From: Clostridia bacterium
GTDB taxonomy: Bacteria > Bacillota > Clostridia > Oscillospirales > Acutalibacteraceae
NCBI GenBank assembly: GCA_017503785.1
Contig: JAFVSK010000019.1
Span: 1 to 64,000 of the forward strand
Direction of reading: 5' to 3'
DNA: 64,000 bases
In this document: piece by piece, positions 1-64,000 of the stretch
Layout of the letters: each line of letters opens with the position of its first letter
How positions within the stretch are numbered: position 1 is the first letter of the stretch
Notes under the pieces: model-generated
Databases searched by the model: none
Told to the model about the DNA's origin: nothing
The model's input: only the letters and a program-made list of their open reading frames with translations
Program-made: the position numbers and the translations under genes

Positions 1-1179
1 GCTGGCGTTAAACTTGTAGGTCTTGCCGCCGATCACGCGCGTGCCGGTCACCATGTAGCCGTTGGCATCCAGATAATACCACTGGCCGCCATCGTACAAC
101 CATTGCGACTTGGTCATGCTGCCGTTGCCGTTTAAGTAGCACCAGCCCACGCTGTCGCGCTTCCAGCAGTTCGTCACGGCATAGCCGTCGGCGCCCACGT
201 AGCACCAACCCACGCTGTCACGCACCCACGCATTGGTCATCATAGCACCGCTGGAGCCAAGGTAGACCCAACCCTTGCTATCCTTTTTCCACGCATTGGA
301 TACCATGTAACCCTCGGCGTTCAGGAAATACCACTTGCCGCCGTCTTGCACCCACGCGTTCTTGGTCATGCTACCGTTCGCGTTCAGCCAGATCCAACCC
401 ACGCTGTCGCGCTTCCAGCAGTTGGTTACAGCATAACCGTTGGCACCCACGTAGCACCAGCCTTGGCTGTCGGTGCACCAGGCGTTGGTAAGCATCGCGC
501 CGTCTTTGCCGAGGAATACCCAGCCAACGCTATCCTTACGCCATGCGTTTTTCACCATCGTGCCGTTTTCGTAGAAATACCACTTGCCGCCGTCCAGTGC
601 CCAACCGCTGTAGGTGATCTCGCGTTCGGCTTCGCACACGTTGCAATCGGTATCCCAGTCAGTGCTGTAGGTGTGTTCACCGGTTGCCGGAATAGGTGTG
701 TTCTCGTTGCGTTTTACGTGGCAAATCGAGCACTCCTCGTGCTTTTTACCGTCCACACCGCAGTTGCCGGCATCGTCGATCACCCAGTCGAAGTCGTGCG
801 TAACCGTTCTTTGCTCATGGCACACATTACATTCGGCATCGCAATCGTTATCGTAGGTGTGTTCACCGGTTGCGGGAATGGGCGTGTTTTCATTGCGCTT
901 CTCGTGGCAAACCGTGCACTCCTCGTGCTTTTTACCGTCAACGCCGCAGTTGCCGGCATCATCAACTACCCAGTCGAAGGTGTGCGCAACCGATGTGTCA
1001 CGCTTTTCGCCACACACGTTACAATAGGCATCGCAATCACCACTGTAAACGTGTACACCGTCCACATCCTCCACAAACGTTTCGCCTTTCACTACCTCCG
1101 CGTTGACCGCAAGGCTACCCGGTACCAGCAGCACCGTCAGCAGTGCCATTACCAATACCACACTTGTCCATTTTTTCAT
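1..1179 (-). CDS. Secreted cell-wall-binding-repeat protein, C-terminus beyond left edge
   Basis: Open reading frame of 393 codons running off the left edge. The ATG at 1179 follows a GGGGG ribosome binding site. Residues 1-28 form a signal peptide (MKKWTSVVLVMALL start, cleavage probably after VNA). Residues about 45-165 hold five Cys-rich CxxC units of the type CDAxCNVCxExR alternating with CGVDGKKHEEC units, joined by NTPIPATGEHTY linkers; such repeats are common in clostridial surface proteins. From about residue 170 onward there are about ten 20-residue aromatic repeats (WKRDSVGWCYLNGNGSMTK type), matching the choline/cell-wall-binding repeat family (CW_binding_1). No enzyme domain is visible in this part, so function beyond wall attachment is unknown. 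It is transcribed alone from its own promoter, downstream of the lysA terminator. Confidence 0.85.
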   Translation of the reverse strand, partial: MKKWTSVVLVMALLTVLLVPGSLAVNAEVVKGETFVEDVDGVHVYSGDCDAYCNVCGEKRDTSVAHTFDWVVDDAGNCGVDGKKHEECTVCHEKRNENTPIPATGEHTYDNDCDAECNVCHEQRTVTHDFDWVIDDAGNCGVDGKKHEECSICHVKRNENTPIPATGEHTYSTDWDTDCNVCEAEREITYSGWALDGGKWYFYENGTMVKNAWRKDSVGWVFLGKDGAMLTNAWCTDSQGWCYVGANGYAVTNCWKRDSVGWIWLNANGSMTKNAWVQDGGKWYFLNAEGYMVSNAWKKDSKGWVYLGSSGAMMTNAWVRDSVGWCYVGADGYAVTNCWKRDSVGWCYLNGNGSMTKSQWLYDGGQWYYLDANGYMVTGTRVIGGKTYKFNAS

Positions 1180-1217
1180 GAGATACGCCCCCTTTTATAA
1201 CAAGTTTATACACATTC

Positions 1218-1245
1218 AGTATACCACACTTCGGCAAAAAAGCAA
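1218..1245 (-). promoter_or_regulatory. Promoter of the cell-wall-binding-repeat gene
   Basis: Minus-strand -35 TTGCTT (1240-1245) and -10 TATACT (1218-1223), 16 bases apart, with a TGTGG sequence next to the -10. It lies 39 bases upstream of the ATG at 1179. Confidence 0.6.
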
Positions 1246-1276
1246 GATACACGAAAAATTCTCATATTCCTATGTT

Positions 1277-1310
1277 AAAAAGCACTCAGCCGAACGGCTG
1301 AGTGCTTTTG
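1277..1310 (-). terminator. Intrinsic terminator after lysA
   Basis: A 13-base-pair stem (AAAGCACTCAGCC and its complement) closes on a four-base loop, with a T-run on the minus strand. It begins directly after the lysA stop codon. Confidence 0.9.
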
Positions 1311-2609
1311 TTAATTATCCAACGCCACGATATCGGCCAACGTTTCGCGACGCACCGCCACGTACGACTCGCCTCCGCGCAGCATCACCACAGGCGGCCG
1401 CGGCACACGGTTGTAATTGGAGGCCATCGAGTAATTATAAGCCCCCGTAGTCATCACTGCCACCAAGTCGCCACGCGCAATGGAGGGCGGCATCGGCACG
1501 TTTTCCTGAATAATATCGCCGCTCTCACAGCAGCGCCCCACCACCGAGCAGGTCAGCGTGGCAGGCTCGTTCAGCTTGCTTGCCGCCACCACCGTGTACG
1601 GTGCTCCATACAGCGCAAACCGCGGATTGTCGGTCATACCGCCGTCGATCGCCACGTAATTTTTGTAGCCCTCGATCTGCTTCAACGAGCTCACGGTATA
1701 CAACGTCAGCCCCGCATCGGCCACAATGCTGCGGCCGGGCTCAAACGCCACCTCCGGCATCGGGTATCCCAACGCTGCCGCTTGGGCCTTCACGTAAGCG
1801 CCTACTTGAGCAATGTTCTCCGCAATATCAATGGTAGGGTCACTCTCCACGTACCGCACACCGTAGCCGCCACCCAGATCCAAAAACGCGGCCGTGTAGC
1901 CGTAGGTGTCGCGCACGTGCACCATATACGCCAGCATGCAGTCGACCGACTGCAAAAACACGTCGGAGTCGAACACCTGCGAACCCACGTGGCAATGAAA
2001 GCCCTCCAGCTTCAAATGCGGCTGCTCCAACGCCAAGCGCGTTACCGCCTCGGCCGCGCCGGTTTCAATGGCAAAGCCAAACTTGGAATCCACCTTGCCC
2101 GTCGCTACCGCTTCATAGGTGTGCGGATCAATACCGGGTGTCAACCGCAGCACGATCGCCTGCGTTATTCCGCGGCGTGCCGCTTCACACTCAGCCGCCA
2201 GCAGCTCCTCGGTGTTGTCCACAATAAAGCAGCCCACACCGGCCTCCATAGCATAAGCAATATCCTCATCGCTCTTGTGGCTGGAATGATAATACACCCG
2301 CTCCATCGGAAAACCGGCGCTGCGCGCCGTGGCGATCTCGCCGGGCGACACCACGTCCACGTACAGGCCTTCCTCTTGCATAATGCCGTACATCCGCTTA
2401 AAGCATGCCGCCTTCGAGGCATACAGCACGCGGCCGCGGCCGTCAAACGCCGTCTCCACCGCCTCGCGATAGGTGCGACACCGCTCGCGGATGCGGTCCT
2501 CATCCATTAAGTACAGCGGGGTTCCGTAGGCCGCCGCCAACGCAGCCGTATCCTGCCCCGCAAACAATAGCTGTCCGTCCTCACGAACCGACAGGTTCTC
2601 ACAAATCAT
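1311..2609 (-). CDS. lysA: Diaminopimelate decarboxylase
   Basis: Removes CO2 from meso-diaminopimelate to give L-lysine, the last step of lysine synthesis, in the cytoplasm with PLP. The 432 residues match the family's usual length. Visible motifs are the PLP lysine in VLYASKAACF (K66), HCHVGSQ (H205/H207), the phosphate-binding GGGYG (about 247), EPGRS (about 290), the substrate-side CESGD (C361) and YNYSMASNYN near the C-terminus. The start at 2609 follows AGAGGA. It is the last gene of the dapA-ddh-lysA operon, which is governed by the lysine riboswitch, and is followed by a strong terminator. Confidence 0.97.
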   Translation of the reverse strand: MICENLSVREDGQLLFAGQDTAALAAAYGTPLYLMDEDRIRERCRTYREAVETAFDGRGRVLYASKAACFKRMYGIMQEEGLYVDVVSPGEIATARSAGFPMERVYYHSSHKSDEDIAYAMEAGVGCFIVDNTEELLAAECEAARRGITQAIVLRLTPGIDPHTYEAVATGKVDSKFGFAIETGAAEAVTRLALEQPHLKLEGFHCHVGSQVFDSDVFLQSVDCMLAYMVHVRDTYGYTAAFLDLGGGYGVRYVESDPTIDIAENIAQVGAYVKAQAAALGYPMPEVAFEPGRSIVADAGLTLYTVSSLKQIEGYKNYVAIDGGMTDNPRFALYGAPYTVVAASKLNEPATLTCSVVGRCCESGDIIQENVPMPPSIARGDLVAVMTTGAYNYSMASNYNRVPRPPVVMLRGGESYVAVRRETLADIVALDN

Positions 2610-2639
2610 AGAAAAAGTTCCTCTCGTAACAAACTACAC

Positions 2640-3617
2640 TCACAGTATATGCGCACGCAGCTCCTCGGGTGACAACGGCGACAGATCGACCGGCGCCACG
2701 TCGAACACGGTTTTGCAGCCGCACACACCGCGGCCGTGCATCCGATGGATCGCCCGCGCATACGCCACCAGCACGCTGGCGGTAAATTCGGGATTGGAAT
2801 CCAACTTCAAGCCGTATTCGATCACCTGGCGGTGCTCGCCGTCCCAGCCGGTCACCCCCGTTCGGATCACGGCGCCGCCGTGCGGCAATCCACCGTGCTC
2901 ACGCGCCAATTCCTCGGCGGTAACGAACGTCACCGTCGTGTCGTAATCGGCAAAATAATTGGGCATCTCCTTGATCTCACGCTCAATACGTGCACGGTCG
3001 GCCCCCTCTTCGGCCACCACGTAGCACTCACGCGTGTGCTTTTCGCGGGTGGACAGCACAGGCTGCTCACCGCCTCGCACCGCTTCCAGCGCTGCCGCCA
3101 CCGGCACGGTATACTGGCGGGCATCCACCACGCCGTCAATGCGACGGATCGCATCGGAATGACCTTGGCTCACGCCGCGGCCCCAAAACGTGTAATCCGC
3201 ACCGTCGGGCAACACCGCCGCCGCATACAAGCGGTTAATCGAAAACAATCCCGGATCCCAACCCGCAGAAATCAACGCAATATGCCCGCTCTTCTCTGCC
3301 GCCGCATCCACGGCCGCAAAATGTGTGGGAACGGCCGCGTGGGTGTCAAAGCTGTCCACCACGTTAAAGTCGGCCGCCAAGGCAGGGGTCATCACAGGCA
3401 GATCGGTAGCGCTGCCGCCGCACAAAATCAGCACGTCCAGCTTATCTTTAAAATTCGGCAACTCCTCGGCCGCATATACAGGGACACCGCTTTTCACTTG
3501 AAGCGATGCCGGGTCACGGCGGGTAAAGATCCCCACCAGCTCTGCATCGGCCGCATGGCACACAGCGCACTCCACGCCGCGCCCCAAATTACCGTAACCG
3601 TAAATACCGATCTTCAT
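2640..3617 (-). CDS. ddh: meso-Diaminopimelate D-dehydrogenase
   Basis: Converts tetrahydrodipicolinate directly to meso-diaminopimelate with NADPH and ammonia, bypassing the succinylase and acetylase branches. The 325 residues start with a Rossmann fold (MKIGIYGYGNLGRGVE). The family motifs WDPGLFSINRL and GRGVSQGHSDAIRRI (substrate and cofactor site) and GHGGLPHGG-like sequence (EHGGLPHGGAVIRTG) are present. I chose the ATG at 3617, eight bases after AGGAG; the GTG three codons earlier abuts the ribosome binding site. It lies between dapA and lysA in one operon, which indicates that this organism uses the one-step dehydrogenase route. dapB is not in the window. Confidence 0.95.
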   Translation of the reverse strand: MKIGIYGYGNLGRGVECAVCHAADAELVGIFTRRDPASLQVKSGVPVYAAEELPNFKDKLDVLILCGGSATDLPVMTPALAADFNVVDSFDTHAAVPTHFAAVDAAAEKSGHIALISAGWDPGLFSINRLYAAAVLPDGADYTFWGRGVSQGHSDAIRRIDGVVDARQYTVPVAAALEAVRGGEQPVLSTREKHTRECYVVAEEGADRARIEREIKEMPNYFADYDTTVTFVTAEELAREHGGLPHGGAVIRTGVTGWDGEHRQVIEYGLKLDSNPEFTASVLVAYARAIHRMHGRGVCGCKTVFDVAPVDLSPLSPEELRAHIL

Positions 3618-3636
3618 ATAAGACACTCCTGTCGTG

Positions 3637-4521
3637 TTAAATTACACCGTTTTCCTTCATCAGCCGCAGCAGCTCCGCCTCGTGAGCGGGCTCCATCGGC
3701 GTTAGCGGCAAGCGCACATAATTTTCACCAAAGCCCATCGCCGCCATCGCCGCCTTTACGGGAATGGGATTCACCTCGCAGAACAGCGCATCAATCAGCG
3801 GCAGCAGCTTCAACTGCATTTCCATGGCCGTTTTCACATCGCCCTGCTCATACAAATGGCACATACGGCTGGTCTCACGCGGCATCAAGTTCGACAACAC
3901 CGAGATCACACCCTTGCCGCCCAGCGACATAATGGGCACGATCTGATCGTCGTTACCCGAATAGATATCCAGCTTATCTCCGCACAGCGCTGCAATTTTG
4001 GCCACCTGCGAAATATCGCCGCTGGCTTCTTTAATGGCGGTAATGCGCGGATGCTGTGCCAGCTCTGCCACGGTTTTCGGCTGCAAATTACAGCCGGTGC
4101 GGCTCGGCACGTTATACAAAATGCACGGCTTGGTGCTGGCATCGGCCACTGCCGCAAACGATTGCACCAACCCGTTTTGCGTAGCTTTGTTGTAGTAAGG
4201 CGTTACCAGCAGCACGCCGTCAGCACCCGCCTCACAGGCACACTGGGTCAAGTGGATGGCATACGCCACGTCGTTGGAGCCGGTGCCGGCAATCACCGGC
4301 ACGCGCCCCGCCACCTGCTGCACACAAAAGCGGATCGCTTCGCAGTGCTCCTCATCGGTCAGCGTGGGGCCCTCACCGGTGGTTCCCACCGCCACGATGG
4401 CATCAATGCCCTCGGCGATCTGCCACTCGATCAACCGCGCAAACTGTGCGTAATCCACACCCTCACGTGTCATGGGGGTAACAATGGCAGTTGCCGCACC
4501 GGTAAACAAGGTGTTTTTCAT
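3637..4521 (-). CDS. dapA: 4-Hydroxy-tetrahydrodipicolinate synthase
   Basis: Condenses pyruvate with aspartate semialdehyde, the committed step of lysine/DAP synthesis. It is a 294-residue TIM-barrel aldolase. The Schiff-base lysine is K164 in ITAIKEASGD, with Y136 in LYNVPSRTG, R141, and the T47-T48 pair in VGTTGEGPTL. These are the family's catalytic triad and substrate residues. It is the first gene of the dapA-ddh-lysA operon and lies directly downstream of the lysine riboswitch, which fits its role as the flux-controlling step. Confidence 0.97.
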   Translation of the reverse strand: MKNTLFTGAATAIVTPMTREGVDYAQFARLIEWQIAEGIDAIVAVGTTGEGPTLTDEEHCEAIRFCVQQVAGRVPVIAGTGSNDVAYAIHLTQCACEAGADGVLLVTPYYNKATQNGLVQSFAAVADASTKPCILYNVPSRTGCNLQPKTVAELAQHPRITAIKEASGDISQVAKIAALCGDKLDIYSGNDDQIVPIMSLGGKGVISVLSNLMPRETSRMCHLYEQGDVKTAMEMQLKLLPLIDALFCEVNPIPVKAAMAAMGFGENYVRLPLTPMEPAHEAELLRLMKENGVI

Positions 4522-4553
4522 GATTTCTCATCCCTTTTTTCGGATTTTTTAAC

Positions 4554-4800
4554 AAAAAGAGATAGCCGACACAACGCGCGGGCTATCTCTCAAAGTACGC
4601 ATCCGAAAAAACGGACAGTCGTTTGCGATAGCCCTCCGCATTGCTGCGACAACAGAACGGATATTCTCCGCACTGCCAGCCAAGCACGTGCCACTGTGCT
4701 CACTTCGGCATCGGCACCTTTTTCCTGCGGCTTCGGCAGCCGGCTTTTACAAGCCCGAAGCAGGATACTCTTTGCGCGATGCGCCTCTATCTCCACTTAT
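4554..4800 (-). promoter_or_regulatory. Lysine riboswitch (L-box) with terminator, upstream of dapA
   Basis: The minus-strand leader carries the L-box core in order: GGAGATAGAGGCGC (about 4794-4781), AAGAGTA, GGTGCCGATGCCGAAG, GCTGGCAGTGC, a CTGT region and GGAGGGCTATC (about 4638-4627). This closely resembles the B. subtilis lysC leader. The P1 3' strand GGGCTATC (4634-4627) is complementary both to GATAG at the aptamer's 5' end and to GATAGCCC (4587-4580), the 5' arm of the terminator. The terminator stem is 4558-4567 paired with 4581-4590 and is followed by TTTTT. Lysine binding should therefore favour termination and lower dapA-ddh-lysA expression. Confidence 0.93.
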
Positions 4801-4812
4801 TCTGTTGACCGT

Positions 4813-4842
4813 ATCATACCATACGGAATACCTGCTTGTCAA
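4813..4842 (-). promoter_or_regulatory. Promoter of the lysine operon
   Basis: Perfect -35 TTGACA (4837-4842) and -10 TATGAT (4813-4818), 18 bases apart, with an extended TGG before the -10. The -35 lies inside a 7-1-7 inverted repeat (4832-4846). It is about 20 bases upstream of the riboswitch aptamer and starts directly after the fhs stop codon. Confidence 0.8.
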
Positions 4843-4848
4843 GCAGTT

Positions 4849-6525
4849 TTAGAAAAGCCCCAAAATGCGACCGTTCTCGTCCACATCGATGGCTTCCGCC
4901 GCGGGCACCTTGGGCAAGCCGGGCATGGTTAAGATATCGCCCGTGAGCACCACCAAGAAGCCTGCACCGGCCGACACCTTCACGTTCTTCACCGTTACGG
5001 TAAAGTTCTCGGGGGCACCCAGCTTTTTGGGATCATCCGAGAAGCTGTACTGCGTTTTGGCAACGCAGATGGGCAGCTTATCAAAGCCCAGCTCGGTCAG
5101 CTGTGCGATCTGCTTTTTCGCAACAGGCAGCACGGCAATACCGTCGCCGCCGTAGACCTTCTTCACAATGGCCGTGATCTTATCCTCAATACTGCCGTCC
5201 AACTCGTAAGCAAAGGTGAACTCGCCCTGTTCTTCCTCGCACAGGCGCACCACCTCGCGCGCGAGCGCCTCGCCGCCGCGGCCGCCCTCGGCCCACACGG
5301 TAGACAGCACCGTGTTCACGCCCAGCTCACGGCACTTGGCAATGATGAAATCAATTTCCTTGTCGGTATCGGTGGGGAACCGGTTTACCGCCACCACGCA
5401 GGGCAGCTTATACACGTTTTTAATGTTCGCCACGTGACGAAGCAGATTGGGAATACCGCGCTCCAGCGCTCCCAGATCTTCTTCGGCCAGCTGCGTTTTT
5501 GCCAAACCGCCGTGCATCTTGAGTGCACGCACGGTGGCAACCACCACCACCGCATCGGGAGTAAGACCCGCCATGCGGCACTTAATATCCAAAAACTTCT
5601 CCGCACCCAGATCGGCACCAAAGCCGGCCTCGGTTACGGTGTAATCGCCCATTTTCAGCGCCAGACGGGTAGCCATCACCGAGTTACAGCCGTGGGCAAT
5701 GTTGGCAAACGGACCGCCGTGCACGAAGGCAGGCGTACCCTCCAGCGTTTGCACCAGGTTCGGCTTAATGGCATCCTTCAGCAACGCTGTCATGGCACCG
5801 GCAGCCTTCAGCTCGCCGCAGGTAACCGGCTTATCGTCGTAGGTGTAGCCCACGATAATGCGCGACAGGCGCTCCTTCAAATCGGTGATCGAGCTCGACA
5901 AGCACAGCACCGCCATAATTTCGCTGGCCACCGTAATATCGAAGCCATCCTCACGCGGAGTACCGTTGGCCTTACCGCCCATACCGTCCACAATGAAGCG
6001 CAGCTGGCGATCGTTCATATCCACGCAGCGCTTCCAGGTGATCTTGCGCACGTCGATGCCCAGCTTGTTGCCCTGCTGAATGTGGTTATCCAGCATGGCC
6101 GCCAGCAGGTTGTTTGCTGCACCGATGGCGTGGAAATCGCCCGTGAAATGCAGGTTAATATCCTCCATCGGCACCACTTGCGCGTAACCGCCGCCGGCGG
6201 CACCGCCCTTAACGCCAAACACCGGCCCGAGCGAGGGCTCACGCAGAGCCACCGTCACGTCCTTGCCGATACGGCGCAGGCCATCGGCCAAACCGATGGT
6301 GGTGGTCGTCTTGCCCTCGCCTGCCGGCGTGGGGGTGATAGCCGTTACCAAGATCAGCTTACCGTCGGGCTTGTCGGTCTCACGCAGCAGCGCAGGGTCG
6401 ATCTTCGCCTTGTAATACCCATAGGGCTCCCAATACTTATCGTCGATCTTTGCCGTTTTGGCGATCTCGGCAATCGGTTTCATTTCGCACGCCTGTGCGA
6501 TCTCGATATCGGATAAATATGCCAT
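4849..6525 (-). CDS. fhs: Formate--tetrahydrofolate ligase
   Basis: Makes 10-formyl-THF from formate, THF and ATP. 10-formyl-THF is the one-carbon donor for PurN and for the AICAR formyltransferase encoded upstream in the same operon. The 558 residues are the usual length. An ATP-binding loop [12 protein letters not shown] lies at about 65-76, and the long conserved [10 protein letters not shown] and [11 protein letters not shown] segments follow. The start at 6525 has GAGGTGG upstream. It is the last gene of the purine operon, 30 bases after glyA. fhs is a known ZTP-riboswitch target in other Firmicutes. No convincing intrinsic terminator follows it. Confidence 0.97.
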
Positions 6526-6555
6526 GAAAGGCCACCTCTTTTTATTAGTGTAGGT

Positions 6556-7791
6556 TTAATAAATGGGGAACTTGGCGCACAACTCCTGAACCTCACGGCT
6601 GATGCGCTCGCGGCTGTTATCAAAATCATACACCGTGTCGTGGATCCACCCGGCAATGAGCGCCATTTCGGCCTCACCGAAACCGCGGGTAGTCACCGCC
6701 GGCGTACCCAAACGCACGCCGCTGGTCACGAACGGACTCTGCGGATCGTTGGGAATGGTGTTCTTGTTTGCGGTAATGTGCACCTCGTCCAAGCGATGCT
6801 CCAGTTCCTTGCCGGTCACGCCCGTATCCAAAAGCTTCAGCAAGATCAAGTGGTTGTCCGTACCGCCCGACACCACGCTCAAGCCCTTGTCAATAAGACC
6901 CTTGCACAGTGCAGCGGCGTTTTTCACCACCTGCTGCTGATACGCACGGAATTCATCGGTCAGCGCCTCGCCCAGCGCCACCGCCTTGGCGGCGATGATA
7001 TGCATCAGCGGGCCACCCTGCGTGCCGGGGAACACGGCCTTGTCGATCTGCTTCGCCAGCGCCTCACGGCACAAGATCATACCGCCGCGCGGGCCGCGCA
7101 GAGTTTTGTGCGTGGTGGTGGTCACCACATCGGCATACGGCACCGGCGAGGGATGCACACCCGCCGCGATCAAACCGGCAATGTGCGCCATATCCACCAT
7201 CAGATACGCACCCACCTCATCGGCGATCTCGCGGCAACGCGCGAAGTCGATCACGCGGGAATAGGCGCTCGCGCCCACCACGATCAGCTTCGGCTTGCAC
7301 TCCACCGCAATGCGGCGCATTTCATCGTAGTCGATCATTTCGGTATCGTCACTCACACCGTAGGGAACAATGTTGAAATACTTACCCGAAATGTTCACCG
7401 GCGACCCATGCGACAAATGGCCGCCCTGCTGCAGGTTCATACCCATCACGGTATCACCGGGCTGCAGCAGCGCAAAGAACGTGGCCAGATTGGCGTTTGC
7501 GCCGCTGTGCGGCTGCACGTTGGCGTGCTCCGCACCGAACAGCTTCTTGGCGCGCTCGCGGGCGATCTCCTCCACGATATCCACGCACTGGCAGCCGCCG
7601 TAGTAGCGCTTACCGGGATAGCCCTCGGCGTACTTGTTGGTCAGCACGCCGCCGGCGGCCAGCAGCACCGCCTTCGACACAATGTTTTCCGAAGCGATCA
7701 GCTCAATGTTATGCTGTTGACGCTCCAATTCCAAGTGGCACGCATCGGCCACGGCAGGATCGTACTGCTTTAACTCTTCAAAAAAATTCAT
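6556..7791 (-). CDS. glyA: Serine hydroxymethyltransferase
   Basis: Interconverts serine plus THF with glycine plus 5,10-methylene-THF, giving both glycine (PurD substrate) and one-carbon units to the purine pathway. It is a 411-residue PLP enzyme. The PLP lysine is K229 in [14 protein letters not shown], with the [18 protein letters not shown] and VDMAHIAGL family segments. The ATG at 7791 lies nine bases after AGGAG; the in-frame TTG two codons earlier is too close to the ribosome binding site. It lies between purL (20 bases) and fhs (30 bases) in one operon. Confidence 0.97.
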
Positions 7792-7811
7792 TTCCAATTA
7801 CTCCTTTTCTC

Positions 7812-10800
7812 TCAGCGGAAATAGTTTACAGCGGCTTTAAACATATTGATCTCATAATTGCCCGGCACGTTGCGGTACAGACCCGAGCCGATACGCTCGC
7901 TGTGACCCATCTTACCGAACACGCGGCCGTCGGGCGAGGTAATACCCTCGATGGCGGCAATGGAGTTGTTGGGATTGAAATGCACGTCTGCCGTGGCGTT
8001 GCCGTCCAGATCGACGTACTGCGTGGCGATCTGGCCGTTTTCCGCCAGCTTCTTCACCAACGCCTCGTCTGCCAGGAAGCGACCCTCACCGTGCGAGATC
8101 GGCACCTCGTACACGTCGCCCACGTTGGTGAGCGCCAACCACGGCGATTTGTTCGAAGCAACCCGCGTGCGCACAATGCGCGACTGGTGACGGGCAATGG
8201 TGTTATACGTCAGCGTGGGGCAGGTCTCATCGGTGTCGATGATCTTGCCGTACGGCACCAGACCCAGCTTAATGAGCGCCTGGAAGCCGTTGCAGATACC
8301 GCACATCAAGCCGTCACGGTTATCCAACAGATCGGTCACGCCCTCTTTAATGGCGGCGTTGCGGAAGAACGCGGTAATAAACTTACCGCTGCCGTCGGGC
8401 TCGTCACCGCCCGAGAAGCCGCCGGGAATAAACACCATCTGCGCCTCTTTCAGCTTCTGTGCAAACTCCTCCACGCTCGACTGAATACCCGCCGCGGTGA
8501 GGTTTTTGATCACCACGATCTCCGGCTCGGCACCGGCATCACGCATGGCCTTGGCACTGTCGAACTCGCAGTTGGTACCGGGGAACGCGGGAATGAGCAC
8601 CTTCGGCTTTGCCACTTTAATGGCAGGAGCCACGCGCTCGGTAGCGGTGTAGCTGTAATTTTGAATACCCACACCCTGCTGCGCAATGTTGCAGCTGTAC
8701 ACGCTTTCCAGCTTATCCTCGTACACACCCAGCAGATCGCCGAGTTTCAGGCTGTCGGCACCCAGCGAAATGCAGCCGTCGTCGGTGGTCACACCGATCT
8801 CAAGTGCACCCTCTACCGCCTCGGTAACCTCCAGCAGGAATGCACCGTAGCAGTAGTCGAAAATACCCTTCGTGCACATCGCCTTATCATAACGGAAACC
8901 AATACCGTTACCGAAAGCCATCTTCATCACGGCCTCGGCAATACCGCCCAAGCCGGGCGTGTAGCACGCCACCGCCTTGCCGCTGCGCAGCAGTGCGGTC
9001 ACCTTGTTAAAGGTATCCATGAGCGACTCGGTCTTCGGCAAGCCGTTTTCATCGTATTCGGGGCACAGGCACACCACCTTGTGGCCCGCCGCCTTAAATT
9101 CGGGCGACACCACCTCGTCGGTCTTGCCCGTGGTCACGGCAAAGGACACCAGCGTGGGCGGTACGTCGAGATCTTCAAACGAACCGCTCATCGAGTCCTT
9201 ACCGCCGATGGAGCCGATCCCCAGCTCCTTTTGCGCCTTAAAGGCACCCAGCAACGCGGCCAACGGCTTGCCCCAACGCTTGCCGTCCTTACCCGGGCGC
9301 TCGAAATATTCCTGGAACGTCAAATACACGTCCTCAAACGAGGCGCCGGTAGCGATCAGCTTCGCCACCGATTCCACCACCGCCAAATAGGCACCGTGAT
9401 ACGGGCTCTGCTCGGCCACGTAGGGGTTGTAGCCCCACGCCATAAACGAGCAATCGTTGGTGTGGCCCTTTTCCACCGACACCTTCTGCACCATCGCCTG
9501 AATGGGCGTAAGCTGGTGCTTGCCGCCAAACGGCATCAGCACCGTACCCGCACCGATGGTGGAGTCGAACCGCTCGGACAAACCGCGCTTCGAGCACACG
9601 TTCAGATCGGCTGCCAGCGCCGTATAATTCTCTGCAAAGCCGCCCTTCACCTCGCGGGTGGGCTGCACGGCCTTGGCAGGCGTTACGGTAATGTGCTTTT
9701 CCGCACCGTTGGAATTTAAAAACTCGCGGCTGATATCCACGATCTTCTTGCCGTTCCAATGCATCACCAAGCGCGGCTCTGCCTGCACGACCGCCACGGG
9801 GCAGGCCTGCAGATTTTCCTTGGCCGCCAGCGCCAAAAACGCCTCCACGTTTTCTTTCTCAATGACCACCGCCATGCGTTCCTGCGATTCGCTGATGGCC
9901 AGCTCCGTACCGTCCAAGCCCTCGTACTTCTTGGGCACGGCGTTTAAGTCGATCTCCAAGCCGTCGGCCAATTCACCGATAGCCACCGACACGCCGCCCG
10001 CGCCAAAGTCGTTGCAGCGCTTGATTATGCGGCAGGCGGTAGGATTGCGGAACAACCGCTGTAATTTCCGTTCTTCGGGAGCATTGCCTTTTTGCACCTC
10101 GGCGCCGCAGGTCTCCACCGAATGGGCATTGTGCGCCTTGGAGGAACCGGTAGCACCGCCGATGCCGTCGCGACCGGTGGAGCCGCCCAGCAGCACCACA
10201 ATGTCGCCGGGCTCGGGACGCTCGCGGCGCACGTTTGCCGCGGGAGCCGCTGCGATCACCGCACCGATCTCCATACGCTTGGCGGCATAGCCGTCGTGAT
10301 ACAGCTCGTCCACAATGCCCGTGGCCAAGCCGATCTGGTTACCGTAGGAGGAATAGCCGGCGGCCGCCGTGGTCACGATCTTGCGTTGCGGCAGCTTACC
10401 GGGAATGGTTTCGTTTACGGGCTTGAGCGGATCGGCCGCACCCGTCACACGCATGGCACCGTACACGTAGGAACGGCCCGACAGCGGATCGCGAATGGCA
10501 CCGCCGATGCAGGTTGCCGCGCCGCCGAACGGCTCGATCTCGGTGGGATGGTTGTGCGTTTCGTTTTTAAACAGCAGCAACCACGGTTCGGGCTTGCCGT
10601 CAACCTCAATGTTGATCTTCACGGTGCAAGCGTTAATTTCTTCCGACTCATCCAACTTTTCCAGCTTGCCCTGTGTTTTCAGCCATTTCACCGCCACCGT
10701 GGCCAGATCCATCAAGCAGATCGGCTTGGTGCGACCCAGCTCGCGGCGCACCGCCACGTACTCGTCATACGCCGCCTGCAGCAGCTCGTCCTCGAATTTC

Positions 10801-11501
10801 ACGTCGTCAATAACGGTGAGGAAGGTGGTGTGGCGGCAATGATCCGACCAATACGTATCGATCATTCGAATTTCGGTAATGGTGGGATCGCGCTGCTCCG
10901 TTTGGAAGTATGCCTGACAGAACGCAATATCGTCGGCATCCATGGCCAAGCCGTAGTCGGCCACAAATTTCTCCAAGCCTGCACGATCCAGCGCCGTAAA
11001 GCCCGTAAGAGTTTGTACCTCGGTGGGAACGGTATATTCCATCGCCAGCGTTTCGGGCTTGTCGAGCGCCGCTTCGCGCGCCTCCACGGGGTTGATAACG
11101 TACTTTTTAATTTCTGCAATTTTCGCCTCGTTCAGCGCACCGTACAGCGCATACACCTTTGCGGTGCGCACGGTAGGACGGTCGCCCTGCGACAGAATTT
11201 GAATACACTGTGCCGCCGAATCGGCGCGCTGGTCGAACTGACCGGGCAAAAACTCCACCGCAAACACGGTAGCGCCGTCCAACGCCACCGTTTCGGTGGC
11301 AATATCCAGCTGCGGCTCGGAAAACACCGTGGTCTTGGCGCGCTCGAACAAGTCGGCGGTAATATTTTCGGCATCGTAGCGGTTAATTACGCGCACCGCC
11401 GTTAACGCGGTAATGCCCAGTAAGCCTCTCACGTCTGCCAACAGTGCCCGCGCTTCGTTATCGAGTCCCTGCTTCTTTTCAACAAATACACGATATACCA
11501 T
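7812..11501 (-). CDS. purL: Phosphoribosylformylglycinamidine synthase, single-chain
   Basis: Converts FGAR, glutamine and ATP to FGAM. The 1229 residues contain the PurL synthetase core and a C-terminal class I glutaminase domain (about 960-1229). The glutaminase nucleophile is C1070 in CGICNGFQ, and SHGEGRF supplies the His/Glu side. It is therefore a single-chain enzyme of the kind found in many clostridia, rather than the three-part PurS/PurQ/PurL of Bacillus. Its ATG overlaps the purD stop codon by one base (TAATG), suggesting translational coupling. No separate purS or purQ is present in the window, as expected for the fused form. Confidence 0.96.
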   Translation of the reverse strand: MVYRVFVEKKQGLDNEARALLADVRGLLGITALTAVRVINRYDAENITADLFERAKTTVFSEPQLDIATETVALDGATVFAVEFLPGQFDQRADSAAQCIQILSQGDRPTVRTAKVYALYGALNEAKIAEIKKYVINPVEAREAALDKPETLAMEYTVPTEVQTLTGFTALDRAGLEKFVADYGLAMDADDIAFCQAYFQTEQRDPTITEIRMIDTYWSDHCRHTTFLTVIDDVKFEDELLQAAYDEYVAVRRELGRTKPICLMDLATVAVKWLKTQGKLEKLDESEEINACTVKINIEVDGKPEPWLLLFKNETHNHPTEIEPFGGAATCIGGAIRDPLSGRSYVYGAMRVTGAADPLKPVNETIPGKLPQRKIVTTAAAGYSSYGNQIGLATGIVDELYHDGYAAKRMEIGAVIAAAPAANVRRERPEPGDIVVLLGGSTGRDGIGGATGSSKAHNAHSVETCGAEVQKGNAPEERKLQRLFRNPTACRIIKRCNDFGAGGVSVAIGELADGLEIDLNAVPKKYEGLDGTELAISESQERMAVVIEKENVEAFLALAAKENLQACPVAVVQAEPRLVMHWNGKKIVDISREFLNSNGAEKHITVTPAKAVQPTREVKGGFAENYTALAADLNVCSKRGLSERFDSTIGAGTVLMPFGGKHQLTPIQAMVQKVSVEKGHTNDCSFMAWGYNPYVAEQSPYHGAYLAVVESVAKLIATGASFEDVYLTFQEYFERPGKDGKRWGKPLAALLGAFKAQKELGIGSIGGKDSMSGSFEDLDVPPTLVSFAVTTGKTDEVVSPEFKAAGHKVVCLCPEYDENGLPKTESLMDTFNKVTALLRSGKAVACYTPGLGGIAEAVMKMAFGNGIGFRYDKAMCTKGIFDYCYGAFLLEVTEAVEGALEIGVTTDDGCISLGADSLKLGDLLGVYEDKLESVYSCNIAQQGVGIQNYSYTATERVAPAIKVAKPKVLIPAFPGTNCEFDSAKAMRDAGAEPEIVVIKNLTAAGIQSSVEEFAQKLKEAQMVFIPGGFSGGDEPDGSGKFITAFFRNAAIKEGVTDLLDNRDGLMCGICNGFQALIKLGLVPYGKIIDTDETCPTLTYNTIARHQSRIVRTRVASNKSPWLALTNVGDVYEVPISHGEGRFLADEALVKKLAENGQIATQYVDLDGNATADVHFNPNNSIAAIEGITSPDGRVFGKMGHSERIGSGLYRNVPGNYEINMFKAAVNYFR

Positions 11502-12772
11502 TAGTTCCCCTCCGTTGCCTTCATGGCTCTGGCGCCGATATCACGGCGGCAATATTTATTGTCAAACGAAACCGTATCGGCCAACCGATACGCTTCGGCG
11601 ATCGCCTCTTTCAACGTGCCTGCCACAGCCGTGACACCCAGCACGCGGCCGCCATTCGTTACCAGCACGCCGTCCTTAATGGCCGCACCCGCCACGTAGG
11701 TGTGCGCAGCCGCTTCGGCAGGAATGGTCAGCGGCAAGCCTTTGTCGTAGGCTGCAGGATAGCCCTTGGACGCCAAGATCACGCAGCAGGCGTGACCGTC
11801 GTCAAACTCCACGGCGGTATCTGCCAGCGTACCGTTGGTCACCGACTGCATCACCGTGAGCAGATCGCTCTTCAGCAGCGGCAGCACCACCTGCGTTTCG
11901 GGGTCGCCGAAGCGGCAGTTATATTCGATCACCTTCGGGCCGTTGGGGGTGAGCATCAAGCCGAAATACAGGCAGCCCTTAAACGTGCGCCCCTCGGCGT
12001 TCATGGCGTTCACCGTCGGCATAAAGATGGTTTCCATGCACTCGGCGGCAATGTCAGCCGTGTAATACGGATTGGGAGCCACCGTACCCATGCCGCCGGT
12101 GTTAAGCCCCGTATCGTTATCGCCGGCACGCTTGTGGTCCATCGACGATACCATCGGCACCAACGCCTTACCGTCGGTAAAGGCCAGCACCGACACCTCA
12201 GGGCCGGTTAAAAATTCTTCCACCACCACGCGGTCACCGCTGGCACCAAACACCTTGTCCTGCATCATCGAACGCACGGCAGCCTTGGCCTCGTCACGCG
12301 TTGCGGCAATCACCACACCCTTGCCCAGCGCCAAGCCGTCGGCCTTAATGACAGTGGGAACGGGCGCCGTATCCAAATAGGCAAGCGCGGCTTCCATGTC
12401 GGTAAACACCTCGTAGGCCGCCGTGGGAATACCGTACTTCTTCATCAGATCCTTGGAAAACACCTTGCTTCCCTCAATGATCGCCGCATTCGCACGCGGG
12501 CCAAAGCACGGGATCCCCTTCTCCTCCAGGGCATCCACCGCACCCAGCACCAACGGATCGTCGGGTGCCACCACGGCGTAGTCAATTGCGTTATCCACCG
12601 CAAATTGCACAATGCCGTCAATATCCTTGGCAGCAATATCCACGCACGTGGCATCGGCAGTCATACCGCCGTTGCCGGGCAGTGCGTAGATCTCCGTCAC
12701 CGCAGGATTTTCTTTTAATTTACGGATAATAGCGTGCTCGCGGCCGCCACCACCGACTACCATTAACTTCAT
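11501..12772 (-). CDS. purD: Phosphoribosylamine--glycine ligase
   Basis: Joins phosphoribosylamine to glycine (GAR synthetase), an ATP-grasp enzyme of 423 residues. It begins MKLMVVGGGGREHAI, the family's N-terminal glycine-rich loop, and contains PGNGGM, GPEVSVLAFTDG, GGMGTVAPNPYY and the metal-site segment EYNCRFGDPETQ. The reading frame is open 39 codons further upstream, but GGAGGAG directly precedes the ATG at 12772 and the family alignment begins there. It overlaps purL by one base. A hairpin lies in the 56-base gap to purH. Confidence 0.96.
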   Translation of the reverse strand: MKLMVVGGGGREHAIIRKLKENPAVTEIYALPGNGGMTADATCVDIAAKDIDGIVQFAVDNAIDYAVVAPDDPLVLGAVDALEEKGIPCFGPRANAAIIEGSKVFSKDLMKKYGIPTAAYEVFTDMEAALAYLDTAPVPTVIKADGLALGKGVVIAATRDEAKAAVRSMMQDKVFGASGDRVVVEEFLTGPEVSVLAFTDGKALVPMVSSMDHKRAGDNDTGLNTGGMGTVAPNPYYTADIAAECMETIFMPTVNAMNAEGRTFKGCLYFGLMLTPNGPKVIEYNCRFGDPETQVVLPLLKSDLLTVMQSVTNGTLADTAVEFDDGHACCVILASKGYPAAYDKGLPLTIPAEAAAHTYVAGAAIKDGVLVTNGGRVLGVTAVAGTLKEAIAEAYRLADTVSFDNKYCRRDIGARAMKATEGN

Positions 12773-12799
12773 GTAAGGCTCCTCCTTAATTAAAGACCG

Positions 12800-12830
12800 A
12801 TAGCCCCTCCGAAAAGAGGGGCTTTTTCTT
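12800..12830 (+). terminator. Hairpin between purH and purD, T-run on the plus strand
   Basis: An eight-base-pair stem AGCCCCTC/GAGGGGCT (12802-12809 with 12816-12823) followed by TTTTTCTT on the plus strand. No plus-strand gene ends here. On the minus-strand operon transcript the hairpin is preceded by A's and is not followed by U's, so it should not terminate the purine mRNA. It may be an RNA processing or stability element, or a stop for antisense transcripts. Confidence 0.55.
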
Positions 12831-14013
12831 AGTGATGGAACAACCGCATACCCGTGAAGGCACAGGTCATGCCGTATTTGTTGCAGCAATCGATCACCGC
12901 GTCGTCACGGATGGATCCACCCGGCTCGGCCACGTACTTCACGCCGCTGCGATACGCACGCTCAATATTGTCGCTAAACGGGAAGAACGCATCCGACCCC
13001 AGCGCCACGTTATCCACGGTATCCAAATACGCGCGAATTTCTTCATCAGTCAACGGTTCGGGCTGCTCGCTGAAATACTGCTGCCAAATGCCGTCGGCGC
13101 ACACGTCCTCTTCGTTGCGGTTAATGTAGCCGTCGATCACGTTGTCGCGGTCGGGGCGGCTAAGACCCTCGCGGAACGGCAGAGCCAACACCTTGTCGTG
13201 CTGGCGCAGGAACCACGTATCCGCCTTGCCACCCGCCAAGCGCGTGCAATGAATACGCGACTGCTGACCCGCACCCACACCGATGGCCTGACCGTCAACG
13301 GCGTAGCACACCGAGTTAGACTGCGTGTACTTCAGCGTAATGAGCGAAATAATGAGATCGCGCACAGCGCTTTCGGGCAGGTCTTTGTTTTCGGTCACGA
13401 TATTGCCCAGCAGCTCGCGATTGATCTTAAAGTTGTTGCGGCCCTGCTCAAACGTGATACCGTACACCTGCTTGCGCTCCTGCTCGGCGGGAACGAAATC
13501 GGGGTCGATCTTCACCACGTTGTAGCCGCCCTTGCGCTTCTTTTTCAGAATTTCCAGCGCTTCGGGCTCGTAGCCGGGAGCGATCACGCCGTCGGACACT
13601 TCACGCGCAATGAGGCGCGCGGTAGTCACGTCGCACACGTCCGACAGCGCCACCCAATCGCCAAACGAGCACATACGGTCGGTGCCGCGGGCGCGGGCGT
13701 AGGCACACGCCAAGGGCGAAGCATCCAGCTCGGCAATATCGTCCACAAAGCAGGCCTTCTTCAGTTTGTCCGACAGCGGCAAGCCCACCGCCGCCGACGT
13801 GGGGCTGACGTGCTTAAACGAGGTGACCGCCGGCATACCCAGCGCCTCTTTCAGCTCCTTCACCAGCTGCCAGCTGTTAAAGGCATCCAAAAAGTTAATG
13901 TAACCCGGGCGACCGTTCAGAATTTCGATCGGCAGCTCGCTGCCATCGTGCATGTAGATCTTCGACGGCTTTTGATTGGGGTTACAGCCGTATTTCAGTT
14001 CAAACTCTTTCAT
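12829..14013 (-). CDS. purH: AICAR formyltransferase, standalone PurH C-terminal type
   Basis: Transfers the formyl group of 10-formyl-THF to AICAR to give FAICAR. The 394 residues cover only the transformylase half of PurH. KYGCNPNQ lies at about 7-14 and the catalytic Lys-His pair of SFKHVSPTSAAVG is K67-H68, the equivalent of K266-H267 in human ATIC. The N-terminal IMP cyclohydrolase (MGS-like) half is absent. The following step is supplied by the PurO-type protein encoded 14 bases upstream. The ATG at 14013 follows GGAGG. The symbol purH is used loosely; some annotators call standalone AICAR transformylases by another name. Confidence 0.93.
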   Translation of the reverse strand: MKEFELKYGCNPNQKPSKIYMHDGSELPIEILNGRPGYINFLDAFNSWQLVKELKEALGMPAVTSFKHVSPTSAAVGLPLSDKLKKACFVDDIAELDASPLACAYARARGTDRMCSFGDWVALSDVCDVTTARLIAREVSDGVIAPGYEPEALEILKKKRKGGYNVVKIDPDFVPAEQERKQVYGITFEQGRNNFKINRELLGNIVTENKDLPESAVRDLIISLITLKYTQSNSVCYAVDGQAIGVGAGQQSRIHCTRLAGGKADTWFLRQHDKVLALPFREGLSRPDRDNVIDGYINRNEEDVCADGIWQQYFSEQPEPLTDEEIRAYLDTVDNVALGSDAFFPFSDNIERAYRSGVKYVAEPGGSIRDDAVIDCCNKYGMTCAFTGMRLFHH

Positions 14014-14027
14014 CGTGTCTGCCTCCG

Positions 14028-14747
14028 TTACTTGTTTTTGTTGAGGATGATCTCGGTGGGCTCGCTGCCGTCCAGCGGCACGCAGCGCACAAACAGCGAC
14101 ACCTTGTTATCCTCGTTCAAATTGTTCCACACCAGCTCGGCCAGCTCTTCGGCCGTGTTGGGCAGCGCCACCTCTTCGGGCTCACCGTAGAACGACGGAA
14201 TGGGATTGCCGTCGCACTTGTAGGTGTGAATGAAATGACCCAGTCCATCAATGGGATTGTAGCTGTAAAAATAGCGCTGGCAAACGGGCTCGCCGTTGTT
14301 GCTCTTTAAAATGGAGAGTTTATAACGGAACGTACCGGGCGCATAGTACAGCATACCGGAAATACGCGGCGTGTAGTTCGGTGCATCGGGCTCAAACTCC
14401 CGCAGATGCAACGCTTTTTCAAAAGCAAAACCATCTTCGCCGTGCTCCTGCACGTACTCATACACCGTGTTGGTCTGGTCGCCGTTGGTGATGATATCCA
14501 TATCACCGCACGCCAGATACGGATTGTAGATGATCAAGCTCGGATCCTCCAGCTTAGACTCATCAAACGCCTTGGTGCGCATGCCGCCCTCAAACCGCTC
14601 GAAAATGCGGTTGCGGCTGTTGGCGCTGCGACCCATGATGAAATAGGCGATCATCGCGTTTTTGCCGTCGGCCGATTTGCCGATCACAATACCGCGGCCG
14701 GGATAGCTGTTCTCCGACAGCAGCGTTTTCAAATCATACAAAGCCAT
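14028..14747 (-). CDS. purO: IMP cyclohydrolase, PurO type
   Basis: Probably closes the ring of FAICAR to IMP. The 239 residues resemble the PurO-like IMP cyclohydrolase family (Pfam IMP_cyclohyd), first known from archaea, and are unrelated to the N-terminal half of bacterial PurH. Visible segments include YPGRGIVIGKSADGK, FIMGRSANSRNR, NGDQTNTVYEY and YAPGTFRYKLS. Its position beside a transformylase-only PurH is strong context support. The ATG at 14747 is placed four bases after the purN stop codon, with AGGAAG upstream. Assignment rests on family resemblance recalled from memory plus context. Confidence 0.88.
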   Translation of the reverse strand: MALYDLKTLLSENSYPGRGIVIGKSADGKNAMIAYFIMGRSANSRNRIFERFEGGMRTKAFDESKLEDPSLIIYNPYLACGDMDIITNGDQTNTVYEYVQEHGEDGFAFEKALHLREFEPDAPNYTPRISGMLYYAPGTFRYKLSILKSNNGEPVCQRYFYSYNPIDGLGHFIHTYKCDGNPIPSFYGEPEEVALPNTAEELAELVWNNLNEDNKVSLFVRCVPLDGSEPTEIILNKNK

Positions 14748-14751
14748 ACGC

Positions 14752-15360
14752 TTACTTCCTTTCTGCAACCAACTCGCTGCACACCGTTTCCACGGCGGCA
14801 GGTAAGATCTTCCATTCCGCCTGCTCCATCACGCGCTTTTGCAGCACCTCGGGAGTGTCGTCGGGCAAGATCTCCACAGCCTTCTGCAAAATGATCTCGC
14901 CGCCGTCGGGCACCTCGTTCACAAAATGCACGGTGGCTCCCGTTACCTTCACGCCGTAAGCGAGCGCCGCCTCGTGCACGTGCAGGCCGTAATAGCCCTT
15001 GCCGCAAAACGACGGAATAAGCGACGGATGCACGTTGAGAATACGGCGCGGATACCGCGAGGTAAACGCTTCACTCAAGATCGCCATAAAGCCGGCAAGC
15101 ACGATAATATCGATACGATACTCTGCCAGCAGCTCGTGAATACGCGCTTCAAACGCCTCCGCCGAGCCGAGTTCTTTCTTTAGCACCACGGCAGTGGCAA
15201 TGCCTGCTTTCTTGGCACGCTCCAGTGCGTAGGCATCGGCGCGATTGGCGATCACCAATTGAATGGCACCGCTGTGAATATCGCCCCGCGCCTGCGCATC
15301 AATGAGTGCCTGCAGGTTGGTGCCGCCGCCCGATACTAACACGGCAACGCGGGCGCTCAT
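14752..15360 (-). CDS. purN: Phosphoribosylglycinamide formyltransferase
   Basis: Formylates GAR with 10-formyl-THF to give FGAR. The 202 residues match the PurN family. The catalytic Asn-His pair is in ILNVHPSLIPSF and the catalytic Asp is in EVPDGGEIILQ; VLVSGGGTNLQ is the N-terminal substrate loop. Its start overlaps the purM stop by four bases (ATGA), and purO begins four bases after its stop, so translation of the three genes is probably coupled. Confidence 0.96.
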   Translation of the reverse strand: MSARVAVLVSGGGTNLQALIDAQARGDIHSGAIQLVIANRADAYALERAKKAGIATAVVLKKELGSAEAFEARIHELLAEYRIDIIVLAGFMAILSEAFTSRYPRRILNVHPSLIPSFCGKGYYGLHVHEAALAYGVKVTGATVHFVNEVPDGGEIILQKAVEILPDDTPEVLQKRVMEQAEWKILPAAVETVCSELVAERK

Positions 15361-16391
15361 ACGATCACCTTATCGTCCGACTTGACGATCTCACCGATCA
15401 CGTAAGCCTCCTCGCCGTTGGCACGCAGAATTTCCAGCGCCTTGTCGGCTTCGGCAGCAGGAACGACGATGCTCATACCCACACCCATGTTAAAGGTGTT
15501 GAACATATCGCGCTCGCTGATGTTCCCGGTTTTGGCGATCAGTTCAAAGATGGGCAGCACTTTCACGGCCGCCTTGTTGATCTTGGCACCCAAGCCGTCG
15601 GGGATGCTGCGCGGAATATTCTCATAGAAGCCGCCGCCCGTAATGTGCGAAATACCGCGCACCGTCACCTGCTCCAGCAGCGCCAGCACAGGCTTCACGT
15701 ACATACGCGTGGGCGTGAGCAGCGTTTCCCCCAAGCTCTTTCCGCCCAGCTCTTCGCGCGGCGAGGTCAGATCGGCGTTTTCGATATCGAACACCTTGCG
15801 CACCAACGAGAAGCCGTTGGAATGTACACCGCTCGACGGCAGCGCGATCACCACGTCGCCCTCTTGCATGGTTTTGTTGTCGATGATCTTCGCCTTATCC
15901 ACCACACCGGTGCAGTAGCCGGCGAGATCGTAATCCTCCTCCGGCATCAAACCGGGGTGCTCGGCCGTTTCGCCGCCGATGAGCGCGCAGCCTGCACGCA
16001 CACAGCCCTCGGCCACGCCGCCCACGATATCGGCGATCTTTTCGGGATAGTTCTTGCCGCAGGCAATGTAGTCAAGGAAGAAGAGCGGCTTTGCACCGCA
16101 GCAAATAATATCGTTGGCGCACATGGCCACGCAGTCGATACCGATGGTATCGTGCTTGTCCATGAGCATGGCCAACTTAATTTTGGTTCCCACACCGTCG
16201 GTGCCCGAAACGAGCACGGGGTTGGTGATCCCCGTTAGATCCAAACCGAAGCAACCGCCGAAGCCGCCCACGTCGTCAAGGCAGCCCTCGTTCTTCGTGC
16301 GATTGATATGCTTTTTCATCAGTTCCACTGCTTTGTAGCCGGCGGTAATGTCCACACCTGCGGCTGCGTAGCTTTCGCTATGGCTTTTCAT
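15357..16391 (-). CDS. purM: Phosphoribosylformylglycinamidine cyclo-ligase
   Basis: AIR synthetase, which closes the imidazole ring of FGAM using ATP. The 344 residues are the family length. It shows YAAAGVDITAGYKAVELMK at the N-terminus, SGTDGVGTK (about 63-71), CANDIICCGAKPLFFLDY, GGETAEHPG and HITGGGFYENIPR. The start at 16391 follows AGGAGGAG. It lies 20 bases after purE and overlaps purN by four bases. Confidence 0.97.
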   Translation of the reverse strand: MKSHSESYAAAGVDITAGYKAVELMKKHINRTKNEGCLDDVGGFGGCFGLDLTGITNPVLVSGTDGVGTKIKLAMLMDKHDTIGIDCVAMCANDIICCGAKPLFFLDYIACGKNYPEKIADIVGGVAEGCVRAGCALIGGETAEHPGLMPEEDYDLAGYCTGVVDKAKIIDNKTMQEGDVVIALPSSGVHSNGFSLVRKVFDIENADLTSPREELGGKSLGETLLTPTRMYVKPVLALLEQVTVRGISHITGGGFYENIPRSIPDGLGAKINKAAVKVLPIFELIAKTGNISERDMFNTFNMGVGMSIVVPAAEADKALEILRANGEEAYVIGEIVKSDDKVIV

Positions 16392-16411
16392 ACGCTTACT
16401 CCTCCTGCGTT

Positions 16412-16903
16412 TTACTGTGCGCCGCCGTTTAAGGCCGCATCCTTTTCCAACACCTTGCGCGCATCCTCAGCACGCTTTGCATCCAATTTAGCGGCCAGCT
16501 CGGCATCCTCCACCGCCAAGATCTGTGCGCACAGCAGTGCCGCGTTGGCACCGCCGTTGATCGCCACCGTTGCCACCGGAATACCGGTGGGCATCTGCAC
16601 GGTGGAAAGCAGCGCATCCATGCCGTCGAGCACCGAGGATTGGCACGGAATACCGATAACCGGCAACGTGGTATTTGCGGCAATGGCTCCCGCCAAATGT
16701 GCCGCCATGCCGGCCGCCGCAATAATGGCACCAAAACCGTTTGCGCGTGCGTTCAGCGCGAAATCGCGTGCCTCCACCGGCGTGCGATGCGCCGAATAAA
16801 TGTGCGCCTCATAGGGGATTCCCAACGAGGTAAGCATATCCATTGCCTTGCGCAGGATGGGCAGATCGCTGTCGCTCCCCATCACAATACCCACTTTTTT
16901 CAT
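16412..16903 (-). CDS. purE: N5-carboxyaminoimidazole ribonucleotide mutase
   Basis: Moves the carboxyl group of N5-CAIR to give CAIR (class I PurE). The 163 residues begin MKKVGIVMGSDSDLPI, with SAHRTP containing the catalytic His (about 44), AAGMAAHLAG and GIPVATVAINGG. The ATG at 16903 follows TAGGAGG; the frame is open upstream, but that stretch is the riboswitch leader. It is the first gene of the purine operon. Class I PurE needs PurK, and no purK lies in the window; purF, purC and purB are also absent. Confidence 0.95.
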   Translation of the reverse strand: MKKVGIVMGSDSDLPILRKAMDMLTSLGIPYEAHIYSAHRTPVEARDFALNARANGFGAIIAAAGMAAHLAGAIAANTTLPVIGIPCQSSVLDGMDALLSTVQMPTGIPVATVAINGGANAALLCAQILAVEDAELAAKLDAKRAEDARKVLEKDAALNGGAQ

Positions 16904-16934
16904 ACACGATCCTCCTAAACTCCGTTGCTTCCAA

Positions 16935-17050
16935 CAAAAAAGGGCGCACTTACTCTTTGAAAAAGCAAATGCGCCCAGACGGTCGGCAATACACCCGAAA
17001 TTCCCTGCTCCGCTGTGGTGCTCCACAAAACCGTCAGTCGCAGGAAACGG
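16935..17050 (-). promoter_or_regulatory. ZTP (pfl) riboswitch with terminator, upstream of purE
   Basis: The minus-strand leader carries the ZTP aptamer elements in order: CGACTGACGG (17041-17032), a GTGG-AGCA-CCAC hairpin, GCGGAGCAGG and CCGTCTGGGCGC (about 16982-16971). The P1 strands CCTGC and GCAGG pair. The 3' element CTGGGCGC overlaps the 5' arm of a terminator: 16970-16976 pairs with 16942-16948, followed by TTTTTT. ZTP or ZMP binding, which signals shortage of 10-formyl-THF, should stabilise the aptamer and block the terminator. This leader stands before an operon that encodes both formyltransferases, glyA and fhs. Confidence 0.9.
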
Positions 17051-17069
17051 TATTCATTTGAACAAAAAT

Positions 17070-17098
17070 AGTTTACCATAAACCCCCGAAAGTGTCAA
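17070..17098 (-). promoter_or_regulatory. Promoter of the purine operon
   Basis: Perfect -35 TTGACA (17093-17098) and -10 TAAACT (17070-17075), 17 bases apart, with TGG just before the -10. It lies about 20 bases upstream of the ZTP aptamer. Confidence 0.8.
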
Positions 17099-17134
17099 GG
17101 CAAAACCCTACATTATTCGGCGTTTTTTCCGCAT

Positions 17135-18223
17135 TTATCGCACGGCACGCTGCTCACAATACACGCAACGATACACACCGGCCTCGGCATCGGTCAGGTG
17201 GAACTCCGGCTCCAGCTCCTGCTCCACCGCCGTAATGCAACGCGGGTTGCAGCAACGCAAGCCGCTCTCGGCACCAATGGTAACGTCCTCTTCGGCACAA
17301 ACGCCGTTTTTGGCATCCTCCAGCAGCTTTAAGATCAGTGCCATACGCATATATTTGCCGTTAAGCACCTGCTCAAAATAGCACGCACGGGGATCCTTGT
17401 CCACCGCCACGCTGATCTCGTTCACACGCGGCAACGGATGCAAAATGCACATATCCTCTCCCGCGTACTTGAGCTTGTCTGCCGTTAAAATATAGCGATC
17501 CTTCAGTCGCTCGTACTCGGCAGGGTCGTCAAACCGCTCGCGCTGCACCCGCGTCATGTACAACAGATCCAGCTCGGGCATGGCCTCCTCCAGCGAATCG
17601 ACTTCCTCATACGCCATACTGCAGCGCTCCAGCACGTTCCACTTCACGTTGCCGGGCAAGCGCAGCTCGGGCGGCGAAATGAGCACCAGCTTCACGTTCT
17701 TATAGCGCGACAGCGCGGCAATCAACGAATGTACCGTGCGGCCGTATTTCAAGTCGCCGCAGAAGCCCACGGTCAGATTGTCAAACCGCCCCTTGTGGCG
17801 ATAAATGGTGAGCAGATCGGCCAACGTTTGCGTGGGATGGCAATGTCCGCCGTCGCCCGCGTTGATCACCGGCACACCGGCATGGCGCGATGCCACCAGC
17901 GGCGCACCCTCACGCGGGTGGCGCATGGCGATAATATCGGCATAGCAGCCCACCGTGCGCGCGGTATCGGCCACGCTTTCGCCCTTGGCAGCCGACGAGC
18001 TGTTCGCCTCCGAAAAGCCCAGCACGCTGCCACCCAGCTCCAGCATCGCCGCCTCAAAACTGAGGCGCGTGCGGGTAGACGGCTCAAAAAACAACGTTGC
18101 CAGCTTCTTGCCGGCACACTTGCCCGCATACCGATCGGGGTGCGCAATGATATCCTCTGCCACACGAATAAGCTCGTCCAATTCCTTGAGCGACAGCTCG
18201 GCAATATCGATCAAGCTACGCAT
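17135..18223 (-). CDS. pyrB: Aspartate carbamoyltransferase with fused PyrI-type zinc domain
   Basis: Joins carbamoyl phosphate and aspartate, the first committed step of pyrimidine synthesis. Residues 1-310 are the catalytic chain: carbamoyl-phosphate loop FEPSTRTR (46-53), KGES (80-83), and [10 protein letters not shown] (262-271). Residues 320-362 carry C324-x4-C329 and C353-x2-C356, the same Cys spacing as the zinc domain of E. coli PyrI (C-x4-C, C-x2-C), with CITAVE resembling CISHAE. The nucleotide-binding allosteric half of PyrI is missing. At 362 residues the protein is about 50 longer than a plain PyrB. It is the last gene of the pyr operon, five bases after pyrE. No clear terminator follows. 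Confidence 0.93.
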
Positions 18224-18228
18224 ACCAC

Positions 18229-18885
18229 TTACTCCTTTGCGCCGTTAACGGCCAAATAGTTTTTAATGCGTTCCACGTTCTCGCGGTTCTTTTCGTCCTC
18301 TTCAAGATACTCGATGATATCGTACACGTCCACCACCGAATATACCGGGAAGCCGTACTCCTCGCCCACTTCGGCCATGGCCGATTTTTCCGTCTTGCCC
18401 TTTTCCTTGCGGTCCACCATCACGAACACGGCGGCCACCTTCACACCCTCCAGGGGCGACAAAATGGCCATACTCTCGCGAATGGCGGTACCGGCGGTAA
18501 TGACATCCTCCACGATCACGACCTCTTGGCCGGCCTGCGGCTTGTAGCCCACAAACACGCCGCCCTCGCCGTGATCCTTTTCCTCCTTGCGGTTGAAGAA
18601 GAACGGCACGTCCAAGCCTTCCTTGGAAAGCGCCACCGCCGCCGACACCGCAATCGGAATACCCTTATAGGCAGGGCCGTACAGCACCGCCTGCTTTTTG
18701 CCCAGCTTTTCAAAATACGCCTTGGCATAGAACTCGCCCAGCTTGGAGATCTGGTCACCGGTCTTAATATCACCGGCGTTGATGAAATACGGGATCTTGC
18801 GGCCGCTTTTGGCGGTGAAGTCACCGAACTTCAGCACACCCGCGCCCTCCAAAAACTGAATAAACTCTCTTTTGTAGCCTTCCAT
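18229..18885 (-). CDS. pyrE: Orotate phosphoribosyltransferase
   Basis: Attaches orotate to PRPP to form OMP. The 218 residues begin [12 protein letters not shown]. The PRPP-binding motif is [17 protein letters not shown] (about 122-138), and GPAYKGIP and [15 protein letters not shown] are also family segments. The frame is open further upstream, but AAGGAGG lies just before the ATG at 18885. It lies 13 bases after pyrF and five before pyrB. Confidence 0.96.
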
Positions 18886-18898
18886 TTTCCGTTCCTCC

Positions 18899-19597
18899 TT
18901 AACCAACAAATTCACGCACGCAGCGCTCGTAGGCCGCCACCGGATCCTCGGCCGCCGTGATGGGACGACCCACCACAATGTAATCCGAGCCGATCTCCTT
19001 GGCCTGCGCCGGCGTCATCACGCGCTTTTGATCGCCCACGTCGCCGTCGGCAAAACGCACACCGGGGGTCACCGTCAGGAAGCCTGCACCGCAGGTGTCG
19101 TGCACCTTACCGGCCTCCAGCGGCGAGCACACCACGCCGTCCAAGCCGGCCTTTTTGGCGCAGGAAGCGTAATGCATAACCACCTTGTCGATCGGCTCGT
19201 GAATGAGCAGATCGCTTTCCATTCTCTCCTGATCGGTCGAGGTCAGCTGCGTTACCGCGATCAGCAGCGGACGCGTGCCGTCGGGGCGCGTTAAGCCCTC
19301 AATGGCAGCCTCCATCATGCTCACCGTACCGGCAGCGTGCAGATTGGTCATATCCACGTCCAGATTCGACAGCACCGCCATCGACTTTTTCACCGTGTTG
19401 GGGATGTCGTGCAGCTTCAGATCCAAAAAGATCTTGTGGCCGCGGCGCTTGATCTCCCGCACGATCTGCGGGCCCTCGGCATAGAACAGCTCCATACCGA
19501 TCTTTACAAACGGCTTTTTGCCGGTGAACTTATCCAAGAAAGTGAACACCTGCTCAGCGCTTGCAAAATCGCAGGCAATAATAACGTCCTTACCCAT
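18899..19597 (-). CDS. pyrF: Orotidine 5'-phosphate decarboxylase
   Basis: Removes CO2 from OMP to give UMP. The 232 residues contain the catalytic segment [11 protein letters not shown] (about 59-69) with the Asp-Lys-Asp network, [17 protein letters not shown] and [13 protein letters not shown]. The start overlaps the pyrD stop by one base, and GGAGGGG lies upstream. Confidence 0.96.
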
Positions 19598-20508
19598 TAC
19601 TTGACCCCTCCTATAATCTCCTCCAAACGGTCAATGCCATAGCGCTGCATCACCGTCGGTAAATCTTCAATGATGTTTTTGCAGGCAAACGGATCCACCA
19701 AATTCGCGGCACCCACCTGCACTGCCGTGGCACCGGCGAGCATCATTTCAATCACGTCCTCCGCCGACGACACACCACCCATGCCCACCACGGGAATGTT
19801 CACGGCGTGCGCCACCTGATACACCATGCGCACCGCCACCGGGAAAATGGCGCTGCCCGAGAAGCCGCCCATTGTGTTGGCGATCACCGGACGGCGGGTG
19901 CGTAGATCAATGCGCATACCCAGCAGGGTGTTGATGAGGCTGATGCCGTCGGCACCGGCGGCCTCACACGCCTTGGCGATCGACACGATATCCGTCACGT
20001 TGGGCGAAAGCTTAATAATGATCGGCTTGGTGGTCACCTTTTTCACCGCCGCAGTCACCTCGGCGGCCGCCTCGGGCGACGTGCCAAAGCTCATACCGCC
20101 GCCGTGCACGTTGGGGCAGCTCACGTTGACCTCCAGCCAGCCCACCTGCTCGCAAGCATCCAACCGACGGCAGGTTTCGGTGTACTGCTCCACCGAAAAT
20201 CCGCTCACGTTTGCCATCACCGGCTTGTGGAAGCAACGCTTCAGCTTCGGCAGTTCTTCACCGATCACCTTATCCACACCGGGATTTTGCAGACCCACGG
20301 CGTTGATCATTCCCGCCGTGCACTCTGCAATGCGCGGCGTGGGATTGCCAAACCGCGGCTCCAGCGTGGTACCCTTAAACGAAAACGTGCCCAGCACGTT
20401 AATATCGTACAGCTCGGCAAATTCGTAGCCGAAGCCAAACGTGCCGCTGGCGGGGATCACGGGATTATCCAGCGTAATACCGCATAATGTGGTGCTTAAC
20501 GCTCCCAT
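19597..20508 (-). CDS. pyrD: Dihydroorotate dehydrogenase, catalytic subunit (class 1B)
   Basis: Oxidises dihydroorotate to orotate with FMN, passing electrons through PyrK to NAD. The 303 residues start [22 protein letters not shown]. The class 1 catalytic Cys is in [19 protein letters not shown] and [14 protein letters not shown] are FMN-site segments. I chose the ATG at 20508 (GGAGGAG upstream) because the extra 28 codons upstream lie inside pyrK. The start overlaps the pyrK end by 13 bases, as expected for two subunits of one complex. Confidence 0.96.
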
Positions 20509-21227
20509 AAGATCTCCTCCTTCCGCAGCACGGGGCCTTCCTTGCAAATGCGCTTGTAGCCTGTCACCGTCTTGCACGAGCAGCCCATGCACGCGCCAAA
20601 ACCGCAGCCCATGCGCTCCTCAAAGCTGAACTGGCCCTCCGTAGCGGAAGCGGCATACACCGCCTTCAGCATCGGTTCGGGACCGCACGTGTAAAAATAC
20701 GAATAGTCCTCGGGCAATGCATCGGTCACAAAGCCCTTCACGCCGTAAGAGCCGTCGGCTGTGGTCACCGTCACCGCGGCACCCAACGCCCGAAACTCCT
20801 CCTCGTAAAACACTTCCGCTTTGGTGTTAAAGCCCAACACCACCGATACCTTGCACCCCTGTGCGATCAGCTGCTTCGCCAGCATATACAAGGGCGGCAC
20901 GCCCACACCGCCGCCCAGCAGCAGCGGTGCTTCGCCCGCATCGGCCAACGTGTAGCCGTTGCCGAGCCCCGTCAGCACGTCCAGCGTGCCGTGGGTCATT
21001 TCGCTCATTTGGCGGGTACCCTTACCCACCACCTTGTACACGATGGTCAGCACGTCGCCCTCACAGTCGCACACCGAAATGGGGCGGCGCAAGAACAATC
21101 CGTCCAGCTGAATATTCACAAACTGCCCCGGACCGGTAACGGCCGACGTATCGCCACGCAGGCGCATACGCCACACCGTATCGGTCAGTTGGGTGTTTTC
21201 GATAATCTCAAATAAACCCTGCTTCAT
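20496..21227 (-). CDS. pyrK: Dihydroorotate dehydrogenase, electron-transfer subunit
   Basis: An FAD and [2Fe-2S] protein that links PyrD to NAD. The 243 residues have an N-terminal ferredoxin-reductase-like FAD domain (FLRRPISVCD, about 46-55), an NAD-binding domain (LLLGGGVGVPPLYMLAK, about 102-118) and four Cys near the C-terminus in CGFGACMGCSCK plus RICKEGPV for the iron-sulfur cluster. It lies 13 bases after carB and overlaps pyrD. Its presence shows that PyrD is the NAD-linked class 1B enzyme. Confidence 0.96.
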   Translation of the reverse strand: MKQGLFEIIENTQLTDTVWRMRLRGDTSAVTGPGQFVNIQLDGLFLRRPISVCDCEGDVLTIVYKVVGKGTRQMSEMTHGTLDVLTGLGNGYTLADAGEAPLLLGGGVGVPPLYMLAKQLIAQGCKVSVVLGFNTKAEVFYEEEFRALGAAVTVTTADGSYGVKGFVTDALPEDYSYFYTCGPEPMLKAVYAASATEGQFSFEERMGCGFGACMGCSCKTVTGYKRICKEGPVLRKEEILWER

Positions 21228-21239
21228 AAATAACTTCCT

Positions 21240-24200
21240 TTACGCGTCGATCGTCGAGATAGTCAGCGTGGTCTCCTCCAGCACGTCCAGCAGCACGCGC
21301 ACGGTATCCAATGCGGTAAAGATGGTCACGTTGTTATCCGTTGCCAGGCTGCGGATCTGATAACCGTCGCTCGCTTGACCGGCTGCGCCGATATCGCGCG
21401 TGTTGATCACATAGGCAATATGCCCTTGGCGCATGGCTTCGGGAATCTCGCTGCTGCCCTCACCGATCTTCTTGAGCACGTGCGTGCGAATACCGTTGGC
21501 CTTCAGGAACTTCGCCGTACCCTCGGTAGCTTCAATGTTAAAGCCGAGGTTGTAGAACCGACGGATCAGCGGCAGTGCTTCTTCCTTATCCTTGTCGGCA
21601 ATGGTGGCAAACACCGTGCCGTAGTTTTGCAGGTGCATACCCGAAGCCTGCAGCGCCTTATACAGAGCGCGGTTCAGCTTATCGTCGTAGCCGATGGCTT
21701 CACCGGTCGATTTCATTTCGGGCGAGAGATACGCATCCAAGCCGCGGATCTTGTTAAACGAGAACACCGGCACCTTCACGTACCAACGCTTTTTCTCGGT
21801 GGGATAAATGTCGAAAATGCCCAGCTCCTTCAAACTCTTGCCCAAGATCACCTCGGTGGCAATGTCGGCCAGGCTAAAGCCGGTGGCCTTCGACAGGAAC
21901 GGCACCGTGCGCGACGAGCGGGGGTTCACCTCAATGATATACACGTCCTCGTTCTCGTCCACGATAAACTGAATGTTGTACAGGCCGACAATGCCGATAC
22001 CCAAGCCCAATTTCTTGGCATACTGCAGCAGAATACCCTTCACACGGTCGGAAATGCTGAACGCGGGATACACGCTGATGGAGTCACCGCTGTGAATACC
22101 GGTGCGCTCAACCAGTTCCATAATACCGGGCACGAACACATCGCGACCGTCGCAAATGGCGTCGATCTCCACTTCCTTGCCTTGAATGTACTTGTCAACC
22201 AACACGGGCTTGTCCTCGTCGATCTCCACGGCAGTCTTCAAATACTGGCGCAGCTGCTCCTCGTTGGCCACGATCTGCATCGCGCGGCCGCCCAGCACGA
22301 AGCTCGGGCGCACCAGCACGGGATAGCCGATCTCCGCCGCCGCGGCAATACCGTCCTCAATGCGGGTCACGGCGCGGCCCTTCGGCTGCGGAATATTCAA
22401 TTCTTCCAAGATCTTTTCAAAACGGTCGCGGTTTTCTGCGCGGTCGATCGCTTCGCAATCCGTACCGATAATGCGCACACCACGCTTCATCAGCGGCTCG
22501 GCGAGGTTGATGGCAGTCTGGCCGCCCAGCGATGCGATCACACCCTCGGGCTTCTCAAAGTCCACAATGTTCATCACGTCTTCGGGGGTCAGCGGCTCAA
22601 AATACAGCTTGTCTGCCGTGGTATAGTCGGTCGACACCGTTTCGGGGTTATTGTTGATAATGATCGCCTCGTAGCCGGCGGCCTTGATGGTCTGCACGGC
22701 GTGCACGGTGGAATAGTCGAACTCCACGCCCTGGCCGATACGGATGGGGCCGGCGCCCAGCACCACGATCTTTTTACGGTCGGTCAGCACCGAAGCGTTT
22801 TCGCCGGTGTAGGAGGAGTAGAAATACGGAATATACGCGTTGGTGTGGCAGGTGTCCACCATGCGATACACCGGGAACAGCCCGTTCTCGCGGCGCAGGG
22901 CGTACACCTCTTCCTCGCTCATCTGCCACAGATGAGCAATAAAGCGATCGCCAAAGCCCATCTGCTTTGCGCTGCGCAGCACGTCAATATCCTTGGGGTT
23001 GGCGCACAGCGTCATTTCCATATCCACAATGTGCCGAATAGCCTCCAGGAAGAACGGCGTGATCTTGGTGATCTCGTGCAGGCTTTCGATGCTCTCGTTG
23101 CGGCGCATCAGCTCGGCCACGGCAAAAATGTTATCGTCTTTAAACACCGTCAGATACTCGCGCAGCTCCTCCTCGGAGAAACTGTCGAACTTCGGCAGGT
23201 GGAAGTGGTTGGCACCGATCTCCAGCGAGCGCACCGACTTGAGCAGGCACTCCTCCAGATTGGAGCCGATCCCCATCACCTCGCCTGTTGCCTTCATCTG
23301 CGTGCCCAGCGTATTGGGAGCGGTGGCGAACTTATCAAAGGGGAAGCGCGGCAGCTTGGCCACCACGTAATCCAAGCGCGGCTCAAATGCCGCCGTGGTG
23401 TTGGCAATGGCAATGTCCTCCAACGCCATACCCACAGCGATCTTCGCGGTCACGCGGGCGATGGGATACCCCGAAGCCTTAGACGCCAACGCCGACGAGC
23501 GGGACACGCGGGGGTTCACCTCAATGAGATAGTATTCGCTAGTCTGCGGATGCAGCGCGAACTGCACGTTGCAGCCGCCCTCGATCTTGAGCTCGCGAAT
23601 GATCTTGATCGCGCTGTCGTTCAACATTTTCAAGTCGTGGTCGTTCAAGGTCATAATGGGCGCCACCACCAACGAGTCGCCGGTGTGCACGCCAACGGGG
23701 TCAATGTTCTCCATACCGCAAATGGTAATGGCATGATCCTTCGAATCGCGCATTACCTCAAACTCGATTTCCTTGTAGCCCTTCACGCTCTTTTCAATGA
23801 GCACCTGATGCACGGGCGAGAGCTTAAACGCATTCAAGCCGATCTCGCGCAGCTCCTCGGGATCGTTGGCAAAGCCGCCGCCGGTGCCGCCCAGCGTAAA
23901 GGCAGGACGCAACACCACCGGGTAGCCGATGCGCTCGGCCGCCGCAGCCGCTTCTTCCAAGTTGTAGGTGATCTCCGAGGGAATGGTGGGCTCGCCAATG
24001 GACTGGCACAGCTCTTTAAACAGCTCGCGGTCCTCGGCGCGCTCAATGCTTTCGCTGCTGGTACCCAGCAGCTCCACGCCGCACTCCTTCAAGATCCCCT
24101 TCTTTTCCAGCTGCATTGCCAAATTCAAGCCGGTCTGACCGCCGATACCGGGCACAATGGCATCGGGGCGCTCATAACGCAGAATTTTTGCAATGTATTC

Positions 24201-24413
24201 CAACGTCAGCGGCTCCATGTACACCTTGTCGGCAATGGAGGTGTCCGTCATAATGGTTGCCGGGTTGGAGTTGCACAGCACCACCTCGTAGCCCTCTTCT
24301 TTCAGCGCCAAGCAAGCCTGCGTGCCGGCATAGTCGAACTCCGCCGCCTGACCGATCACGATCGGGCCGGAGCCGATGATCAAGATCTTCTTAATGTCTG
24401 TACGTTTTGCCAT
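21240..24413 (-). CDS. carB: Carbamoyl-phosphate synthase, large subunit
   Basis: Makes carbamoyl phosphate from bicarbonate, ammonia and two ATP. The 1057 residues contain two homologous ATP-grasp halves (each starting with an IGSGPIVIGQ- or LGAGPIRIGQ-type motif) and a C-terminal MGS-like regulatory domain from about 930. It sits second in the pyr operon, 15 bases after pyrC. The glutaminase subunit gene carA is not next to it and is not in the window, so the partner must be encoded elsewhere. The long plus-strand open frame across this gene is a shadow. Confidence 0.97.
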   Translation of the reverse strand: MAKRTDIKKILIIGSGPIVIGQAAEFDYAGTQACLALKEEGYEVVLCNSNPATIMTDTSIADKVYMEPLTLEYIAKILRYERPDAIVPGIGGQTGLNLAMQLEKKGILKECGVELLGTSSESIERAEDRELFKELCQSIGEPTIPSEITYNLEEAAAAAERIGYPVVLRPAFTLGGTGGGFANDPEELREIGLNAFKLSPVHQVLIEKSVKGYKEIEFEVMRDSKDHAITICGMENIDPVGVHTGDSLVVAPIMTLNDHDLKMLNDSAIKIIRELKIEGGCNVQFALHPQTSEYYLIEVNPRVSRSSALASKASGYPIARVTAKIAVGMALEDIAIANTTAAFEPRLDYVVAKLPRFPFDKFATAPNTLGTQMKATGEVMGIGSNLEECLLKSVRSLEIGANHFHLPKFDSFSEEELREYLTVFKDDNIFAVAELMRRNESIESLHEITKITPFFLEAIRHIVDMEMTLCANPKDIDVLRSAKQMGFGDRFIAHLWQMSEEEVYALRRENGLFPVYRMVDTCHTNAYIPYFYSSYTGENASVLTDRKKIVVLGAGPIRIGQGVEFDYSTVHAVQTIKAAGYEAIIINNNPETVSTDYTTADKLYFEPLTPEDVMNIVDFEKPEGVIASLGGQTAINLAEPLMKRGVRIIGTDCEAIDRAENRDRFEKILEELNIPQPKGRAVTRIEDGIAAAAEIGYPVLVRPSFVLGGRAMQIVANEEQLRQYLKTAVEIDEDKPVLVDKYIQGKEVEIDAICDGRDVFVPGIMELVERTGIHSGDSISVYPAFSISDRVKGILLQYAKKLGLGIGIVGLYNIQFIVDENEDVYIIEVNPRSSRTVPFLSKATGFSLADIATEVILGKSLKELGIFDIYPTEKKRWYVKVPVFSFNKIRGLDAYLSPEMKSTGEAIGYDDKLNRALYKALQASGMHLQNYGTVFATIADKDKEEALPLIRRFYNLGFNIEATEGTAKFLKANGIRTHVLKKIGEGSSEIPEAMRQGHIAYVINTRDIGAAGQASDGYQIRSLATDNNVTIFTALDTVRVLLDVLEETTLTISTIDA

Positions 24414-24428
24414 AATACGTTGCCTCCC

Positions 24429-25640
24429 TTAAATTTCCGAAAATACCGTCTGCCCGTTGCATACCGTCAACACACAGCGCCCGTATAGTTCTGTTCCTTC
24501 AAACGGCGTGGCCTTGCCCAGCGAGAGAAATTCCCGCGGGTCCACCGGCCGTTTATCCTCCATATCCCACACCGTAAACGACTCGTCGTACGGAATGTTA
24601 AACCGTTTCCGCGGCGCTGCCGCCAGCAGGTCGACCACCTTGTCCAAGGTGAGGATCCCCGGCTTCACCAGCGCCGTATACAGCACCGGGAGCGCCGTTT
24701 CCAGCCCCACCACACCAAAAGCGCTGCCTTCCAGGCCCTTGGCCTTTTCCTCGGCGGAATGCGGCGCGTGATCGGTGGCGATCATGTCGATCGTGCCGTC
24801 GCACACGCCCTCAATGAGTGCCAAGCGATCGCTCTTGTCGCGCAGCGGCGGATTCATTTTAAACCGTCCGTGCTCCTGCAGATCGCTGTCGTCCAACATT
24901 AAGTAATGCGGCCCGGTTTCGCAGGTCACGTCCAAGCCGCTCGCTTTGGCTTGGCGTATCAGCTCCACGCTTTCCTTGGTGGAAATATGACACACGTGAT
25001 ACGCACACCCCACCTCGCTCACCAGCTTCAGATCGCGCTCGATCTGCCGCCATTCGCTTTCGCTGCAAATACCGCGATGTCCGTGCGCTGCCGCGTAGGC
25101 ACCGTCGTGAATGTACCCACCGCGCAGCAGCTCGTTCACCTCGCAGTGCGCCACGATCATTTTCCCCAGCGCCTTGGCGCGCTGCATCGCTTCACGCATC
25201 AGGGCATCGCTTTGCACGCCGCGCCCATCGTCCGAAAAGGCGATCACGTCGGGGGCCATATCCTCCAGCGCCGCCAATTGCTCACCCTGCTGCCCCACCG
25301 TAATGGCGCCGTAGGGATATACCCCCACCGTGGCGTGTTCGGCAATCAACGCCGTTTGTTCGCGCAAATGCGCTGCACTGTCGGGCACGGGGTTTAAATT
25401 CGGCATGGTGCACACCGCAGTATAGCCACCGTGCGCTGCCGCGCGGCAACCGGAAGCAATGGTTTCTTTATAAGAAAAACCCGGCTCGCGAAAATGCACG
25501 TGCACGTCGCAAAAGCCGGGAAAAACAGTATACCGCGTATCATTCAAATACGAAAATTGAGGAATAGCAAAACACGCTGCCACCGCACGGGAAAACGACG
25601 GCATCGAACCAATCAAAGTCGCTTTCAGCTGCTGTGCCAT
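24429..25640 (-). CDS. pyrC: Dihydroorotase
   Basis: Closes carbamoyl aspartate to dihydroorotate. The 403 residues are a class I (PyrC/allantoinase-like) amidohydrolase. Zinc ligands are in DVHVHFREPG (H47, H49), HCE and CHIST, and the catalytic Asp is in ATDHAPHS. CTMPNLNPV is the substrate loop. The ATG at 25640 lies after AAGGAG; in-frame codons upstream belong to the attenuator leader. It is the first gene of the pyr operon, placed directly after the PyrR-type attenuator. Confidence 0.95.
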   Translation of the reverse strand: MAQQLKATLIGSMPSFSRAVAACFAIPQFSYLNDTRYTVFPGFCDVHVHFREPGFSYKETIASGCRAAAHGGYTAVCTMPNLNPVPDSAAHLREQTALIAEHATVGVYPYGAITVGQQGEQLAALEDMAPDVIAFSDDGRGVQSDALMREAMQRAKALGKMIVAHCEVNELLRGGYIHDGAYAAAHGHRGICSESEWRQIERDLKLVSEVGCAYHVCHISTKESVELIRQAKASGLDVTCETGPHYLMLDDSDLQEHGRFKMNPPLRDKSDRLALIEGVCDGTIDMIATDHAPHSAEEKAKGLEGSAFGVVGLETALPVLYTALVKPGILTLDKVVDLLAAAPRKRFNIPYDESFTVWDMEDKRPVDPREFLSLGKATPFEGTELYGRCVLTVCNGQTVFSEI

Positions 25641-25658
25641 ATCGCCTTCTCCTTTCTG

Positions 25659-25770
25659 CAAAAAAACCTTGCCGAACGGCAAGGTGAGTATGCGTGACGA
25701 ATCGGCGCAGTACACCTGCACCGTGCAACGGTATTCCTCAATCTTGCCGATCTCTCTGTATCGTACTTAA
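25659..25770 (-). promoter_or_regulatory. PyrR-type transcription attenuator of the pyr operon
   Basis: The minus-strand leader contains ATACAGAGAGATCGGCAAG (about 25762-25744), close to the PyrR binding-loop consensus ARUCCNGNGAGGYU. It is followed by a strong terminator: CCTTGCC GTTC GGCAAGG (25667-25683) then TTTTTTT. The segment CGGCAAG in the binding loop can pair with CTTGCCG of the terminator's 5' arm, giving a competing antiterminator. UMP-bound PyrR would be expected to favour termination. pyrR itself is not in the window. Confidence 0.7.
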
Positions 25771-25787
25771 AGATTTATTTCTCCAGT

Positions 25788-25816
25788 ATCATACCATATT
25801 CCGCGCCGTATGTCAA
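25788..25816 (-). promoter_or_regulatory. Promoter of the pyr operon
   Basis: Perfect -35 TTGACA (25811-25816) and -10 TATGAT (25788-25793), 17 bases apart, with TGG next to the -10. It faces the GIY-YIG gene promoter in a divergent arrangement. Confidence 0.85.
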
Positions 25817-25849
25817 CGCACAAAACCGCCTTTTTTGTAAAATTTTCTC

Positions 25850-25878
25850 TTGTGCCGTCGTGCGTTTTTTGTTACAAT
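25850..25878 (+). promoter_or_regulatory. Possible promoter of the GIY-YIG gene
   Basis: Plus-strand TTGTGC (25850-25855) and TACAAT (25873-25878), 17 bases apart. The -10 is good and the -35 matches only at TTG. It lies 21 bases before the GTG start. Confidence 0.45.
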
Positions 25879-25898
25879 GAACCAAGGGAGGTGGCACC

Positions 25899-26219
25899 GT
25901 GGAAAAGCCTTACTTTGTCTATCTGCTCCGCTGTGCGGATCATTCGCTGTACACCGGCATCACCACCGACGTTGCACGGCGATTTGCGGAGCACAACGGC
26001 AAATCCGTGGGCGCCAAATACACCGCCTCCCGCACCCCCGTGCGTATGGAACGCGTTTGGCGATGCGGCGACCGCGCCGTTGCTTCGCGGCTGGAATACC
26101 GCATCAAGAAAACGCTCACGCACAATCAAAAAGAGCTGCTGGTCGCCGATCCCGCGTTGTTGGAGGAGCTTCTCGGGCACGTTATCGATGTCAGCTGCTA
26201 TCAGGAGGAGTGTCTATGA
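25899..26219 (+). CDS. GIY-YIG domain protein (UPF0213/YhbQ-like)
   Basis: A small 106-residue protein made almost entirely of one GIY-YIG nuclease-type domain: FVYLLRCADHSLYTGITTD (about 6-24), RRFAEHN and KYTASRTPV. It resembles the short UPF0213 proteins, whose physiological role is not firmly known. It starts with GTG at 25899 after AAGGGAGGTG. Its stop overlaps the ATG of the GtrA-like gene (ATGA), so the two are probably translated together. These two are the only plus-strand genes in the window. Confidence 0.85.
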   Translation: MEKPYFVYLLRCADHSLYTGITTDVARRFAEHNGKSVGAKYTASRTPVRMERVWRCGDRAVASRLEYRIKKTLTHNQKELLVADPALLEELLGHVIDVSCYQEECL

Positions 26220-26614
26220 AAGAATTTCTGCGATTTCTCAAATTCTTAGCCGTATCGGTCGGCGCGGGCGTCATTCAAATCGGCACCTTTGCCTTAATGA
26301 ACGAGCTCATCCGCTGGAGCTACTGGCCCAGCTACCTCATTTCGCTTATCCTTTCGGTGGTGTGGAACCTCACCGTCAACCGCAAGGTCACCTTTAAATC
26401 CGATGCCAACATTCCCCTGGCACTGCTCAAGATCTTCCTGTTCTACGCAGTATTCACTCCCGTCACCACCATCGGCGGCAACTGGCTGGTGGAAACCGTG
26501 GGCTGGAACGAATACCTCGTTACGGCGCTGAACATGGTACTCAACTTCATCACCGAGTTTTTGTATCAACGCTTCGTCATTTTCCGCACGTCTATCGACA
26601 ATACGAAAAAATAA
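26216..26614 (+). CDS. GtrA-family membrane protein
   Basis: A 132-residue protein with about four hydrophobic segments (around 10-30, 38-58, 75-95 and 100-120) and the GtrA-family features SLILSVVWNLTVNRKVTFKS and LNFITEFLYQRFVIFR. Family members are thought to move or bind lipid-linked sugars during wall or glycan decoration; the specific role here is unknown. The start at 26216 follows CAGGAGGAG and overlaps the previous stop codon. It is followed by a terminator shared with the convergent GH31 gene. Confidence 0.85.
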   Translation: MKEFLRFLKFLAVSVGAGVIQIGTFALMNELIRWSYWPSYLISLILSVVWNLTVNRKVTFKSDANIPLALLKIFLFYAVFTPVTTIGGNWLVETVGWNEYLVTALNMVLNFITEFLYQRFVIFRTSIDNTKK

Positions 26615-26650
26615 AAAAGAACGGCTGCCCAAAGCAGCCGTTCTTTTTAT
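26613..26650. terminator. Bidirectional terminator between GtrA-like gene and GH31
   Basis: A stem of about 15 base pairs (AAAAAGAACGGCTGC and its complement) with A/T tracts on both sides. It overlaps the stop codons of both convergent genes (26614 and 26647). Confidence 0.9.
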
Positions 26651-28851
26651 TTCAGGGTGATTTTCACCGCATCCCACGCCGAAACCGACTCCACCGTCAC
26701 GGTGTTCAACCGCGCCTTTGCATCGTAGCACACCGTCGCAGGATGTGACGCTGCTTCCACTGCCAAGGCCTCGGTATCCGGCAGCTCAAAGCGATAGGTT
26801 CGCACCGCAGGCATCCCCTCGTAGGCTTCGCCGCTCGGCTGGGCCGACACCGTCACCGCACCGTCCTCGGTGCGGCAATAGCACAGATCGGTAATCACGC
26901 CCACGCCCTCGCGATAGCCTTCGGAAACGCCGTCGTCCTCAAACAGCGAAAAATGCGTTTCGCACGCGCCGCTCGTCGGATACGTTCTCACGATCAGCGT
27001 TTCGGGCGTTTTCGCCGTCATGCGGTTGGTATACGGCTGCATCGGCAGCGGCACACCGGCTTTTACGTACAGCGGGAACGTTTCAAGCGGGCACTGCTCC
27101 ATGCGCCAGTCCCCTTTTATTCTTTCCCCTGTAAAGAAGTTGTAATACTCGCCGCCCACCAAGCGCACCTGCCGCTCGGCCAAGCCATCTGCACCCGCCG
27201 GGGCATAAATGGGCGCGCACAAAAACGCATCACCGAAGAAATACTCTTCAGGGCACACGTAGGCAAATTCCCAATCGGGGTAATCGTAATATAACGGCCG
27301 CAGCAGCGGCAGGCTGTTCACGTAGCTTTGATACGCCGTGGAATAAATATACGGCATCAACTGCGAACGCAGGTGGAACATGTCACGAATGGCCGTGCAC
27401 TCCCGCTCGCCCCACGTCCACGGACGGCGATCCAGTTCATTGCCCGTAGAATGTAAGCGCAGCGCCGCCGTCGTCAGCGAATACTGTACCCAACGCACGT
27501 ACAGCTCGGGGTCGCGCTTGCCGTAAAAGCCACCCGTATCGTGCGCCCAGTAAAAGCATCCTGCGTTGGCCGCGGTGGAAGTGAAATAGATCTCATACCG
27601 CAGCGCATCCCACGTGGCATGAATATCACCCGAAAAATACAACGGATGCTTATGATCGCCAAATCCGCCCCAACGGCTGTAGCCTTGGCCGCGCTTGCCG
27701 CCGCGGCGGCTGTTGTGGTAATACAAATAATTCAGCCACGGCAAATGCGGCAGCTTCCGCAAACCTGCCACGGTGGGATAAATGCTGTTTTGCTGCCAAT
27801 CCACCCACCAGAAATCCACGCCTTGATCCTCGAGCGGCTGCAACACCTGCTCAAAGAAGGCGGTCATATACGCCTTATCCCCCGCGTTATACGGCAAATT
27901 CACGCCGTCCTTCGGGTCGTATCCGAGCGCTTGCATAAAGGCAGGATACCGATCCTCGCACTCGCGCACACCGTCGGCAGGATGATCGTTCAGCGTTACC
28001 AGTATATTTCGCCGCTTCATTTCCGCCATCAGCGCATCCGGATCGGGAATCAGGTCGGTACACCACGAATATCCCGTCCAGTTCAAGTCGCCACCGCCCC
28101 AGCCGTGACCGGTCTTGGCCTTGTGAGGATCGTCGGGCTTGTCCACGAAGCGAAATTTGCTCCAATGCCAGTCCATGTCCATCACGAGAATATCCAACGG
28201 AAAATCGTTCGCATCGTATTCGTCCACCAAATCCACAAAGTCCTTGGCGGTATACGGATGCCACCGCGAATACCACGACCCGAACGCCGCGCGGCGCGGC
28301 ATCGCCATCCTGCCCGCTACCTGCGCCAATTGACGCAGAGCCAGCTTGTAATCCTTGCCATAGGAGAACAAGTACCAGTCGGCGGTGTGTGTCGGTTCGC
28401 GGTCGCGGATCCAACCGTCGGCCAGCAAGGGCATGCCGCTGTCGTTCAGCAAATACCACCCATCGCGCGACACCACGCCCTCTTTCGCCTGGGCATACCC
28501 GCCGATGTTATCCAACGTAGCCAGCGTACCGCCGAGATTGCCGTGGTTCTTCTTACCGGCAAACCAAACGTCCGCAAGCTTACCGTCGGCCAAGATCTCC
28601 GCCTTCAACGTATCGGGCGTAAAGCCTTCGTTTTTGCCATAGGCATACGTCAGCACGATACGCGCCGTGCGCACCGTCAGCACCGCGCCGTCGTCCTCCA
28701 CGGAAAACGGGCAACCGTCGTGCACTCGATTTTCGGCAAACAGGGTCTTTTCGTCCACAAAGCGGCCGTCCTCGGCGTACTCCATGCGTAAAAGGCCCTC
28801 ACCAATCACGCTAAACCGCGCATTTCCGCGCACAATGATGGGGTTCTGCAT
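26647..28851 (-). CDS. Glycoside hydrolase family 31
   Basis: A 734-residue GH31 exo-glycosidase without signal peptide, so probably cytoplasmic. Residues about 1-185 are the N-terminal beta-domain. The (beta/alpha)8 barrel follows, with DMDWHW (225-230), the nucleophile D351 in WWVDWQQNS and the acid/base D409 in YFSGDIHATWD. The C-terminal beta-domains complete the protein. GH31 covers alpha-glucosidases, alpha-xylosidases and a more recently described alpha-N-acetylgalactosaminidase group; I cannot assign the sugar. It lies 15 bases after the GH3 gene and shares its transcript. AGGTG lies upstream of the start at 28851. Confidence 0.92.
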   Translation of the reverse strand: MQNPIIVRGNARFSVIGEGLLRMEYAEDGRFVDEKTLFAENRVHDGCPFSVEDDGAVLTVRTARIVLTYAYGKNEGFTPDTLKAEILADGKLADVWFAGKKNHGNLGGTLATLDNIGGYAQAKEGVVSRDGWYLLNDSGMPLLADGWIRDREPTHTADWYLFSYGKDYKLALRQLAQVAGRMAMPRRAAFGSWYSRWHPYTAKDFVDLVDEYDANDFPLDILVMDMDWHWSKFRFVDKPDDPHKAKTGHGWGGGDLNWTGYSWCTDLIPDPDALMAEMKRRNILVTLNDHPADGVRECEDRYPAFMQALGYDPKDGVNLPYNAGDKAYMTAFFEQVLQPLEDQGVDFWWVDWQQNSIYPTVAGLRKLPHLPWLNYLYYHNSRRGGKRGQGYSRWGGFGDHKHPLYFSGDIHATWDALRYEIYFTSTAANAGCFYWAHDTGGFYGKRDPELYVRWVQYSLTTAALRLHSTGNELDRRPWTWGERECTAIRDMFHLRSQLMPYIYSTAYQSYVNSLPLLRPLYYDYPDWEFAYVCPEEYFFGDAFLCAPIYAPAGADGLAERQVRLVGGEYYNFFTGERIKGDWRMEQCPLETFPLYVKAGVPLPMQPYTNRMTAKTPETLIVRTYPTSGACETHFSLFEDDGVSEGYREGVGVITDLCYCRTEDGAVTVSAQPSGEAYEGMPAVRTYRFELPDTEALAVEAASHPATVCYDAKARLNTVTVESVSAWDAVKITLK

Positions 28852-28866
28852 CCTTACACCTCGCGA

Positions 28867-30498
28867 TCAAATGCCTCTTTCAAAGAACCCTTCGTGTGCC
28901 ACCGGGCTCTTGCCCACCGCTTCGATCTCACCGAACAGCGCCTTCACGAACGCGCGCTGCGACGACTCGGTAGGAGAATACGTGTTGATATAGGTGTGTG
29001 CGAACGGATAGTCGTACAGCTTGTACGGATCACCGAACGACGTAAAGATCAGGTTCGGATGCTGCATCAGGTAACCGCGCCACAGCGCCATCACCTGTCC
29101 CCAACCGAGGCGCAGCGTGCCGCCTTGATAGTTCGAAGAGCTTACGCGGCAGTTGAGCAGCACCAGATCGTACTTTTCCACCGCATCCTTCACGTCGTAG
29201 TGTTTGGGATTCACCAGCGTGGTCACCTCGTAACCGCGGGCTTTCAGTTCTTCCTCCACCGTTGCCATGGCACGGTAGTTCACGTTGTTACCGTTCGTTT
29301 CTTCAATTTGAACGATCACCTGCAGGATCTTCGCGCCGGGCTTCAAATTCTTTTGAGGGAATAAGCCGCGCGCATTGCGGATCACGGTGATGCTGCGATC
29401 GGCCAGCTCTTGATCCATCGCCTCGATCGCCGTCAGCGGATCGTTGGCAAGCTTCGCCTGAATGGCTTCCTCCTCGCCGAACAAACCCACCTTGTTCTTC
29501 ATGCGGAAAATACGCAGCACGGCATCCTTCAAGCGCTCCAGCGGCAGATCGCCGCTTTCCACCGCTTCTATAATGTACTTGTGATCGGTAGGCAGCGCAA
29601 ACAAAATGAGATCGCCGCCGGCCTTCAGATATTCCACTGCCAACCGCTCGGCAGGCACCATCGCGCACGCACCGATCATGCTCATCGCATCCGACACAAT
29701 ACACCCGTCAAAACCCAGCGTGCCCTTCAGCAGGCCGGTCATCAGGTTCTTGCTCAAGGTTGCGGGCGGATAGCCCAAAATGTCATCCACCTTTTCGTCA
29801 AAGGCAGGCAGGGCAATGTGTGCCACCATAATGGACATAACACCCTCGTCGATCATCGCTTTATACACACGACCGTAGGTGTTCATCCACTCCTCCTTGG
29901 ACAGCGAGTTGATGGAAGTTAAGAAATGCTGGTTACGGTCATCCATGCCGTCACCGGGGAAGTGCTTACAGCAGGCGGCCATCATACCGTCCTTTTGGAA
30001 GCCGCGCACCGCCGCTGCGCACAAACGGATCACTGCGTCAGTATCATCCGAAACTGCGCGGGTGTTCACCAGCGGATTGCGGAAGTTAAAGTTAATATCC
30101 GACACCGGCGACAGCGCCAAATGCCGCATATACTTACGGCACATTTTTGCGGTTTCGTGATGCGCCGCCTCCACCAGATCAGGGTCGTTCACCGCACCCC
30201 ACGCCATCGGCACGGGCAGCAGCTGGTCAATGGGCGCACCGCAACCGGGGCCGTGTTCCACGTCGGCCACGTACATGGTGGGTACGCTACAAGCCTCGTC
30301 CTGAAGATCGCGAATGTATTGGCACAGCTCCTCGTCATCTCTGCCGTAGTAGATGCTGCCGGGCTTGGTATCGCGAATGATCTGCTTAACCCATTCCCGA
30401 TCGTGGCGCTTGCCGATCTCATAGTTGATAACCTGGCCCGCCAGCTCATCCAGCGGCAAGCTGTCAACCCATTCCTGCAATTGCTTTTCCGTTAACAT
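28867..30498 (-). CDS. Glycoside hydrolase family 3, NagZ-like beta-N-acetylhexosaminidase candidate
   Basis: A 543-residue GH3 protein without signal peptide. It has the N-terminal barrel domain with KHFPGDGMDDRNQH (about 178-191), resembling the KHFPG loop of NagZ-type GH3 enzymes, and VSDAMSM with the probable nucleophile D270. A GH3 C-terminal alpha/beta domain follows from about 370. In true NagZ enzymes the loop holds an Asp-His dyad; here the sequence is PGDGMDD, so the acid/base is uncertain. The ATG at 30498 is preferred, with GGAGG seven bases upstream. The ATG two codons earlier touches the ribosome binding site. First gene of a GH3-GH31 operon. Confidence 0.85.
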   Translation of the reverse strand: MLTEKQLQEWVDSLPLDELAGQVINYEIGKRHDREWVKQIIRDTKPGSIYYGRDDEELCQYIRDLQDEACSVPTMYVADVEHGPGCGAPIDQLLPVPMAWGAVNDPDLVEAAHHETAKMCRKYMRHLALSPVSDINFNFRNPLVNTRAVSDDTDAVIRLCAAAVRGFQKDGMMAACCKHFPGDGMDDRNQHFLTSINSLSKEEWMNTYGRVYKAMIDEGVMSIMVAHIALPAFDEKVDDILGYPPATLSKNLMTGLLKGTLGFDGCIVSDAMSMIGACAMVPAERLAVEYLKAGGDLILFALPTDHKYIIEAVESGDLPLERLKDAVLRIFRMKNKVGLFGEEEAIQAKLANDPLTAIEAMDQELADRSITVIRNARGLFPQKNLKPGAKILQVIVQIEETNGNNVNYRAMATVEEELKARGYEVTTLVNPKHYDVKDAVEKYDLVLLNCRVSSSNYQGGTLRLGWGQVMALWRGYLMQHPNLIFTSFGDPYKLYDYPFAHTYINTYSPTESSQRAFVKALFGEIEAVGKSPVAHEGFFERGI

Positions 30499-30532
30499 AG
30501 TCATCCCTCCGTTAAGAAGTTTTCATGTCTGT

Positions 30533-30562
30533 ATAGTACCAAATTATTCCGCCGCATGACAA
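30533..30562 (-). promoter_or_regulatory. Promoter of the GH3-GH31 operon
   Basis: -35 TTGTCA (30557-30562) and -10 TACTAT (30533-30538), 18 bases apart, with TGG before the -10. It lies between the SGNH esterase terminator and the GH3 start. Confidence 0.6.
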
Positions 30563-30600
30563 GACCGTTTTGTTACTTTTTTTGGACATTTCTTGCTGTA

Positions 30601-30637
30601 TTAAAAAACAAGCCCTCCCCGAAGGGAGAGCTTGTTG
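30601..30637 (-). terminator. Terminator after the SGNH esterase
   Basis: An imperfect stem, ACAAGCTCTCCC with GGGAGGGCTTGT, around a TTCG loop, followed by TTTTTT on the minus strand, directly after the stop at 30638. Confidence 0.85.
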
Positions 30638-31294
30638 TCACCAGTTGTTGTTATACTCAAACTCGCAATGCTTCAAAAATTCCCGTGCCATCAGCGTGGC
30701 TCCCATTTGGTTGGGATGCACACGGTCCCACGCAATGCGCGACGAATGACGATAGCGGAAAAAGCGATCGTACATTGCCTGCATATCCACCAAACAGCAG
30801 CCATACTTTTCCGCCAGCCTGCAACAGATCGCGCCATACTCGTCCATGCGCGCCCGCATCCGATCATCGCGGTTCGGCTCCATGTAGTACGGTGTAAGCA
30901 GAAAAATCCCCTTTACACGGTCTTTCACGCTTACGATCATCTGCTCCACGTTGCGCTCGTATTCTTCGGGCAGCACGGCATTCTCCGCAATGGCGGGGGT
31001 GTCAAACTGACGCCACACGTCGTTAATGCCAATGCAAATAGACACCCATTGCGGATCGCGGCTAACAACGTCGCGGTCGAACCGTGCCAACAGATCACGG
31101 CTGGTATTGCCGCTGACCCCGGCATTGGTAATGCGCAACGTCAGTTGAGGGTAGCACGCCTCCAGCAAATTCTCCACCACGCGCACGTAGCCGCGCCCCA
31201 CGGCTTCAAACAAGCCTTCGCCGTTGCCCTCGTGCCCCATATCCGTCACGGAATCACCGGCAAAAATAAGACGGTCACCGTTTTCAAACAGCAT
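30638..31294 (-). CDS. SGNH/GDSL-family esterase
   Basis: A 218-residue SGNH hydrolase without signal peptide. Block I is FAGDSVTD with nucleophile S15, block II the Gly in NAGVSGN (about 57-63), block III N91 in GINDVW, and block V D190/H193 in WDRVHPN. Members of this group often remove acetyl groups from sugars, and the setting among glycosidases supports a carbohydrate esterase role. Its ATG follows the GH20-A stop by one base (TAACATG), so the two should be co-translated. Confidence 0.9.
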   Translation of the reverse strand: MLFENGDRLIFAGDSVTDMGHEGNGEGLFEAVGRGYVRVVENLLEACYPQLTLRITNAGVSGNTSRDLLARFDRDVVSRDPQWVSICIGINDVWRQFDTPAIAENAVLPEEYERNVEQMIVSVKDRVKGIFLLTPYYMEPNRDDRMRARMDEYGAICCRLAEKYGCCLVDMQAMYDRFFRYRHSSRIAWDRVHPNQMGATLMAREFLKHCEFEYNNNW

Positions 31295-31295
31295 G

Positions 31296-33161
31296 TTACC
31301 ACTCCTTCAACGAAACTGTCACGCTGTTCGCCTTGCGGCGGGAAATATCGTTCACAAAGAACTGCAGCATCTCCTGCTCGTTAAACACGGCAGCGCGGCT
31401 GTCGTCGCTCAGAATGAACTCGGGATGCTCCACCTGACCGCTCACCTTGGTAATACCCGACGGAATGTACTCTTTACCGCCCATGTTGGCCGTTACGTAC
31501 CGCACGCCCGAAGCGCCGTAGCCGCACACCGAGAACGTTACCGCCTCAAACGGCTTGGCAGGGATCTCGTAGCTGTACTCGTACTTTTGCGTACGCACGT
31601 TCATGGCCTTAAAGGTACCCTTGGCCGCCTCGTACGTGCTGCCGTCGGCGTAATGCAGCGTTACCGTCGTCGTGCAGGAGGAGGTAAACTCACCCAGATC
31701 GTAGCGCACCACCAAGCGGCCGATATCCTCGGGCGTAGCCGCCTCGGCCAGCGCCATCATCTTGTTCACGCCATCCTTCATGCCGCCGATGATCTTTTCC
31801 ATTTGCGGCGCGGCAATGCCCGGACGGCAGCGCTTCCACAGCCCCATCGCCATTGCTTCAAAATCTTCCACCTCGGCACGGCAAGCCTTCAGTTCCTCTT
31901 GAATTACCTCAAGCGGCATCGTACCTTCGCCGGCGCGGTATTCGTGCAACGCATAGCCGACTTCCCACAAACGGTAGCTGATCTTCAAGCGGCGCAGCTT
32001 CATGCGGAACGAATCCAGCATATCGGCATGACCGGCGGCCTTGGCCAGCCCCGCCTCCACCAGCGGGATCGTGCGCGTGATAACATAAGCCTCCTCGCAG
32101 GGCAAGCGGTAGCTGGTCGTGTTCGAGGGTGCCTGCACACCGTAATATTCAAACGCCTGCATCGCCGTGGCCACCGCCAGCGCCGATTCCTCGTTGTCGG
32201 TATACTTTGCCGCTGCCTTCAGCACGGCCGCCTCGCCGGGCAGCTCGCGGCCGCTCCACAGCGAACCCGCATATTCGATGGTGGGATATAAGTGTGCGAT
32301 CTGCTGATCCGACATTTCCCAGTTGGTCAGCAGCATACCAAACGGCTTACGCTTCGCAGCATAGGCCGTCAGCGTGTCGATCGACCCGCGCATCCACGGG
32401 CAACCCAAATAGCGGAAGCCCAGCTTTTCAAAGTAATGGAAAACATCGTAGCTGCGGCTGGTGGAGAAGCGCGCCACAGGGTACTGCTCGGTGTACTGGT
32501 AGAACCACGCACACAGCACAATATCCTTCGGCAGCTTTTCCATCACCCACGGGAACTGCTCCAGCATATCGTCCCAGATCATCATATCCTTGCCAAGACC
32601 CTTCAGCAGGCCGTGGAAATGCATGATGGCGTTGTAATACAAGTCCTCGATCTTATCGTGCTTGCACAGCTCGCAATAGCCCATATCCCAAATCTCGTCG
32701 AAGCCGATATGGAAGAACTTCGAGGGGAACAAGGCCGCCACCTCGGCAATATACGCATCGAAAAACGCCAGCGTTTCGGGCAGCTTGGGGCACGTCGCCA
32801 AATAGCGCTCCACACCGGCCTCGTTGTAGGCACCGGCGATCTTGCCGCGCAGCTCGGCAATGTGCTTCATTTCGGGATGGCGCATAAACCGCTCGGTATG
32901 GCCCACGGGCGACACCACGGGAATAAGGTCCAGCCCCAGCGCCGTAGCGTAGGCCACCAGCTCACGCACCTGTGCTTCGGAATAGCTTTCCTCGTCGGGC
33001 GAATACGGATAGGTTGCCGTCTTAATACGGTCCTCCAGATACAGCACCACCGTGTTCATACCGGCACTTGCCGCAGCATCAAAAAACTGCTTTACGGTAT
33101 CCACCGTTTCAATTTGCCGCGCAAGGTCGATCTGCACGGCACGCATTTCATAACAAGGCAT
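31296..33161 (-). CDS. Glycoside hydrolase family 20, copy A
   Basis: A 621-residue GH20 protein, expected to remove terminal beta-linked GlcNAc or GalNAc by substrate-assisted catalysis. There is no signal peptide. The barrel starts at the N-terminus (MRAVQIDLARQIETVDTV) with no preceding GH20b domain. The family signature HIGFDE gives the catalytic pair D155-E156. About 330 residues of helical region and a C-terminal beta-rich segment (about 490-621) follow; I do not recognise the latter. Closely related to GH20-B next door. GGGAGGG precedes the start at 33161. It is co-transcribed with the SGNH esterase. Confidence 0.9.
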   Translation of the reverse strand: MPCYEMRAVQIDLARQIETVDTVKQFFDAAASAGMNTVVLYLEDRIKTATYPYSPDEESYSEAQVRELVAYATALGLDLIPVVSPVGHTERFMRHPEMKHIAELRGKIAGAYNEAGVERYLATCPKLPETLAFFDAYIAEVAALFPSKFFHIGFDEIWDMGYCELCKHDKIEDLYYNAIMHFHGLLKGLGKDMMIWDDMLEQFPWVMEKLPKDIVLCAWFYQYTEQYPVARFSTSRSYDVFHYFEKLGFRYLGCPWMRGSIDTLTAYAAKRKPFGMLLTNWEMSDQQIAHLYPTIEYAGSLWSGRELPGEAAVLKAAAKYTDNEESALAVATAMQAFEYYGVQAPSNTTSYRLPCEEAYVITRTIPLVEAGLAKAAGHADMLDSFRMKLRRLKISYRLWEVGYALHEYRAGEGTMPLEVIQEELKACRAEVEDFEAMAMGLWKRCRPGIAAPQMEKIIGGMKDGVNKMMALAEAATPEDIGRLVVRYDLGEFTSSCTTTVTLHYADGSTYEAAKGTFKAMNVRTQKYEYSYEIPAKPFEAVTFSVCGYGASGVRYVTANMGGKEYIPSGITKVSGQVEHPEFILSDDSRAAVFNEQEMLQFFVNDISRRKANSVTVSLKEW

Positions 33162-33199
33162 AATATTACCCTCCCACGTTATAGTTGCTCGTTGGTTTC

Positions 33200-33228
33200 A
33201 GTTTGTCATACCTACTCGAAAAAGTCAA
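33200..33228 (-). promoter_or_regulatory. Promoter of GH20-A/esterase unit (shared type)
   Basis: -35 TTGACT (33223-33228), 17-base spacer, -10 CAAACT (33200-33205) preceded by TGA. It belongs to the promoter set described in the findings. Confidence 0.6.
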
Positions 33229-33249
33229 GACTTTCGCAAAAAATAACCG

Positions 33250-33290
33250 TAAAAAACACCGCCGCAGCCTAGGCCGCGGCGGCATTTTTA
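33250..33290 (-). terminator. Terminator after GH20-B
   Basis: GC-rich stem (GCCGCCGCGGCC with its near-complement) followed by TTTTTT on the minus strand. It overlaps the GH20-B stop region. Confidence 0.85.
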
Positions 33291-35162
33291 CCATTCCTTC
33301 ATCGACAGTGTGACACTGTGCTCACGTTTAGCGGAAATATCGTTGGTAAAGAACTGCATCATATCCTGCTCGTTAAACATCGCCGCGCGGGTGTCGTTAT
33401 CCAGCATAAACTCGGCGTGCTCCACCTGGCCGCTCGCCGATGCCACTGCTTCGGGAACGTATTCCTTACCGCCCACGTTGGCCGACACGTAGCGGAACCC
33501 GCTCGCGCCATAGCCCGACACCGTAAGCGTCACCGCCACCGGCACTTTGTCGGCAGGAATTTCATAGCTGTAATCGTACTGCACCCCGCGCAGGTACATA
33601 CCCTTGTAGGTGCCGTTGGCCGCTTCAAAACTGCTGCCGTCGGCGTAATGCACGGTAGCCACCGTTTTGCAAGCCGCCGTATACTCGCGCAGCTCATAAC
33701 GGATCACCAAACGGCCGATCTCGCCCGCCACCGCGTTTTCGGCAGTTTTTACCAGCCAGTCTGCCGCTGCCCGGTACATTTTTTGCTCGTTGCGGAACGC
33801 CGAAGAATACGGCAATCCGGAACGCAAGCGATCCCACAGCGCCGTGATCTTCTCCGTCACGGCATCGGCCTGCTTCGCGCACGCTGCCGCCTCACGGCGC
33901 AGCTCCTCAATTGTCAGAGAGCCCACACCGGCACGATATTCGTGCAGTGCATAGCCGGTCTCCCACAAGTGGAAGCGCAGCTGCAGCGCGTGCAGCTTTG
34001 CCAAATATGCATCAATAACGTCCTTATCACCGGTCGCATGCTCCAGCACGTCGATCACCAACGGCAGCATGTTTTCCGTAACGTATCCGCATTCGTTCGG
34101 GAGCACGTAACATGCCTTGTCACCCGGCAGCGGAACACCGCCATACTGCACCGCCGACATTGCCGTTGCCAGTGCCTTGGCAGCCGCAGGCGTGTCCACG
34201 TACTGCGCTGCTGCCTTTTCCAGTGCTGCAGGGCCGGGAACCTCCTTGCCCGTCCACAGCAGCCCTGCGTAGGTCAGCTGCGGATACAAATACGCCAGCT
34301 GCTGATGGTTCGACATTTCCCAGCTTGTCAGCAGCATACCCATCGTATGGCACTTGGCGGCATAGGTCGTCAACGTATCCAGCGAACCGCGCTTGTTCGG
34401 GCACGCCAACGTGCGGTACCCCAGCCGCTCGTAATACGTCAAATAATCGTAGGCGCTGCTGGTTTCAAAGCGAGCCGTCGGATATTGCTCAGTGTACTGA
34501 TAGAACCACGCACACAAGATCACATCCTTCGGGATCAGCTCCAACAGCTTCGGCTGCTGCTCCAGCATATCGTCCCAGATCATCACTTCCTTGCCGAGCC
34601 TCTTCAGCAGGTCGTAGAAATGCTTCACCGCGCCGCCGAAAAGCTCTGCCACCGGGGTGCCCTTGCACAACTCACAGAAGCCCATCTCGTGAATTTCATC
34701 AAAACCAATGTGGAAATACTTCGACGGAAACAGCGCCGCCACCTCGGTGATATAGGCATCAAAAAATGCCATCGTTTCGGCAAGCCGCGGACAGGTATCC
34801 ATGTGCATATCGTCGGGCGTGCCTTTGGCAAACATGCCGGGAATATTGCCGCGCAGCTCTGCCAGCTGTGCAAGCTCGGGATGGCGCAAGAAGCGCTCGG
34901 TATGCCCAATGGGCGATACCACGGGAATGAGCTCCAGTCCCAGTGTATCGGCATAGGCCACCATCTCGCGCACCTGCGCCTCGGAATAGCTTTCCACGTC
35001 GGGCGAATACGGATAGGTCGCGGTTTTCACGCGGTCCTCCAGATACATCACAATGGTATTCAAGCCGGCACCGGCCGCCACGTCAAAAAACCTCTTTACG
35101 GTATCCACCGTCTCAATTTGTCGCGCCAGATCGATCTGGGCAGCACGTATCTCAAACTTCAT
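33288..35162 (-). CDS. Glycoside hydrolase family 20, copy B
   Basis: A 624-residue paralogue of GH20-A with collinear sequence over its whole length, e.g. IETVDTVKRFFDVAA, YPYSPDVESYSEAQ and HIGFDE at the same position (D155-E156). There is no signal peptide. The most visible differences lie at residues 110-121 and in the helical middle. Expected beta-N-acetylhexosaminidase; whether the two copies differ in linkage or sugar cannot be read from sequence. It is transcribed alone from its own promoter. GGAGG precedes the start at 35162. Confidence 0.9.
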   Translation of the reverse strand: MKFEIRAAQIDLARQIETVDTVKRFFDVAAGAGLNTIVMYLEDRVKTATYPYSPDVESYSEAQVREMVAYADTLGLELIPVVSPIGHTERFLRHPELAQLAELRGNIPGMFAKGTPDDMHMDTCPRLAETMAFFDAYITEVAALFPSKYFHIGFDEIHEMGFCELCKGTPVAELFGGAVKHFYDLLKRLGKEVMIWDDMLEQQPKLLELIPKDVILCAWFYQYTEQYPTARFETSSAYDYLTYYERLGYRTLACPNKRGSLDTLTTYAAKCHTMGMLLTSWEMSNHQQLAYLYPQLTYAGLLWTGKEVPGPAALEKAAAQYVDTPAAAKALATAMSAVQYGGVPLPGDKACYVLPNECGYVTENMLPLVIDVLEHATGDKDVIDAYLAKLHALQLRFHLWETGYALHEYRAGVGSLTIEELRREAAACAKQADAVTEKITALWDRLRSGLPYSSAFRNEQKMYRAAADWLVKTAENAVAGEIGRLVIRYELREYTAACKTVATVHYADGSSFEAANGTYKGMYLRGVQYDYSYEIPADKVPVAVTLTVSGYGASGFRYVSANVGGKEYVPEAVASASGQVEHAEFMLDNDTRAAMFNEQDMMQFFTNDISAKREHSVTLSMKEW

Positions 35163-35201
35163 TTACCAACGCCTCCCTGCTTGTTCTTGTTAACTAATTG
35201 C

Positions 35202-35230
35202 AGTATGACAAATCCCAAAAAGCATGTCAA
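35202..35230 (-). promoter_or_regulatory. Promoter of GH20-B (shared type)
   Basis: -35 TTGACA (35225-35230), 17-base spacer, -10 CATACT (35202-35207) preceded by TGT. Confidence 0.6.
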
Positions 35231-35250
35231 CCATCCACCCAAAAAGACAA

Positions 35251-35284
35251 ATAAAAAGGCTCCCTCGTCAAGAGAGAGCCTTGA
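35251..35284 (-). terminator. Terminator after GH16-1
   Basis: Stem AAGGCTC(T)C / GAGGGAGCCTT followed by TTTTATTTG on the minus strand. It lies about 75 bases after the GH16-1 stop; the bases between hold a possible remnant of another GH16 3' end. Confidence 0.8.
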
Positions 35285-35357
35285 GGCCGATCATAGGGGG
35301 AGCAGCATTACGCTGCGCGTCCATCTCCCCTATTCCTGCCACACTCGGTACCGTCGA

Positions 35358-36182
35358 TTATCTTTGCCACACGCGAATCCAGTCAATTTCAAGCGGATTG
35401 TTTTTGGCACCGCTGATGATAAGCGCCACAAACTGCTCGTTCATATACTCGTACACGCCCTCGAAAGGCTCACCGTGCTTGAATTTGGCGGGCGGCTCGA
35501 CGCGGCCGTTGTCAAAAATCTGACATACTGCATGCTCGCCGTCCAACCAGCTGTCCACAATACCCGTATCCCACAGGAACGTGAGCGTATGCCATTCGCC
35601 GTCGCTGAGTATTTGCGGAGCTTTGGCGTGTCCTGCCCAGTTACTGCCCGTAACACCGGAATCGTGCAACGTGGAGCGCTTCGTATGGTGGAACGTGGTG
35701 GTGTAATGTCCGCCGGGCCACGTACCGTCGTGCGTTCCCCAATATTCCATCCAGTCCATTTCCACCCATTCCAGCGCCGTATCGTAAATTTTATCGGGCG
35801 GGAACGACCAAATCGCCGGGCCTCCGCAATCAGGCTCGGTGTACTTAGTTTTATCCTCATAATAATGCGGAATACGGAACCGAAACTCCAGCACGCCCTT
35901 GTTAAACGTAAAGCCCTGCCGCGTGCGGGGATTGACCGTTGCAAGACCGTAGTTGTACAAGCTGTCATGCTGTTCGAGATACAGCACGCTGTTTTCAATG
36001 CGGAAATCGTCTTTTGTCAACGGCTTTGCACGAAACGGGCGCGTGGTATACCACTTGTAGCCGTAGGTGCCCTCGCCCTCCAGATCAATCGTATCGTAGG
36101 AGTCAAAATCGTCCTCAAACACCAAATGACGCATTCCGTACTTTTCAGCGATCTCAGGAATCGGAATGTTTTTCTTGTTCAT
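35358..36182 (-). CDS. GH16-like protein 1, no signal peptide
   Basis: A 274-residue single-domain GH16 (concanavalin-like) protein. The catalytic pattern ExDxxE is in WVEMDWMEYWG: E141, D143, E146. GGPAIWSFP (about 120-128) forms the usual aromatic substrate wall, and the chain ends NPLEIDWIRVWQ as in all copies here. The N-terminus (MNKKNIPIPEIAEKYG) shows no signal peptide, so it is probably cytoplasmic. It belongs with GH16-2 and the GH16 domains of the giants, which share the EMDWxEYWG form. The ATG at 36182 follows GGAGGG; 13 bases separate it from GH16-2. An 81-base stretch (35854-35934) is identical to GH16-2. Substrate unknown. Confidence 0.88.
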   Translation of the reverse strand: MNKKNIPIPEIAEKYGMRHLVFEDDFDSYDTIDLEGEGTYGYKWYTTRPFRAKPLTKDDFRIENSVLYLEQHDSLYNYGLATVNPRTRQGFTFNKGVLEFRFRIPHYYEDKTKYTEPDCGGPAIWSFPPDKIYDTALEWVEMDWMEYWGTHDGTWPGGHYTTTFHHTKRSTLHDSGVTGSNWAGHAKAPQILSDGEWHTLTFLWDTGIVDSWLDGEHAVCQIFDNGRVEPPAKFKHGEPFEGVYEYMNEQFVALIISGAKNNPLEIDWIRVWQR

Positions 36183-36195
36183 CTCACAGCCCTCC

Positions 36196-37020
36196 TCACT
36201 TCTGCCACACGCGGATCCAGTCAATTTCGAGCGGATTGTTTTTGGCACCATTGATGATCAGCGGCAGATGCTGCGTGTTCATCGGCGTGTAAATACCGGG
36301 CAATTCGGGATCGCCCGCGCGCACGTTTGCTTTCGGCTCGGTGATGTTATTTTCATAGCGCTGCACCACACTGGGCATGCCGTCAAACCAGCTTTGCATC
36401 ACACCCTCATCCCACAGGAAGGTCATGGTGTGCCATTCGGCATCCGTCAGGCAGCCCACGCCGCGGCGTTCGTCGTTGTTGGCCAAAAACGTCTGGCCTT
36501 GATGCATGGTATCGCGACGGCTATGATGCAAGGTGGTGGTGTAATACCCCTCGGGAAAGCGCCCGTCGTAGGTACCCCAATACTCCATCCAGTCCATTTC
36601 CACCCATTCCAGCGCCGTATCGTGGAGCTTGTCAATGGGGAACGACCAGATCGCCGGACCACCGCAATCGGGCTCGGTATACTCAGTCTTGTCCTCATAA
36701 TAATGCGGAATACGGAACCGAAACTCCAGCACGCCCTTGTTAAACGTAAAGCCCTGCCGCGTGCGGGGATTGTAGGTGCACAGGCCGTAATTGTATAAAC
36801 TATCGTGCTGTTCAAGATACAGCACACTGTTTTCAATGCGAAAATCGTCTTTTGTCAACGGCTTTGCACGAAACGCGCGGGTCAAATACCACTTGTATCC
36901 CTTCTCGCCGGTTCCTTGCAAATCAAAAGTGTCAAGCGACTCAAAGTCATCCTCAAACACCAACCGTGTCATCCCACGCTCCACAGCAATAGCCGGAGCC
37001 TGTATCTCCTTGCTCATCAT
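36196..37020 (-). CDS. GH16-like protein 2, no signal peptide
   Basis: A 274-residue GH16 protein, first of a two-gene unit with GH16-1. Catalytic residues are E141, D143 and E146 in WVEMDWMEYWG. It has the motifs KPLTKDDFRIENSVLYLEQ and NPRTRQGFTFNKGVLEFRFR in common with GH16-1, with near-identical DNA in places. No signal peptide. The start is either ATG at 37020 or the next ATG at 37017; GGAGG lies four or seven bases upstream. Substrate unknown. Confidence 0.88.
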   Translation of the reverse strand: MMSKEIQAPAIAVERGMTRLVFEDDFESLDTFDLQGTGEKGYKWYLTRAFRAKPLTKDDFRIENSVLYLEQHDSLYNYGLCTYNPRTRQGFTFNKGVLEFRFRIPHYYEDKTEYTEPDCGGPAIWSFPIDKLHDTALEWVEMDWMEYWGTYDGRFPEGYYTTTLHHSRRDTMHQGQTFLANNDERRGVGCLTDAEWHTMTFLWDEGVMQSWFDGMPSVVQRYENNITEPKANVRAGDPELPGIYTPMNTQHLPLIINGAKNNPLEIDWIRVWQK

Positions 37021-37064
37021 GGCACCTCCACCGTTGTTTTGACCGTCGAATTATTTACGGTTTC

Positions 37065-37093
37065 AGTAAATCACAAAAAACCGAAGAAGTCAA
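37065..37093 (-). promoter_or_regulatory. Promoter of GH16-2/GH16-1 (shared type)
   Basis: -35 TTGACT (37088-37093), 17-base spacer, -10 TTTACT (37065-37070) preceded by TGA. Confidence 0.55.
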
Positions 37094-37100
37094 CTCTTTA

Positions 37101-37138
37101 CACAAAAAAGCCACCTTTGCAAAGGTGGCCTTTTTTGT
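37101..37138 (-). terminator. Terminator after GH16-3
   Basis: Stem GCCACCTTTGCAAAGGTGGC with A and T tracts on either side, directly after the GH16-3 stop codon. Confidence 0.9.
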
Positions 37139-38014
37139 TTATTCTTTTTCCCACACGCGGATCCAGTCAATATCCATCGGCCACGCGCCGCGGCAACCCG
37201 TCGTAAGGATCTGCGGATCGTTATCAAAGATCGCATACGCGCCCTTCCACGGTGCATTTTTGTCGCCCGCAGCATAATACTCCAAGCTCGGCAGCGGCGT
37301 GGGGTCATCACGGTAGAAGTACTGCGGCTTATCCCACTCGTTATAGCGAATGGAATGCATCAGCTTGTTGTCCCAATACCAGGCCACGTGGCCCTTCTCC
37401 CACAACACGGCATAGGTGTGCCAGTCTTCGTCGATGTAGTCGAAATAATCGTTGTAGCCGCAGTTGTTGATCAAATTGGAAGCGTACACCGTTTTAACCT
37501 TACCTTCTTCGTCCTTAAAACGCTTCCAATCGTGCAACGAACCCGTGTAGATCGGATGCCCTTTATGGATCGCCACCATTTCAACAACGTCGATCTCGCC
37601 GCAATGCTCAAAGCCTTTCCCCATCCAGTTCTGCTTGGACAGAGTCCAAAAAGCAGGCCAGCAATGGGTTTTCTTTTGATAGGCTTCACCCGGGATCTTC
37701 ACGCGAATACGCGCTTCCAAATACCCGTATTGCATCGTGTAGCCCGTATCACCGCGCTTACTGTAGGAGCTGAAGCCGATCAGCGGCGAGCACATTTCCG
37801 GCTCCAGGTGCATCACCGATTCCTCGGGGAAGGTGAAGTCGGTTTCCTTCATGTCGGGCATGCCGAACGGACGGTCCAGATACCACGTATATCCGGCTTT
37901 GCCTTCACAGCTCAGATCAAACTGGCTCAAATCGTCAAAGTCGTCGGCCAGTGCCAGCTTGGTAAAGCCTGCCGCCTCAGCCGCCGCGGGAATGGGGGTG
38001 TTTTTAAAGCTCAT
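37139..38014 (-). CDS. GH16-like protein 3, no signal peptide
   Basis: A 291-residue GH16 protein. The catalytic residues are E140, D142 and E145 in CGEIDVVEMVAIH, after HCWPAFWTL (about 117-125). It contains SSYSKRGDTGYTMQYGYLEARIR, shared with GH16-4 and GH16-9, and the conserved FYRDDPTPLP loop. The N-terminus MSFKNTPIPAAAEAAG has no signal peptide. The ATG at 38014 follows GAGGAGG; the longer open frame upstream covers the promoter. It is transcribed alone. Substrate unknown. Confidence 0.88.
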   Translation of the reverse strand: MSFKNTPIPAAAEAAGFTKLALADDFDDLSQFDLSCEGKAGYTWYLDRPFGMPDMKETDFTFPEESVMHLEPEMCSPLIGFSSYSKRGDTGYTMQYGYLEARIRVKIPGEAYQKKTHCWPAFWTLSKQNWMGKGFEHCGEIDVVEMVAIHKGHPIYTGSLHDWKRFKDEEGKVKTVYASNLINNCGYNDYFDYIDEDWHTYAVLWEKGHVAWYWDNKLMHSIRYNEWDKPQYFYRDDPTPLPSLEYYAAGDKNAPWKGAYAIFDNDPQILTTGCRGAWPMDIDWIRVWEKE

Positions 38015-38034
38015 AGTTATTGCCTCCTCATACT

Positions 38035-38080
38035 CAACGGTTACCGTTGTCATCGTGCCACAACCGATCAAAAAAGTCAA
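38035..38080 (-). promoter_or_regulatory. Promoter of GH16-3 with palindromic operator candidate
   Basis: -35 TTGACT (38075-38080), 17-base spacer, -10 CACGAT (38052-38057) preceded by TGG. Just downstream, overlapping the expected transcription start, is a perfect 7-1-7 inverted repeat, CAACGGT-A-ACCGTTG on the minus strand (38035-38049). Confidence 0.5.
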
Positions 38081-38117
38081 TAGAACTTGCACATTTGGCC
38101 GATTAATGACTACATTT

Positions 38118-38139
38118 CCTCAAAAAGGGACAACCCTTA
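38118..38139 (-). terminator. Weak terminator candidate after GH16-4
   Basis: A short five-base-pair stem (AAGGG-TTGT-CCCTT) followed by TTT on the minus strand, overlapping the GH16-4 stop region. Much weaker than the other terminators of this cluster. Confidence 0.4.
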
Positions 38140-38970
38140 TTTCTGCCACACACGAATCCAGTCGATATCCATCGGCCACTCTCCACGGCAACCGTAAATG
38201 ATCACCTGCGGATCGTTATCCATCACCGAATGGGCACCCACCCAGCCCTGCTCCTCGGGCGGGCAGGGCAGCGGATCGGGATCGTCGCGGTAAAAATATT
38301 TCGGCACGTCGTCGGGTGTGTAGGTCACCGAATGCATCAGCTTGTTATCCAAATACCACGCCACACGGCCGGGCTCCCACAGTGCCGCGTAGGTGTGCCA
38401 ATCGTCGTCCAGAAAATCAAATTGATCGAGATACCCGGTGGAGTTTACAAAGTTGGTGGCGCAGTTTTGCGGGCTGCCGTGCCAATCGTGCAGTGTGCCC
38501 GTGTAGATAGGCTGACCGCCGCGAATGGCCACCATTTCAATGATATCCAGCTCGCCCAAATGCTCATAGGGCCATCCCATAATGTTCTGCTTCGACAAGG
38601 TCCAAAACGCCGGCCAGCAATGCACCTTTCGCTGATACGACGGACCGGGGATTTTGGCGCGGATACGCGACTCAATGTACCCGAACTGCATCGTGTAACC
38701 GGTGTCGCCGCGCTTGCTGTACGAGCTGATGCCGATCAGCGGTCGGCACATTTCCGGCTCCAAGTGCAGCACCGACTCCTCGGTAATGGAAAAATCCGAA
38801 GGCTTCATATCGGGCATGCCGTTCGGGCGGTCGATATACCAGTGAAACCCGGGCTTGCCCTCGCCCTTTAGGTCGATGGTATCCAGCGTGTCAAAATCAT
38901 CCGAAAAGGCCAAACGCGTATACCCGGCCGCCTCGGCGGCCGCAGGGATCGGGGTGTCTTTAAAACTCAT
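38137..38970 (-). CDS. GH16-like protein 4, no signal peptide
   Basis: A 277-residue GH16 protein, the closest relative of GH16-3. The catalytic residues are E140, D142 and E145 in LGELDIIEMVAIR, after HCWPAFWTLSKQN. It lacks the KDEEGK insert that GH16-3 and GH16-9 carry after HDW. No signal peptide (MSFKDTPIPAAAEAAG). ATG at 38970 with GGAGG upstream; the TTG two codons earlier is less likely. Transcribed alone. Substrate unknown. Confidence 0.88.
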   Translation of the reverse strand: MSFKDTPIPAAAEAAGYTRLAFSDDFDTLDTIDLKGEGKPGFHWYIDRPNGMPDMKPSDFSITEESVLHLEPEMCRPLIGISSYSKRGDTGYTMQFGYIESRIRAKIPGPSYQRKVHCWPAFWTLSKQNIMGWPYEHLGELDIIEMVAIRGGQPIYTGTLHDWHGSPQNCATNFVNSTGYLDQFDFLDDDWHTYAALWEPGRVAWYLDNKLMHSVTYTPDDVPKYFYRDDPDPLPCPPEEQGWVGAHSVMDNDPQVIIYGCRGEWPMDIDWIRVWQK

Positions 38971-38996
38971 CACCAACGCCTCCTTCCAACAAATTC

Positions 38997-39025
38997 AGTG
39001 TGACACACCCCTCCCTAAAAGTCAA
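38997..39025 (-). promoter_or_regulatory. Promoter of GH16-4 (shared type)
   Basis: -35 TTGACT (39020-39025), 17-base spacer, -10 CACACT (38997-39002) preceded by TGT. Confidence 0.55.
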
Positions 39026-39070
39026 CCTTTTAACAAAACTATGATGAAATAATGCAAGCTTTCTTTAAAT

Positions 39071-39110
39071 CAAACAAAAAAACCGCCGCACGAAATTCGT
39101 GCGGCGGCCG
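39071..39110 (-). terminator. Terminator after GH16-5
   Basis: Stem CCGCCGCACGAA/TTCGTGCGGCGG followed by TTTTTTTG on the minus strand, just after the stop at 39116. Confidence 0.92.
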
Positions 39111-39115
39111 CTCGC

Positions 39116-40000
39116 TTATTTACCCCAAATGCGAACCCAGTCCACTTCCATGGGCCAGTTGTAGTTGCAACCGAGAATAATAACCTCTTCCTCACCGTCC
39201 ATCACGGAATGGGCACCCACCCAGGTGCGGTTGGCAGCCTCGGGATGCGCCTCCTCATAGCGCGGCAGCGGCGTAGGATCGTCGCGGTAGTAATACTCAG
39301 GCAGGGCATCGGTGCTGTAGCGCGCCGAATGCATCAGCCGGCCGTCGAGATACCACGACACGTGGCCCGGCTCCCACAACGCGGCATAGGTGTGCCACTC
39401 GTTGTCCAGCCAGCGGCGCTCCTTGTAGCCCAACGCGTTGATGAAGTTGGTGCCGCACGTTTGCACGGGAGCACCGTTCTCCTTCAGCTCGCCCGTGCGG
39501 TGATGGTGATGCAGCGTACCGGTATAGTAGTTGCGCGTTTTGCCCGTTTCAGGGTCCTCGCAACGCTCGATCTCCAAAATATCCAGTTCGCCGCAATCCT
39601 TCCAGCCCACCGGGTCGGTCTTGAGCATATCGCGCAGGCCGATGCCCCAAAACGCCGGCACACCGTTGTAGGTGCCTTCGGGCTCGTTCGCGCGAATACG
39701 CGCCTCGGCATAGCCGTATTTCATTACAAAGCCCGTCTTACCCTTGGTGCTGTAGGTCGGCATACCGATTGCCGCCGCACACTCCAAAGGTTTCATAAAC
39801 AGCACGGAATCCTTTATCTGCAGTTCATCCTTCGTCAGCGTAGACTTACCGTACGGACGATCGGTATACCACAAATATCCGGGCTTGCCCTCGCCGCTCA
39901 GATCAATGGTATCGTAGCTGTCGAAATCGTCGGCCAGCACCAGCTTGGTATAGCCGGCAGCCTCGGCTGCTGCAGGAATCGGAACGTTTTTAAAGCTCAT
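39116..40000 (-). CDS. GH16-like protein 5, no signal peptide
   Basis: A 294-residue GH16 protein, last of the GH16-7/6/5 unit. The catalytic residues are E138, D140 and E143 in CGELDILEIERCEDP. VPAFWGIG (about 114-121) precedes them. It shares the PTYSxKGxTGF and KYGYAEARIR pattern with GH16-6 and GH16-7, so these three form a subgroup. No signal peptide (MSFKNVPIPAAAEAAG). The ATG at 40000 follows GGGGGAG. Substrate unknown. Confidence 0.88.
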   Translation of the reverse strand: MSFKNVPIPAAAEAAGYTKLVLADDFDSYDTIDLSGEGKPGYLWYTDRPYGKSTLTKDELQIKDSVLFMKPLECAAAIGMPTYSTKGKTGFVMKYGYAEARIRANEPEGTYNGVPAFWGIGLRDMLKTDPVGWKDCGELDILEIERCEDPETGKTRNYYTGTLHHHHRTGELKENGAPVQTCGTNFINALGYKERRWLDNEWHTYAALWEPGHVSWYLDGRLMHSARYSTDALPEYYYRDDPTPLPRYEEAHPEAANRTWVGAHSVMDGEEEVIILGCNYNWPMEVDWVRIWGK

Positions 40001-40014
40001 AACAGTCTCCCCCT

Positions 40015-40875
40015 TTATTTTTGCCACACGCGAACCCAGTCCACATCTACGGGCCAATCGCGATGACCGCTCACAAACAGCACCATCTTATCGGTGTTCA
40101 TAATGGTATGCGCACCCGGCCACGCAGGGCGACCGTAATCCGGCCACACGTCCTCTGCCTTGGGCAGCGGTGTCGGGTCGTCGCGGTAGAAATATTCGGG
40201 CAGCTCGCCGTCGGCATAGCGTGCCGAATGCATCAGCTTGTTATCCAAATACCACGCCACGTAGTTTTCATCCCACAGTGCGGCATAGGTGTGCCAATCG
40301 TCGTCCAGCACGTCAAACTGATCTTGATAGCCCGTGGCGTTAATGGTGTTGGTGCAAAGCCGCGTCTGCGGGCTCTCCAAGCGGTTGTGATCGTGCAACG
40401 TACCGGTGTAGATCACGGCGTTGTCGATCTGATGCGCACGCACCGCCTCCAAAATATCCAACTCGCCGATGTGTTTCCACGGGCGGCCGGCCACGTCGTC
40501 AACACCCAAGGCCCAAAATGCCGGGATCTGACCGCGTACCACTTCGCCCAAGCCGCTCACCGGAAAGCGCATGCGCGCCTCGGCGTAGCCCTTGTTATAC
40601 ACAAAACCGGTCTGTCCCTTGCGGCTGTAGGTGGGCAGGCCCACGGCGGCACCCGCTCTTTCGGGGCGAATGGTCACCACCGAGTCTTTGATTACCAAAT
40701 CCTCTTTGGTGAGGGTGGGATTGCTGTACGGACGGTCGGCATACCAGTTATACCCCGGCTTACCCTCGCCGCTCATGTCGATGGTGTCGTAGGAATCAAA
40801 ATCATCCCAAAACACCAGCTTGGTCATGCCGGCAGCCTCCGCTGCCGCAGGGATCGGCACGTTTTTCAAGCTCAT
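40015..40875 (-). CDS. GH16-like protein 6, no signal peptide
   Basis: A 286-residue GH16 protein, middle gene of the GH16-7/6/5 unit, 14 bases from GH16-5. The catalytic residues are E138, D140 and E143 in IGELDILEAVRAHQ. IPAFWALGVDD lies just before. It carries an insert SGLGEVVRGQ near residue 107-116 that the others lack. No signal peptide. GGAGG precedes the ATG at 40875. Substrate unknown. Confidence 0.88.
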   Translation of the reverse strand: MSLKNVPIPAAAEAAGMTKLVFWDDFDSYDTIDMSGEGKPGYNWYADRPYSNPTLTKEDLVIKDSVVTIRPERAGAAVGLPTYSRKGQTGFVYNKGYAEARMRFPVSGLGEVVRGQIPAFWALGVDDVAGRPWKHIGELDILEAVRAHQIDNAVIYTGTLHDHNRLESPQTRLCTNTINATGYQDQFDVLDDDWHTYAALWDENYVAWYLDNKLMHSARYADGELPEYFYRDDPTPLPKAEDVWPDYGRPAWPGAHTIMNTDKMVLFVSGHRDWPVDVDWVRVWQK

Positions 40876-40890
40876 ATCCGTATCCTCCGT

Positions 40891-41766
40891 TTATTTCTGC
40901 CACACGCGGACCCAGTCCACTTCCATCGGCCAATTCTTGTTGCAACCAAGCACCAAAATCTCGTCGGCGGTTTCCATTACGTGATGGGCACCCTTCCAGG
41001 TGGTGTGCGCCAGCTGCGGATGTGTGGTCTCCTCAATACGCGGCAGCGGCGTAGTTTCGTCACGATGATAATACTGCGGCAGATCGGTGGCGTTGTAGCG
41101 CGCCGAGTGCATCATTTTGCCATCGAGGAACCACGCAACGTAGCCGGGCTCCCACAGCGCGGCGTACGTGTGCCACTGATCGTCAATGAACGTCCACTGG
41201 TCCAAATACCCGCAGTTGTTCACCCAGTTCGAAGCATACACCGTTTCATAGCGACCCTTTTCGTTGCGCTTGCCGGTGCGAAAATGCTCATGCAGCGTGC
41301 CGGTATAGATCTGCTGATCGTTGGGGCGCCCCTTCGGCACGTTTAACTCCACAATATCCAGCTCACCGCAGCGCTCCCACGGTTCGCCCATCATGTCCTT
41401 CTTTTCCATGCCCCAAAACGCGGGAACACCGTTGTAATCGCCCTTGGGCAGATCGGCGCGGATGCGTGCCTCGGCATAGCCGTAGCGCATGGTATAGCCG
41501 GTACGACCTTTTTTACTGTACGTCACCAAGCCGATGGCCGAGCCGCACTTTTCAGGGCAGAAGTACAACACCGAATCACGCATTTGGCATTCCTCGGGCG
41601 TTAAGGTCGGCATTGCATACGGACGGTCGGCATAAAAGCTGTAGCCCGGCTTGCCCTCACCGCTGAAATCAATGGCGGTTTCGGTTTCAAAGTCCTCGGC
41701 AAAAGTCAGCTTGGTAAAGCCGGCTGCCTCCGCCGCAGCGGGAATCGGAACGTTTTTAAAGCTCAT
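40891..41766 (-). CDS. GH16-like protein 7, no signal peptide
   Basis: A 291-residue GH16 protein, first gene of the GH16-7/6/5 unit. The catalytic residues are E135, D137 and E140 in CGELDIVELNVPKG, after VPAFWGMEKKD. It shares RTGYTMRYGYAEARIR with GH16-5. No signal peptide. AAGGAGG precedes the ATG at 41766. Substrate unknown. Confidence 0.88.
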   Translation of the reverse strand: MSFKNVPIPAAAEAAGFTKLTFAEDFETETAIDFSGEGKPGYSFYADRPYAMPTLTPEECQMRDSVLYFCPEKCGSAIGLVTYSKKGRTGYTMRYGYAEARIRADLPKGDYNGVPAFWGMEKKDMMGEPWERCGELDIVELNVPKGRPNDQQIYTGTLHEHFRTGKRNEKGRYETVYASNWVNNCGYLDQWTFIDDQWHTYAALWEPGYVAWFLDGKMMHSARYNATDLPQYYHRDETTPLPRIEETTHPQLAHTTWKGAHHVMETADEILVLGCNKNWPMEVDWVRVWQK

Positions 41767-41804
41767 AGAAGAACCTCCTTTTTTGCAAAAAACTTGCTAG
41801 TTCC

Positions 41805-41833
41805 AGTTTGTCATACCCCTATAAAAAAGTCAA
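41805..41833 (-). promoter_or_regulatory. Promoter of GH16-7/6/5 (shared type)
   Basis: -35 TTGACT (41828-41833), 17-base spacer, -10 CAAACT (41805-41810) preceded by TGA. It is nearly the same as the GH20-A promoter over -35, -10 and the following G. Confidence 0.6.
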
Positions 41834-41870
41834 GGCTTTTTGCAAAAAAACAAGTTTTTTGCCCACATAA

Positions 41871-41913
41871 ACAAAAGGCCCCGCAAGCTTTGATAATCGC
41901 TTGCAGGACCTAC
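41871..41913 (-). terminator. Terminator after GH16-8
   Basis: Stem AGGTCCTGCAAGC with GCTTGCGGGGCCT (one bulge), then TTTTG on the minus strand, close after the stop at 41923. Confidence 0.8.
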
Positions 41914-41922
41914 TTTTTTCTT

Positions 41923-42792
41923 TTATTTTTGCCACACGCGAACCCAATCCACGTCCATGGGCCATCCCTTGGATCCGCACAGCGACAACACGCTTTCCAG
42001 TGAATCAAACACCGTGTACGCACCCAGCCACGTGTTTTTGGCGAATTGCAGATTCTTTTCCTCCAACGTGGGCACGGGATGCGGATTGTTCCGGTAATAA
42101 TGCCGCGGCAGCTCATTCTCGCCAAATCGCACCGCATGCATTTCTCGGCCATCCATATACCACGCAATGTGTCCCTTTTCCCACAGCATACCGTAGGTGT
42201 GCCATTCCTCGTCTACGAATGTGAACCAATCGCGGTATCCGGTCGAATTTACTAAATTGCTGGCACGGCGAATAATGGGCTTCCCCTGTTTGTCGCGTTC
42301 CCAACTGCGCTGATAATGATGCAAGGAGCCCACGTAATACGGCCGTCGCTCACCGTTTTTATCCATGGTGCGCGGTGCCTGCATCACACAAAGAAGCCCG
42401 TTGTCGGCCCACGATTTCCCCAGAAAATCTGTCTTACCGATCATGTAAAGCAGCGGATGGTTCGCCTTAGGATCGGTCGGCTGCCCAAAGCGAACACGTC
42501 CTTCAACGTACCCGCCGCACAGGCTAAAGCCGCAATCACCCGTACTGCTGTATGAGGTGATCCCCATCGCACTCGAAGCCTTGATCCGCAAAAACGATTC
42601 GTCGGTGTGCCATTCCAGTTCCTCGGGGGTCATAGGCGGTCTCCCATAGGCGCGATCAATGTACCACAAAAATCCGGGGATGCGTTCGTTGTTGCTATCC
42701 ACCGTAGCCTCCGAGTCAAACTCGTCGGCAAATACCAGACGTTCCATTCCCGCTGCCGCAGCGGCCGCAGGAATCGGTATGGTGTTACTCAC
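41923..42792 (-). CDS. GH16-like protein 8, catalytic residues lost
   Basis: A 289-residue divergent member of the family. The position that reads GELDIVE in its neighbours reads GLLCVMQ here: the first Glu is L133, the Asp is C135 and the second Glu is Q138. The nearby PAFW is also changed to PLLY. The rest of the fold markers remain (GYVEGRVRF, EEWHTYGMLWEKGHIAWYMDG, PMDVDWVRVWQK), and the frame is intact with normal expression signals, so it looks like a maintained non-catalytic protein, perhaps sugar-binding. A GTG start at 42792 after GGGGGG is chosen; an ATG at 42831 lies at the expected transcription start. No signal peptide. Transcribed alone. Confidence 0.85.
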   Translation of the reverse strand: MSNTIPIPAAAAAAGMERLVFADEFDSEATVDSNNERIPGFLWYIDRAYGRPPMTPEELEWHTDESFLRIKASSAMGITSYSSTGDCGFSLCGGYVEGRVRFGQPTDPKANHPLLYMIGKTDFLGKSWADNGLLCVMQAPRTMDKNGERRPYYVGSLHHYQRSWERDKQGKPIIRRASNLVNSTGYRDWFTFVDEEWHTYGMLWEKGHIAWYMDGREMHAVRFGENELPRHYYRNNPHPVPTLEEKNLQFAKNTWLGAYTVFDSLESVLSLCGSKGWPMDVDWVRVWQK

Positions 42793-42837
42793 AGCGCGCC
42801 CCCCTTTTCTTGTAAAATTCTCAATCATCACAACTTT

Positions 42838-42865
42838 AGTTTATCCACAAATGCCGCAAAGTCAA
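42838..42865 (-). promoter_or_regulatory. Promoter of GH16-8 (shared type)
   Basis: -35 TTGACT (42860-42865), 16-base spacer, -10 TAAACT (42838-42843). The sequence GTGGA lies just before the -10. Confidence 0.55.
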
Positions 42866-42960
42866 TACTCCTCGCCGCAAATGCGTAAAAAGAACAACTT
42901 TCCCGCGTGAAATAAGAAAAATTTCTTCTTTCTCTCATCATGTAAAGTCCCCCCTTGGAA

Positions 42961-42993
42961 AAGAAAAAGCGCTGCATACGCAGCGCTTTTCAG
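42961..42993 (-). terminator. Terminator after GH16-9
   Basis: Stem AAAAGCGCTGCGTATGCAGCGCTTTT, nearly palindromic, followed by TCTTTTCC on the minus strand, directly after the stop at 42995. Confidence 0.88.
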
Positions 42994-42994
42994 C

Positions 42995-43870
42995 TTATTC
43001 CTTCTCCCAAACACGCACCCAGTCGATATCCATCGGCCAAGCGCCGCGGCAACCCAAAATAACCACTTCGGGATCGTGCTCCATAATGGAATGAGCACCC
43101 TTCCAGGTTCTCTTTTCAAACTTCGGATCGCGATGCTCCAAACGCGGCAGCGGCGTGGGATCGTCACGGTAGAAATACTGCGGCAGATCCCATTCGTTGT
43201 AGCGTGCCGAATGCATCAGCTTATTATCCCAATACCACGCCACGTGGCCGGGCTCCCACAGAGCCGCATAGGTGTGCCACTCTTCGTCAATGTAATCGAA
43301 ATAATCGTTGTAGCCGGTGCTGTTTACCAAGTTCGAGGCATAGGCCGTCTTGGTTTTACCTTCCTCATCCTTATAGCGGTGCCAATCATGCAGCGTGCCC
43401 GTATAGATGGGTTGTCCCTCGTGAATCGCCACCATCTCAATAACATCCAGCTCACCGCAGCGTTCAAAGGGGCGACCCATAAAATTTTCTAAGCCCAGCG
43501 TCCAGAAAGCCGGCCAGCAATGCGTTTTGCGGTTGTATTCCTTACCGGGGATCTTCACGCGAATACGTGCCTCCAGATAGCCGTACTGCATCGTGTAGCC
43601 GGTGTCACCCTTTTTACTGTAGGAGCTTAAACCGATCAACGGTGAACACATTTCGGGCTGCATACGCACCACCGACTCCTCCACGATCTTAAAATCGCTT
43701 TCGGTCATGTTGGGCATATTCATCGGGCGGTCGGCATACCACACATACCCGGGCTTACCCTCACCGCTGAAATCAATGTTGCTCAGATCGTCAAAATCAT
43801 CGGCCAGAGCCAACTTGGTAAAGCCTGCCGCTTCGGCGGCGGCAGGAATCGGAACATTTTTAAAACTCAT
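42995..43870 (-). CDS. GH16-like protein 9, no signal peptide
   Basis: A 291-residue GH16 protein. The catalytic residues are E140, D142 and E145 in CGELDVIEMVAIH, after HCWPAFWTLG. It is the same subgroup as GH16-3 and GH16-4 (SSYSKKGDTGYTMQYGYLEARIR, HRYKDEEGKTK). No signal peptide. It lies 15 bases after GH16-10 and follows it in one unit; GGAGGA precedes the ATG at 43870. Substrate unknown. Confidence 0.88.
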   Translation of the reverse strand: MSFKNVPIPAAAEAAGFTKLALADDFDDLSNIDFSGEGKPGYVWYADRPMNMPNMTESDFKIVEESVVRMQPEMCSPLIGLSSYSKKGDTGYTMQYGYLEARIRVKIPGKEYNRKTHCWPAFWTLGLENFMGRPFERCGELDVIEMVAIHEGQPIYTGTLHDWHRYKDEEGKTKTAYASNLVNSTGYNDYFDYIDEEWHTYAALWEPGHVAWYWDNKLMHSARYNEWDLPQYFYRDDPTPLPRLEHRDPKFEKRTWKGAHSIMEHDPEVVILGCRGAWPMDIDWVRVWEKE

Positions 43871-43885
43871 GTCAGCTTCCTCCTG

Positions 43886-44752
43886 TTATTTCTCCCAAAT
43901 ACGCACCCAGTCGCAATACAGCGGCCACTCGTTACGAGCGCCAAGGAAGAACACCTGCGGATCGTTCTCAAAAATATTGTACTGACCCTTCCACACACGG
44001 TCGGCCAGATTCGGAACACGATGCTCAATGCGCGGCAACGGAGTGGGGCTGTCACGGTAGAAGAACTGCGGCAGATCTATCCCGTTGTAACGAGCCGCAT
44101 GCATCAGCTTGTTATCCATATACCACGCCACGTGGCCGGGCTCCCACAGCACCGCGTAGGTGTGCCATTCCTTGTCGATATAATCAAAATAATCGTTATA
44201 ACCCGTCGCATTTACCATGTTCGAGCCAACGCGGGTGCCGGTAATTTTGCCGTTCTCATCGCGGTCACGGTGATGGTGGTGCAGCGTGCCCGTGTAGATC
44301 GGGCGCTTTTTGCCGTGGATCGGCACCATTTCCAGCACGTCGATCTCACCGCAATCACTCCAGCTTTTACCCATGGCATCGGACTTGCCAATACTCCAAA
44401 AAGCCGGCCAGGCGCCCGCATACGTGTCATCGGGCCAGTCAACGCGAATACGCGCTTCCGCGTAGCCATACTGCATCGTGTAGCCGGTATCGCCCTTTTT
44501 ACTGTAGGTCGAAAGATCCGCCAGGCAGCCGGGGCGATGAACACCCAGCTTCAGCACCGAATCGGCAACAACGTACTCGTCCTCGGTCAGTGTATGAAGG
44601 CCGTAGGGACGGTCAATATAAAAGTTATAGCCCGGCTTGCCTTCGCCGCTCGTATCAATGCCGCTGTAGTCGTCAAAATCCTCACAAAACGCCAGCTTGG
44701 TAAAGCCCGCCGCCTCGGCAGCAGCAGGAATCGGAACTTGTTTTACGCTCAT
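43886..44752 (-). CDS. GH16-like protein 10, no signal peptide
   Basis: A 288-residue GH16 protein. The catalytic residues are E136, D138 and E141 in CGEIDVLEMVPIHGKK, after WPAFWSIGKSD. It shares STYSKKGDTGYTMQYGYAEARIR with the GH16-3/4/9 group and HHHHRDRDENGK-type residues with GH16-5. No signal peptide (MSVKQVPIPAAAEAAG). The ATG at 44752 follows GGAGGG and a terminator-like hairpin in the 231-base segment that separates it from giant S1. No promoter of the shared type is seen upstream, so it may be transcribed from S1. Substrate unknown. Confidence 0.88.
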   Translation of the reverse strand: MSVKQVPIPAAAEAAGFTKLAFCEDFDDYSGIDTSGEGKPGYNFYIDRPYGLHTLTEDEYVVADSVLKLGVHRPGCLADLSTYSKKGDTGYTMQYGYAEARIRVDWPDDTYAGAWPAFWSIGKSDAMGKSWSDCGEIDVLEMVPIHGKKRPIYTGTLHHHHRDRDENGKITGTRVGSNMVNATGYNDYFDYIDKEWHTYAVLWEPGHVAWYMDNKLMHAARYNGIDLPQFFYRDSPTPLPRIEHRVPNLADRVWKGQYNIFENDPQVFFLGARNEWPLYCDWVRIWEK

Positions 44753-44983
44753 AAAAACACCCTCCAAAAAATAATGGCGGCCGACGATTACTCGTCGACC
44801 GCACTATATAGGGAAGACGATGAAGTTCGTATTCAGATGCGTCCTTTCTTTGCATAAAGGACTCTAAATTTTCTTCGTCTTGCCGATTTCACTGTTCGGC
44901 ATACCGCTCGGATACGGCATGCTTCTCGGTCAACCCGACGGCACCGGCCGTCGGGTTGACCGCTATTGAACCTTGCGAGAGGC
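44753..44983 (-). ncRNA. Structured leader/intergenic RNA candidate between S1 and GH16-10
   Basis: On the minus-strand transcript this segment can form, in order: a perfect 16-base-pair hairpin (44962-44947 with 44942-44927, loop of four); an eight-base-pair hairpin (44922-44915 with 44906-44899, one wobble); a long-range seven-base stem (44881-44875 with 44820-44814) enclosing a hairpin GTCCTTT/AAAGGAC (44862-44856 with 44847-44841); and a final 11-pair stem with one mismatch (44802-44792 with 44787-44777) followed by ATTATTTTTT and then the GGAGGG ribosome binding site of GH16-10. The last hairpin is terminator-like. It does not match a riboswitch class I recognise. Confidence 0.5.
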
Positions 44984-47900
44984 TTATTCGTCCTCTTTGC
45001 GCTTACGGGCTTTCACCAGCACCGTACCGCTGGTAACCATCACCGCGGCAAGAGCCAGCGGCAGCACCGTGGTTGCACCGGTAGGCGGCGTGGTTTCCTC
45101 GCCGCTTTCAAAGGCGAGTGCCGCTGCCAACAGTTCGTCGAACGAGGGTTGCCCGTTCGCCGCAAGCAAGGCGTTAATTTCGGCCTTACGCTCGTCGGAC
45201 AGCTGCTCCCACAGCTCCTTACCTTCGAGAACGATGTAGTAGTTCTCTTCGTTGATCTCGACAATGTTATCGCCGTAATCATCGGTGCAGTAATAGTACC
45301 AGAAATCGTTGGCATCCACATCCACCGCCGGAGCCTCACCGTCATCCGTGTCGGGCAACAGAACCTCGCCACCGGTGGCACTCTGCCAGATATGCACGTA
45401 ATCCAACTCCAGCGGGAAGTTCTTACCGCCGCTCACGAACAGCACGTTGTACAGATCGTTCATCAGCGAATAAGCGCCGGTAGCATCCATATCCACACTG
45501 TCGTGCAGCTGCAGGCGGCAGCTGGGCATTCCGTCTTCACTATACGTGATCTTCTGTACCTGTACGCCGTCAACGTAGGTAACCACCGCGTTGTCGACCC
45601 ACAGCCAGCCCATGGTGTGCCACTGCTCGTCGCCCAAGCCTTCCTGATAGGCGTTGCTGTTGGAGTACCAGTATTTCTCCTGATCATCCTTCTTGTTATG
45701 CTGATCGTGATAGGTTATGGTGTAGTAGCCACCCGGACGAGCGGCCGTAACACCCCAGTATTCCAGCCAGTCCATTTCCACCCACTTGTGGTTGCGGCCC
45801 TTCAGCTCCAGCCACTTCGTGTCGGGGAACGACCAAATTGCAGGCGAACCGTCGTACTCCAAGCCTTCTTCATCGGGATCGGCAATCGGAATGCGCAGGC
45901 GAACCTCTAAGTAACCCTTGTTCCAGGTGTAACCGATCTGCGTGTTCACGTCCATGGTGCTCAGGGTTACGTGGTAACCGGGCTGCGTGGAAGCGAGCGA
46001 GATCACACCGTCATCAATGCTGTAGCAGTCGGGCGTGATCGTGGTAGCCGCCCACTGACGGGTCACATACCACTTGTAGCCGTCATCACCCGAGGCATAC
46101 TGGTCGATGGAGTCGAGGCTGTCGAATTCATCACTGAAGGTCAGCTCACTCAGATCCAGATCAGCCGCTACTTCCGGAGCTTCCAGAATTTCGTTGTCAA
46201 CACGCAGGTTCTTCTGCATGGTGTTGTTGGTGTCGACCATTTCCAAAATCGACAGCGTCGGGTTTGCGCGAACCGAGATGACCCAGTGGCCTTCCTCAGC
46301 CTTCCACTTTTCGTCGGCAACGAAGATCACGCTGCCGCCGGAGGCCAGGTCTTCCTCGATTTCCTTGGTAACCGTCATAAAGGCCTTACCGTTCTTGCGA
46401 ACCTCAACCACCAGCGTCTGACCGGCCTTCACCGGATCCTCGCCCTGGTTGGTAACCGTGAAGCCGAATTCCAGCTCGGTACCGGGCGTTACCTGATAAC
46501 CGCCGCCGGTCCAGAACATATCGGACACCACGAAGTCCACCAACGAAGCCTTCACGTTGAGGCGCACGTTATCCACGTACACCGGACCGTTGCCGGCAGG
46601 AGCCAACGTCAGCACAGCGTTGCCGCTGCAGTTGGCAGGAGTCTTAAACTCAAAGTTGCTGGTAGCCCACGAGCTGCTCGTGCCGGTCTTGTCACTCAAC
46701 AGAACGGTCTCACCGTCAGCCAGGGTCACCTTCAGGGCACCGCTCGCGGTACGGGACTTCAGCGACAGCTGATATTCCGTATCGGGCTTCAAGCCGGTCA
46801 CGTTGTACACCAGCGAAGCACCCTTCGGCAGCATCGCACCCGTCGTGCCCAAACGGCCTTCGCCCGCAGCGAGCTCGGCGCCGTCCTTCAGCTGCCAGTT
46901 GGTGTCGTTAGCAATGTCAAACGTACCGTTCTTAATGTAGGCTTCATCACCGCTTACCGTAACGGTGCACGATACCTTCTTGCCGTTCGTGGTCGTTGCC
47001 GTAACGGTAGCCGTACCCTTACCCACAGCCGTTACCACACCGTATTCCACGGTGGCAACGTTGTCGTCGGAAGAAACCCACGTGGTATCGTTCAGGTTTG
47101 CTTCCTTCGGATCCGCCGTCAGCGTCAGCGCCGCCGTACGACCGGGGATCAGCGTAACCTCGGTCTTATCCAGGTTCACGCTGTTGGGCATCACGTCGCT
47201 GTCGTAGCGACGGAGCGTAACGTTATCGATCACCGCAGGAGCTCTGGTGCCTTCCTTATCGGACACGAAGCAAAGATCCCAACCGCTGCTCAGCTTAAAG
47301 TTAGCCGGCGTGGTGAAGATCACCGTGCGCGTCTGCCACTCGTTCACCGCACCCTTGCTCACCGACGAAGTCAGGCCGAAATAGTCGGCCGTCCACACGC
47401 GGAAGTCAGAGCCGTCGGTACGATAATAATCGAAGGTAAAGATATAGGTGGTAGCCGGCGTCATCCCCGAGATCGAGCTCTTGTAGTAGATGGCCTTGTT
47501 GGTGCCGGTCATCTTCAAGCCGTAGCCGCCATCCTTACCGATACCGTTTTCAATGTTCACGTGGTTACCCCAGTTGTCGCCGCCCTGTTCGAAATCACCG
47601 TTCTTCAGGAGGTTGGCGTGCTTGGTAACCGTTACCTTGGCCGTGCTGCTCTTACCGCGATCGTTCGTCACGGTAATGGTAGCCTCGCCCTCTTTACCGG
47701 TGGAGGTAACCTTGCCGTTCTTATCCACGGTAGCAACCGTGGTATCGCTGCTTGTAAAGGTGAGAATACCGGTAGCCGCGCCGTCGGGCGTGGTCATCAC
47801 CTTCACCGTACCGGTAGAATCGGGCAGCAGCTCCAGTTCGGAAGGAGCCAGCTTGATCTCGTCGGCATGCAGCACGTCGCGAACCTTAACAAGCTTGAAG

Positions 47901-50900
47901 TTATCGAAGTAGGTAACGCCCGTACCCTCGTTACCGGCGGTAGCATACTGCACCTGACGGAGCAGGAACTCCACGCCCTTGCTGGCCGACAGCGCCGCCG
48001 AAGGCGTGTAGAACGTGTAGGTCACGGTCTTCCATTCCACCTCGCCCGAGGTCAGGCTCTGACCCTGGTAGAAGTCCTTGCCGCTACCCTCAACCGTACC
48101 GAAGTCCTTGTTCAGGTAGATCATACCAAAGCCCTTGCCCTCGTGCTTGTAGTCGAAGGTGAGCTGATACACCGTATCGGGCTGCAGCTTGCTGACCAAT
48201 TCGTCTTTGTAGTAGAAACCGGGCTGCTGGTGCGTGGTGGTATTCTCGTCCACGGTAGACTGGATCTTCGCACCGTAGGAACCGTCTTTACCAACACCGG
48301 CCTGGATCCAAGAGGCATCGCCCCAAGCAATGGCCGCACCCTGCTCAAAGTCACCGTTTTCAAACAGGTTACCGTCGTCTTCAACGATGGTCACCTCGCA
48401 GGTATCAACCAAGCTACCCGCGGTAGCGGTAATGGTCGCCGTACCGGCAGCCACACCCGTCACCACGCCGTTGGCATCCACCGTAGCCACCGCCTCGTTG
48501 CTGGAGGTCCAGGTGATCTCCGGCTTGGTAGCCAATTCAGGCTCAGTGGAAACCGACAGCGTAAAGGTCTTACCAACCTTCACACTTGCGGTCTCTTTAT
48601 CCAGCTTAATACCGGTAGCCACCGGAACCTCGGTCAGCTTGACATTGTCAACCGCAGCCGAGCCGGTACCCGTACCACTGGAGTTGCCGTACATGACGTA
48701 ACGGAAGTAGAACGGCATATTCCACGTTGTGGGAATGGTCGCCGTCGTGGTAAATGCATAGGTGTACTTCGTCCAATCTGCACTATCCGTCAGCGCAATG
48801 CTTTTACCCTGGGTAAAATCAATCGAGAAGGTATCCCAGTTATACAGCTGGAGGAAGCCTGCGCCTTCGCTCTTGTAATCAAACTCTAAAATATATTTCG
48901 TGTTCGGCTTCAGCTTGGCAGTCAAATTGGTACCGTCGTACATCGTGCCGACGATCCAGTTGCCGTTGCCGTCGTGCGTGTGCTGCCACGCAATACCCCA
49001 GCTGCCATCCTTGCCAACACCGGCCATGATGTAGGGGCTGTTTTTCCAACCGATAGCCGCATCCGCTTCAAAGTCACCGTTGACAATGAGCGCGTTGGGA
49101 TCGGTGGGCGTCTGCGGGCGCACCGCCTTGGCCTTAACCGTTACCACGCAGGTGGCAGTTACTTCGCCGACCTTCGCCGTAACGGTAGCCGTACCGGCAG
49201 CCACACCCGTCACCTTGCCGCTGGCATCCACCGTAGCGATCGCCGTGTCGCTGGATTCCCAAGTCAAGGTGGAGATATCCGCCTCGGCGGGGTCGGCCGT
49301 TGCCGTGATCGTGGTGAACGCATCCACGTCGATCTCCGCCGTGGTCTTATCCAACACAATGGCGTTCAGCACAGGAGCCTCGGGAGCCGGCTGCTCCACC
49401 AGCTTGAAGTTATCGTACCAGGTCGTACCGGCCTTACCGCGGCTGCGGATGTTGAATTCATAATTCTGGTTCTTTGCAACCGTATCATACGTGGTGAACT
49501 TCACCGAATAGGTGGTCCACTCATCCAACACCGGCGAAGTAATCTCCACCGGACCGGCAGGCTTGTTGGCACCCAATTCTCTGCCATCCTCTGCAGTACC
49601 GAGATCTTGAGCAAGATAGATCTGCGGCACACCGCCGCCCGTGTGCTTATAATCGAACGACAACACGTACTCCGTGTTGGGCTTCAGGTTGCCAAACAGC
49701 TTACCCTGATAATACAAGCCGCTCGAAGCCGCCCAATCGTCGGTAGTCGAGGTACGCTCGGTGTAATAACCCCAGCTGCCGTCTTTACCGATACCGGCCT
49801 GCACGCGCGTGCTGTTTTTCCAGCTCACGGAAGCGCCCTGTTCAAAATCACCGTTCACAAACAGGTTGGGGTTCTCCACCGTCACCTCGCAGGTAGCGGC
49901 AATCTCGCCAACCTTGGCGGTAATGGTGGCCGTACCGGCCTTTACCGCGGTGATCACACCGTCGGCAACCGTCGCCACCTCGGGTTTGCTGCTTTCCCAG
50001 GTAATGCCCGCCAGGCTCGCACCGTCGGGCGCGGGAGTGGCCGTCACGGTGGTGGTGTCGCCCACAACCAGCGTGGCCGCCGTCTTATCCAAGGTGATGC
50101 CCGTCAGCACAGGAGCCGAAGCGGGATCCTTCACCGTTACCGCGCAGGTAGAAAGCACGTTACCCTTGGAATCTTTTGCCGTAATGTTCGCCGTACCCAC
50201 GGCAACACCGGTCACTTCGCCGTTGGCCACGGTGGCCACAGCCGTGTTATCCGACTCCCACGTCATCGTGGGCGTTGCACAAACGTCTGCCGGGCTCACG
50301 GTAGGCGTAAGCGTCACCTTGTTGCCCACCAAGACCTCCTCGGTCGCAGGCAGATCCACCGTAACAAAGCGCACGGAAATATCGTCGAGCAACTGGCCTT
50401 CCTTCAAGCGCAAGCCCAAATAGCCCACGTTACCGTTGGCGGTGTTGATAATGGCCTTATATTCTCTCCACTCCGTGCTGGCCGAGGTCGAGGTATTTTT
50501 CACAACCTGCGATCCGCAGCCGGCATAGAAAATCGCACCGCTAAAGGCACCCTTGTAGCGAAATTTCACTTCCAAGAGCTTCTTGTTCTGCGTGCCGTTC
50601 ATGCGAATGTAGCCCAAGCCCGTGTTACCGATCTGCAAAGCCTTGTTACCATCCGCTTCGGTCACAATGGTAGACCCTCTGCTGGTGTAGTAATCGGTAA
50701 ACCACATCGACTTATCGCCTTCGAAATCGCCGCCGGGAGCCAGGTTCGTGTCAGGGGTAACCTTAATAACTTCTACGTCGTCAATCAACGCCGTAAAGGC
50801 CCCGGTCACCGAATACAACGCCACCTGCAGCTCGGAAGCATCCTTTTTGACGTTAAAGATGTTCTGAATGTACATATACTCCGTGGTAGGAACCGTGTAA

Positions 50901-51331
50901 TAATTCGAAGTATAGGTGTCGCCCGCTTTCAGCTGATACGTAGTCGACTGATTATCAGCCGTGGTGCTGTCGGTGTTGTAGAAGAACAGCATCACTTTGT
51001 CCTGCGTTTCAGCGGCGGAAGTAGCCTTCATCTTCACGCGCACCAAATAACGCTCACCCGTTTTCAGGTCAACGTCAAATTTCGGGCTGCGCAAATATTT
51101 TTCTGCCCCCGTCATTGCTACTGCCTTGTTGGTTTCCCCATCCGCAGTAGCCTCTACGGCAGCGCCGTTCCAAGTCCAACCGTGATCGGCATCCTGGAAA
51201 TCCTCAGAATACACCACGATGGGAGGAACCGGATCCGCCGACATGGGCAAAACCAGGCCGGAAATGGCGCAGGTCGTCAGCAACGCGAGTGCCAACACCC
51301 ACGACAACATCCGTTTCGTGAAAGTCTTCAT
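44984..51331 (-). CDS. Giant surface protein S1: CBM-like/Big2 repeats, CARDB, GH16, wall anchor
   Basis: A 2115-residue secreted protein. The signal peptide is residues 1-32 (cleavage near MSA). It then has seven carbohydrate-binding-like beta modules, most starting NGDFE, with six Big2 Ig-like domains between them (pattern LDKT..TLT.. SSD..VATV..G.VTGV..GTATITA). A CARDB-like domain follows at about 1595-1710, then GH16 at about 1722-1982 with E1852, D1854 and E1857 in WVEMDWLEYWG. A conserved 70-residue segment of unknown function (FWYYYCTDDYGD to FDELLAAA) precedes the sorting signal TPPTG, a hydrophobic stretch and the tail KARKRKEDE. AGGAGAGG precedes the ATG at 51331. Probably a wall-anchored endo-glycanase; substrate unknown. 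Confidence 0.9.
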   Translation of the reverse strand: MKTFTKRMLSWVLALALLTTCAISGLVLPMSADPVPPIVVYSEDFQDADHGWTWNGAAVEATADGETNKAVAMTGAEKYLRSPKFDVDLKTGERYLVRVKMKATSAAETQDKVMLFFYNTDSTTADNQSTTYQLKAGDTYTSNYYTVPTTEYMYIQNIFNVKKDASELQVALYSVTGAFTALIDDVEVIKVTPDTNLAPGGDFEGDKSMWFTDYYTSRGSTIVTEADGNKALQIGNTGLGYIRMNGTQNKKLLEVKFRYKGAFSGAIFYAGCGSQVVKNTSTSASTEWREYKAIINTANGNVGYLGLRLKEGQLLDDISVRFVTVDLPATEEVLVGNKVTLTPTVSPADVCATPTMTWESDNTAVATVANGEVTGVAVGTANITAKDSKGNVLSTCAVTVKDPASAPVLTGITLDKTAATLVVGDTTTVTATPAPDGASLAGITWESSKPEVATVADGVITAVKAGTATITAKVGEIAATCEVTVENPNLFVNGDFEQGASVSWKNSTRVQAGIGKDGSWGYYTERTSTTDDWAASSGLYYQGKLFGNLKPNTEYVLSFDYKHTGGGVPQIYLAQDLGTAEDGRELGANKPAGPVEITSPVLDEWTTYSVKFTTYDTVAKNQNYEFNIRSRGKAGTTWYDNFKLVEQPAPEAPVLNAIVLDKTTAEIDVDAFTTITATADPAEADISTLTWESSDTAIATVDASGKVTGVAAGTATVTAKVGEVTATCVVTVKAKAVRPQTPTDPNALIVNGDFEADAAIGWKNSPYIMAGVGKDGSWGIAWQHTHDGNGNWIVGTMYDGTNLTAKLKPNTKYILEFDYKSEGAGFLQLYNWDTFSIDFTQGKSIALTDSADWTKYTYAFTTTATIPTTWNMPFYFRYVMYGNSSGTGTGSAAVDNVKLTEVPVATGIKLDKETASVKVGKTFTLSVSTEPELATKPEITWTSSNEAVATVDANGVVTGVAAGTATITATAGSLVDTCEVTIVEDDGNLFENGDFEQGAAIAWGDASWIQAGVGKDGSYGAKIQSTVDENTTTHQQPGFYYKDELVSKLQPDTVYQLTFDYKHEGKGFGMIYLNKDFGTVEGSGKDFYQGQSLTSGEVEWKTVTYTFYTPSAALSASKGVEFLLRQVQYATAGNEGTGVTYFDNFKLVKVRDVLHADEIKLAPSELELLPDSTGTVKVMTTPDGAATGILTFTSSDTTVATVDKNGKVTSTGKEGEATITVTNDRGKSSTAKVTVTKHANLLKNGDFEQGGDNWGNHVNIENGIGKDGGYGLKMTGTNKAIYYKSSISGMTPATTYIFTFDYYRTDGSDFRVWTADYFGLTSSVSKGAVNEWQTRTVIFTTPANFKLSSGWDLCFVSDKEGTRAPAVIDNVTLRRYDSDVMPNSVNLDKTEVTLIPGRTAALTLTADPKEANLNDTTWVSSDDNVATVEYGVVTAVGKGTATVTATTTNGKKVSCTVTVSGDEAYIKNGTFDIANDTNWQLKDGAELAAGEGRLGTTGAMLPKGASLVYNVTGLKPDTEYQLSLKSRTASGALKVTLADGETVLLSDKTGTSSSWATSNFEFKTPANCSGNAVLTLAPAGNGPVYVDNVRLNVKASLVDFVVSDMFWTGGGYQVTPGTELEFGFTVTNQGEDPVKAGQTLVVEVRKNGKAFMTVTKEIEEDLASGGSVIFVADEKWKAEEGHWVISVRANPTLSILEMVDTNNTMQKNLRVDNEILEAPEVAADLDLSELTFSDEFDSLDSIDQYASGDDGYKWYVTRQWAATTITPDCYSIDDGVISLASTQPGYHVTLSTMDVNTQIGYTWNKGYLEVRLRIPIADPDEEGLEYDGSPAIWSFPDTKWLELKGRNHKWVEMDWLEYWGVTAARPGGYYTITYHDQHNKKDDQEKYWYSNSNAYQEGLGDEQWHTMGWLWVDNAVVTYVDGVQVQKITYSEDGMPSCRLQLHDSVDMDATGAYSLMNDLYNVLFVSGGKNFPLELDYVHIWQSATGGEVLLPDTDDGEAPAVDVDANDFWYYYCTDDYGDNIVEINEENYYIVLEGKELWEQLSDERKAEINALLAANGQPSFDELLAAALAFESGEETTPPTGATTVLPLALAAVMVTSGTVLVKARKRKEDE

Positions 51332-51413
51332 TCGATCCTCTCCTTATGTTCGAATTGTGCCTTGCCCCCGTGTAAAGGGTACACCACCCCCGAGGACACT
51401 TTCTACAAATAAA

Positions 51414-51442
51414 ACTATACCGCAAAATTCTTTAAAAAACAA
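51414..51442 (-). promoter_or_regulatory. Promoter of giant S1
   Basis: -35 TTGTTT (51437-51442), 17-base spacer, -10 TATAGT (51414-51419). It leaves a 5' leader of about 75 bases. The bases from 51443 to 51572 are AT-rich, and I see nothing else in them. Confidence 0.5.
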
Positions 51443-51571
51443 GACTGTTTGTGCACTTTGACGGCAGTCACCCTGCACAACGTTTACTTTTCTTTTTTGT
51501 ACGGTTTCACCAATATTTTTGTTTTTTGCTAAATCGTTACATTTTATTGCAAATTCTTGCTATTTAATTTG

Positions 51572-51606
51572 CAAAAAAACAACGCTCTGCAGAGCGTTGT
51601 TTTTAC
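51572..51606 (-). terminator. Terminator after GH16-11
   Basis: Palindromic stem AACAACGCTCTGCAGAGCGT with T-run TTTTTTT on the minus strand, following the stop at 51614. Confidence 0.9.
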
Positions 51607-51613
51607 ACAAGTT

Positions 51614-52480
51614 TTATTCGGCGCGCCAAATACGTACCCAGTCCACATCCATCGGATAGGTCTCACGCGAGGTCAGCAGCACCACTTCTTCGTCGGTATC
51701 CATAATGCTGTGCGCACCCACGCGCGTTCTGTGTGCCAGATCGGGGCGACGCTCCTCAATACGCGGCAGCGGCGTAGGATCGTCGCGGTAAAAATACTCG
51801 GGCAGCGCATCGGGGGTATATTCGGCGGAATGCATCTTCACGCCGTCCATATACCAGGTCACGCGGCCCTTCTCCCACAAAGCTCCGTAGGTATGCCATT
51901 CATCCCCGATAAACGGAAACTGATCGAGGTAGCCCGTATTGTTCACCAGATTGGAAGCAAACTCCACCTTCGCCTTTTCGTCACCAACGGGCGGCGTACG
52001 GTAATGATGATGCAGGCTGCCGGCGAAGTACTTCTGATCCTCACCCTTTTCGTTTTGGGTAATAAACAGCTCCACCACGTCCAGCTCGCCGCCCTCGCGC
52101 CAATCGGTACCCATAAAGCTACCGAGCACCATCGTCCAGAACGCGGGGATGCCGCCATACTCACCCGTGGGCATCGACGCACGCATACGGCACTCCAAAT
52201 AGCACCCGCAGGTGACGGTAAAGCCCGCGTTAAGCTGCTTGCTGTAGGACACCAAGCCGTACGCATACGGCTGCGGCCCACCCATGTGAATGTACGAATC
52301 CTTTTGGTAAATATAATCGGACGTCAAACGGCAACCGTAGGCATCCACGTACCATTTATATCCCGGCTCGTGCGTGGCGTTGATATCAATGGTATCCATC
52401 GACTCAAAATCGTCCTCAAACACCAGCTTGGTCATTCCCGCCGCCTTGGCAGCCTCGGGAATCGGAACAACTTTTTCCAT
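51614..52480 (-). CDS. GH16-like protein 11, no signal peptide
   Basis: A 288-residue GH16 protein, last gene of the S2-13-12-11 unit. The catalytic residues are E132, D134 and E137 in GGELDVVELFITQ, after IPAFWTM. It belongs to a third subgroup with GH16-12 and GH16-13, marked by TCGCYLECRMRA and GEDQKYFAG. No signal peptide (MEKVVPIPEAAKAAG). GGAGG precedes the ATG at 52480, inside the end of the unit with only two bases to GH16-12. Substrate unknown. Confidence 0.88.
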   Translation of the reverse strand: MEKVVPIPEAAKAAGMTKLVFEDDFESMDTIDINATHEPGYKWYVDAYGCRLTSDYIYQKDSYIHMGGPQPYAYGLVSYSKQLNAGFTVTCGCYLECRMRASMPTGEYGGIPAFWTMVLGSFMGTDWREGGELDVVELFITQNEKGEDQKYFAGSLHHHYRTPPVGDEKAKVEFASNLVNNTGYLDQFPFIGDEWHTYGALWEKGRVTWYMDGVKMHSAEYTPDALPEYFYRDDPTPLPRIEERRPDLAHRTRVGAHSIMDTDEEVVLLTSRETYPMDVDWVRIWRAE

Positions 52481-52482
52481 TG

Positions 52483-53334
52483 TTATTTCCTCCAAACACG
52501 CACCCAATCCACATCCATGGAATAGGTCTTGCGACAAGTCAAAAACACCACTTCTTCGTCGGTGTCCATCACACTGTGAGCGCCCTCCCACTCACGTTTT
52601 TTAATATCGGGCCAGATCTCCTTGGCACGCGGCAACGGCGTGGGATCGTCGCGATAGTAATACTCGGGCAGTGCATCGGCGCTGTATTCGGCGGAATGCA
52701 TCTTTACGCCGTCCATATACCACGTAATACGCCCCTGCTCCCACAGTGCACCGTAGGTGTGCCAGTCGTCGTCGGTAAAGGGGAATTGATCCAAATATCC
52801 GCACGCGTTCACCGTGTTGGTGGCACGCTCCGTTTTTAAACAGCCGTTTTCCAACAGCTCGCCGCTGCGATAGTGGTCGTGCAGCGTGCCGGCAAAGTAT
52901 TTTTGATCCTCGCCGTTTTTGTTCTTTGTAACAAACAGCTCCACCACGTCCAGCTCGCCCACGTGCGTCCACGGGCGACCCATAAAATCGTCCAAGCCCA
53001 TTGCCCAAAACGCCGGGATCCCGCCGTATTCGCCGTTCGGCATCGGCGCGCGCATGCGACATTCCAGATAACAACCGCAGGTCGCGGTAAAGCCCTCGTC
53101 CCGCGCTTTGCTGTAAGTCACCAAACCGTAGGTGTCGGGTTCCATATGAATATAGGACTCCTTCTGCACCACACGGTCGCGGGTCAACCGATTACCGTAG
53201 CTTACGGTATACCACTTTTTTCCCGTTTCCTCGTCAAAGCCAATGGTTTCCAGTGAGTCAAAATCATCCTCAAACACCAGCGTGGTCATACCGGCCGCTT
53301 TGGCAGCCTCGGGAATCGGAACAACTTTTTCCAT
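52483..53334 (-). CDS. GH16-like protein 12, no signal peptide
   Basis: A 283-residue GH16 protein. The catalytic residues are E127, D129 and E132 in VGELDVVELFVTK, after IPAFWAMG. It shares TCGCYLECRMRAPMPNGEY with GH16-13. No signal peptide. The ATG at 53334 lies two bases after the GH16-13 stop, with GGAGG upstream inside the GH16-13 3' end. Substrate unknown. Confidence 0.88.
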   Translation of the reverse strand: MEKVVPIPEAAKAAGMTTLVFEDDFDSLETIGFDEETGKKWYTVSYGNRLTRDRVVQKESYIHMEPDTYGLVTYSKARDEGFTATCGCYLECRMRAPMPNGEYGGIPAFWAMGLDDFMGRPWTHVGELDVVELFVTKNKNGEDQKYFAGTLHDHYRSGELLENGCLKTERATNTVNACGYLDQFPFTDDDWHTYGALWEQGRITWYMDGVKMHSAEYSADALPEYYYRDDPTPLPRAKEIWPDIKKREWEGAHSVMDTDEEVVFLTCRKTYSMDVDWVRVWRK

Positions 53335-53336
53335 TA

Positions 53337-54233
53337 TTATTTCCTCCAAATACGTACCCAGTCCACATCCATCGGAAACGTCTTGCGGCAGGACAAGATC
53401 ACCACGCCGATATCCTCGTCAAAGACGGTATACGCTCCCACCCAACCGCGGTTGCGGCTGCGCCAGCTTGCCACGCCGCCAAAGCGTTCCTCGGTGATCT
53501 CCTCAACGCGGATCGGCTCCTCGTTAGTGAGCGGTGTGGGATCGTCGCGATAGAAGAAATCGGGCATCTTATCCTCGCTGTACGTAACGGAGTGCATCTC
53601 CACGCCGTCCATATACCACGTAACCTTGCCCTTTTCCCACAGCGCACCATAGGTGTGCCAATCGTCGTCGGTAAAGGGAAATTGATCGAGATACCCTGTC
53701 GAGTTGACCGTGTTGTTCGCAAACAGCGTTTCCCAGCGGCCGTTAATGATCTTACCCGTACGGTAATGCTCGTGCAACGATCCGGCGAAATATTTCTGAT
53801 CCTCGCCCTGCTGGTTTTTGGTGACAAACAGCTCCACCACGTCCAGCTCACCCGCTCGCTTCCATTCGCGGCCCATAAAATCCTCGCGGCCCATCGTCCA
53901 GAACGCCGGCCAACCGCCGTATTCGCCGTTCGGCATCGGCGCGCGCATGCGGCACTCCAGGTAGCAGCCACAGGTCACGGTAAAGCCCTGATCCAGCTGG
54001 CGGCTGTAGGTCGCAATACCATAGTTATCGGGCTCCATACGCAAATAAGAATCCTGCACCGTGATCTGCTCCGGCTTCACGTGGGCACCGTAGCAGCGGG
54101 TATACCATTTGTGCTCCGGCTTGTCGTTGCCGTCGGCCGCAATGGTGTCGATCGAATCGAAATCGTCCTCAAAAATCAAGCGGGTCATTCCTGCGGCCTT
54201 AGCGGCCGCAGGAATGTCAATACGCTTGCTCAT
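53337..54233 (-). CDS. GH16-like protein 13, no signal peptide
   Basis: A 298-residue GH16 protein directly behind giant S2 (three bases). The catalytic residues are E129, D131 and E134 in AGELDVVELFVTK, after WPAFWTMG. It has the TCGCYLECRMRAPMPNGEY pattern and a longer loop in place of the usual DDPTPLPR segment (TNEEPIRVEEITEERFGG). No signal peptide (MSKRIDIPAAAKAAG). It is probably co-translated with S2. Substrate unknown. Confidence 0.88.
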   Translation of the reverse strand: MSKRIDIPAAAKAAGMTRLIFEDDFDSIDTIAADGNDKPEHKWYTRCYGAHVKPEQITVQDSYLRMEPDNYGIATYSRQLDQGFTVTCGCYLECRMRAPMPNGEYGGWPAFWTMGREDFMGREWKRAGELDVVELFVTKNQQGEDQKYFAGSLHEHYRTGKIINGRWETLFANNTVNSTGYLDQFPFTDDDWHTYGALWEKGKVTWYMDGVEMHSVTYSEDKMPDFFYRDDPTPLTNEEPIRVEEITEERFGGVASWRSRNRGWVGAYTVFDEDIGVVILSCRKTFPMDVDWVRIWRK

Positions 54234-54236
54234 CCC

Positions 54237-57200
54237 TTATTCCTCCTTGCGCTTGCGCGAAGCACCCACCACGGCACCGCTGAGCAGCAGGCCAATGGCA
54301 GCGATCGGCAACGCGCTCACCACGCCGGTCTCGGGCGTGGGCTGCGGATACGGATCCTCACCGTTCTTCAGCTTGTTCGCCGCCTCTAACAGCTCCTCAA
54401 AGGTAGGCTGCCCGTTTTCTTTCAGCAGCGCGTTGATCTCGGCTTTTCGCTCCGCAGTCAGGTACTGCCAATACTCGCCGCCGTCCAGCACGTACTGATA
54501 ATTCTCCTCGTTCACCGTCACAATGGGATCGCCCCAATCGTCGGTGCAGTAGTTGTTCCAGAAATTCTCGGCCGAAATATCCACAATGATCTCGGGCTGC
54601 TTGTCGTTGTCATCACCGCCCGGATTGGGGGTAATACCGCCGCCCTGGCCCTGCCAGATATGCACGTAATCCACCTCAAACGGCACTTCGGTCGAGCCGC
54701 TGAGATACAAGCACATGATCTGCTCGTTCATCGCGGTAAAAATACCGTTCTTCAGCTCACCCGTATTAACGCGCGGCAGCGGATTGGGGAAGCTGTCGGC
54801 ATCGTAGGTCTGTTCAAACACCTGCACGCCATCCATGTAAGCGCGCACGATGTTGTGATCCCACAGCCAGCCCAGCGTATGCCACTCTTTATCGCCCATC
54901 GCATCCACAGTCGGCTTGCCGTTGGTAAAGCCGGAGAGGGTTTCGCCGGTACTCGGATCCTTGGTGGTTTCATGCATGGAAACCGTCCAATAGCCGTTCG
55001 GATGCTGGGGAATGTTGCCCCAGAACTCCAGCCAGTCTGCTTCCACCCAGTGGTTGTTCTGGCCTTCGATCTCATACTGCTTCGTCAGCGGGAACGACCA
55101 CACAGTGGGGCCGCCGCCGTAGGTATCTTTCGGAGAGGGGATACGGCAACGCACTTCCAAGTAGCCCTTGTTCCAGGAGTAGCCGATCTGCGTATTCACG
55201 TCCACGGTCGTCAGCGTGATACCGTAGGTCGGCACCGGGTCGTGCAGCGTGAGAATACCGTTTTCCACGTCATAAGCATCGCGGGTTACGGTGGTAGCAC
55301 CCCATTGGCGGGTCACGTACCACTTGTAGCCGTCGTTGCCGGTCGCCGTGGTATCAATGCTGTTAACACTGTCAAATTCATCGCTGAAGGTCAGATCCGT
55401 AAAGCCGGCCTGCTGCGCCTGCTCGGGCGCTTCAAAGATCGTTTCGTTCACGCGCAGGTTCACCTGCTTGGCGTTGTTGGTGGTATCCAACTCCAGCACC
55501 GCCAGATCGGGGTTCACGCGGGCCGAAATGACCCAGTCACCCGTTTCGGCCGCCCACGGCGTATCGCTCATCACGATCACGGCTTCGCCCGTGTCGATCG
55601 GCGCATCTACCGTGCACTTCAGCGTTTGGATCGCCTTGCCGTTCTTACGCACCTCCACCGAGAAGGCCGTACCAACCGGCACCGTATCCGTACCCTTGTT
55701 GATCACCGTCACGGCAAACAACAGGTTGGTGCCGGGCTTCACCTGATAATCACCGCCGTCCCACACAATGGAATCCACAACGAAGTCGATCAGCGAAGCC
55801 TTTTCCGCCAGCACAACGTTTTCAATGTACACGTTGCCAAGGCCGGTAAAGGTCAGCACGGTGGTATCCGCCACCTCAGCACCCGTCTTAAACTCCACGA
55901 TACGCTTGATCCAGCGAGTCTCGCTGCCGGTGGTTTCCTTCACCAGCTCGGTCGTGCCGCTGGTCAGTGTCACGGTCGCCTTGCCGCCGGCTGAGCGATA
56001 GCGGTACAACAGCTGATACTCGGTATTCGGCTTCAAACCGGCAAAGCTCTGCGACAGCGTCGAACCTTCCACCAGCGCAGCCGCCTTGGAGTTCTGCGTA
56101 CCGATATCCGGTGCGAGTGTCACGTTGGTCATCGTCCAAGCATCGTTATCGCCGTCGAACGTGCCGTCCTCCACGTAGACCTCCTCGCCGCTCACGGTCA
56201 CCTTGCACGTCGCAGTCAAGCCGTTCTTGGTGGTAGCGGTAATCGTTGCCGTACCCTTACCAACGCCGGTCACCACGCCGTATTCCACGGTGGCAACGTT
56301 CTCGTCGCTGGAGGTCCACACGGTGCGGTTTACATCGCCGTTCACCGGCGTTGCCACAACTGCCAAATTCTCCGTGCGGCCGGGGATCAAGGTCAGCGTT
56401 TCCTTGTTCATGATCACGCTCGTTGCTTCCACACCGGAAGAATAGAGCCGCAAGCACATATTATCGATCACAGCCACCGAATCGCCCTGAGCATATACCG
56501 CAATCGACATATCCCAACCGGGATTCAAATTCATATCCGTAGGCGTGGTAAACACGCGCGATGCGTGCTGCCACTCGCCCGTCTTGCTCACGGTCAATTC
56601 GGGAGTTCTCAAGCCGATCGAGCCGCTCCACAGGCGTATATCCGTGTCCTCGGAGGTCAACAGATAATCAAACGAGATCTCATAGGTAGTCGCGGGAGTC
56701 AGCGGAAGCGCCAGCTTGTAGAAGGTGCTTTCCGTCTTGCCGGGCGTGGTATGCAGGATCTCATGACCCCAGCTGCCGTCCTTACCCACGCCTTCTTTAA
56801 TGTTGCCCAGCGGCGGCGTCCAGTTCAGCGTGCCGCTCTCAAAGTCGCCGTTCTGCAACAGATTGCCGTACTCGTTCACCGTAACGGTGGCGGTAGCGGT
56901 CTTGTTCTTCGTGTTCGTTACCGTAATGGTAGCGGTACCGCTGTCGGCGATCGCCGTTACCAAGCCGTTCTGGTCCACCGTCACAACACTCGTGTCAGAC
57001 GAAGTCCACGTCAGCTTGCCCATCACCGTGTCGGCGGGAATGGTGTTCACCTTCAGCGTCACCGATTCGTCGGGCAGCAGCTCCACCTTCGACGGTGCCA
57101 GCACCAGCTGCTCCGCTTCGGGCTGCTTGCACAACGTAATGTTGTCCACGTAGGTGTCGGTATCCACTGCCGACGTATGCTTCAGATAAAAGCTCCAGTT

Positions 57201-59858
57201 GCTGTTCATGTCGGGAGCCGCGCCGGTATCAATTACCACACGAAGCTCCTGCCAGTCCTCACTTGCCGTCGTGTTCCAGAAGGTTCTGCCGTCCTCAAAC
57301 GTCATATCGGTCACGGTAGAGCAACCCAAACGAATGGAGGCACCCTTGGTCCACAGCGACAGCACGTAGCGGCTGTTGGGCTGCAGATAATTCTTCAAAT
57401 GACCAACGTTCTTGAAATACGTAACGCTGTTCGCGTGATCCTTGCTGAATTTCAGCGCCGTGCTACCGTCAATACCGACACCGGCTTCTGCCGAAACACC
57501 CTCGCTCGGCAAATGATGGAACATCCCCGCCGCGCCCAACTCAATATCGCCGTTGGGCAGCAGGTTCGCAAATTCGCTCACCGTCACCGTCACCGAATCG
57601 CTCAAGCCGTCCTCGTTGGCAACCGTCACCGTAGCGGAACCGCTGTCGGCCACCGCCGTTACCACACCGGCGTTATCCACCGTCACAATGCTCGTGTCCG
57701 ACGACGTCCACGTCAGCGTGCCACAGTCGCCACCCACGGGCGTTTCGTTCATCGACAGCGTGATCGTGCCGTTGGGAACCACCTGCACGTCACCCTGCGG
57801 AATGGTAAATGCCGTTGCCTTCGCCACCACCGTCACGGTGCAGGAAGCCGTCAGCGTGCCGCTGGTAGCGGTAATCGTCGCCGTACCCTCGGCCACCGCC
57901 GTCACCACACCGTTTTCCACGGTAGCAACAGCCGCATTGCTCGTCGACCAAACGATCGCTTCAGCCGGAGCGCCCACCGGCTTGGTGGTCGCCGTCAGCG
58001 TATCCGTCTTGCCGGTCTTCAAGGTCAGTTCTGTCTTATCCAGTTCAATAGAGGTAGCCGGTGCAGGCTCGCCCACCGTCACCACGCAGGTCGCCGTCAG
58101 GCTACCGCTGGTGGCGGTGATGGTGGCGTTGCCCGACGCTACGGCCGTAACCTTACCGGTCTGATCCACCGTCGCCACCGTTTCGGCATCACTGCTCCAC
58201 ACGATCGCCTGCGCATACGCACCTTCGGGCGCCGTGGTCGCCGTCAGCGTTTCGCTGTCGCCGATCTCCATATCCAAGGTGGTCTTGTTCAGCGTCAAGG
58301 ACGTAGCGCTTTCCATCTCATACAGCGCCACATCGTCCAGATACACCTCGCCCACCGTCTTAAAATCAATCGTGTAGTTGGGATTAAGGCTCGTCGTCGT
58401 GCGGAAATACATCGTCACGGTCTTCCACGCAGCCGAAGCGGCCGTCGGCTCGCCCTCAACCGCGATCAGCGTAGCACGGGTCGTATCCGCTTTCGGATTC
58501 GTCGTACCGGTTCCTTTCTGACGATAGGTCAGCTTATACACGGTTTCCGCTTTAAAGTAGGTGTTGGTCTTTGTGCTGCTGTTCGCCGCCTCCGTGCAGC
58601 GAATATCGGGGTACAGATACACCTGTCCGTTTGCGGTCATCTTCAGCACATTGTTGGTCGCATCATCGGGATCGGCAACCAACTCGCCGCCGTCGTAGAA
58701 CAAACCGTCGTAGGAAATACCGTTCAGTTCCTGGCCCTGTACATCCATCGAACCGCCGTTCACCAGATTCAGCGTGCTTTCTGCCACCGGGCCCAGGTTC
58801 TCCACCGTCACGTCGTCGAGATCCATTCCCACCGTGGAATGTGCCGCAACCATACCGAATTGCAGCACCACCTTCGTGGTCGCGGTCTTGGCGCGGCCAT
58901 ATACGGTGTAAGTGAACCACTCACCGTCACTGTTGGCCTTCGTTTCCGAGGTTGAGATCGACCAATACGGTGCCGCATAGCCGGTAAACATGCCACCCTG
59001 CCAGTTCATCACCAAGCGCGCCTTACCCGCTTGGTTCTTGCGCACACGGAACGTCACCTTCACCCAATCGCCCACGGCAAACGTGCCCTCGGCATTCGGA
59101 CTGGTAATCACCGAACCATCCACCGGGATCTGTACGTACTTATTGTTGCTGTCTGCGCTGTCGGTCTGCACCGCCAGCTCGTTTTTCGCCGCATCCTTCC
59201 AGCCCGAAGCCGCCGCGTTGAAATCGCTGTTCGGCATCAGCTGTGTAACGGTATCGTCGTTGTCGTCACCGCCCCCAAGCTCGCTCTTTTTCACCAGCTT
59301 GAAGTTGTCAAAATACGCCGCACCCGTGCCGTAACTGCTGGCATTGGCGTAATGCACGTGCGCCGGAGCCCACTCCCAGTTGGTTTGCGCGTTCATGTTT
59401 GCCGTCTCGCCCGTGGTAAACTCAATGGTATGCGTTGTCCAGTCCTCCACGTTCGGCAGATTCACGTCTGCCCAGCCGGTCCAGTCAGAACCGCCGCGCG
59501 TAATATCAAACTTGGCAAAGCCCTTACCCTCGTGCTTGTAATCAAAACTAAACACGTAGGTGGTGTTCGCCTCCAACACGGCGTTAAACGGTGCCTTGTA
59601 ATACGGGCCGGGCCACACGGCAGAATCGCCCTCGTTCACCGTCGTTTCAATTTTAATACCGCGGCTGCCATCGACACCCACGCCATCCTGCACGAACGCA
59701 CTATTTCCCCAGCCCTGCGAAGCGTCGGCCTCCAGATCGCCGTTAACGATCAGATTCGTCGCCGCAGAGGTAGGCAACACCAAACCGGACACCGTGCAGG
59801 TGACCAGCAGTGTCAGCGCCGCCAAAAGCGATACCCATTTGCGCAAGCTTGTGTTCAT
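54237..59858 (-). CDS. Giant surface protein S2: CBM-like/Big2 repeats, CARDB, GH16, wall anchor
   Basis: A 1873-residue secreted protein. The signal peptide is residues 1-32 (MNTSLRKWVSLLAALTLL start, cleavage near SAA). Three CBM-like modules follow, then three Big2 domains in a row (about 540-780), then an alternating CBM/Big2 series and a CARDB-like domain at about 1350-1465. GH16 spans about 1475-1735 with E1606, D1608 and E1611 in WVEADWLEFWG. The C-terminal half has the same order as in S1 and S3: NFWNNYCTDDWGD domain, sorting signal TPETG, hydrophobic stretch and ASRKRKEE tail. The ATG at 59858 is chosen because AAAGGTGAGG lies between it and an earlier in-frame ATG. It heads a unit with GH16-13, -12 and -11. 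Substrate unknown. Confidence 0.9.
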   Translation of the reverse strand: MNTSLRKWVSLLAALTLLVTCTVSGLVLPTSAATNLIVNGDLEADASQGWGNSAFVQDGVGVDGSRGIKIETTVNEGDSAVWPGPYYKAPFNAVLEANTTYVFSFDYKHEGKGFAKFDITRGGSDWTGWADVNLPNVEDWTTHTIEFTTGETANMNAQTNWEWAPAHVHYANASSYGTGAAYFDNFKLVKKSELGGGDDNDDTVTQLMPNSDFNAAASGWKDAAKNELAVQTDSADSNNKYVQIPVDGSVITSPNAEGTFAVGDWVKVTFRVRKNQAGKARLVMNWQGGMFTGYAAPYWSISTSETKANSDGEWFTYTVYGRAKTATTKVVLQFGMVAAHSTVGMDLDDVTVENLGPVAESTLNLVNGGSMDVQGQELNGISYDGLFYDGGELVADPDDATNNVLKMTANGQVYLYPDIRCTEAANSSTKTNTYFKAETVYKLTYRQKGTGTTNPKADTTRATLIAVEGEPTAASAAWKTVTMYFRTTTSLNPNYTIDFKTVGEVYLDDVALYEMESATSLTLNKTTLDMEIGDSETLTATTAPEGAYAQAIVWSSDAETVATVDQTGKVTAVASGNATITATSGSLTATCVVTVGEPAPATSIELDKTELTLKTGKTDTLTATTKPVGAPAEAIVWSTSNAAVATVENGVVTAVAEGTATITATSGTLTASCTVTVVAKATAFTIPQGDVQVVPNGTITLSMNETPVGGDCGTLTWTSSDTSIVTVDNAGVVTAVADSGSATVTVANEDGLSDSVTVTVSEFANLLPNGDIELGAAGMFHHLPSEGVSAEAGVGIDGSTALKFSKDHANSVTYFKNVGHLKNYLQPNSRYVLSLWTKGASIRLGCSTVTDMTFEDGRTFWNTTASEDWQELRVVIDTGAAPDMNSNWSFYLKHTSAVDTDTYVDNITLCKQPEAEQLVLAPSKVELLPDESVTLKVNTIPADTVMGKLTWTSSDTSVVTVDQNGLVTAIADSGTATITVTNTKNKTATATVTVNEYGNLLQNGDFESGTLNWTPPLGNIKEGVGKDGSWGHEILHTTPGKTESTFYKLALPLTPATTYEISFDYLLTSEDTDIRLWSGSIGLRTPELTVSKTGEWQHASRVFTTPTDMNLNPGWDMSIAVYAQGDSVAVIDNMCLRLYSSGVEATSVIMNKETLTLIPGRTENLAVVATPVNGDVNRTVWTSSDENVATVEYGVVTGVGKGTATITATTKNGLTATCKVTVSGEEVYVEDGTFDGDNDAWTMTNVTLAPDIGTQNSKAAALVEGSTLSQSFAGLKPNTEYQLLYRYRSAGGKATVTLTSGTTELVKETTGSETRWIKRIVEFKTGAEVADTTVLTFTGLGNVYIENVVLAEKASLIDFVVDSIVWDGGDYQVKPGTNLLFAVTVINKGTDTVPVGTAFSVEVRKNGKAIQTLKCTVDAPIDTGEAVIVMSDTPWAAETGDWVISARVNPDLAVLELDTTNNAKQVNLRVNETIFEAPEQAQQAGFTDLTFSDEFDSVNSIDTTATGNDGYKWYVTRQWGATTVTRDAYDVENGILTLHDPVPTYGITLTTVDVNTQIGYSWNKGYLEVRCRIPSPKDTYGGGPTVWSFPLTKQYEIEGQNNHWVEADWLEFWGNIPQHPNGYWTVSMHETTKDPSTGETLSGFTNGKPTVDAMGDKEWHTLGWLWDHNIVRAYMDGVQVFEQTYDADSFPNPLPRVNTGELKNGIFTAMNEQIMCLYLSGSTEVPFEVDYVHIWQGQGGGITPNPGGDDNDKQPEIIVDISAENFWNNYCTDDWGDPIVTVNEENYQYVLDGGEYWQYLTAERKAEINALLKENGQPTFEELLEAANKLKNGEDPYPQPTPETGVVSALPIAAIGLLLSGAVVGASRKRKEE

Positions 59859-59920
59859 AATGACCTCACCTTTCTCTGTTGCACGCATAAAATTTGTGCA
59901 GAGTCACTATATCTACTATA

Positions 59921-59950
59921 ATCATAAAAGAAAACGACAAATCTGTCTAG
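59921..59950 (-). promoter_or_regulatory. Promoter of giant S2 unit
   Basis: -35 TAGACA (59945-59950), 18-base spacer, -10 TATGAT (59921-59926). It is a different type from the TTGACT/NANACT set. Confidence 0.55.
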
Positions 59951-60000
59951 CGTGCATTTGCGCAAATACATGGAGAAATGTTGCAATCTTTTGTGCAATA

Positions 60001-60035
60001 ACAAAGCAGCCGAGGCGGTGCCTCGGCTGCTTGTT
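60001..60035 (-). terminator. Terminator after giant S3
   Basis: Stem AAGCAGCCGAGGC / GCCTCGGCTGCTT with a three-base loop, then TGTTATTG on the minus strand, after the stop at 60044. Confidence 0.85.
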
Positions 60036-60043
60036 AGTTGGAT

Positions 60044-63000
60044 TTATTTTTTGCGTTTACGGCTTACCCACAGGCCGGCAGTGCTGAGAAGCATTGTCGA
60101 CAACAAGGCAGGTACCACCGTGGTCACACCGGTTGCCGGGCTGTCGGGAGCTTCACCCGAAGCGATCGCCAACGCCGCCGCCAACAATTCTTCAAAGGTC
60201 GGCTGCCCGTTTTCTTTCAGCTTCGCGTTGATCTCCGCCTTGCGCTCGGCAGTCAGGTAATCCCAATATTCGCCGCCGGCGAGAACGTTCAGATAGTTCT
60301 CCTCGTTCACGGACAGAATGGCGTCGCCCCAATCGTCGGTGCAATAGTTGTGCCAGAATTCCTCGGCAGGAATATCCACCACAAAGTCGCCGTCGCCGAT
60401 CTCTTCGTCGGTCTCACCGTCGTCGGGAGCCTGCACTTCGGCGTTGCCGCCCTGCCAAATGCGCACGTAATCCAGCTCTAACGGCTTGTCATACGCACCG
60501 GCAATATACAGGCACAGCTCCTGCTCGTTCATGTACGAGAACGCACCGATGTCGTTGAACTGATCGCCAACGCTGGTTCTCACCTTGCAGCTCGGAACGC
60601 CGTCGGCGCTGTAGGTGATGCGGAACACTTCCTCGCCGTCAATGTAAGCGATAACACCGTTATACGCCCACAGCCAGCCCATCACGTGCCATTCGCCGTC
60701 ACCCAAACCGTTCTGATAGGAGTTGCTGTTCACCTTCCACGACTCCTGCTCACCCGCATCGTTCTGCAACTGATCGTGCAGCGTAACGGTGTAGTAGCCA
60801 TCGGGGTACTGCGGCCATCTCTTCGTATCGCGGCCCCAATACTCGAGCCAGTCCATTTCGACCCACTGACGATTCTTGCCGGGACGCTCCAGCCACTTAT
60901 CGGTCGGGAACGACCAGATGGCGGGAATACCACCGGACATACCCTCCGCATATTCATGGCGGTTCGGGTACACGATGCGCAAGCGAGTCTCAAGATAACC
61001 GTAATGATAATCCCAACCCACACCGGTCACGGCATCCACCGTGCTCAGCGTGATGTTGAATACCGGCTTCTGATCGTGCAGGCTGATGATACCATCCTTC
61101 ACGGTGTAGCTGTTCGGCTGCACGGTACCGGCACCCCACGAACGGGTCACGTACCACTTGTAGCCGTCCTTACCGGTAGCATACATATCAATGCTGTCAT
61201 AGCTGTCGAACTCATCGCTGAAGGTCAACTCGGTCATTTCCATATCGGCAGCCTCTTTCGGAGCCTCCAAAATGGTTTCGTTGACACGCAGGTTCACCTG
61301 ATCGGTGTTGTTGGAGTCATCTAACTCCAGAATCGACAACGTCGGGTTTGCGCGGGCCGAAATGACCCAATCGCCCTTTTCAGCCTTCCAAGGCGTAGTC
61401 GCCATAACGATGATCGACTCGCCCGTTGTTACAGGCTCGGTGCAGGTGTGCTCCAGGGTCTGGAACACGTCGCCGTTCTTGCACAGATCGATCACGATCA
61501 CGGCATCCTTCAGCACCGGATCAACACCGATGTTGGTAACCGTAACCGCAAAGGTAAGCTCGGTGCCGGGCGTTACCTGATGGCCGCCGCCGACCCACAC
61601 AATGTCGTTCACCGTAAAGTCAATGAGCGATGCCTTCACAGCGATCACAACGTTATCAATGTAGATCGGACCGTTGCCCAGGCCGGTGAGCGTAAGCACC
61701 GTATCCTCGGCCACCGTTTCACCGGTGGTGAACTCAAACGTGAGGTTCGTCCACAGACTGTTCGTACCGGTTTCTTCCTTCACCAGCACGTTATCGCCGT
61801 TCTTCAGTTCAATTGCCGCCTTGCCGGAAACGGTACGATAGCGGATAAACAGCTGATACGGCGTATCGGCCTCTAAGCCCTTGAAGGTCTGGGTAATGGT
61901 CGCATCCTTCTTCAGCATACCGGCCTTGCTGTTCACGCGGCCCTCGCCGTCCACAATGGCGGCGTCGCCGGTGGTCTTCCAAACGTCGTCCTCGGTATCG
62001 AAGCTACCGTTGAGCACCAGCACCTCGTTACCGCTGACCGTTACCGTACAGGTAGCGCTCTTGCCGTTCTTGGTGGTGCCCGTAATGATCGCCGTACCCT
62101 TACCAACGCCGGTCACCACACCGTATTCCACGGTGGCCACGTTGTCGTCGCTGGAGGTCCAGGTCATATCGTTCAGATCGGCCTCAACCGGCGTGGCGTG
62201 TGCGGTCAACGCACCCGTACGACCGGGGATGAGGGTCAGCTTCTCAAGGCTCAGCTTGATGCTGTCGGCTTCCACACCGGAGGAATACTTTTTAATGGAA
62301 AGGTTATCAAACACAACCGGAGGATTACCGGTATTGTCACACACCAGCGAGAAATCCCAACCGGCATTCAGCTTCATATCGGTCGGCGTGGTAAAGATCT
62401 TCGTAACAGTCTGCCACTCTGCTTTACCCACCTTGAAATTACCCGACGAGAGCGAGAAGCCTAAATCATACGACCACGCACGCACCTCGCTGGAAGTCGA
62501 AGGTGCATAGTAATCCACCGAGAAAATGTAGGTGGTAGCCGGCTCCATCTTACCAACGAATGAGCCCTTGTAGTAATACGAAGTCCAGCCGCCGGTACCC
62601 TCGTGGGTCAGCTCAATACCGTAGCTGCCATCCTTGCCGATGCCGGGCTTCACGTTGGGCACGTTAGCCCAGTTGGTACCGCCCTGTTCAAAATCGCCGT
62701 TGCTGAGCACGTTGGCGTTTTCGGTGATGACCACCTTCGCCGTAGCGCTCTTGCCCTTGTCGTTGGTAACGGTAATGGTCGCCTCGCCCGAAGCCTTCAG
62801 CGCCGTTACGTTACCCTTCTGGTCGACCTCAACCACCGAAGGATCGCTGCTCGACCACGTGATCACACCGGTGCTGGCACCGATGGGACTGGTAGTCACC
62901 GACAGCAGGCCCTTGTCGTTCGGTAACAGCTCCAGCGTTTCGGGAGCAATGGCGATGGAATCGGCATGGACGACCTTGCCCACCTCAACCAGCTTGAAGT

Positions 63001-64000
63001 TATCAAACCACGAGGTGCCTTCGCCCTGGCCCTTGTCGTAATACTGCACCTGGCGCATCTGCCATTCCCAACCGGTATTGGCGTTCGGCATTGCCGACGG
63101 CGTGGAGAAGGTGTAGCTCATCGTCTTCCAATCCACCGTGCCGCTGGCCAGCGCAATGTTCTTCAGCTCAGCGCCGTTCTCCAGCTTACCGGGAGAAATG
63201 TTAAACACAACCTGACCAAAGCCCATACCCTCGTGCTTGTAATCGAAGCTGAAGGTATAAATGGTATCCGGCTCCAGCGCCGCAATGATCTTATCCAGAT
63301 AGTACACGCCGGGAGTCTGATGAGTGGTAGTGGTTTCGTCCACCTTCGTGGTCAGCTTCAGACCGGCGCCTTCCTTACCGGCATCCGCTTGGATCTTATC
63401 CTTTTGACCTTGGTCACGGCCCCAGGCATCGGTGCCGTTTGCAAAATCGCCGTTAATGATGATATTACCATCATCCGGAATAACCGTCACAACGCAGGTG
63501 GCGGTCAGTGCGCCGTAGGTAGCCGTAATGGTAGCCGTGCCCGCGGCAACAGCCGTGACCACACCGTTAACAACCGTCGCTACGTTGTCGTCGGAAGAAC
63601 TCCAGGTAATCACCGGAGGCTCCGCATTTTCGGGCTCGGAAGTGGCCACCAGCGTGGTGGTCTGGGTAGGCTTCAACTTTGCCGTCGTCTTATCCAGCTT
63701 AATGGCGGTTGCGGGAACCACAACCTTTTCCACCAGCTTAAAGTTATCAAAGTAACCGGCACCGGTACCGGGTGTCGCCGAATATTGCACGCGCTCTGCA
63801 GCCCATTCCCAACCGGTATTGGAAGCCATGTTGGCCGTCGCACCGGTGGTGAACTCCACGGTGTAGGTAGTCCAATCCGCAGCGTTCAGATTGGTCATCG
63901 TTGCCCAACCGGTCCAGTCGGAGCCCTTCGTCAGAACGTTGATACGGGAGAAGCCCTTACCCTCGCTCTTATAATCAAAGCTGAAGATATACTTCGTGTT
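60044..64000 (-). CDS. Giant surface protein S3, N-terminus beyond right edge
   Basis: The visible 1318 residues run to the right edge in frame with no start; the first internal Met is at 63898. In order: the end of a CBM-like module, Big2, a module starting NGDFANGTDAW, Big2, a module starting NGDFEQGGTNW, Big2, a module starting NGSFDTEDDVW, a CARDB-like domain and GH16 with the ExDxxE pattern intact in WVEMDWLEYWG (about nt 60840-60870). Then the EFWHNYCTDDWGD domain, sorting signal SPATG, a hydrophobic stretch and the tail SRKRKK. Its C-terminal half is collinear with S1 and S2. The signal peptide is presumably outside the window. Followed by a terminator. Substrate unknown. Confidence 0.9.
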   Translation of the reverse strand, partial: NTKYIFSFDYKSEGKGFSRINVLTKGSDWTGWATMTNLNAADWTTYTVEFTTGATANMASNTGWEWAAERVQYSATPGTGAGYFDNFKLVEKVVVPATAIKLDKTTAKLKPTQTTTLVATSEPENAEPPVITWSSSDDNVATVVNGVVTAVAAGTATITATYGALTATCVVTVIPDDGNIIINGDFANGTDAWGRDQGQKDKIQADAGKEGAGLKLTTKVDETTTTHQTPGVYYLDKIIAALEPDTIYTFSFDYKHEGMGFGQVVFNISPGKLENGAELKNIALASGTVDWKTMSYTFSTPSAMPNANTGWEWQMRQVQYYDKGQGEGTSWFDNFKLVEVGKVVHADSIAIAPETLELLPNDKGLLSVTTSPIGASTGVITWSSSDPSVVEVDQKGNVTALKASGEATITVTNDKGKSATAKVVITENANVLSNGDFEQGGTNWANVPNVKPGIGKDGSYGIELTHEGTGGWTSYYYKGSFVGKMEPATTYIFSVDYYAPSTSSEVRAWSYDLGFSLSSGNFKVGKAEWQTVTKIFTTPTDMKLNAGWDFSLVCDNTGNPPVVFDNLSIKKYSSGVEADSIKLSLEKLTLIPGRTGALTAHATPVEADLNDMTWTSSDDNVATVEYGVVTGVGKGTAIITGTTKNGKSATCTVTVSGNEVLVLNGSFDTEDDVWKTTGDAAIVDGEGRVNSKAGMLKKDATITQTFKGLEADTPYQLFIRYRTVSGKAAIELKNGDNVLVKEETGTNSLWTNLTFEFTTGETVAEDTVLTLTGLGNGPIYIDNVVIAVKASLIDFTVNDIVWVGGGHQVTPGTELTFAVTVTNIGVDPVLKDAVIVIDLCKNGDVFQTLEHTCTEPVTTGESIIVMATTPWKAEKGDWVISARANPTLSILELDDSNNTDQVNLRVNETILEAPKEAADMEMTELTFSDEFDSYDSIDMYATGKDGYKWYVTRSWGAGTVQPNSYTVKDGIISLHDQKPVFNITLSTVDAVTGVGWDYHYGYLETRLRIVYPNRHEYAEGMSGGIPAIWSFPTDKWLERPGKNRQWVEMDWLEYWGRDTKRWPQYPDGYYTVTLHDQLQNDAGEQESWKVNSNSYQNGLGDGEWHVMGWLWAYNGVIAYIDGEEVFRITYSADGVPSCKVRTSVGDQFNDIGAFSYMNEQELCLYIAGAYDKPLELDYVRIWQGGNAEVQAPDDGETDEEIGDGDFVVDIPAEEFWHNYCTDDWGDAILSVNEENYLNVLAGGEYWDYLTAERKAEINAKLKENGQPTFEELLAAALAIASGEAPDSPATGVTTVVPALLSTMLLSTAGLWVSRKRKK

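Follow-up and report, generated by a model that had tools for sequence, protein, structure and literature searches.

Organisation of the GH16 array

The window analysed here, a 64,000-nt stretch of one contig from a Clostridia bacterium MAG, carries sixteen GH16-type modules between positions 35,358 and 64,000, all on the minus strand, thirteen of them in standalone genes and three in giant proteins, just where the earlier note had placed them. Exported giants alternate with runs of GH16 genes that have no signal peptide (leaderless genes). The first run opens with two genes of giant type, 35358..36182 (which carries WVEMDWMEYWG and whose ORF could start at 36251) and 36196..37020, followed by type I genes at 37139..38014 (with GEIDVVE; a longer ORF reaches 38092), 38137..38970, 39116..40000, 40015..40875 and 40891..41766. 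Beyond these lie 41923..42792, which has a GTG start, and two further type I genes, 42995..43870 and 43886..44752, the latter with the top PF00722 score in the genome. The giant that comes next (44984..51331, 2115 aa) consists of a signal peptide, Big_2 repeats, a GH16 module (45380-46210), a tail and a C-terminal membrane segment. It is followed by type I genes at 51614..52480, 52483..53334 and 53337..54233, the second of which lies 2 nt from its neighbours and the third 2 and 3 nt from its own. The next giant (54237..59858, 1873 aa from a Met at 59858) has a signal peptide, Big_2 repeats, a GH16 module at 54648-55460 and a C-terminal membrane segment, and the last (60044..64000), with its N-terminus outside the window, combines CBM_4_9 and Big_2 with a module at 60449-61294. 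Its signal peptide was found on contig C48, whose right end overlaps the right end of the window contig (1,698 bases, 99.94%); the array continues there, C48 adding a seventeenth GH16 module, again in a giant protein. By reading of the sequence, the GH16 module of the giants is not C-terminal, since a tail and membrane segment come after it. Several ORFs start too far upstream, the conserved Met lying further in. In two counts, promoter-like sites numbered 17 and 6, as against 12.4 (sd 3.8) and 9.6 (sd 2.9) in shuffled sequence; terminator-like sites numbered 37 and 15, as against 21.9 (sd 4.3) and 19.0 (sd 4.4), so we place little weight on any single site.

The ends of the standalones roughly coincide with the ends of the giants' modules, as might be seen if the standalones were silent donors whose sequence is recombined into the giants' GH16 modules. 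We find this hardly credible, because start codons are present in the standalones, 12 of the 13 also having a Shine-Dalgarno-like site that matches the pattern; they are only 23-37% identical to the window giant modules, several of them pair with counterparts from another species and not with giants, and none of the 20 repeat families listed (33 were found) links a standalone to a giant module.

GH16 membership and active-site motifs

The assignment of the standalones to GH16, which the earlier note had left open to contradiction by profile searches, is upheld by matches to PF00722 and by profile matches to solved GH16 structures. PF00722 matched eight of the ten standalones run through hmmscan at E<=1e-3, and the other three were matched in the genome search; 35358-36182 and 36196-37020 had no match, nor did the three window giants at 1e-3. 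At E<=0.1, 23 of the 26 members of alignment A1 were matched. All sixteen window modules can be aligned over their whole length in A1, and a profile made from its 26 modules matches solved GH16 structures with E-values down to 3.7e-15; a profile from 16 giant-type modules only still matches GH16 (1.3e-7). NCBIfam models gave weak matches to glucanase and kappa-carrageenase alike, far under their cut-offs. As a side observation, PF00722 alone undercounts the family, giving 21 matches in the genome against 35 modules.

The ExDxxE motif is present in 15 of the 16 window modules, as had been claimed, the exception being 41923-42792, where the catalytic E, D and E are replaced by L, C and Q; the module of giant 54237 reads EADWLE. 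In four genomes the catalytic triad is intact in 33/35 (the present genome), 28/28, 8/8 and 3/3 modules. At the same time, the (P)(M/L)(D/E)(I/V)DWxRxW C-terminus ascribed to all sixteen is not universal: the giants end their GH16 module with DYVHIW or DYVRIW, and 43886-44752 ends with LYCDWVRIW.

Subfamily 3 of GH16 (laminarinases and mixed-linkage glucanases), as set out in excerpts of PMC6827312, has ExDxxE and a conserved His in common with the modules studied here, the His being present in 35/35 modules of the genome. Moreover, the top solved structures found by the A1 profile are mostly such glucanases, and type I keeps the PAxW Trp (seen in 34/35 modules) and an aromatic residue five positions before the nucleophile. 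In contrast, the subfamily's WPA...WXX...WPX pattern is incomplete here, as its first W, like the P of WPX, is frequently absent, and two features differ from it, namely the type I insert of about 30 residues (YFYRDDPTPLP...) and the WVEMDWxEYWG that giant-type modules carry instead. The -5 aromatic was found in 23/24 modules of the type I clade and is absent from 43/46 modules of the giants' clade, so that a single substrate for all modules is not implied.

Copy number and a second species

The 2.06-Mb MAG contains 35 GH16-type modules on 9 contigs, and their genes make up about 3.6% of the genome. The copy number is indeed as unusual as first supposed: among 398 sampled genomes of the phylum, the present one counted among them, 46 have a PF00722 match, and none of the others has more than five such matches, as against 35 modules in 2 Mb here. 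A scan of 300 genomes of the family, scoring at most 8 candidates per genome, left 12 that pass E 1e-12, with three of the present genus at 177-392 bits and the nine others at 70 bits or less. Searches of plasmid records gave three matches (22-27% identity) and those of viral contigs 11 matched loci (26% identity for the best by E-value); with matches this remote, these searches, at their sensitivity, give no indication that the array came from a mobile element. Among the open-access papers listed, none describes the array as judged by title, abstract opening or passages, and the passages of PMC8199421 and PMC11155115 covered make no mention of it.

A search for the same cluster in other genomes, proposed in the earlier note, led to a second species, G007 (a water deer rectum MAG, 83% complete with 1% contamination), with 28 GH16 modules and a like gene order, which repeats GH31, GH3, GH3, esterase, GDSL, GH20, six leaderless GH16s and a giant. 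In the tree, 19 sister pairs consist of one module from each of the two species, with bootstrap support of 100 in 18 pairs and 96/22 in one; 39116..40000, 40015..40875 and 40891..41766, for example, have sister copies L079:11389, L079:13185 and L079:14058 (73%, 91% and 93% identical, respectively). This shows that most paralogues are older than the split of the two species, and the strong local amplification that had been proposed therefore holds only in part: most copies are older and the expansion is genome-wide, while the clade of 37139, 38137, 42995 and 43886 could have arisen by more recent duplication on the spot or by loss of the counterparts from G007. In the ten pairs compared, dN/dS was 0.04-0.24, and the copies may divide labour over one complex glycan, as the earlier note had considered possible. 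The relatives come from ruminant rectum and cecum, and the array raises the question of which ruminant hindgut glycan is complex enough to hold so many paralogues under selection.

The sister pairs also bear on whether collapsed, duplicated or foreign contigs from assembly or binning could have produced the array, a concern already voiced in the earlier note. The MAG consists of 64 contigs with 6% contamination, and contig ends fall inside giant genes, with two ends overlapping. Nevertheless, an artefact seems extremely improbable: the sister pairs come from a separate MAG, the window modules are 23-75% identical to each other and so are not duplicated reads, and the array's contig also carries purine and pyrimidine genes whose GC is similar to its own.

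Export signals and neighbouring genes

Bacterial GH16 enzymes are mostly exported and number few per genome. Here, all 13 window standalones lack a signal peptide, and genome-wide 20 of the 35 modules are leaderless, 13 are exported and 2 are unscored owing to a cut frame, the proteins of both of these starting with a signal peptide on an adjoining or overlapping stretch. With an export cut-off of 1.9, the best N-terminal 13-residue hydrophobic mean ranged from -0.1 to 1.34 for the standalones read from the conserved Met, against 2.28 and 2.42 for the two giants complete within the window; with longer starts, two leaderless calls come near the cut-off (37139 at 1.88 and L013:12700 at 1.89). 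Leaderless copies are present in three species, and in the genus tree they form four groups, the tree requiring 5 changes, and their monophyly is rejected (AU p 1.1e-8), in a test set up after inspection of the tree, with 14/84 rows unscored and L042_15794 and L095_1 reassigned by hand as exported on the basis of a hydrophobic N-terminal stretch. One leaderless group retains a leftover CARDB-like domain. The missing export signals, on which the earlier note did not remark, change the likely mechanism, and so many copies of this kind suggest that glycan fragments are taken up and that cutting continues inside the cell.

At lower coordinates than the array, on the same strand, lie two GH20-type hexosaminidase genes (33288..35162 and 31296..33161), a GDSL-type esterase gene (30638..31294), a GH3 gene (28867..30504) and a GH31 gene (26647..28851), all without a signal peptide or visible leader by reading. 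The top solved relative of the GH3 is a beta-glucoside phosphorylase and the second a beta-N-acetylglucosaminidase. A phosphorylase reaction suits the cytosol. The top solved relative of the GH31 is the nigerose-specific LlGH31_u1; as read by eye from an alignment with 7wj9, the acid/base Asp394 and Gln343 are kept, and of the +1 residues Tyr99 is replaced by L and His427 by F, and according to the LlGH31_u1 paper a Phe at the His427 position also occurs in the alpha-glucosidase CtGII. A SBP_bac_1 protein and ABC permeases stand beside GH16 genes in three species, on C48 of the present one as well as in G007 and G008; no ABC importer was found among the window genes scanned, and the copy on C48 adjoins another GH16 pair.

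An absent signal peptide is sequence evidence only, and the leaderless enzymes might work outside after lysis or non-classical release, as a shared public digest; a type I relative (C27) reads as a lipoprotein, and the fold can thus function extracellularly too. We regard such a digest as distinctly unlikely, given that the adjoining GH31, GH3, GH20 and GDSL genes likewise show no leader by reading, that the GH3 resembles a phosphorylase, that leaderless copies recur in three species and that ABC importers adjoin GH16 genes.

The neighbours also invite a reading in which the array serves host mucin, the GH16s being O-glycanase-like and cutting poly-LacNAc, with GH20 and GH31 finishing the HexNAc-containing chains. 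The two adjoining GH20-type genes, two GH29 genes in the genome, the rectal and cecal sources of the relatives and the second-best relative of the GH3 all fit this. Gut bacteria do have endo-acting GH16 O-glycanases, drawn with signal peptides in the portions of PMC7419316 consulted (nine enzymes from four species), and in one of these, BACCAC_02680, the -2 platform W138, near nucleophile E143, serves a beta-1,3 bond; the type I -5 aromatic is the predicted equivalent of W138, an aromatic position common to both. By the A1 profile, however, those of the solved O-glycanases 6T2N-6T2S that were found score 24-31 bits (6t2n 31, 6t2o 26, 6t2s 26, 6t2p 24), below the 44-59 bits of 8va4, 5nbo and the best laminarinases, and the characterised O-glycanases are therefore not the closest relatives. 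Moreover, there is no BNR_2 sialidase match, and the genome has only two PF00884 sulfatase-family matches, none in the window and the one on C34 a membrane protein by reading. Overall, a mucin system appears unlikely.

Proposed two-compartment glycan utilisation

The array is probably a system of two-compartment glycan utilisation, built on a genus-specific GH16 branch and combining exported giants, which bear carbohydrate-binding and Ig-like repeats, with cytosolic endo-GH16s. At the surface, the giants and lipoprotein GH16s would attack a polysaccharide, and large oligosaccharides would come in by ABC importers like the one that three species have next to GH16 genes. A large set of cytosolic endo-GH16s, which perhaps differ from one another in the linkages or decorations they prefer, would then cut the fragments further, and GH3, GH20, GH31 and esterase may complete the degradation. 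Among the observations that count against this, GH20, GH31 and the two GH29 genes point to sugars beyond plain beta-glucan, leaderless proteins can be released when cells lyse or in other ways, and the importer is on a contig other than that of the window array; the two leaderless calls near the cut-off, the missing -5 aromatic in the giants' clade and the weak NCBIfam matches weigh on the same side. As for the substrate, our guess is a glucan or HexNAc-glucan that contains beta-1,3 bonds (for example, of fungal wall, or a mixed glucan), in line with the -5 aromatic of type I at the predicted place of W138, and we would guess at a sulfated algal galactan or sialylated mucin less readily.

A bolder form of the two-compartment reading, to which we give a little less than an even chance, could be called 'swallow, then chop': endo-GH16s would have moved to the cytosol several times independently to give a battery of about 20 enzymes, long oligosaccharides would be imported with much of the endo-cleavage taking place inside, and two GH16 branches would be of unreported specificity. 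With such a system one could gauge what share of polysaccharide digestion takes place intracellularly in a gut Clostridia bacterium, and the 35 modules of the genome, 20 of them leaderless and with a second species for comparison, amount to a natural library of diverged endo-enzymes.

Comparison with known systems

The mixed-linkage glucan locus of Blautia producta, in the parts of PMC10318527 consulted, has a cell-anchored GH16 (BpGH16MLG) with four CBM4 modules, ABC import and a cytosolic GH3 without signal peptide. An anchored GH16 joined to CBM4 recurs here in two giants, 60044-64000 and the one on C48, both of which carry CBM_4_9 and Big_2, with no CBM_4_9 match at 1e-3 in the other two window giants; a GH3 without visible leader is present here too. 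At the same time, those parts describe one GH16 at the Blautia locus against 35 modules here, 20 of them leaderless, and its phosphorylase is a GH94, whereas the present genome has no PF17167 (GH94) match. A carrageenan reading was set aside, since GH16_17 systems, as excerpted from PMC13168452, have several sulfatases per locus and the window has no PF00884 match. Outside these Clostridia, the best scan match, at 31% identity, was a Proteiniphilum SusC/D locus (L042) with four GH16s, all of which look exported, unlike here, one of them after reassignment by hand; uptake there is of SusC/D type, and the partner genes are GH97 and GH29. In the tree this locus clusters with the two GH16s beside the ABC importer (97/90), in a clade that includes long-branched rows.

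GH16 modules in the window and across the genome

We confirmed the 16 GH16-type modules claimed in the earlier note, which lie on the minus strand of 35,358–64,000 and comprise 13 standalones (single-module genes of 274–298 codons each, counted from a conserved start) and three giants (exported multidomain proteins with one GH16 module), the last of which extends past the window end. The reported ExDxxE motif was likewise found in 15 of the 16, the exception (41923-42792) reading L, C and Q at the three catalytic places, while the proposed common C-terminal pattern fits most of the standalones and fails in the giants. The Pfam model matches most, not all, of these modules; all 16 can be aligned along their length, and a mixed family profile reaches solved GH16 enzymes at E 3.7e-15, as does a profile of giant-type modules alone (one sequence class here, another being type I) at E 1.3e-7.

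Two degenerate copies, 41923-42792 and L011:17567-18517, have lost catalytic residues, reading LCQ and EVE in place of EDE; the frames of both are open and both sit on long tree branches. Giants 44984, 54237 and 60044 share a tail, YCTDD.GD...NEENY...ERKAEINA...NGQP, ahead of a C-terminal membrane segment, and this tail has no Pfam match at 1e-3.

A profile search of the whole genome yielded 36 matches, of which 35 span at least 264 of the 277 profile positions; with one 20-residue match at a contig end excluded, we count 35 modules, distributed as 16 on the window's contig (C31), six on C28, four on C34, three on C48, two on C37 and one each on C27, C30, C41 and C43. The genes that bear them total about 74 kb, or 3.6% of the assembly, as summed from approximate gene lengths entered by hand. 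C31 and C48 share 1,698 bases at their right ends (99.94% identity), so the array carries on into another GH16 giant on C48; the start of giant gene 60044 apparently lies on that contig, with the further GH16 giant just upstream (L014). Terminator-like hairpins at 60032-60004, 44802-44777 and 39109-39081, together with intergenic gaps of 2–3 nt from 51614 to 54237, suggest several transcription units in the array, with terminator-like sites exceeding shuffled sequence in the left half only.

The left part of the window (1311-25721) carries ordinary lysine-type, folate, purine and pyrimidine biosynthesis genes. Choline-binding repeat proteins, one of them with BspA-type leucine-rich repeats, occur at 1-1179 and L010:11982-13580, on contigs that also hold GH16 loci.

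Distribution and history of the family

Among nine genomes of the genus, the GH16 family is present in four (35 modules in this genome, and 28, 8 and 3 in the others) and absent from five, one of which is 99% complete. In a scan of 300 genomes of the taxonomic family, only members of the genus exceeded 71 bits. Any PF00722 match was found in 46 of 398 genomes of the phylum, with a top count of five besides this genome, in a scan that scored at most eight candidates per genome; among the listed genomes, this genome alone reached eight. G027, of the same order but a different family, gave 17 weaker matches of at most 60 bits, most of them in frames of ~960–1,760 aa (L097, L098, L099), perhaps an independent expansion. 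Beyond the order, four relatives occur in a Proteiniphilum SusC/D locus, the one found by our scan being 31% identical.

Our unrooted tree of 84 modules (74 of the genus, plus 10 outgroup rows out of 25 detected) contains 19 sister pairs of one module each from this genome and the same-genus MAG G007, 18 with bootstrap 100, indicating that most diversification is older than the split of the two species. At the same time, a four-module window clade (37139, 38137, 42995, 43886; support 98/98) has no member in G007, which is 83% complete, so later duplication or loss also took place. We obtained dN/dS for ten pairs, namely seven from the set of 19 sister pairs, an eighth between-species pair (51614 and L079:16206) and two pairs of paralogues; it was 0.04–0.24, values that are rough because dS is 0.9–2.6, but still clearly below 1. 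The earlier reading of local amplification and division of labour was right in part: the expansion is genome-wide and mostly predates the two species, and is better described as an old GH16 expansion divided between exported giants and leaderless enzymes.

Leaderless enzymes

None of the 13 standalones has a hydrophobic leader at its N-terminus; all 13 have a conserved start like MSFKNVPIPAAAEAAG, preceded in 12 by a Shine-Dalgarno-like site (by the pattern used). By the hydropathy rule, 20 of this genome's 35 modules are leaderless (without signal peptide), 13 are exported and two, with cut frames, are unscored, both having a signal peptide at the start on an adjoining or overlapping stretch. 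On the tree, 37 leaderless versus 33 exported rows require five changes. A single clade of leaderless modules was rejected (AU p 1.1e-8).

The leaderless rows form four groups: type I modules (GELDxxE); giant-type modules, including 35358 and 36196; a pair adjoining an ABC importer; and two proteins of a goat-rectum MAG in which a CARDB-like domain persists and an AAGGAGG site precedes the start. The last two are adjacent (L085:8970-10163 and 10181-11353), with the CARDB-like domain N-terminal to GH16 (above the Pfam cut-off in one of the two), and look as if excised from an exported protein. The type I member on C27 is, by reading of its sequence, a lipoprotein. In our reading, the enzyme has repeatedly moved from outside the cell into its interior; as the tree is unrooted, the direction is inferred.

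Neighbouring genes, transport and possible substrate

The array's neighbours by Pfam are two GH20, one GDSL, one GH3 and one GH31 gene, each lacking a leader by reading; in G007 the order is GH31, two GH3, esterase, GDSL and GH20, then six leaderless GH16s and a giant. The best-scoring solved relative of the GH3 protein is a beta-glucoside phosphorylase and the second a beta-N-acetylglucosaminidase, while that of the GH31 protein is LlGH31_u1, of which Asp394 and Gln343 are retained and two +1 residues differ. C48 has an SBP_bac_1 solute-binding protein and two permeases (one by Pfam match, one by reading) next to two GH16 genes, of which one encodes a lipoprotein and the other a leaderless enzyme. 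G007 has the same GH16 pair, solute-binding protein and permeases, and in G008, another MAG of the genus, the importer lies close to a GH16 of type I. In both, the second permease scores under the Pfam cut-off.

A protein of ~1,000 aa, its solute-binding domain confined to the C-terminal part, recurs with ABC permeases next to GH16 genes in three species (L013, L083, L086). Near GH16 loci in two species lies a 721–736 aa protein with a like start (L015:14354-16561, L080:12623-14785), and two lipoprotein-like proteins (537 and 550 aa; L074:8285-9895 and 10204-11853, on C34) directly precede four tandem leaderless GH16 genes; none of these has a Pfam family at 1e-3.

Under the mechanism that we propose, the giants would cut a glycan at the cell surface, the products would be imported, and the enzymes that lack a leader by sequence would cut the imported material inside the cell. 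In both glucanases and O-glycanases, one aromatic position forms the -2 platform for a beta-1,3 bond (PMC7419316); this aromatic is retained in 23 of 24 type I modules and absent in 43 of 46 modules of the giants' clade. Of the glycan families searched for genome-wide, GH94 and BNR_2 gave no match and the sulfatase family and GH29 two each, which makes sulfated galactans and sialylated mucin slightly less likely. Our first guess at the substrate, a weak one, is a beta-1,3-containing glucan, possibly with HexNAc.
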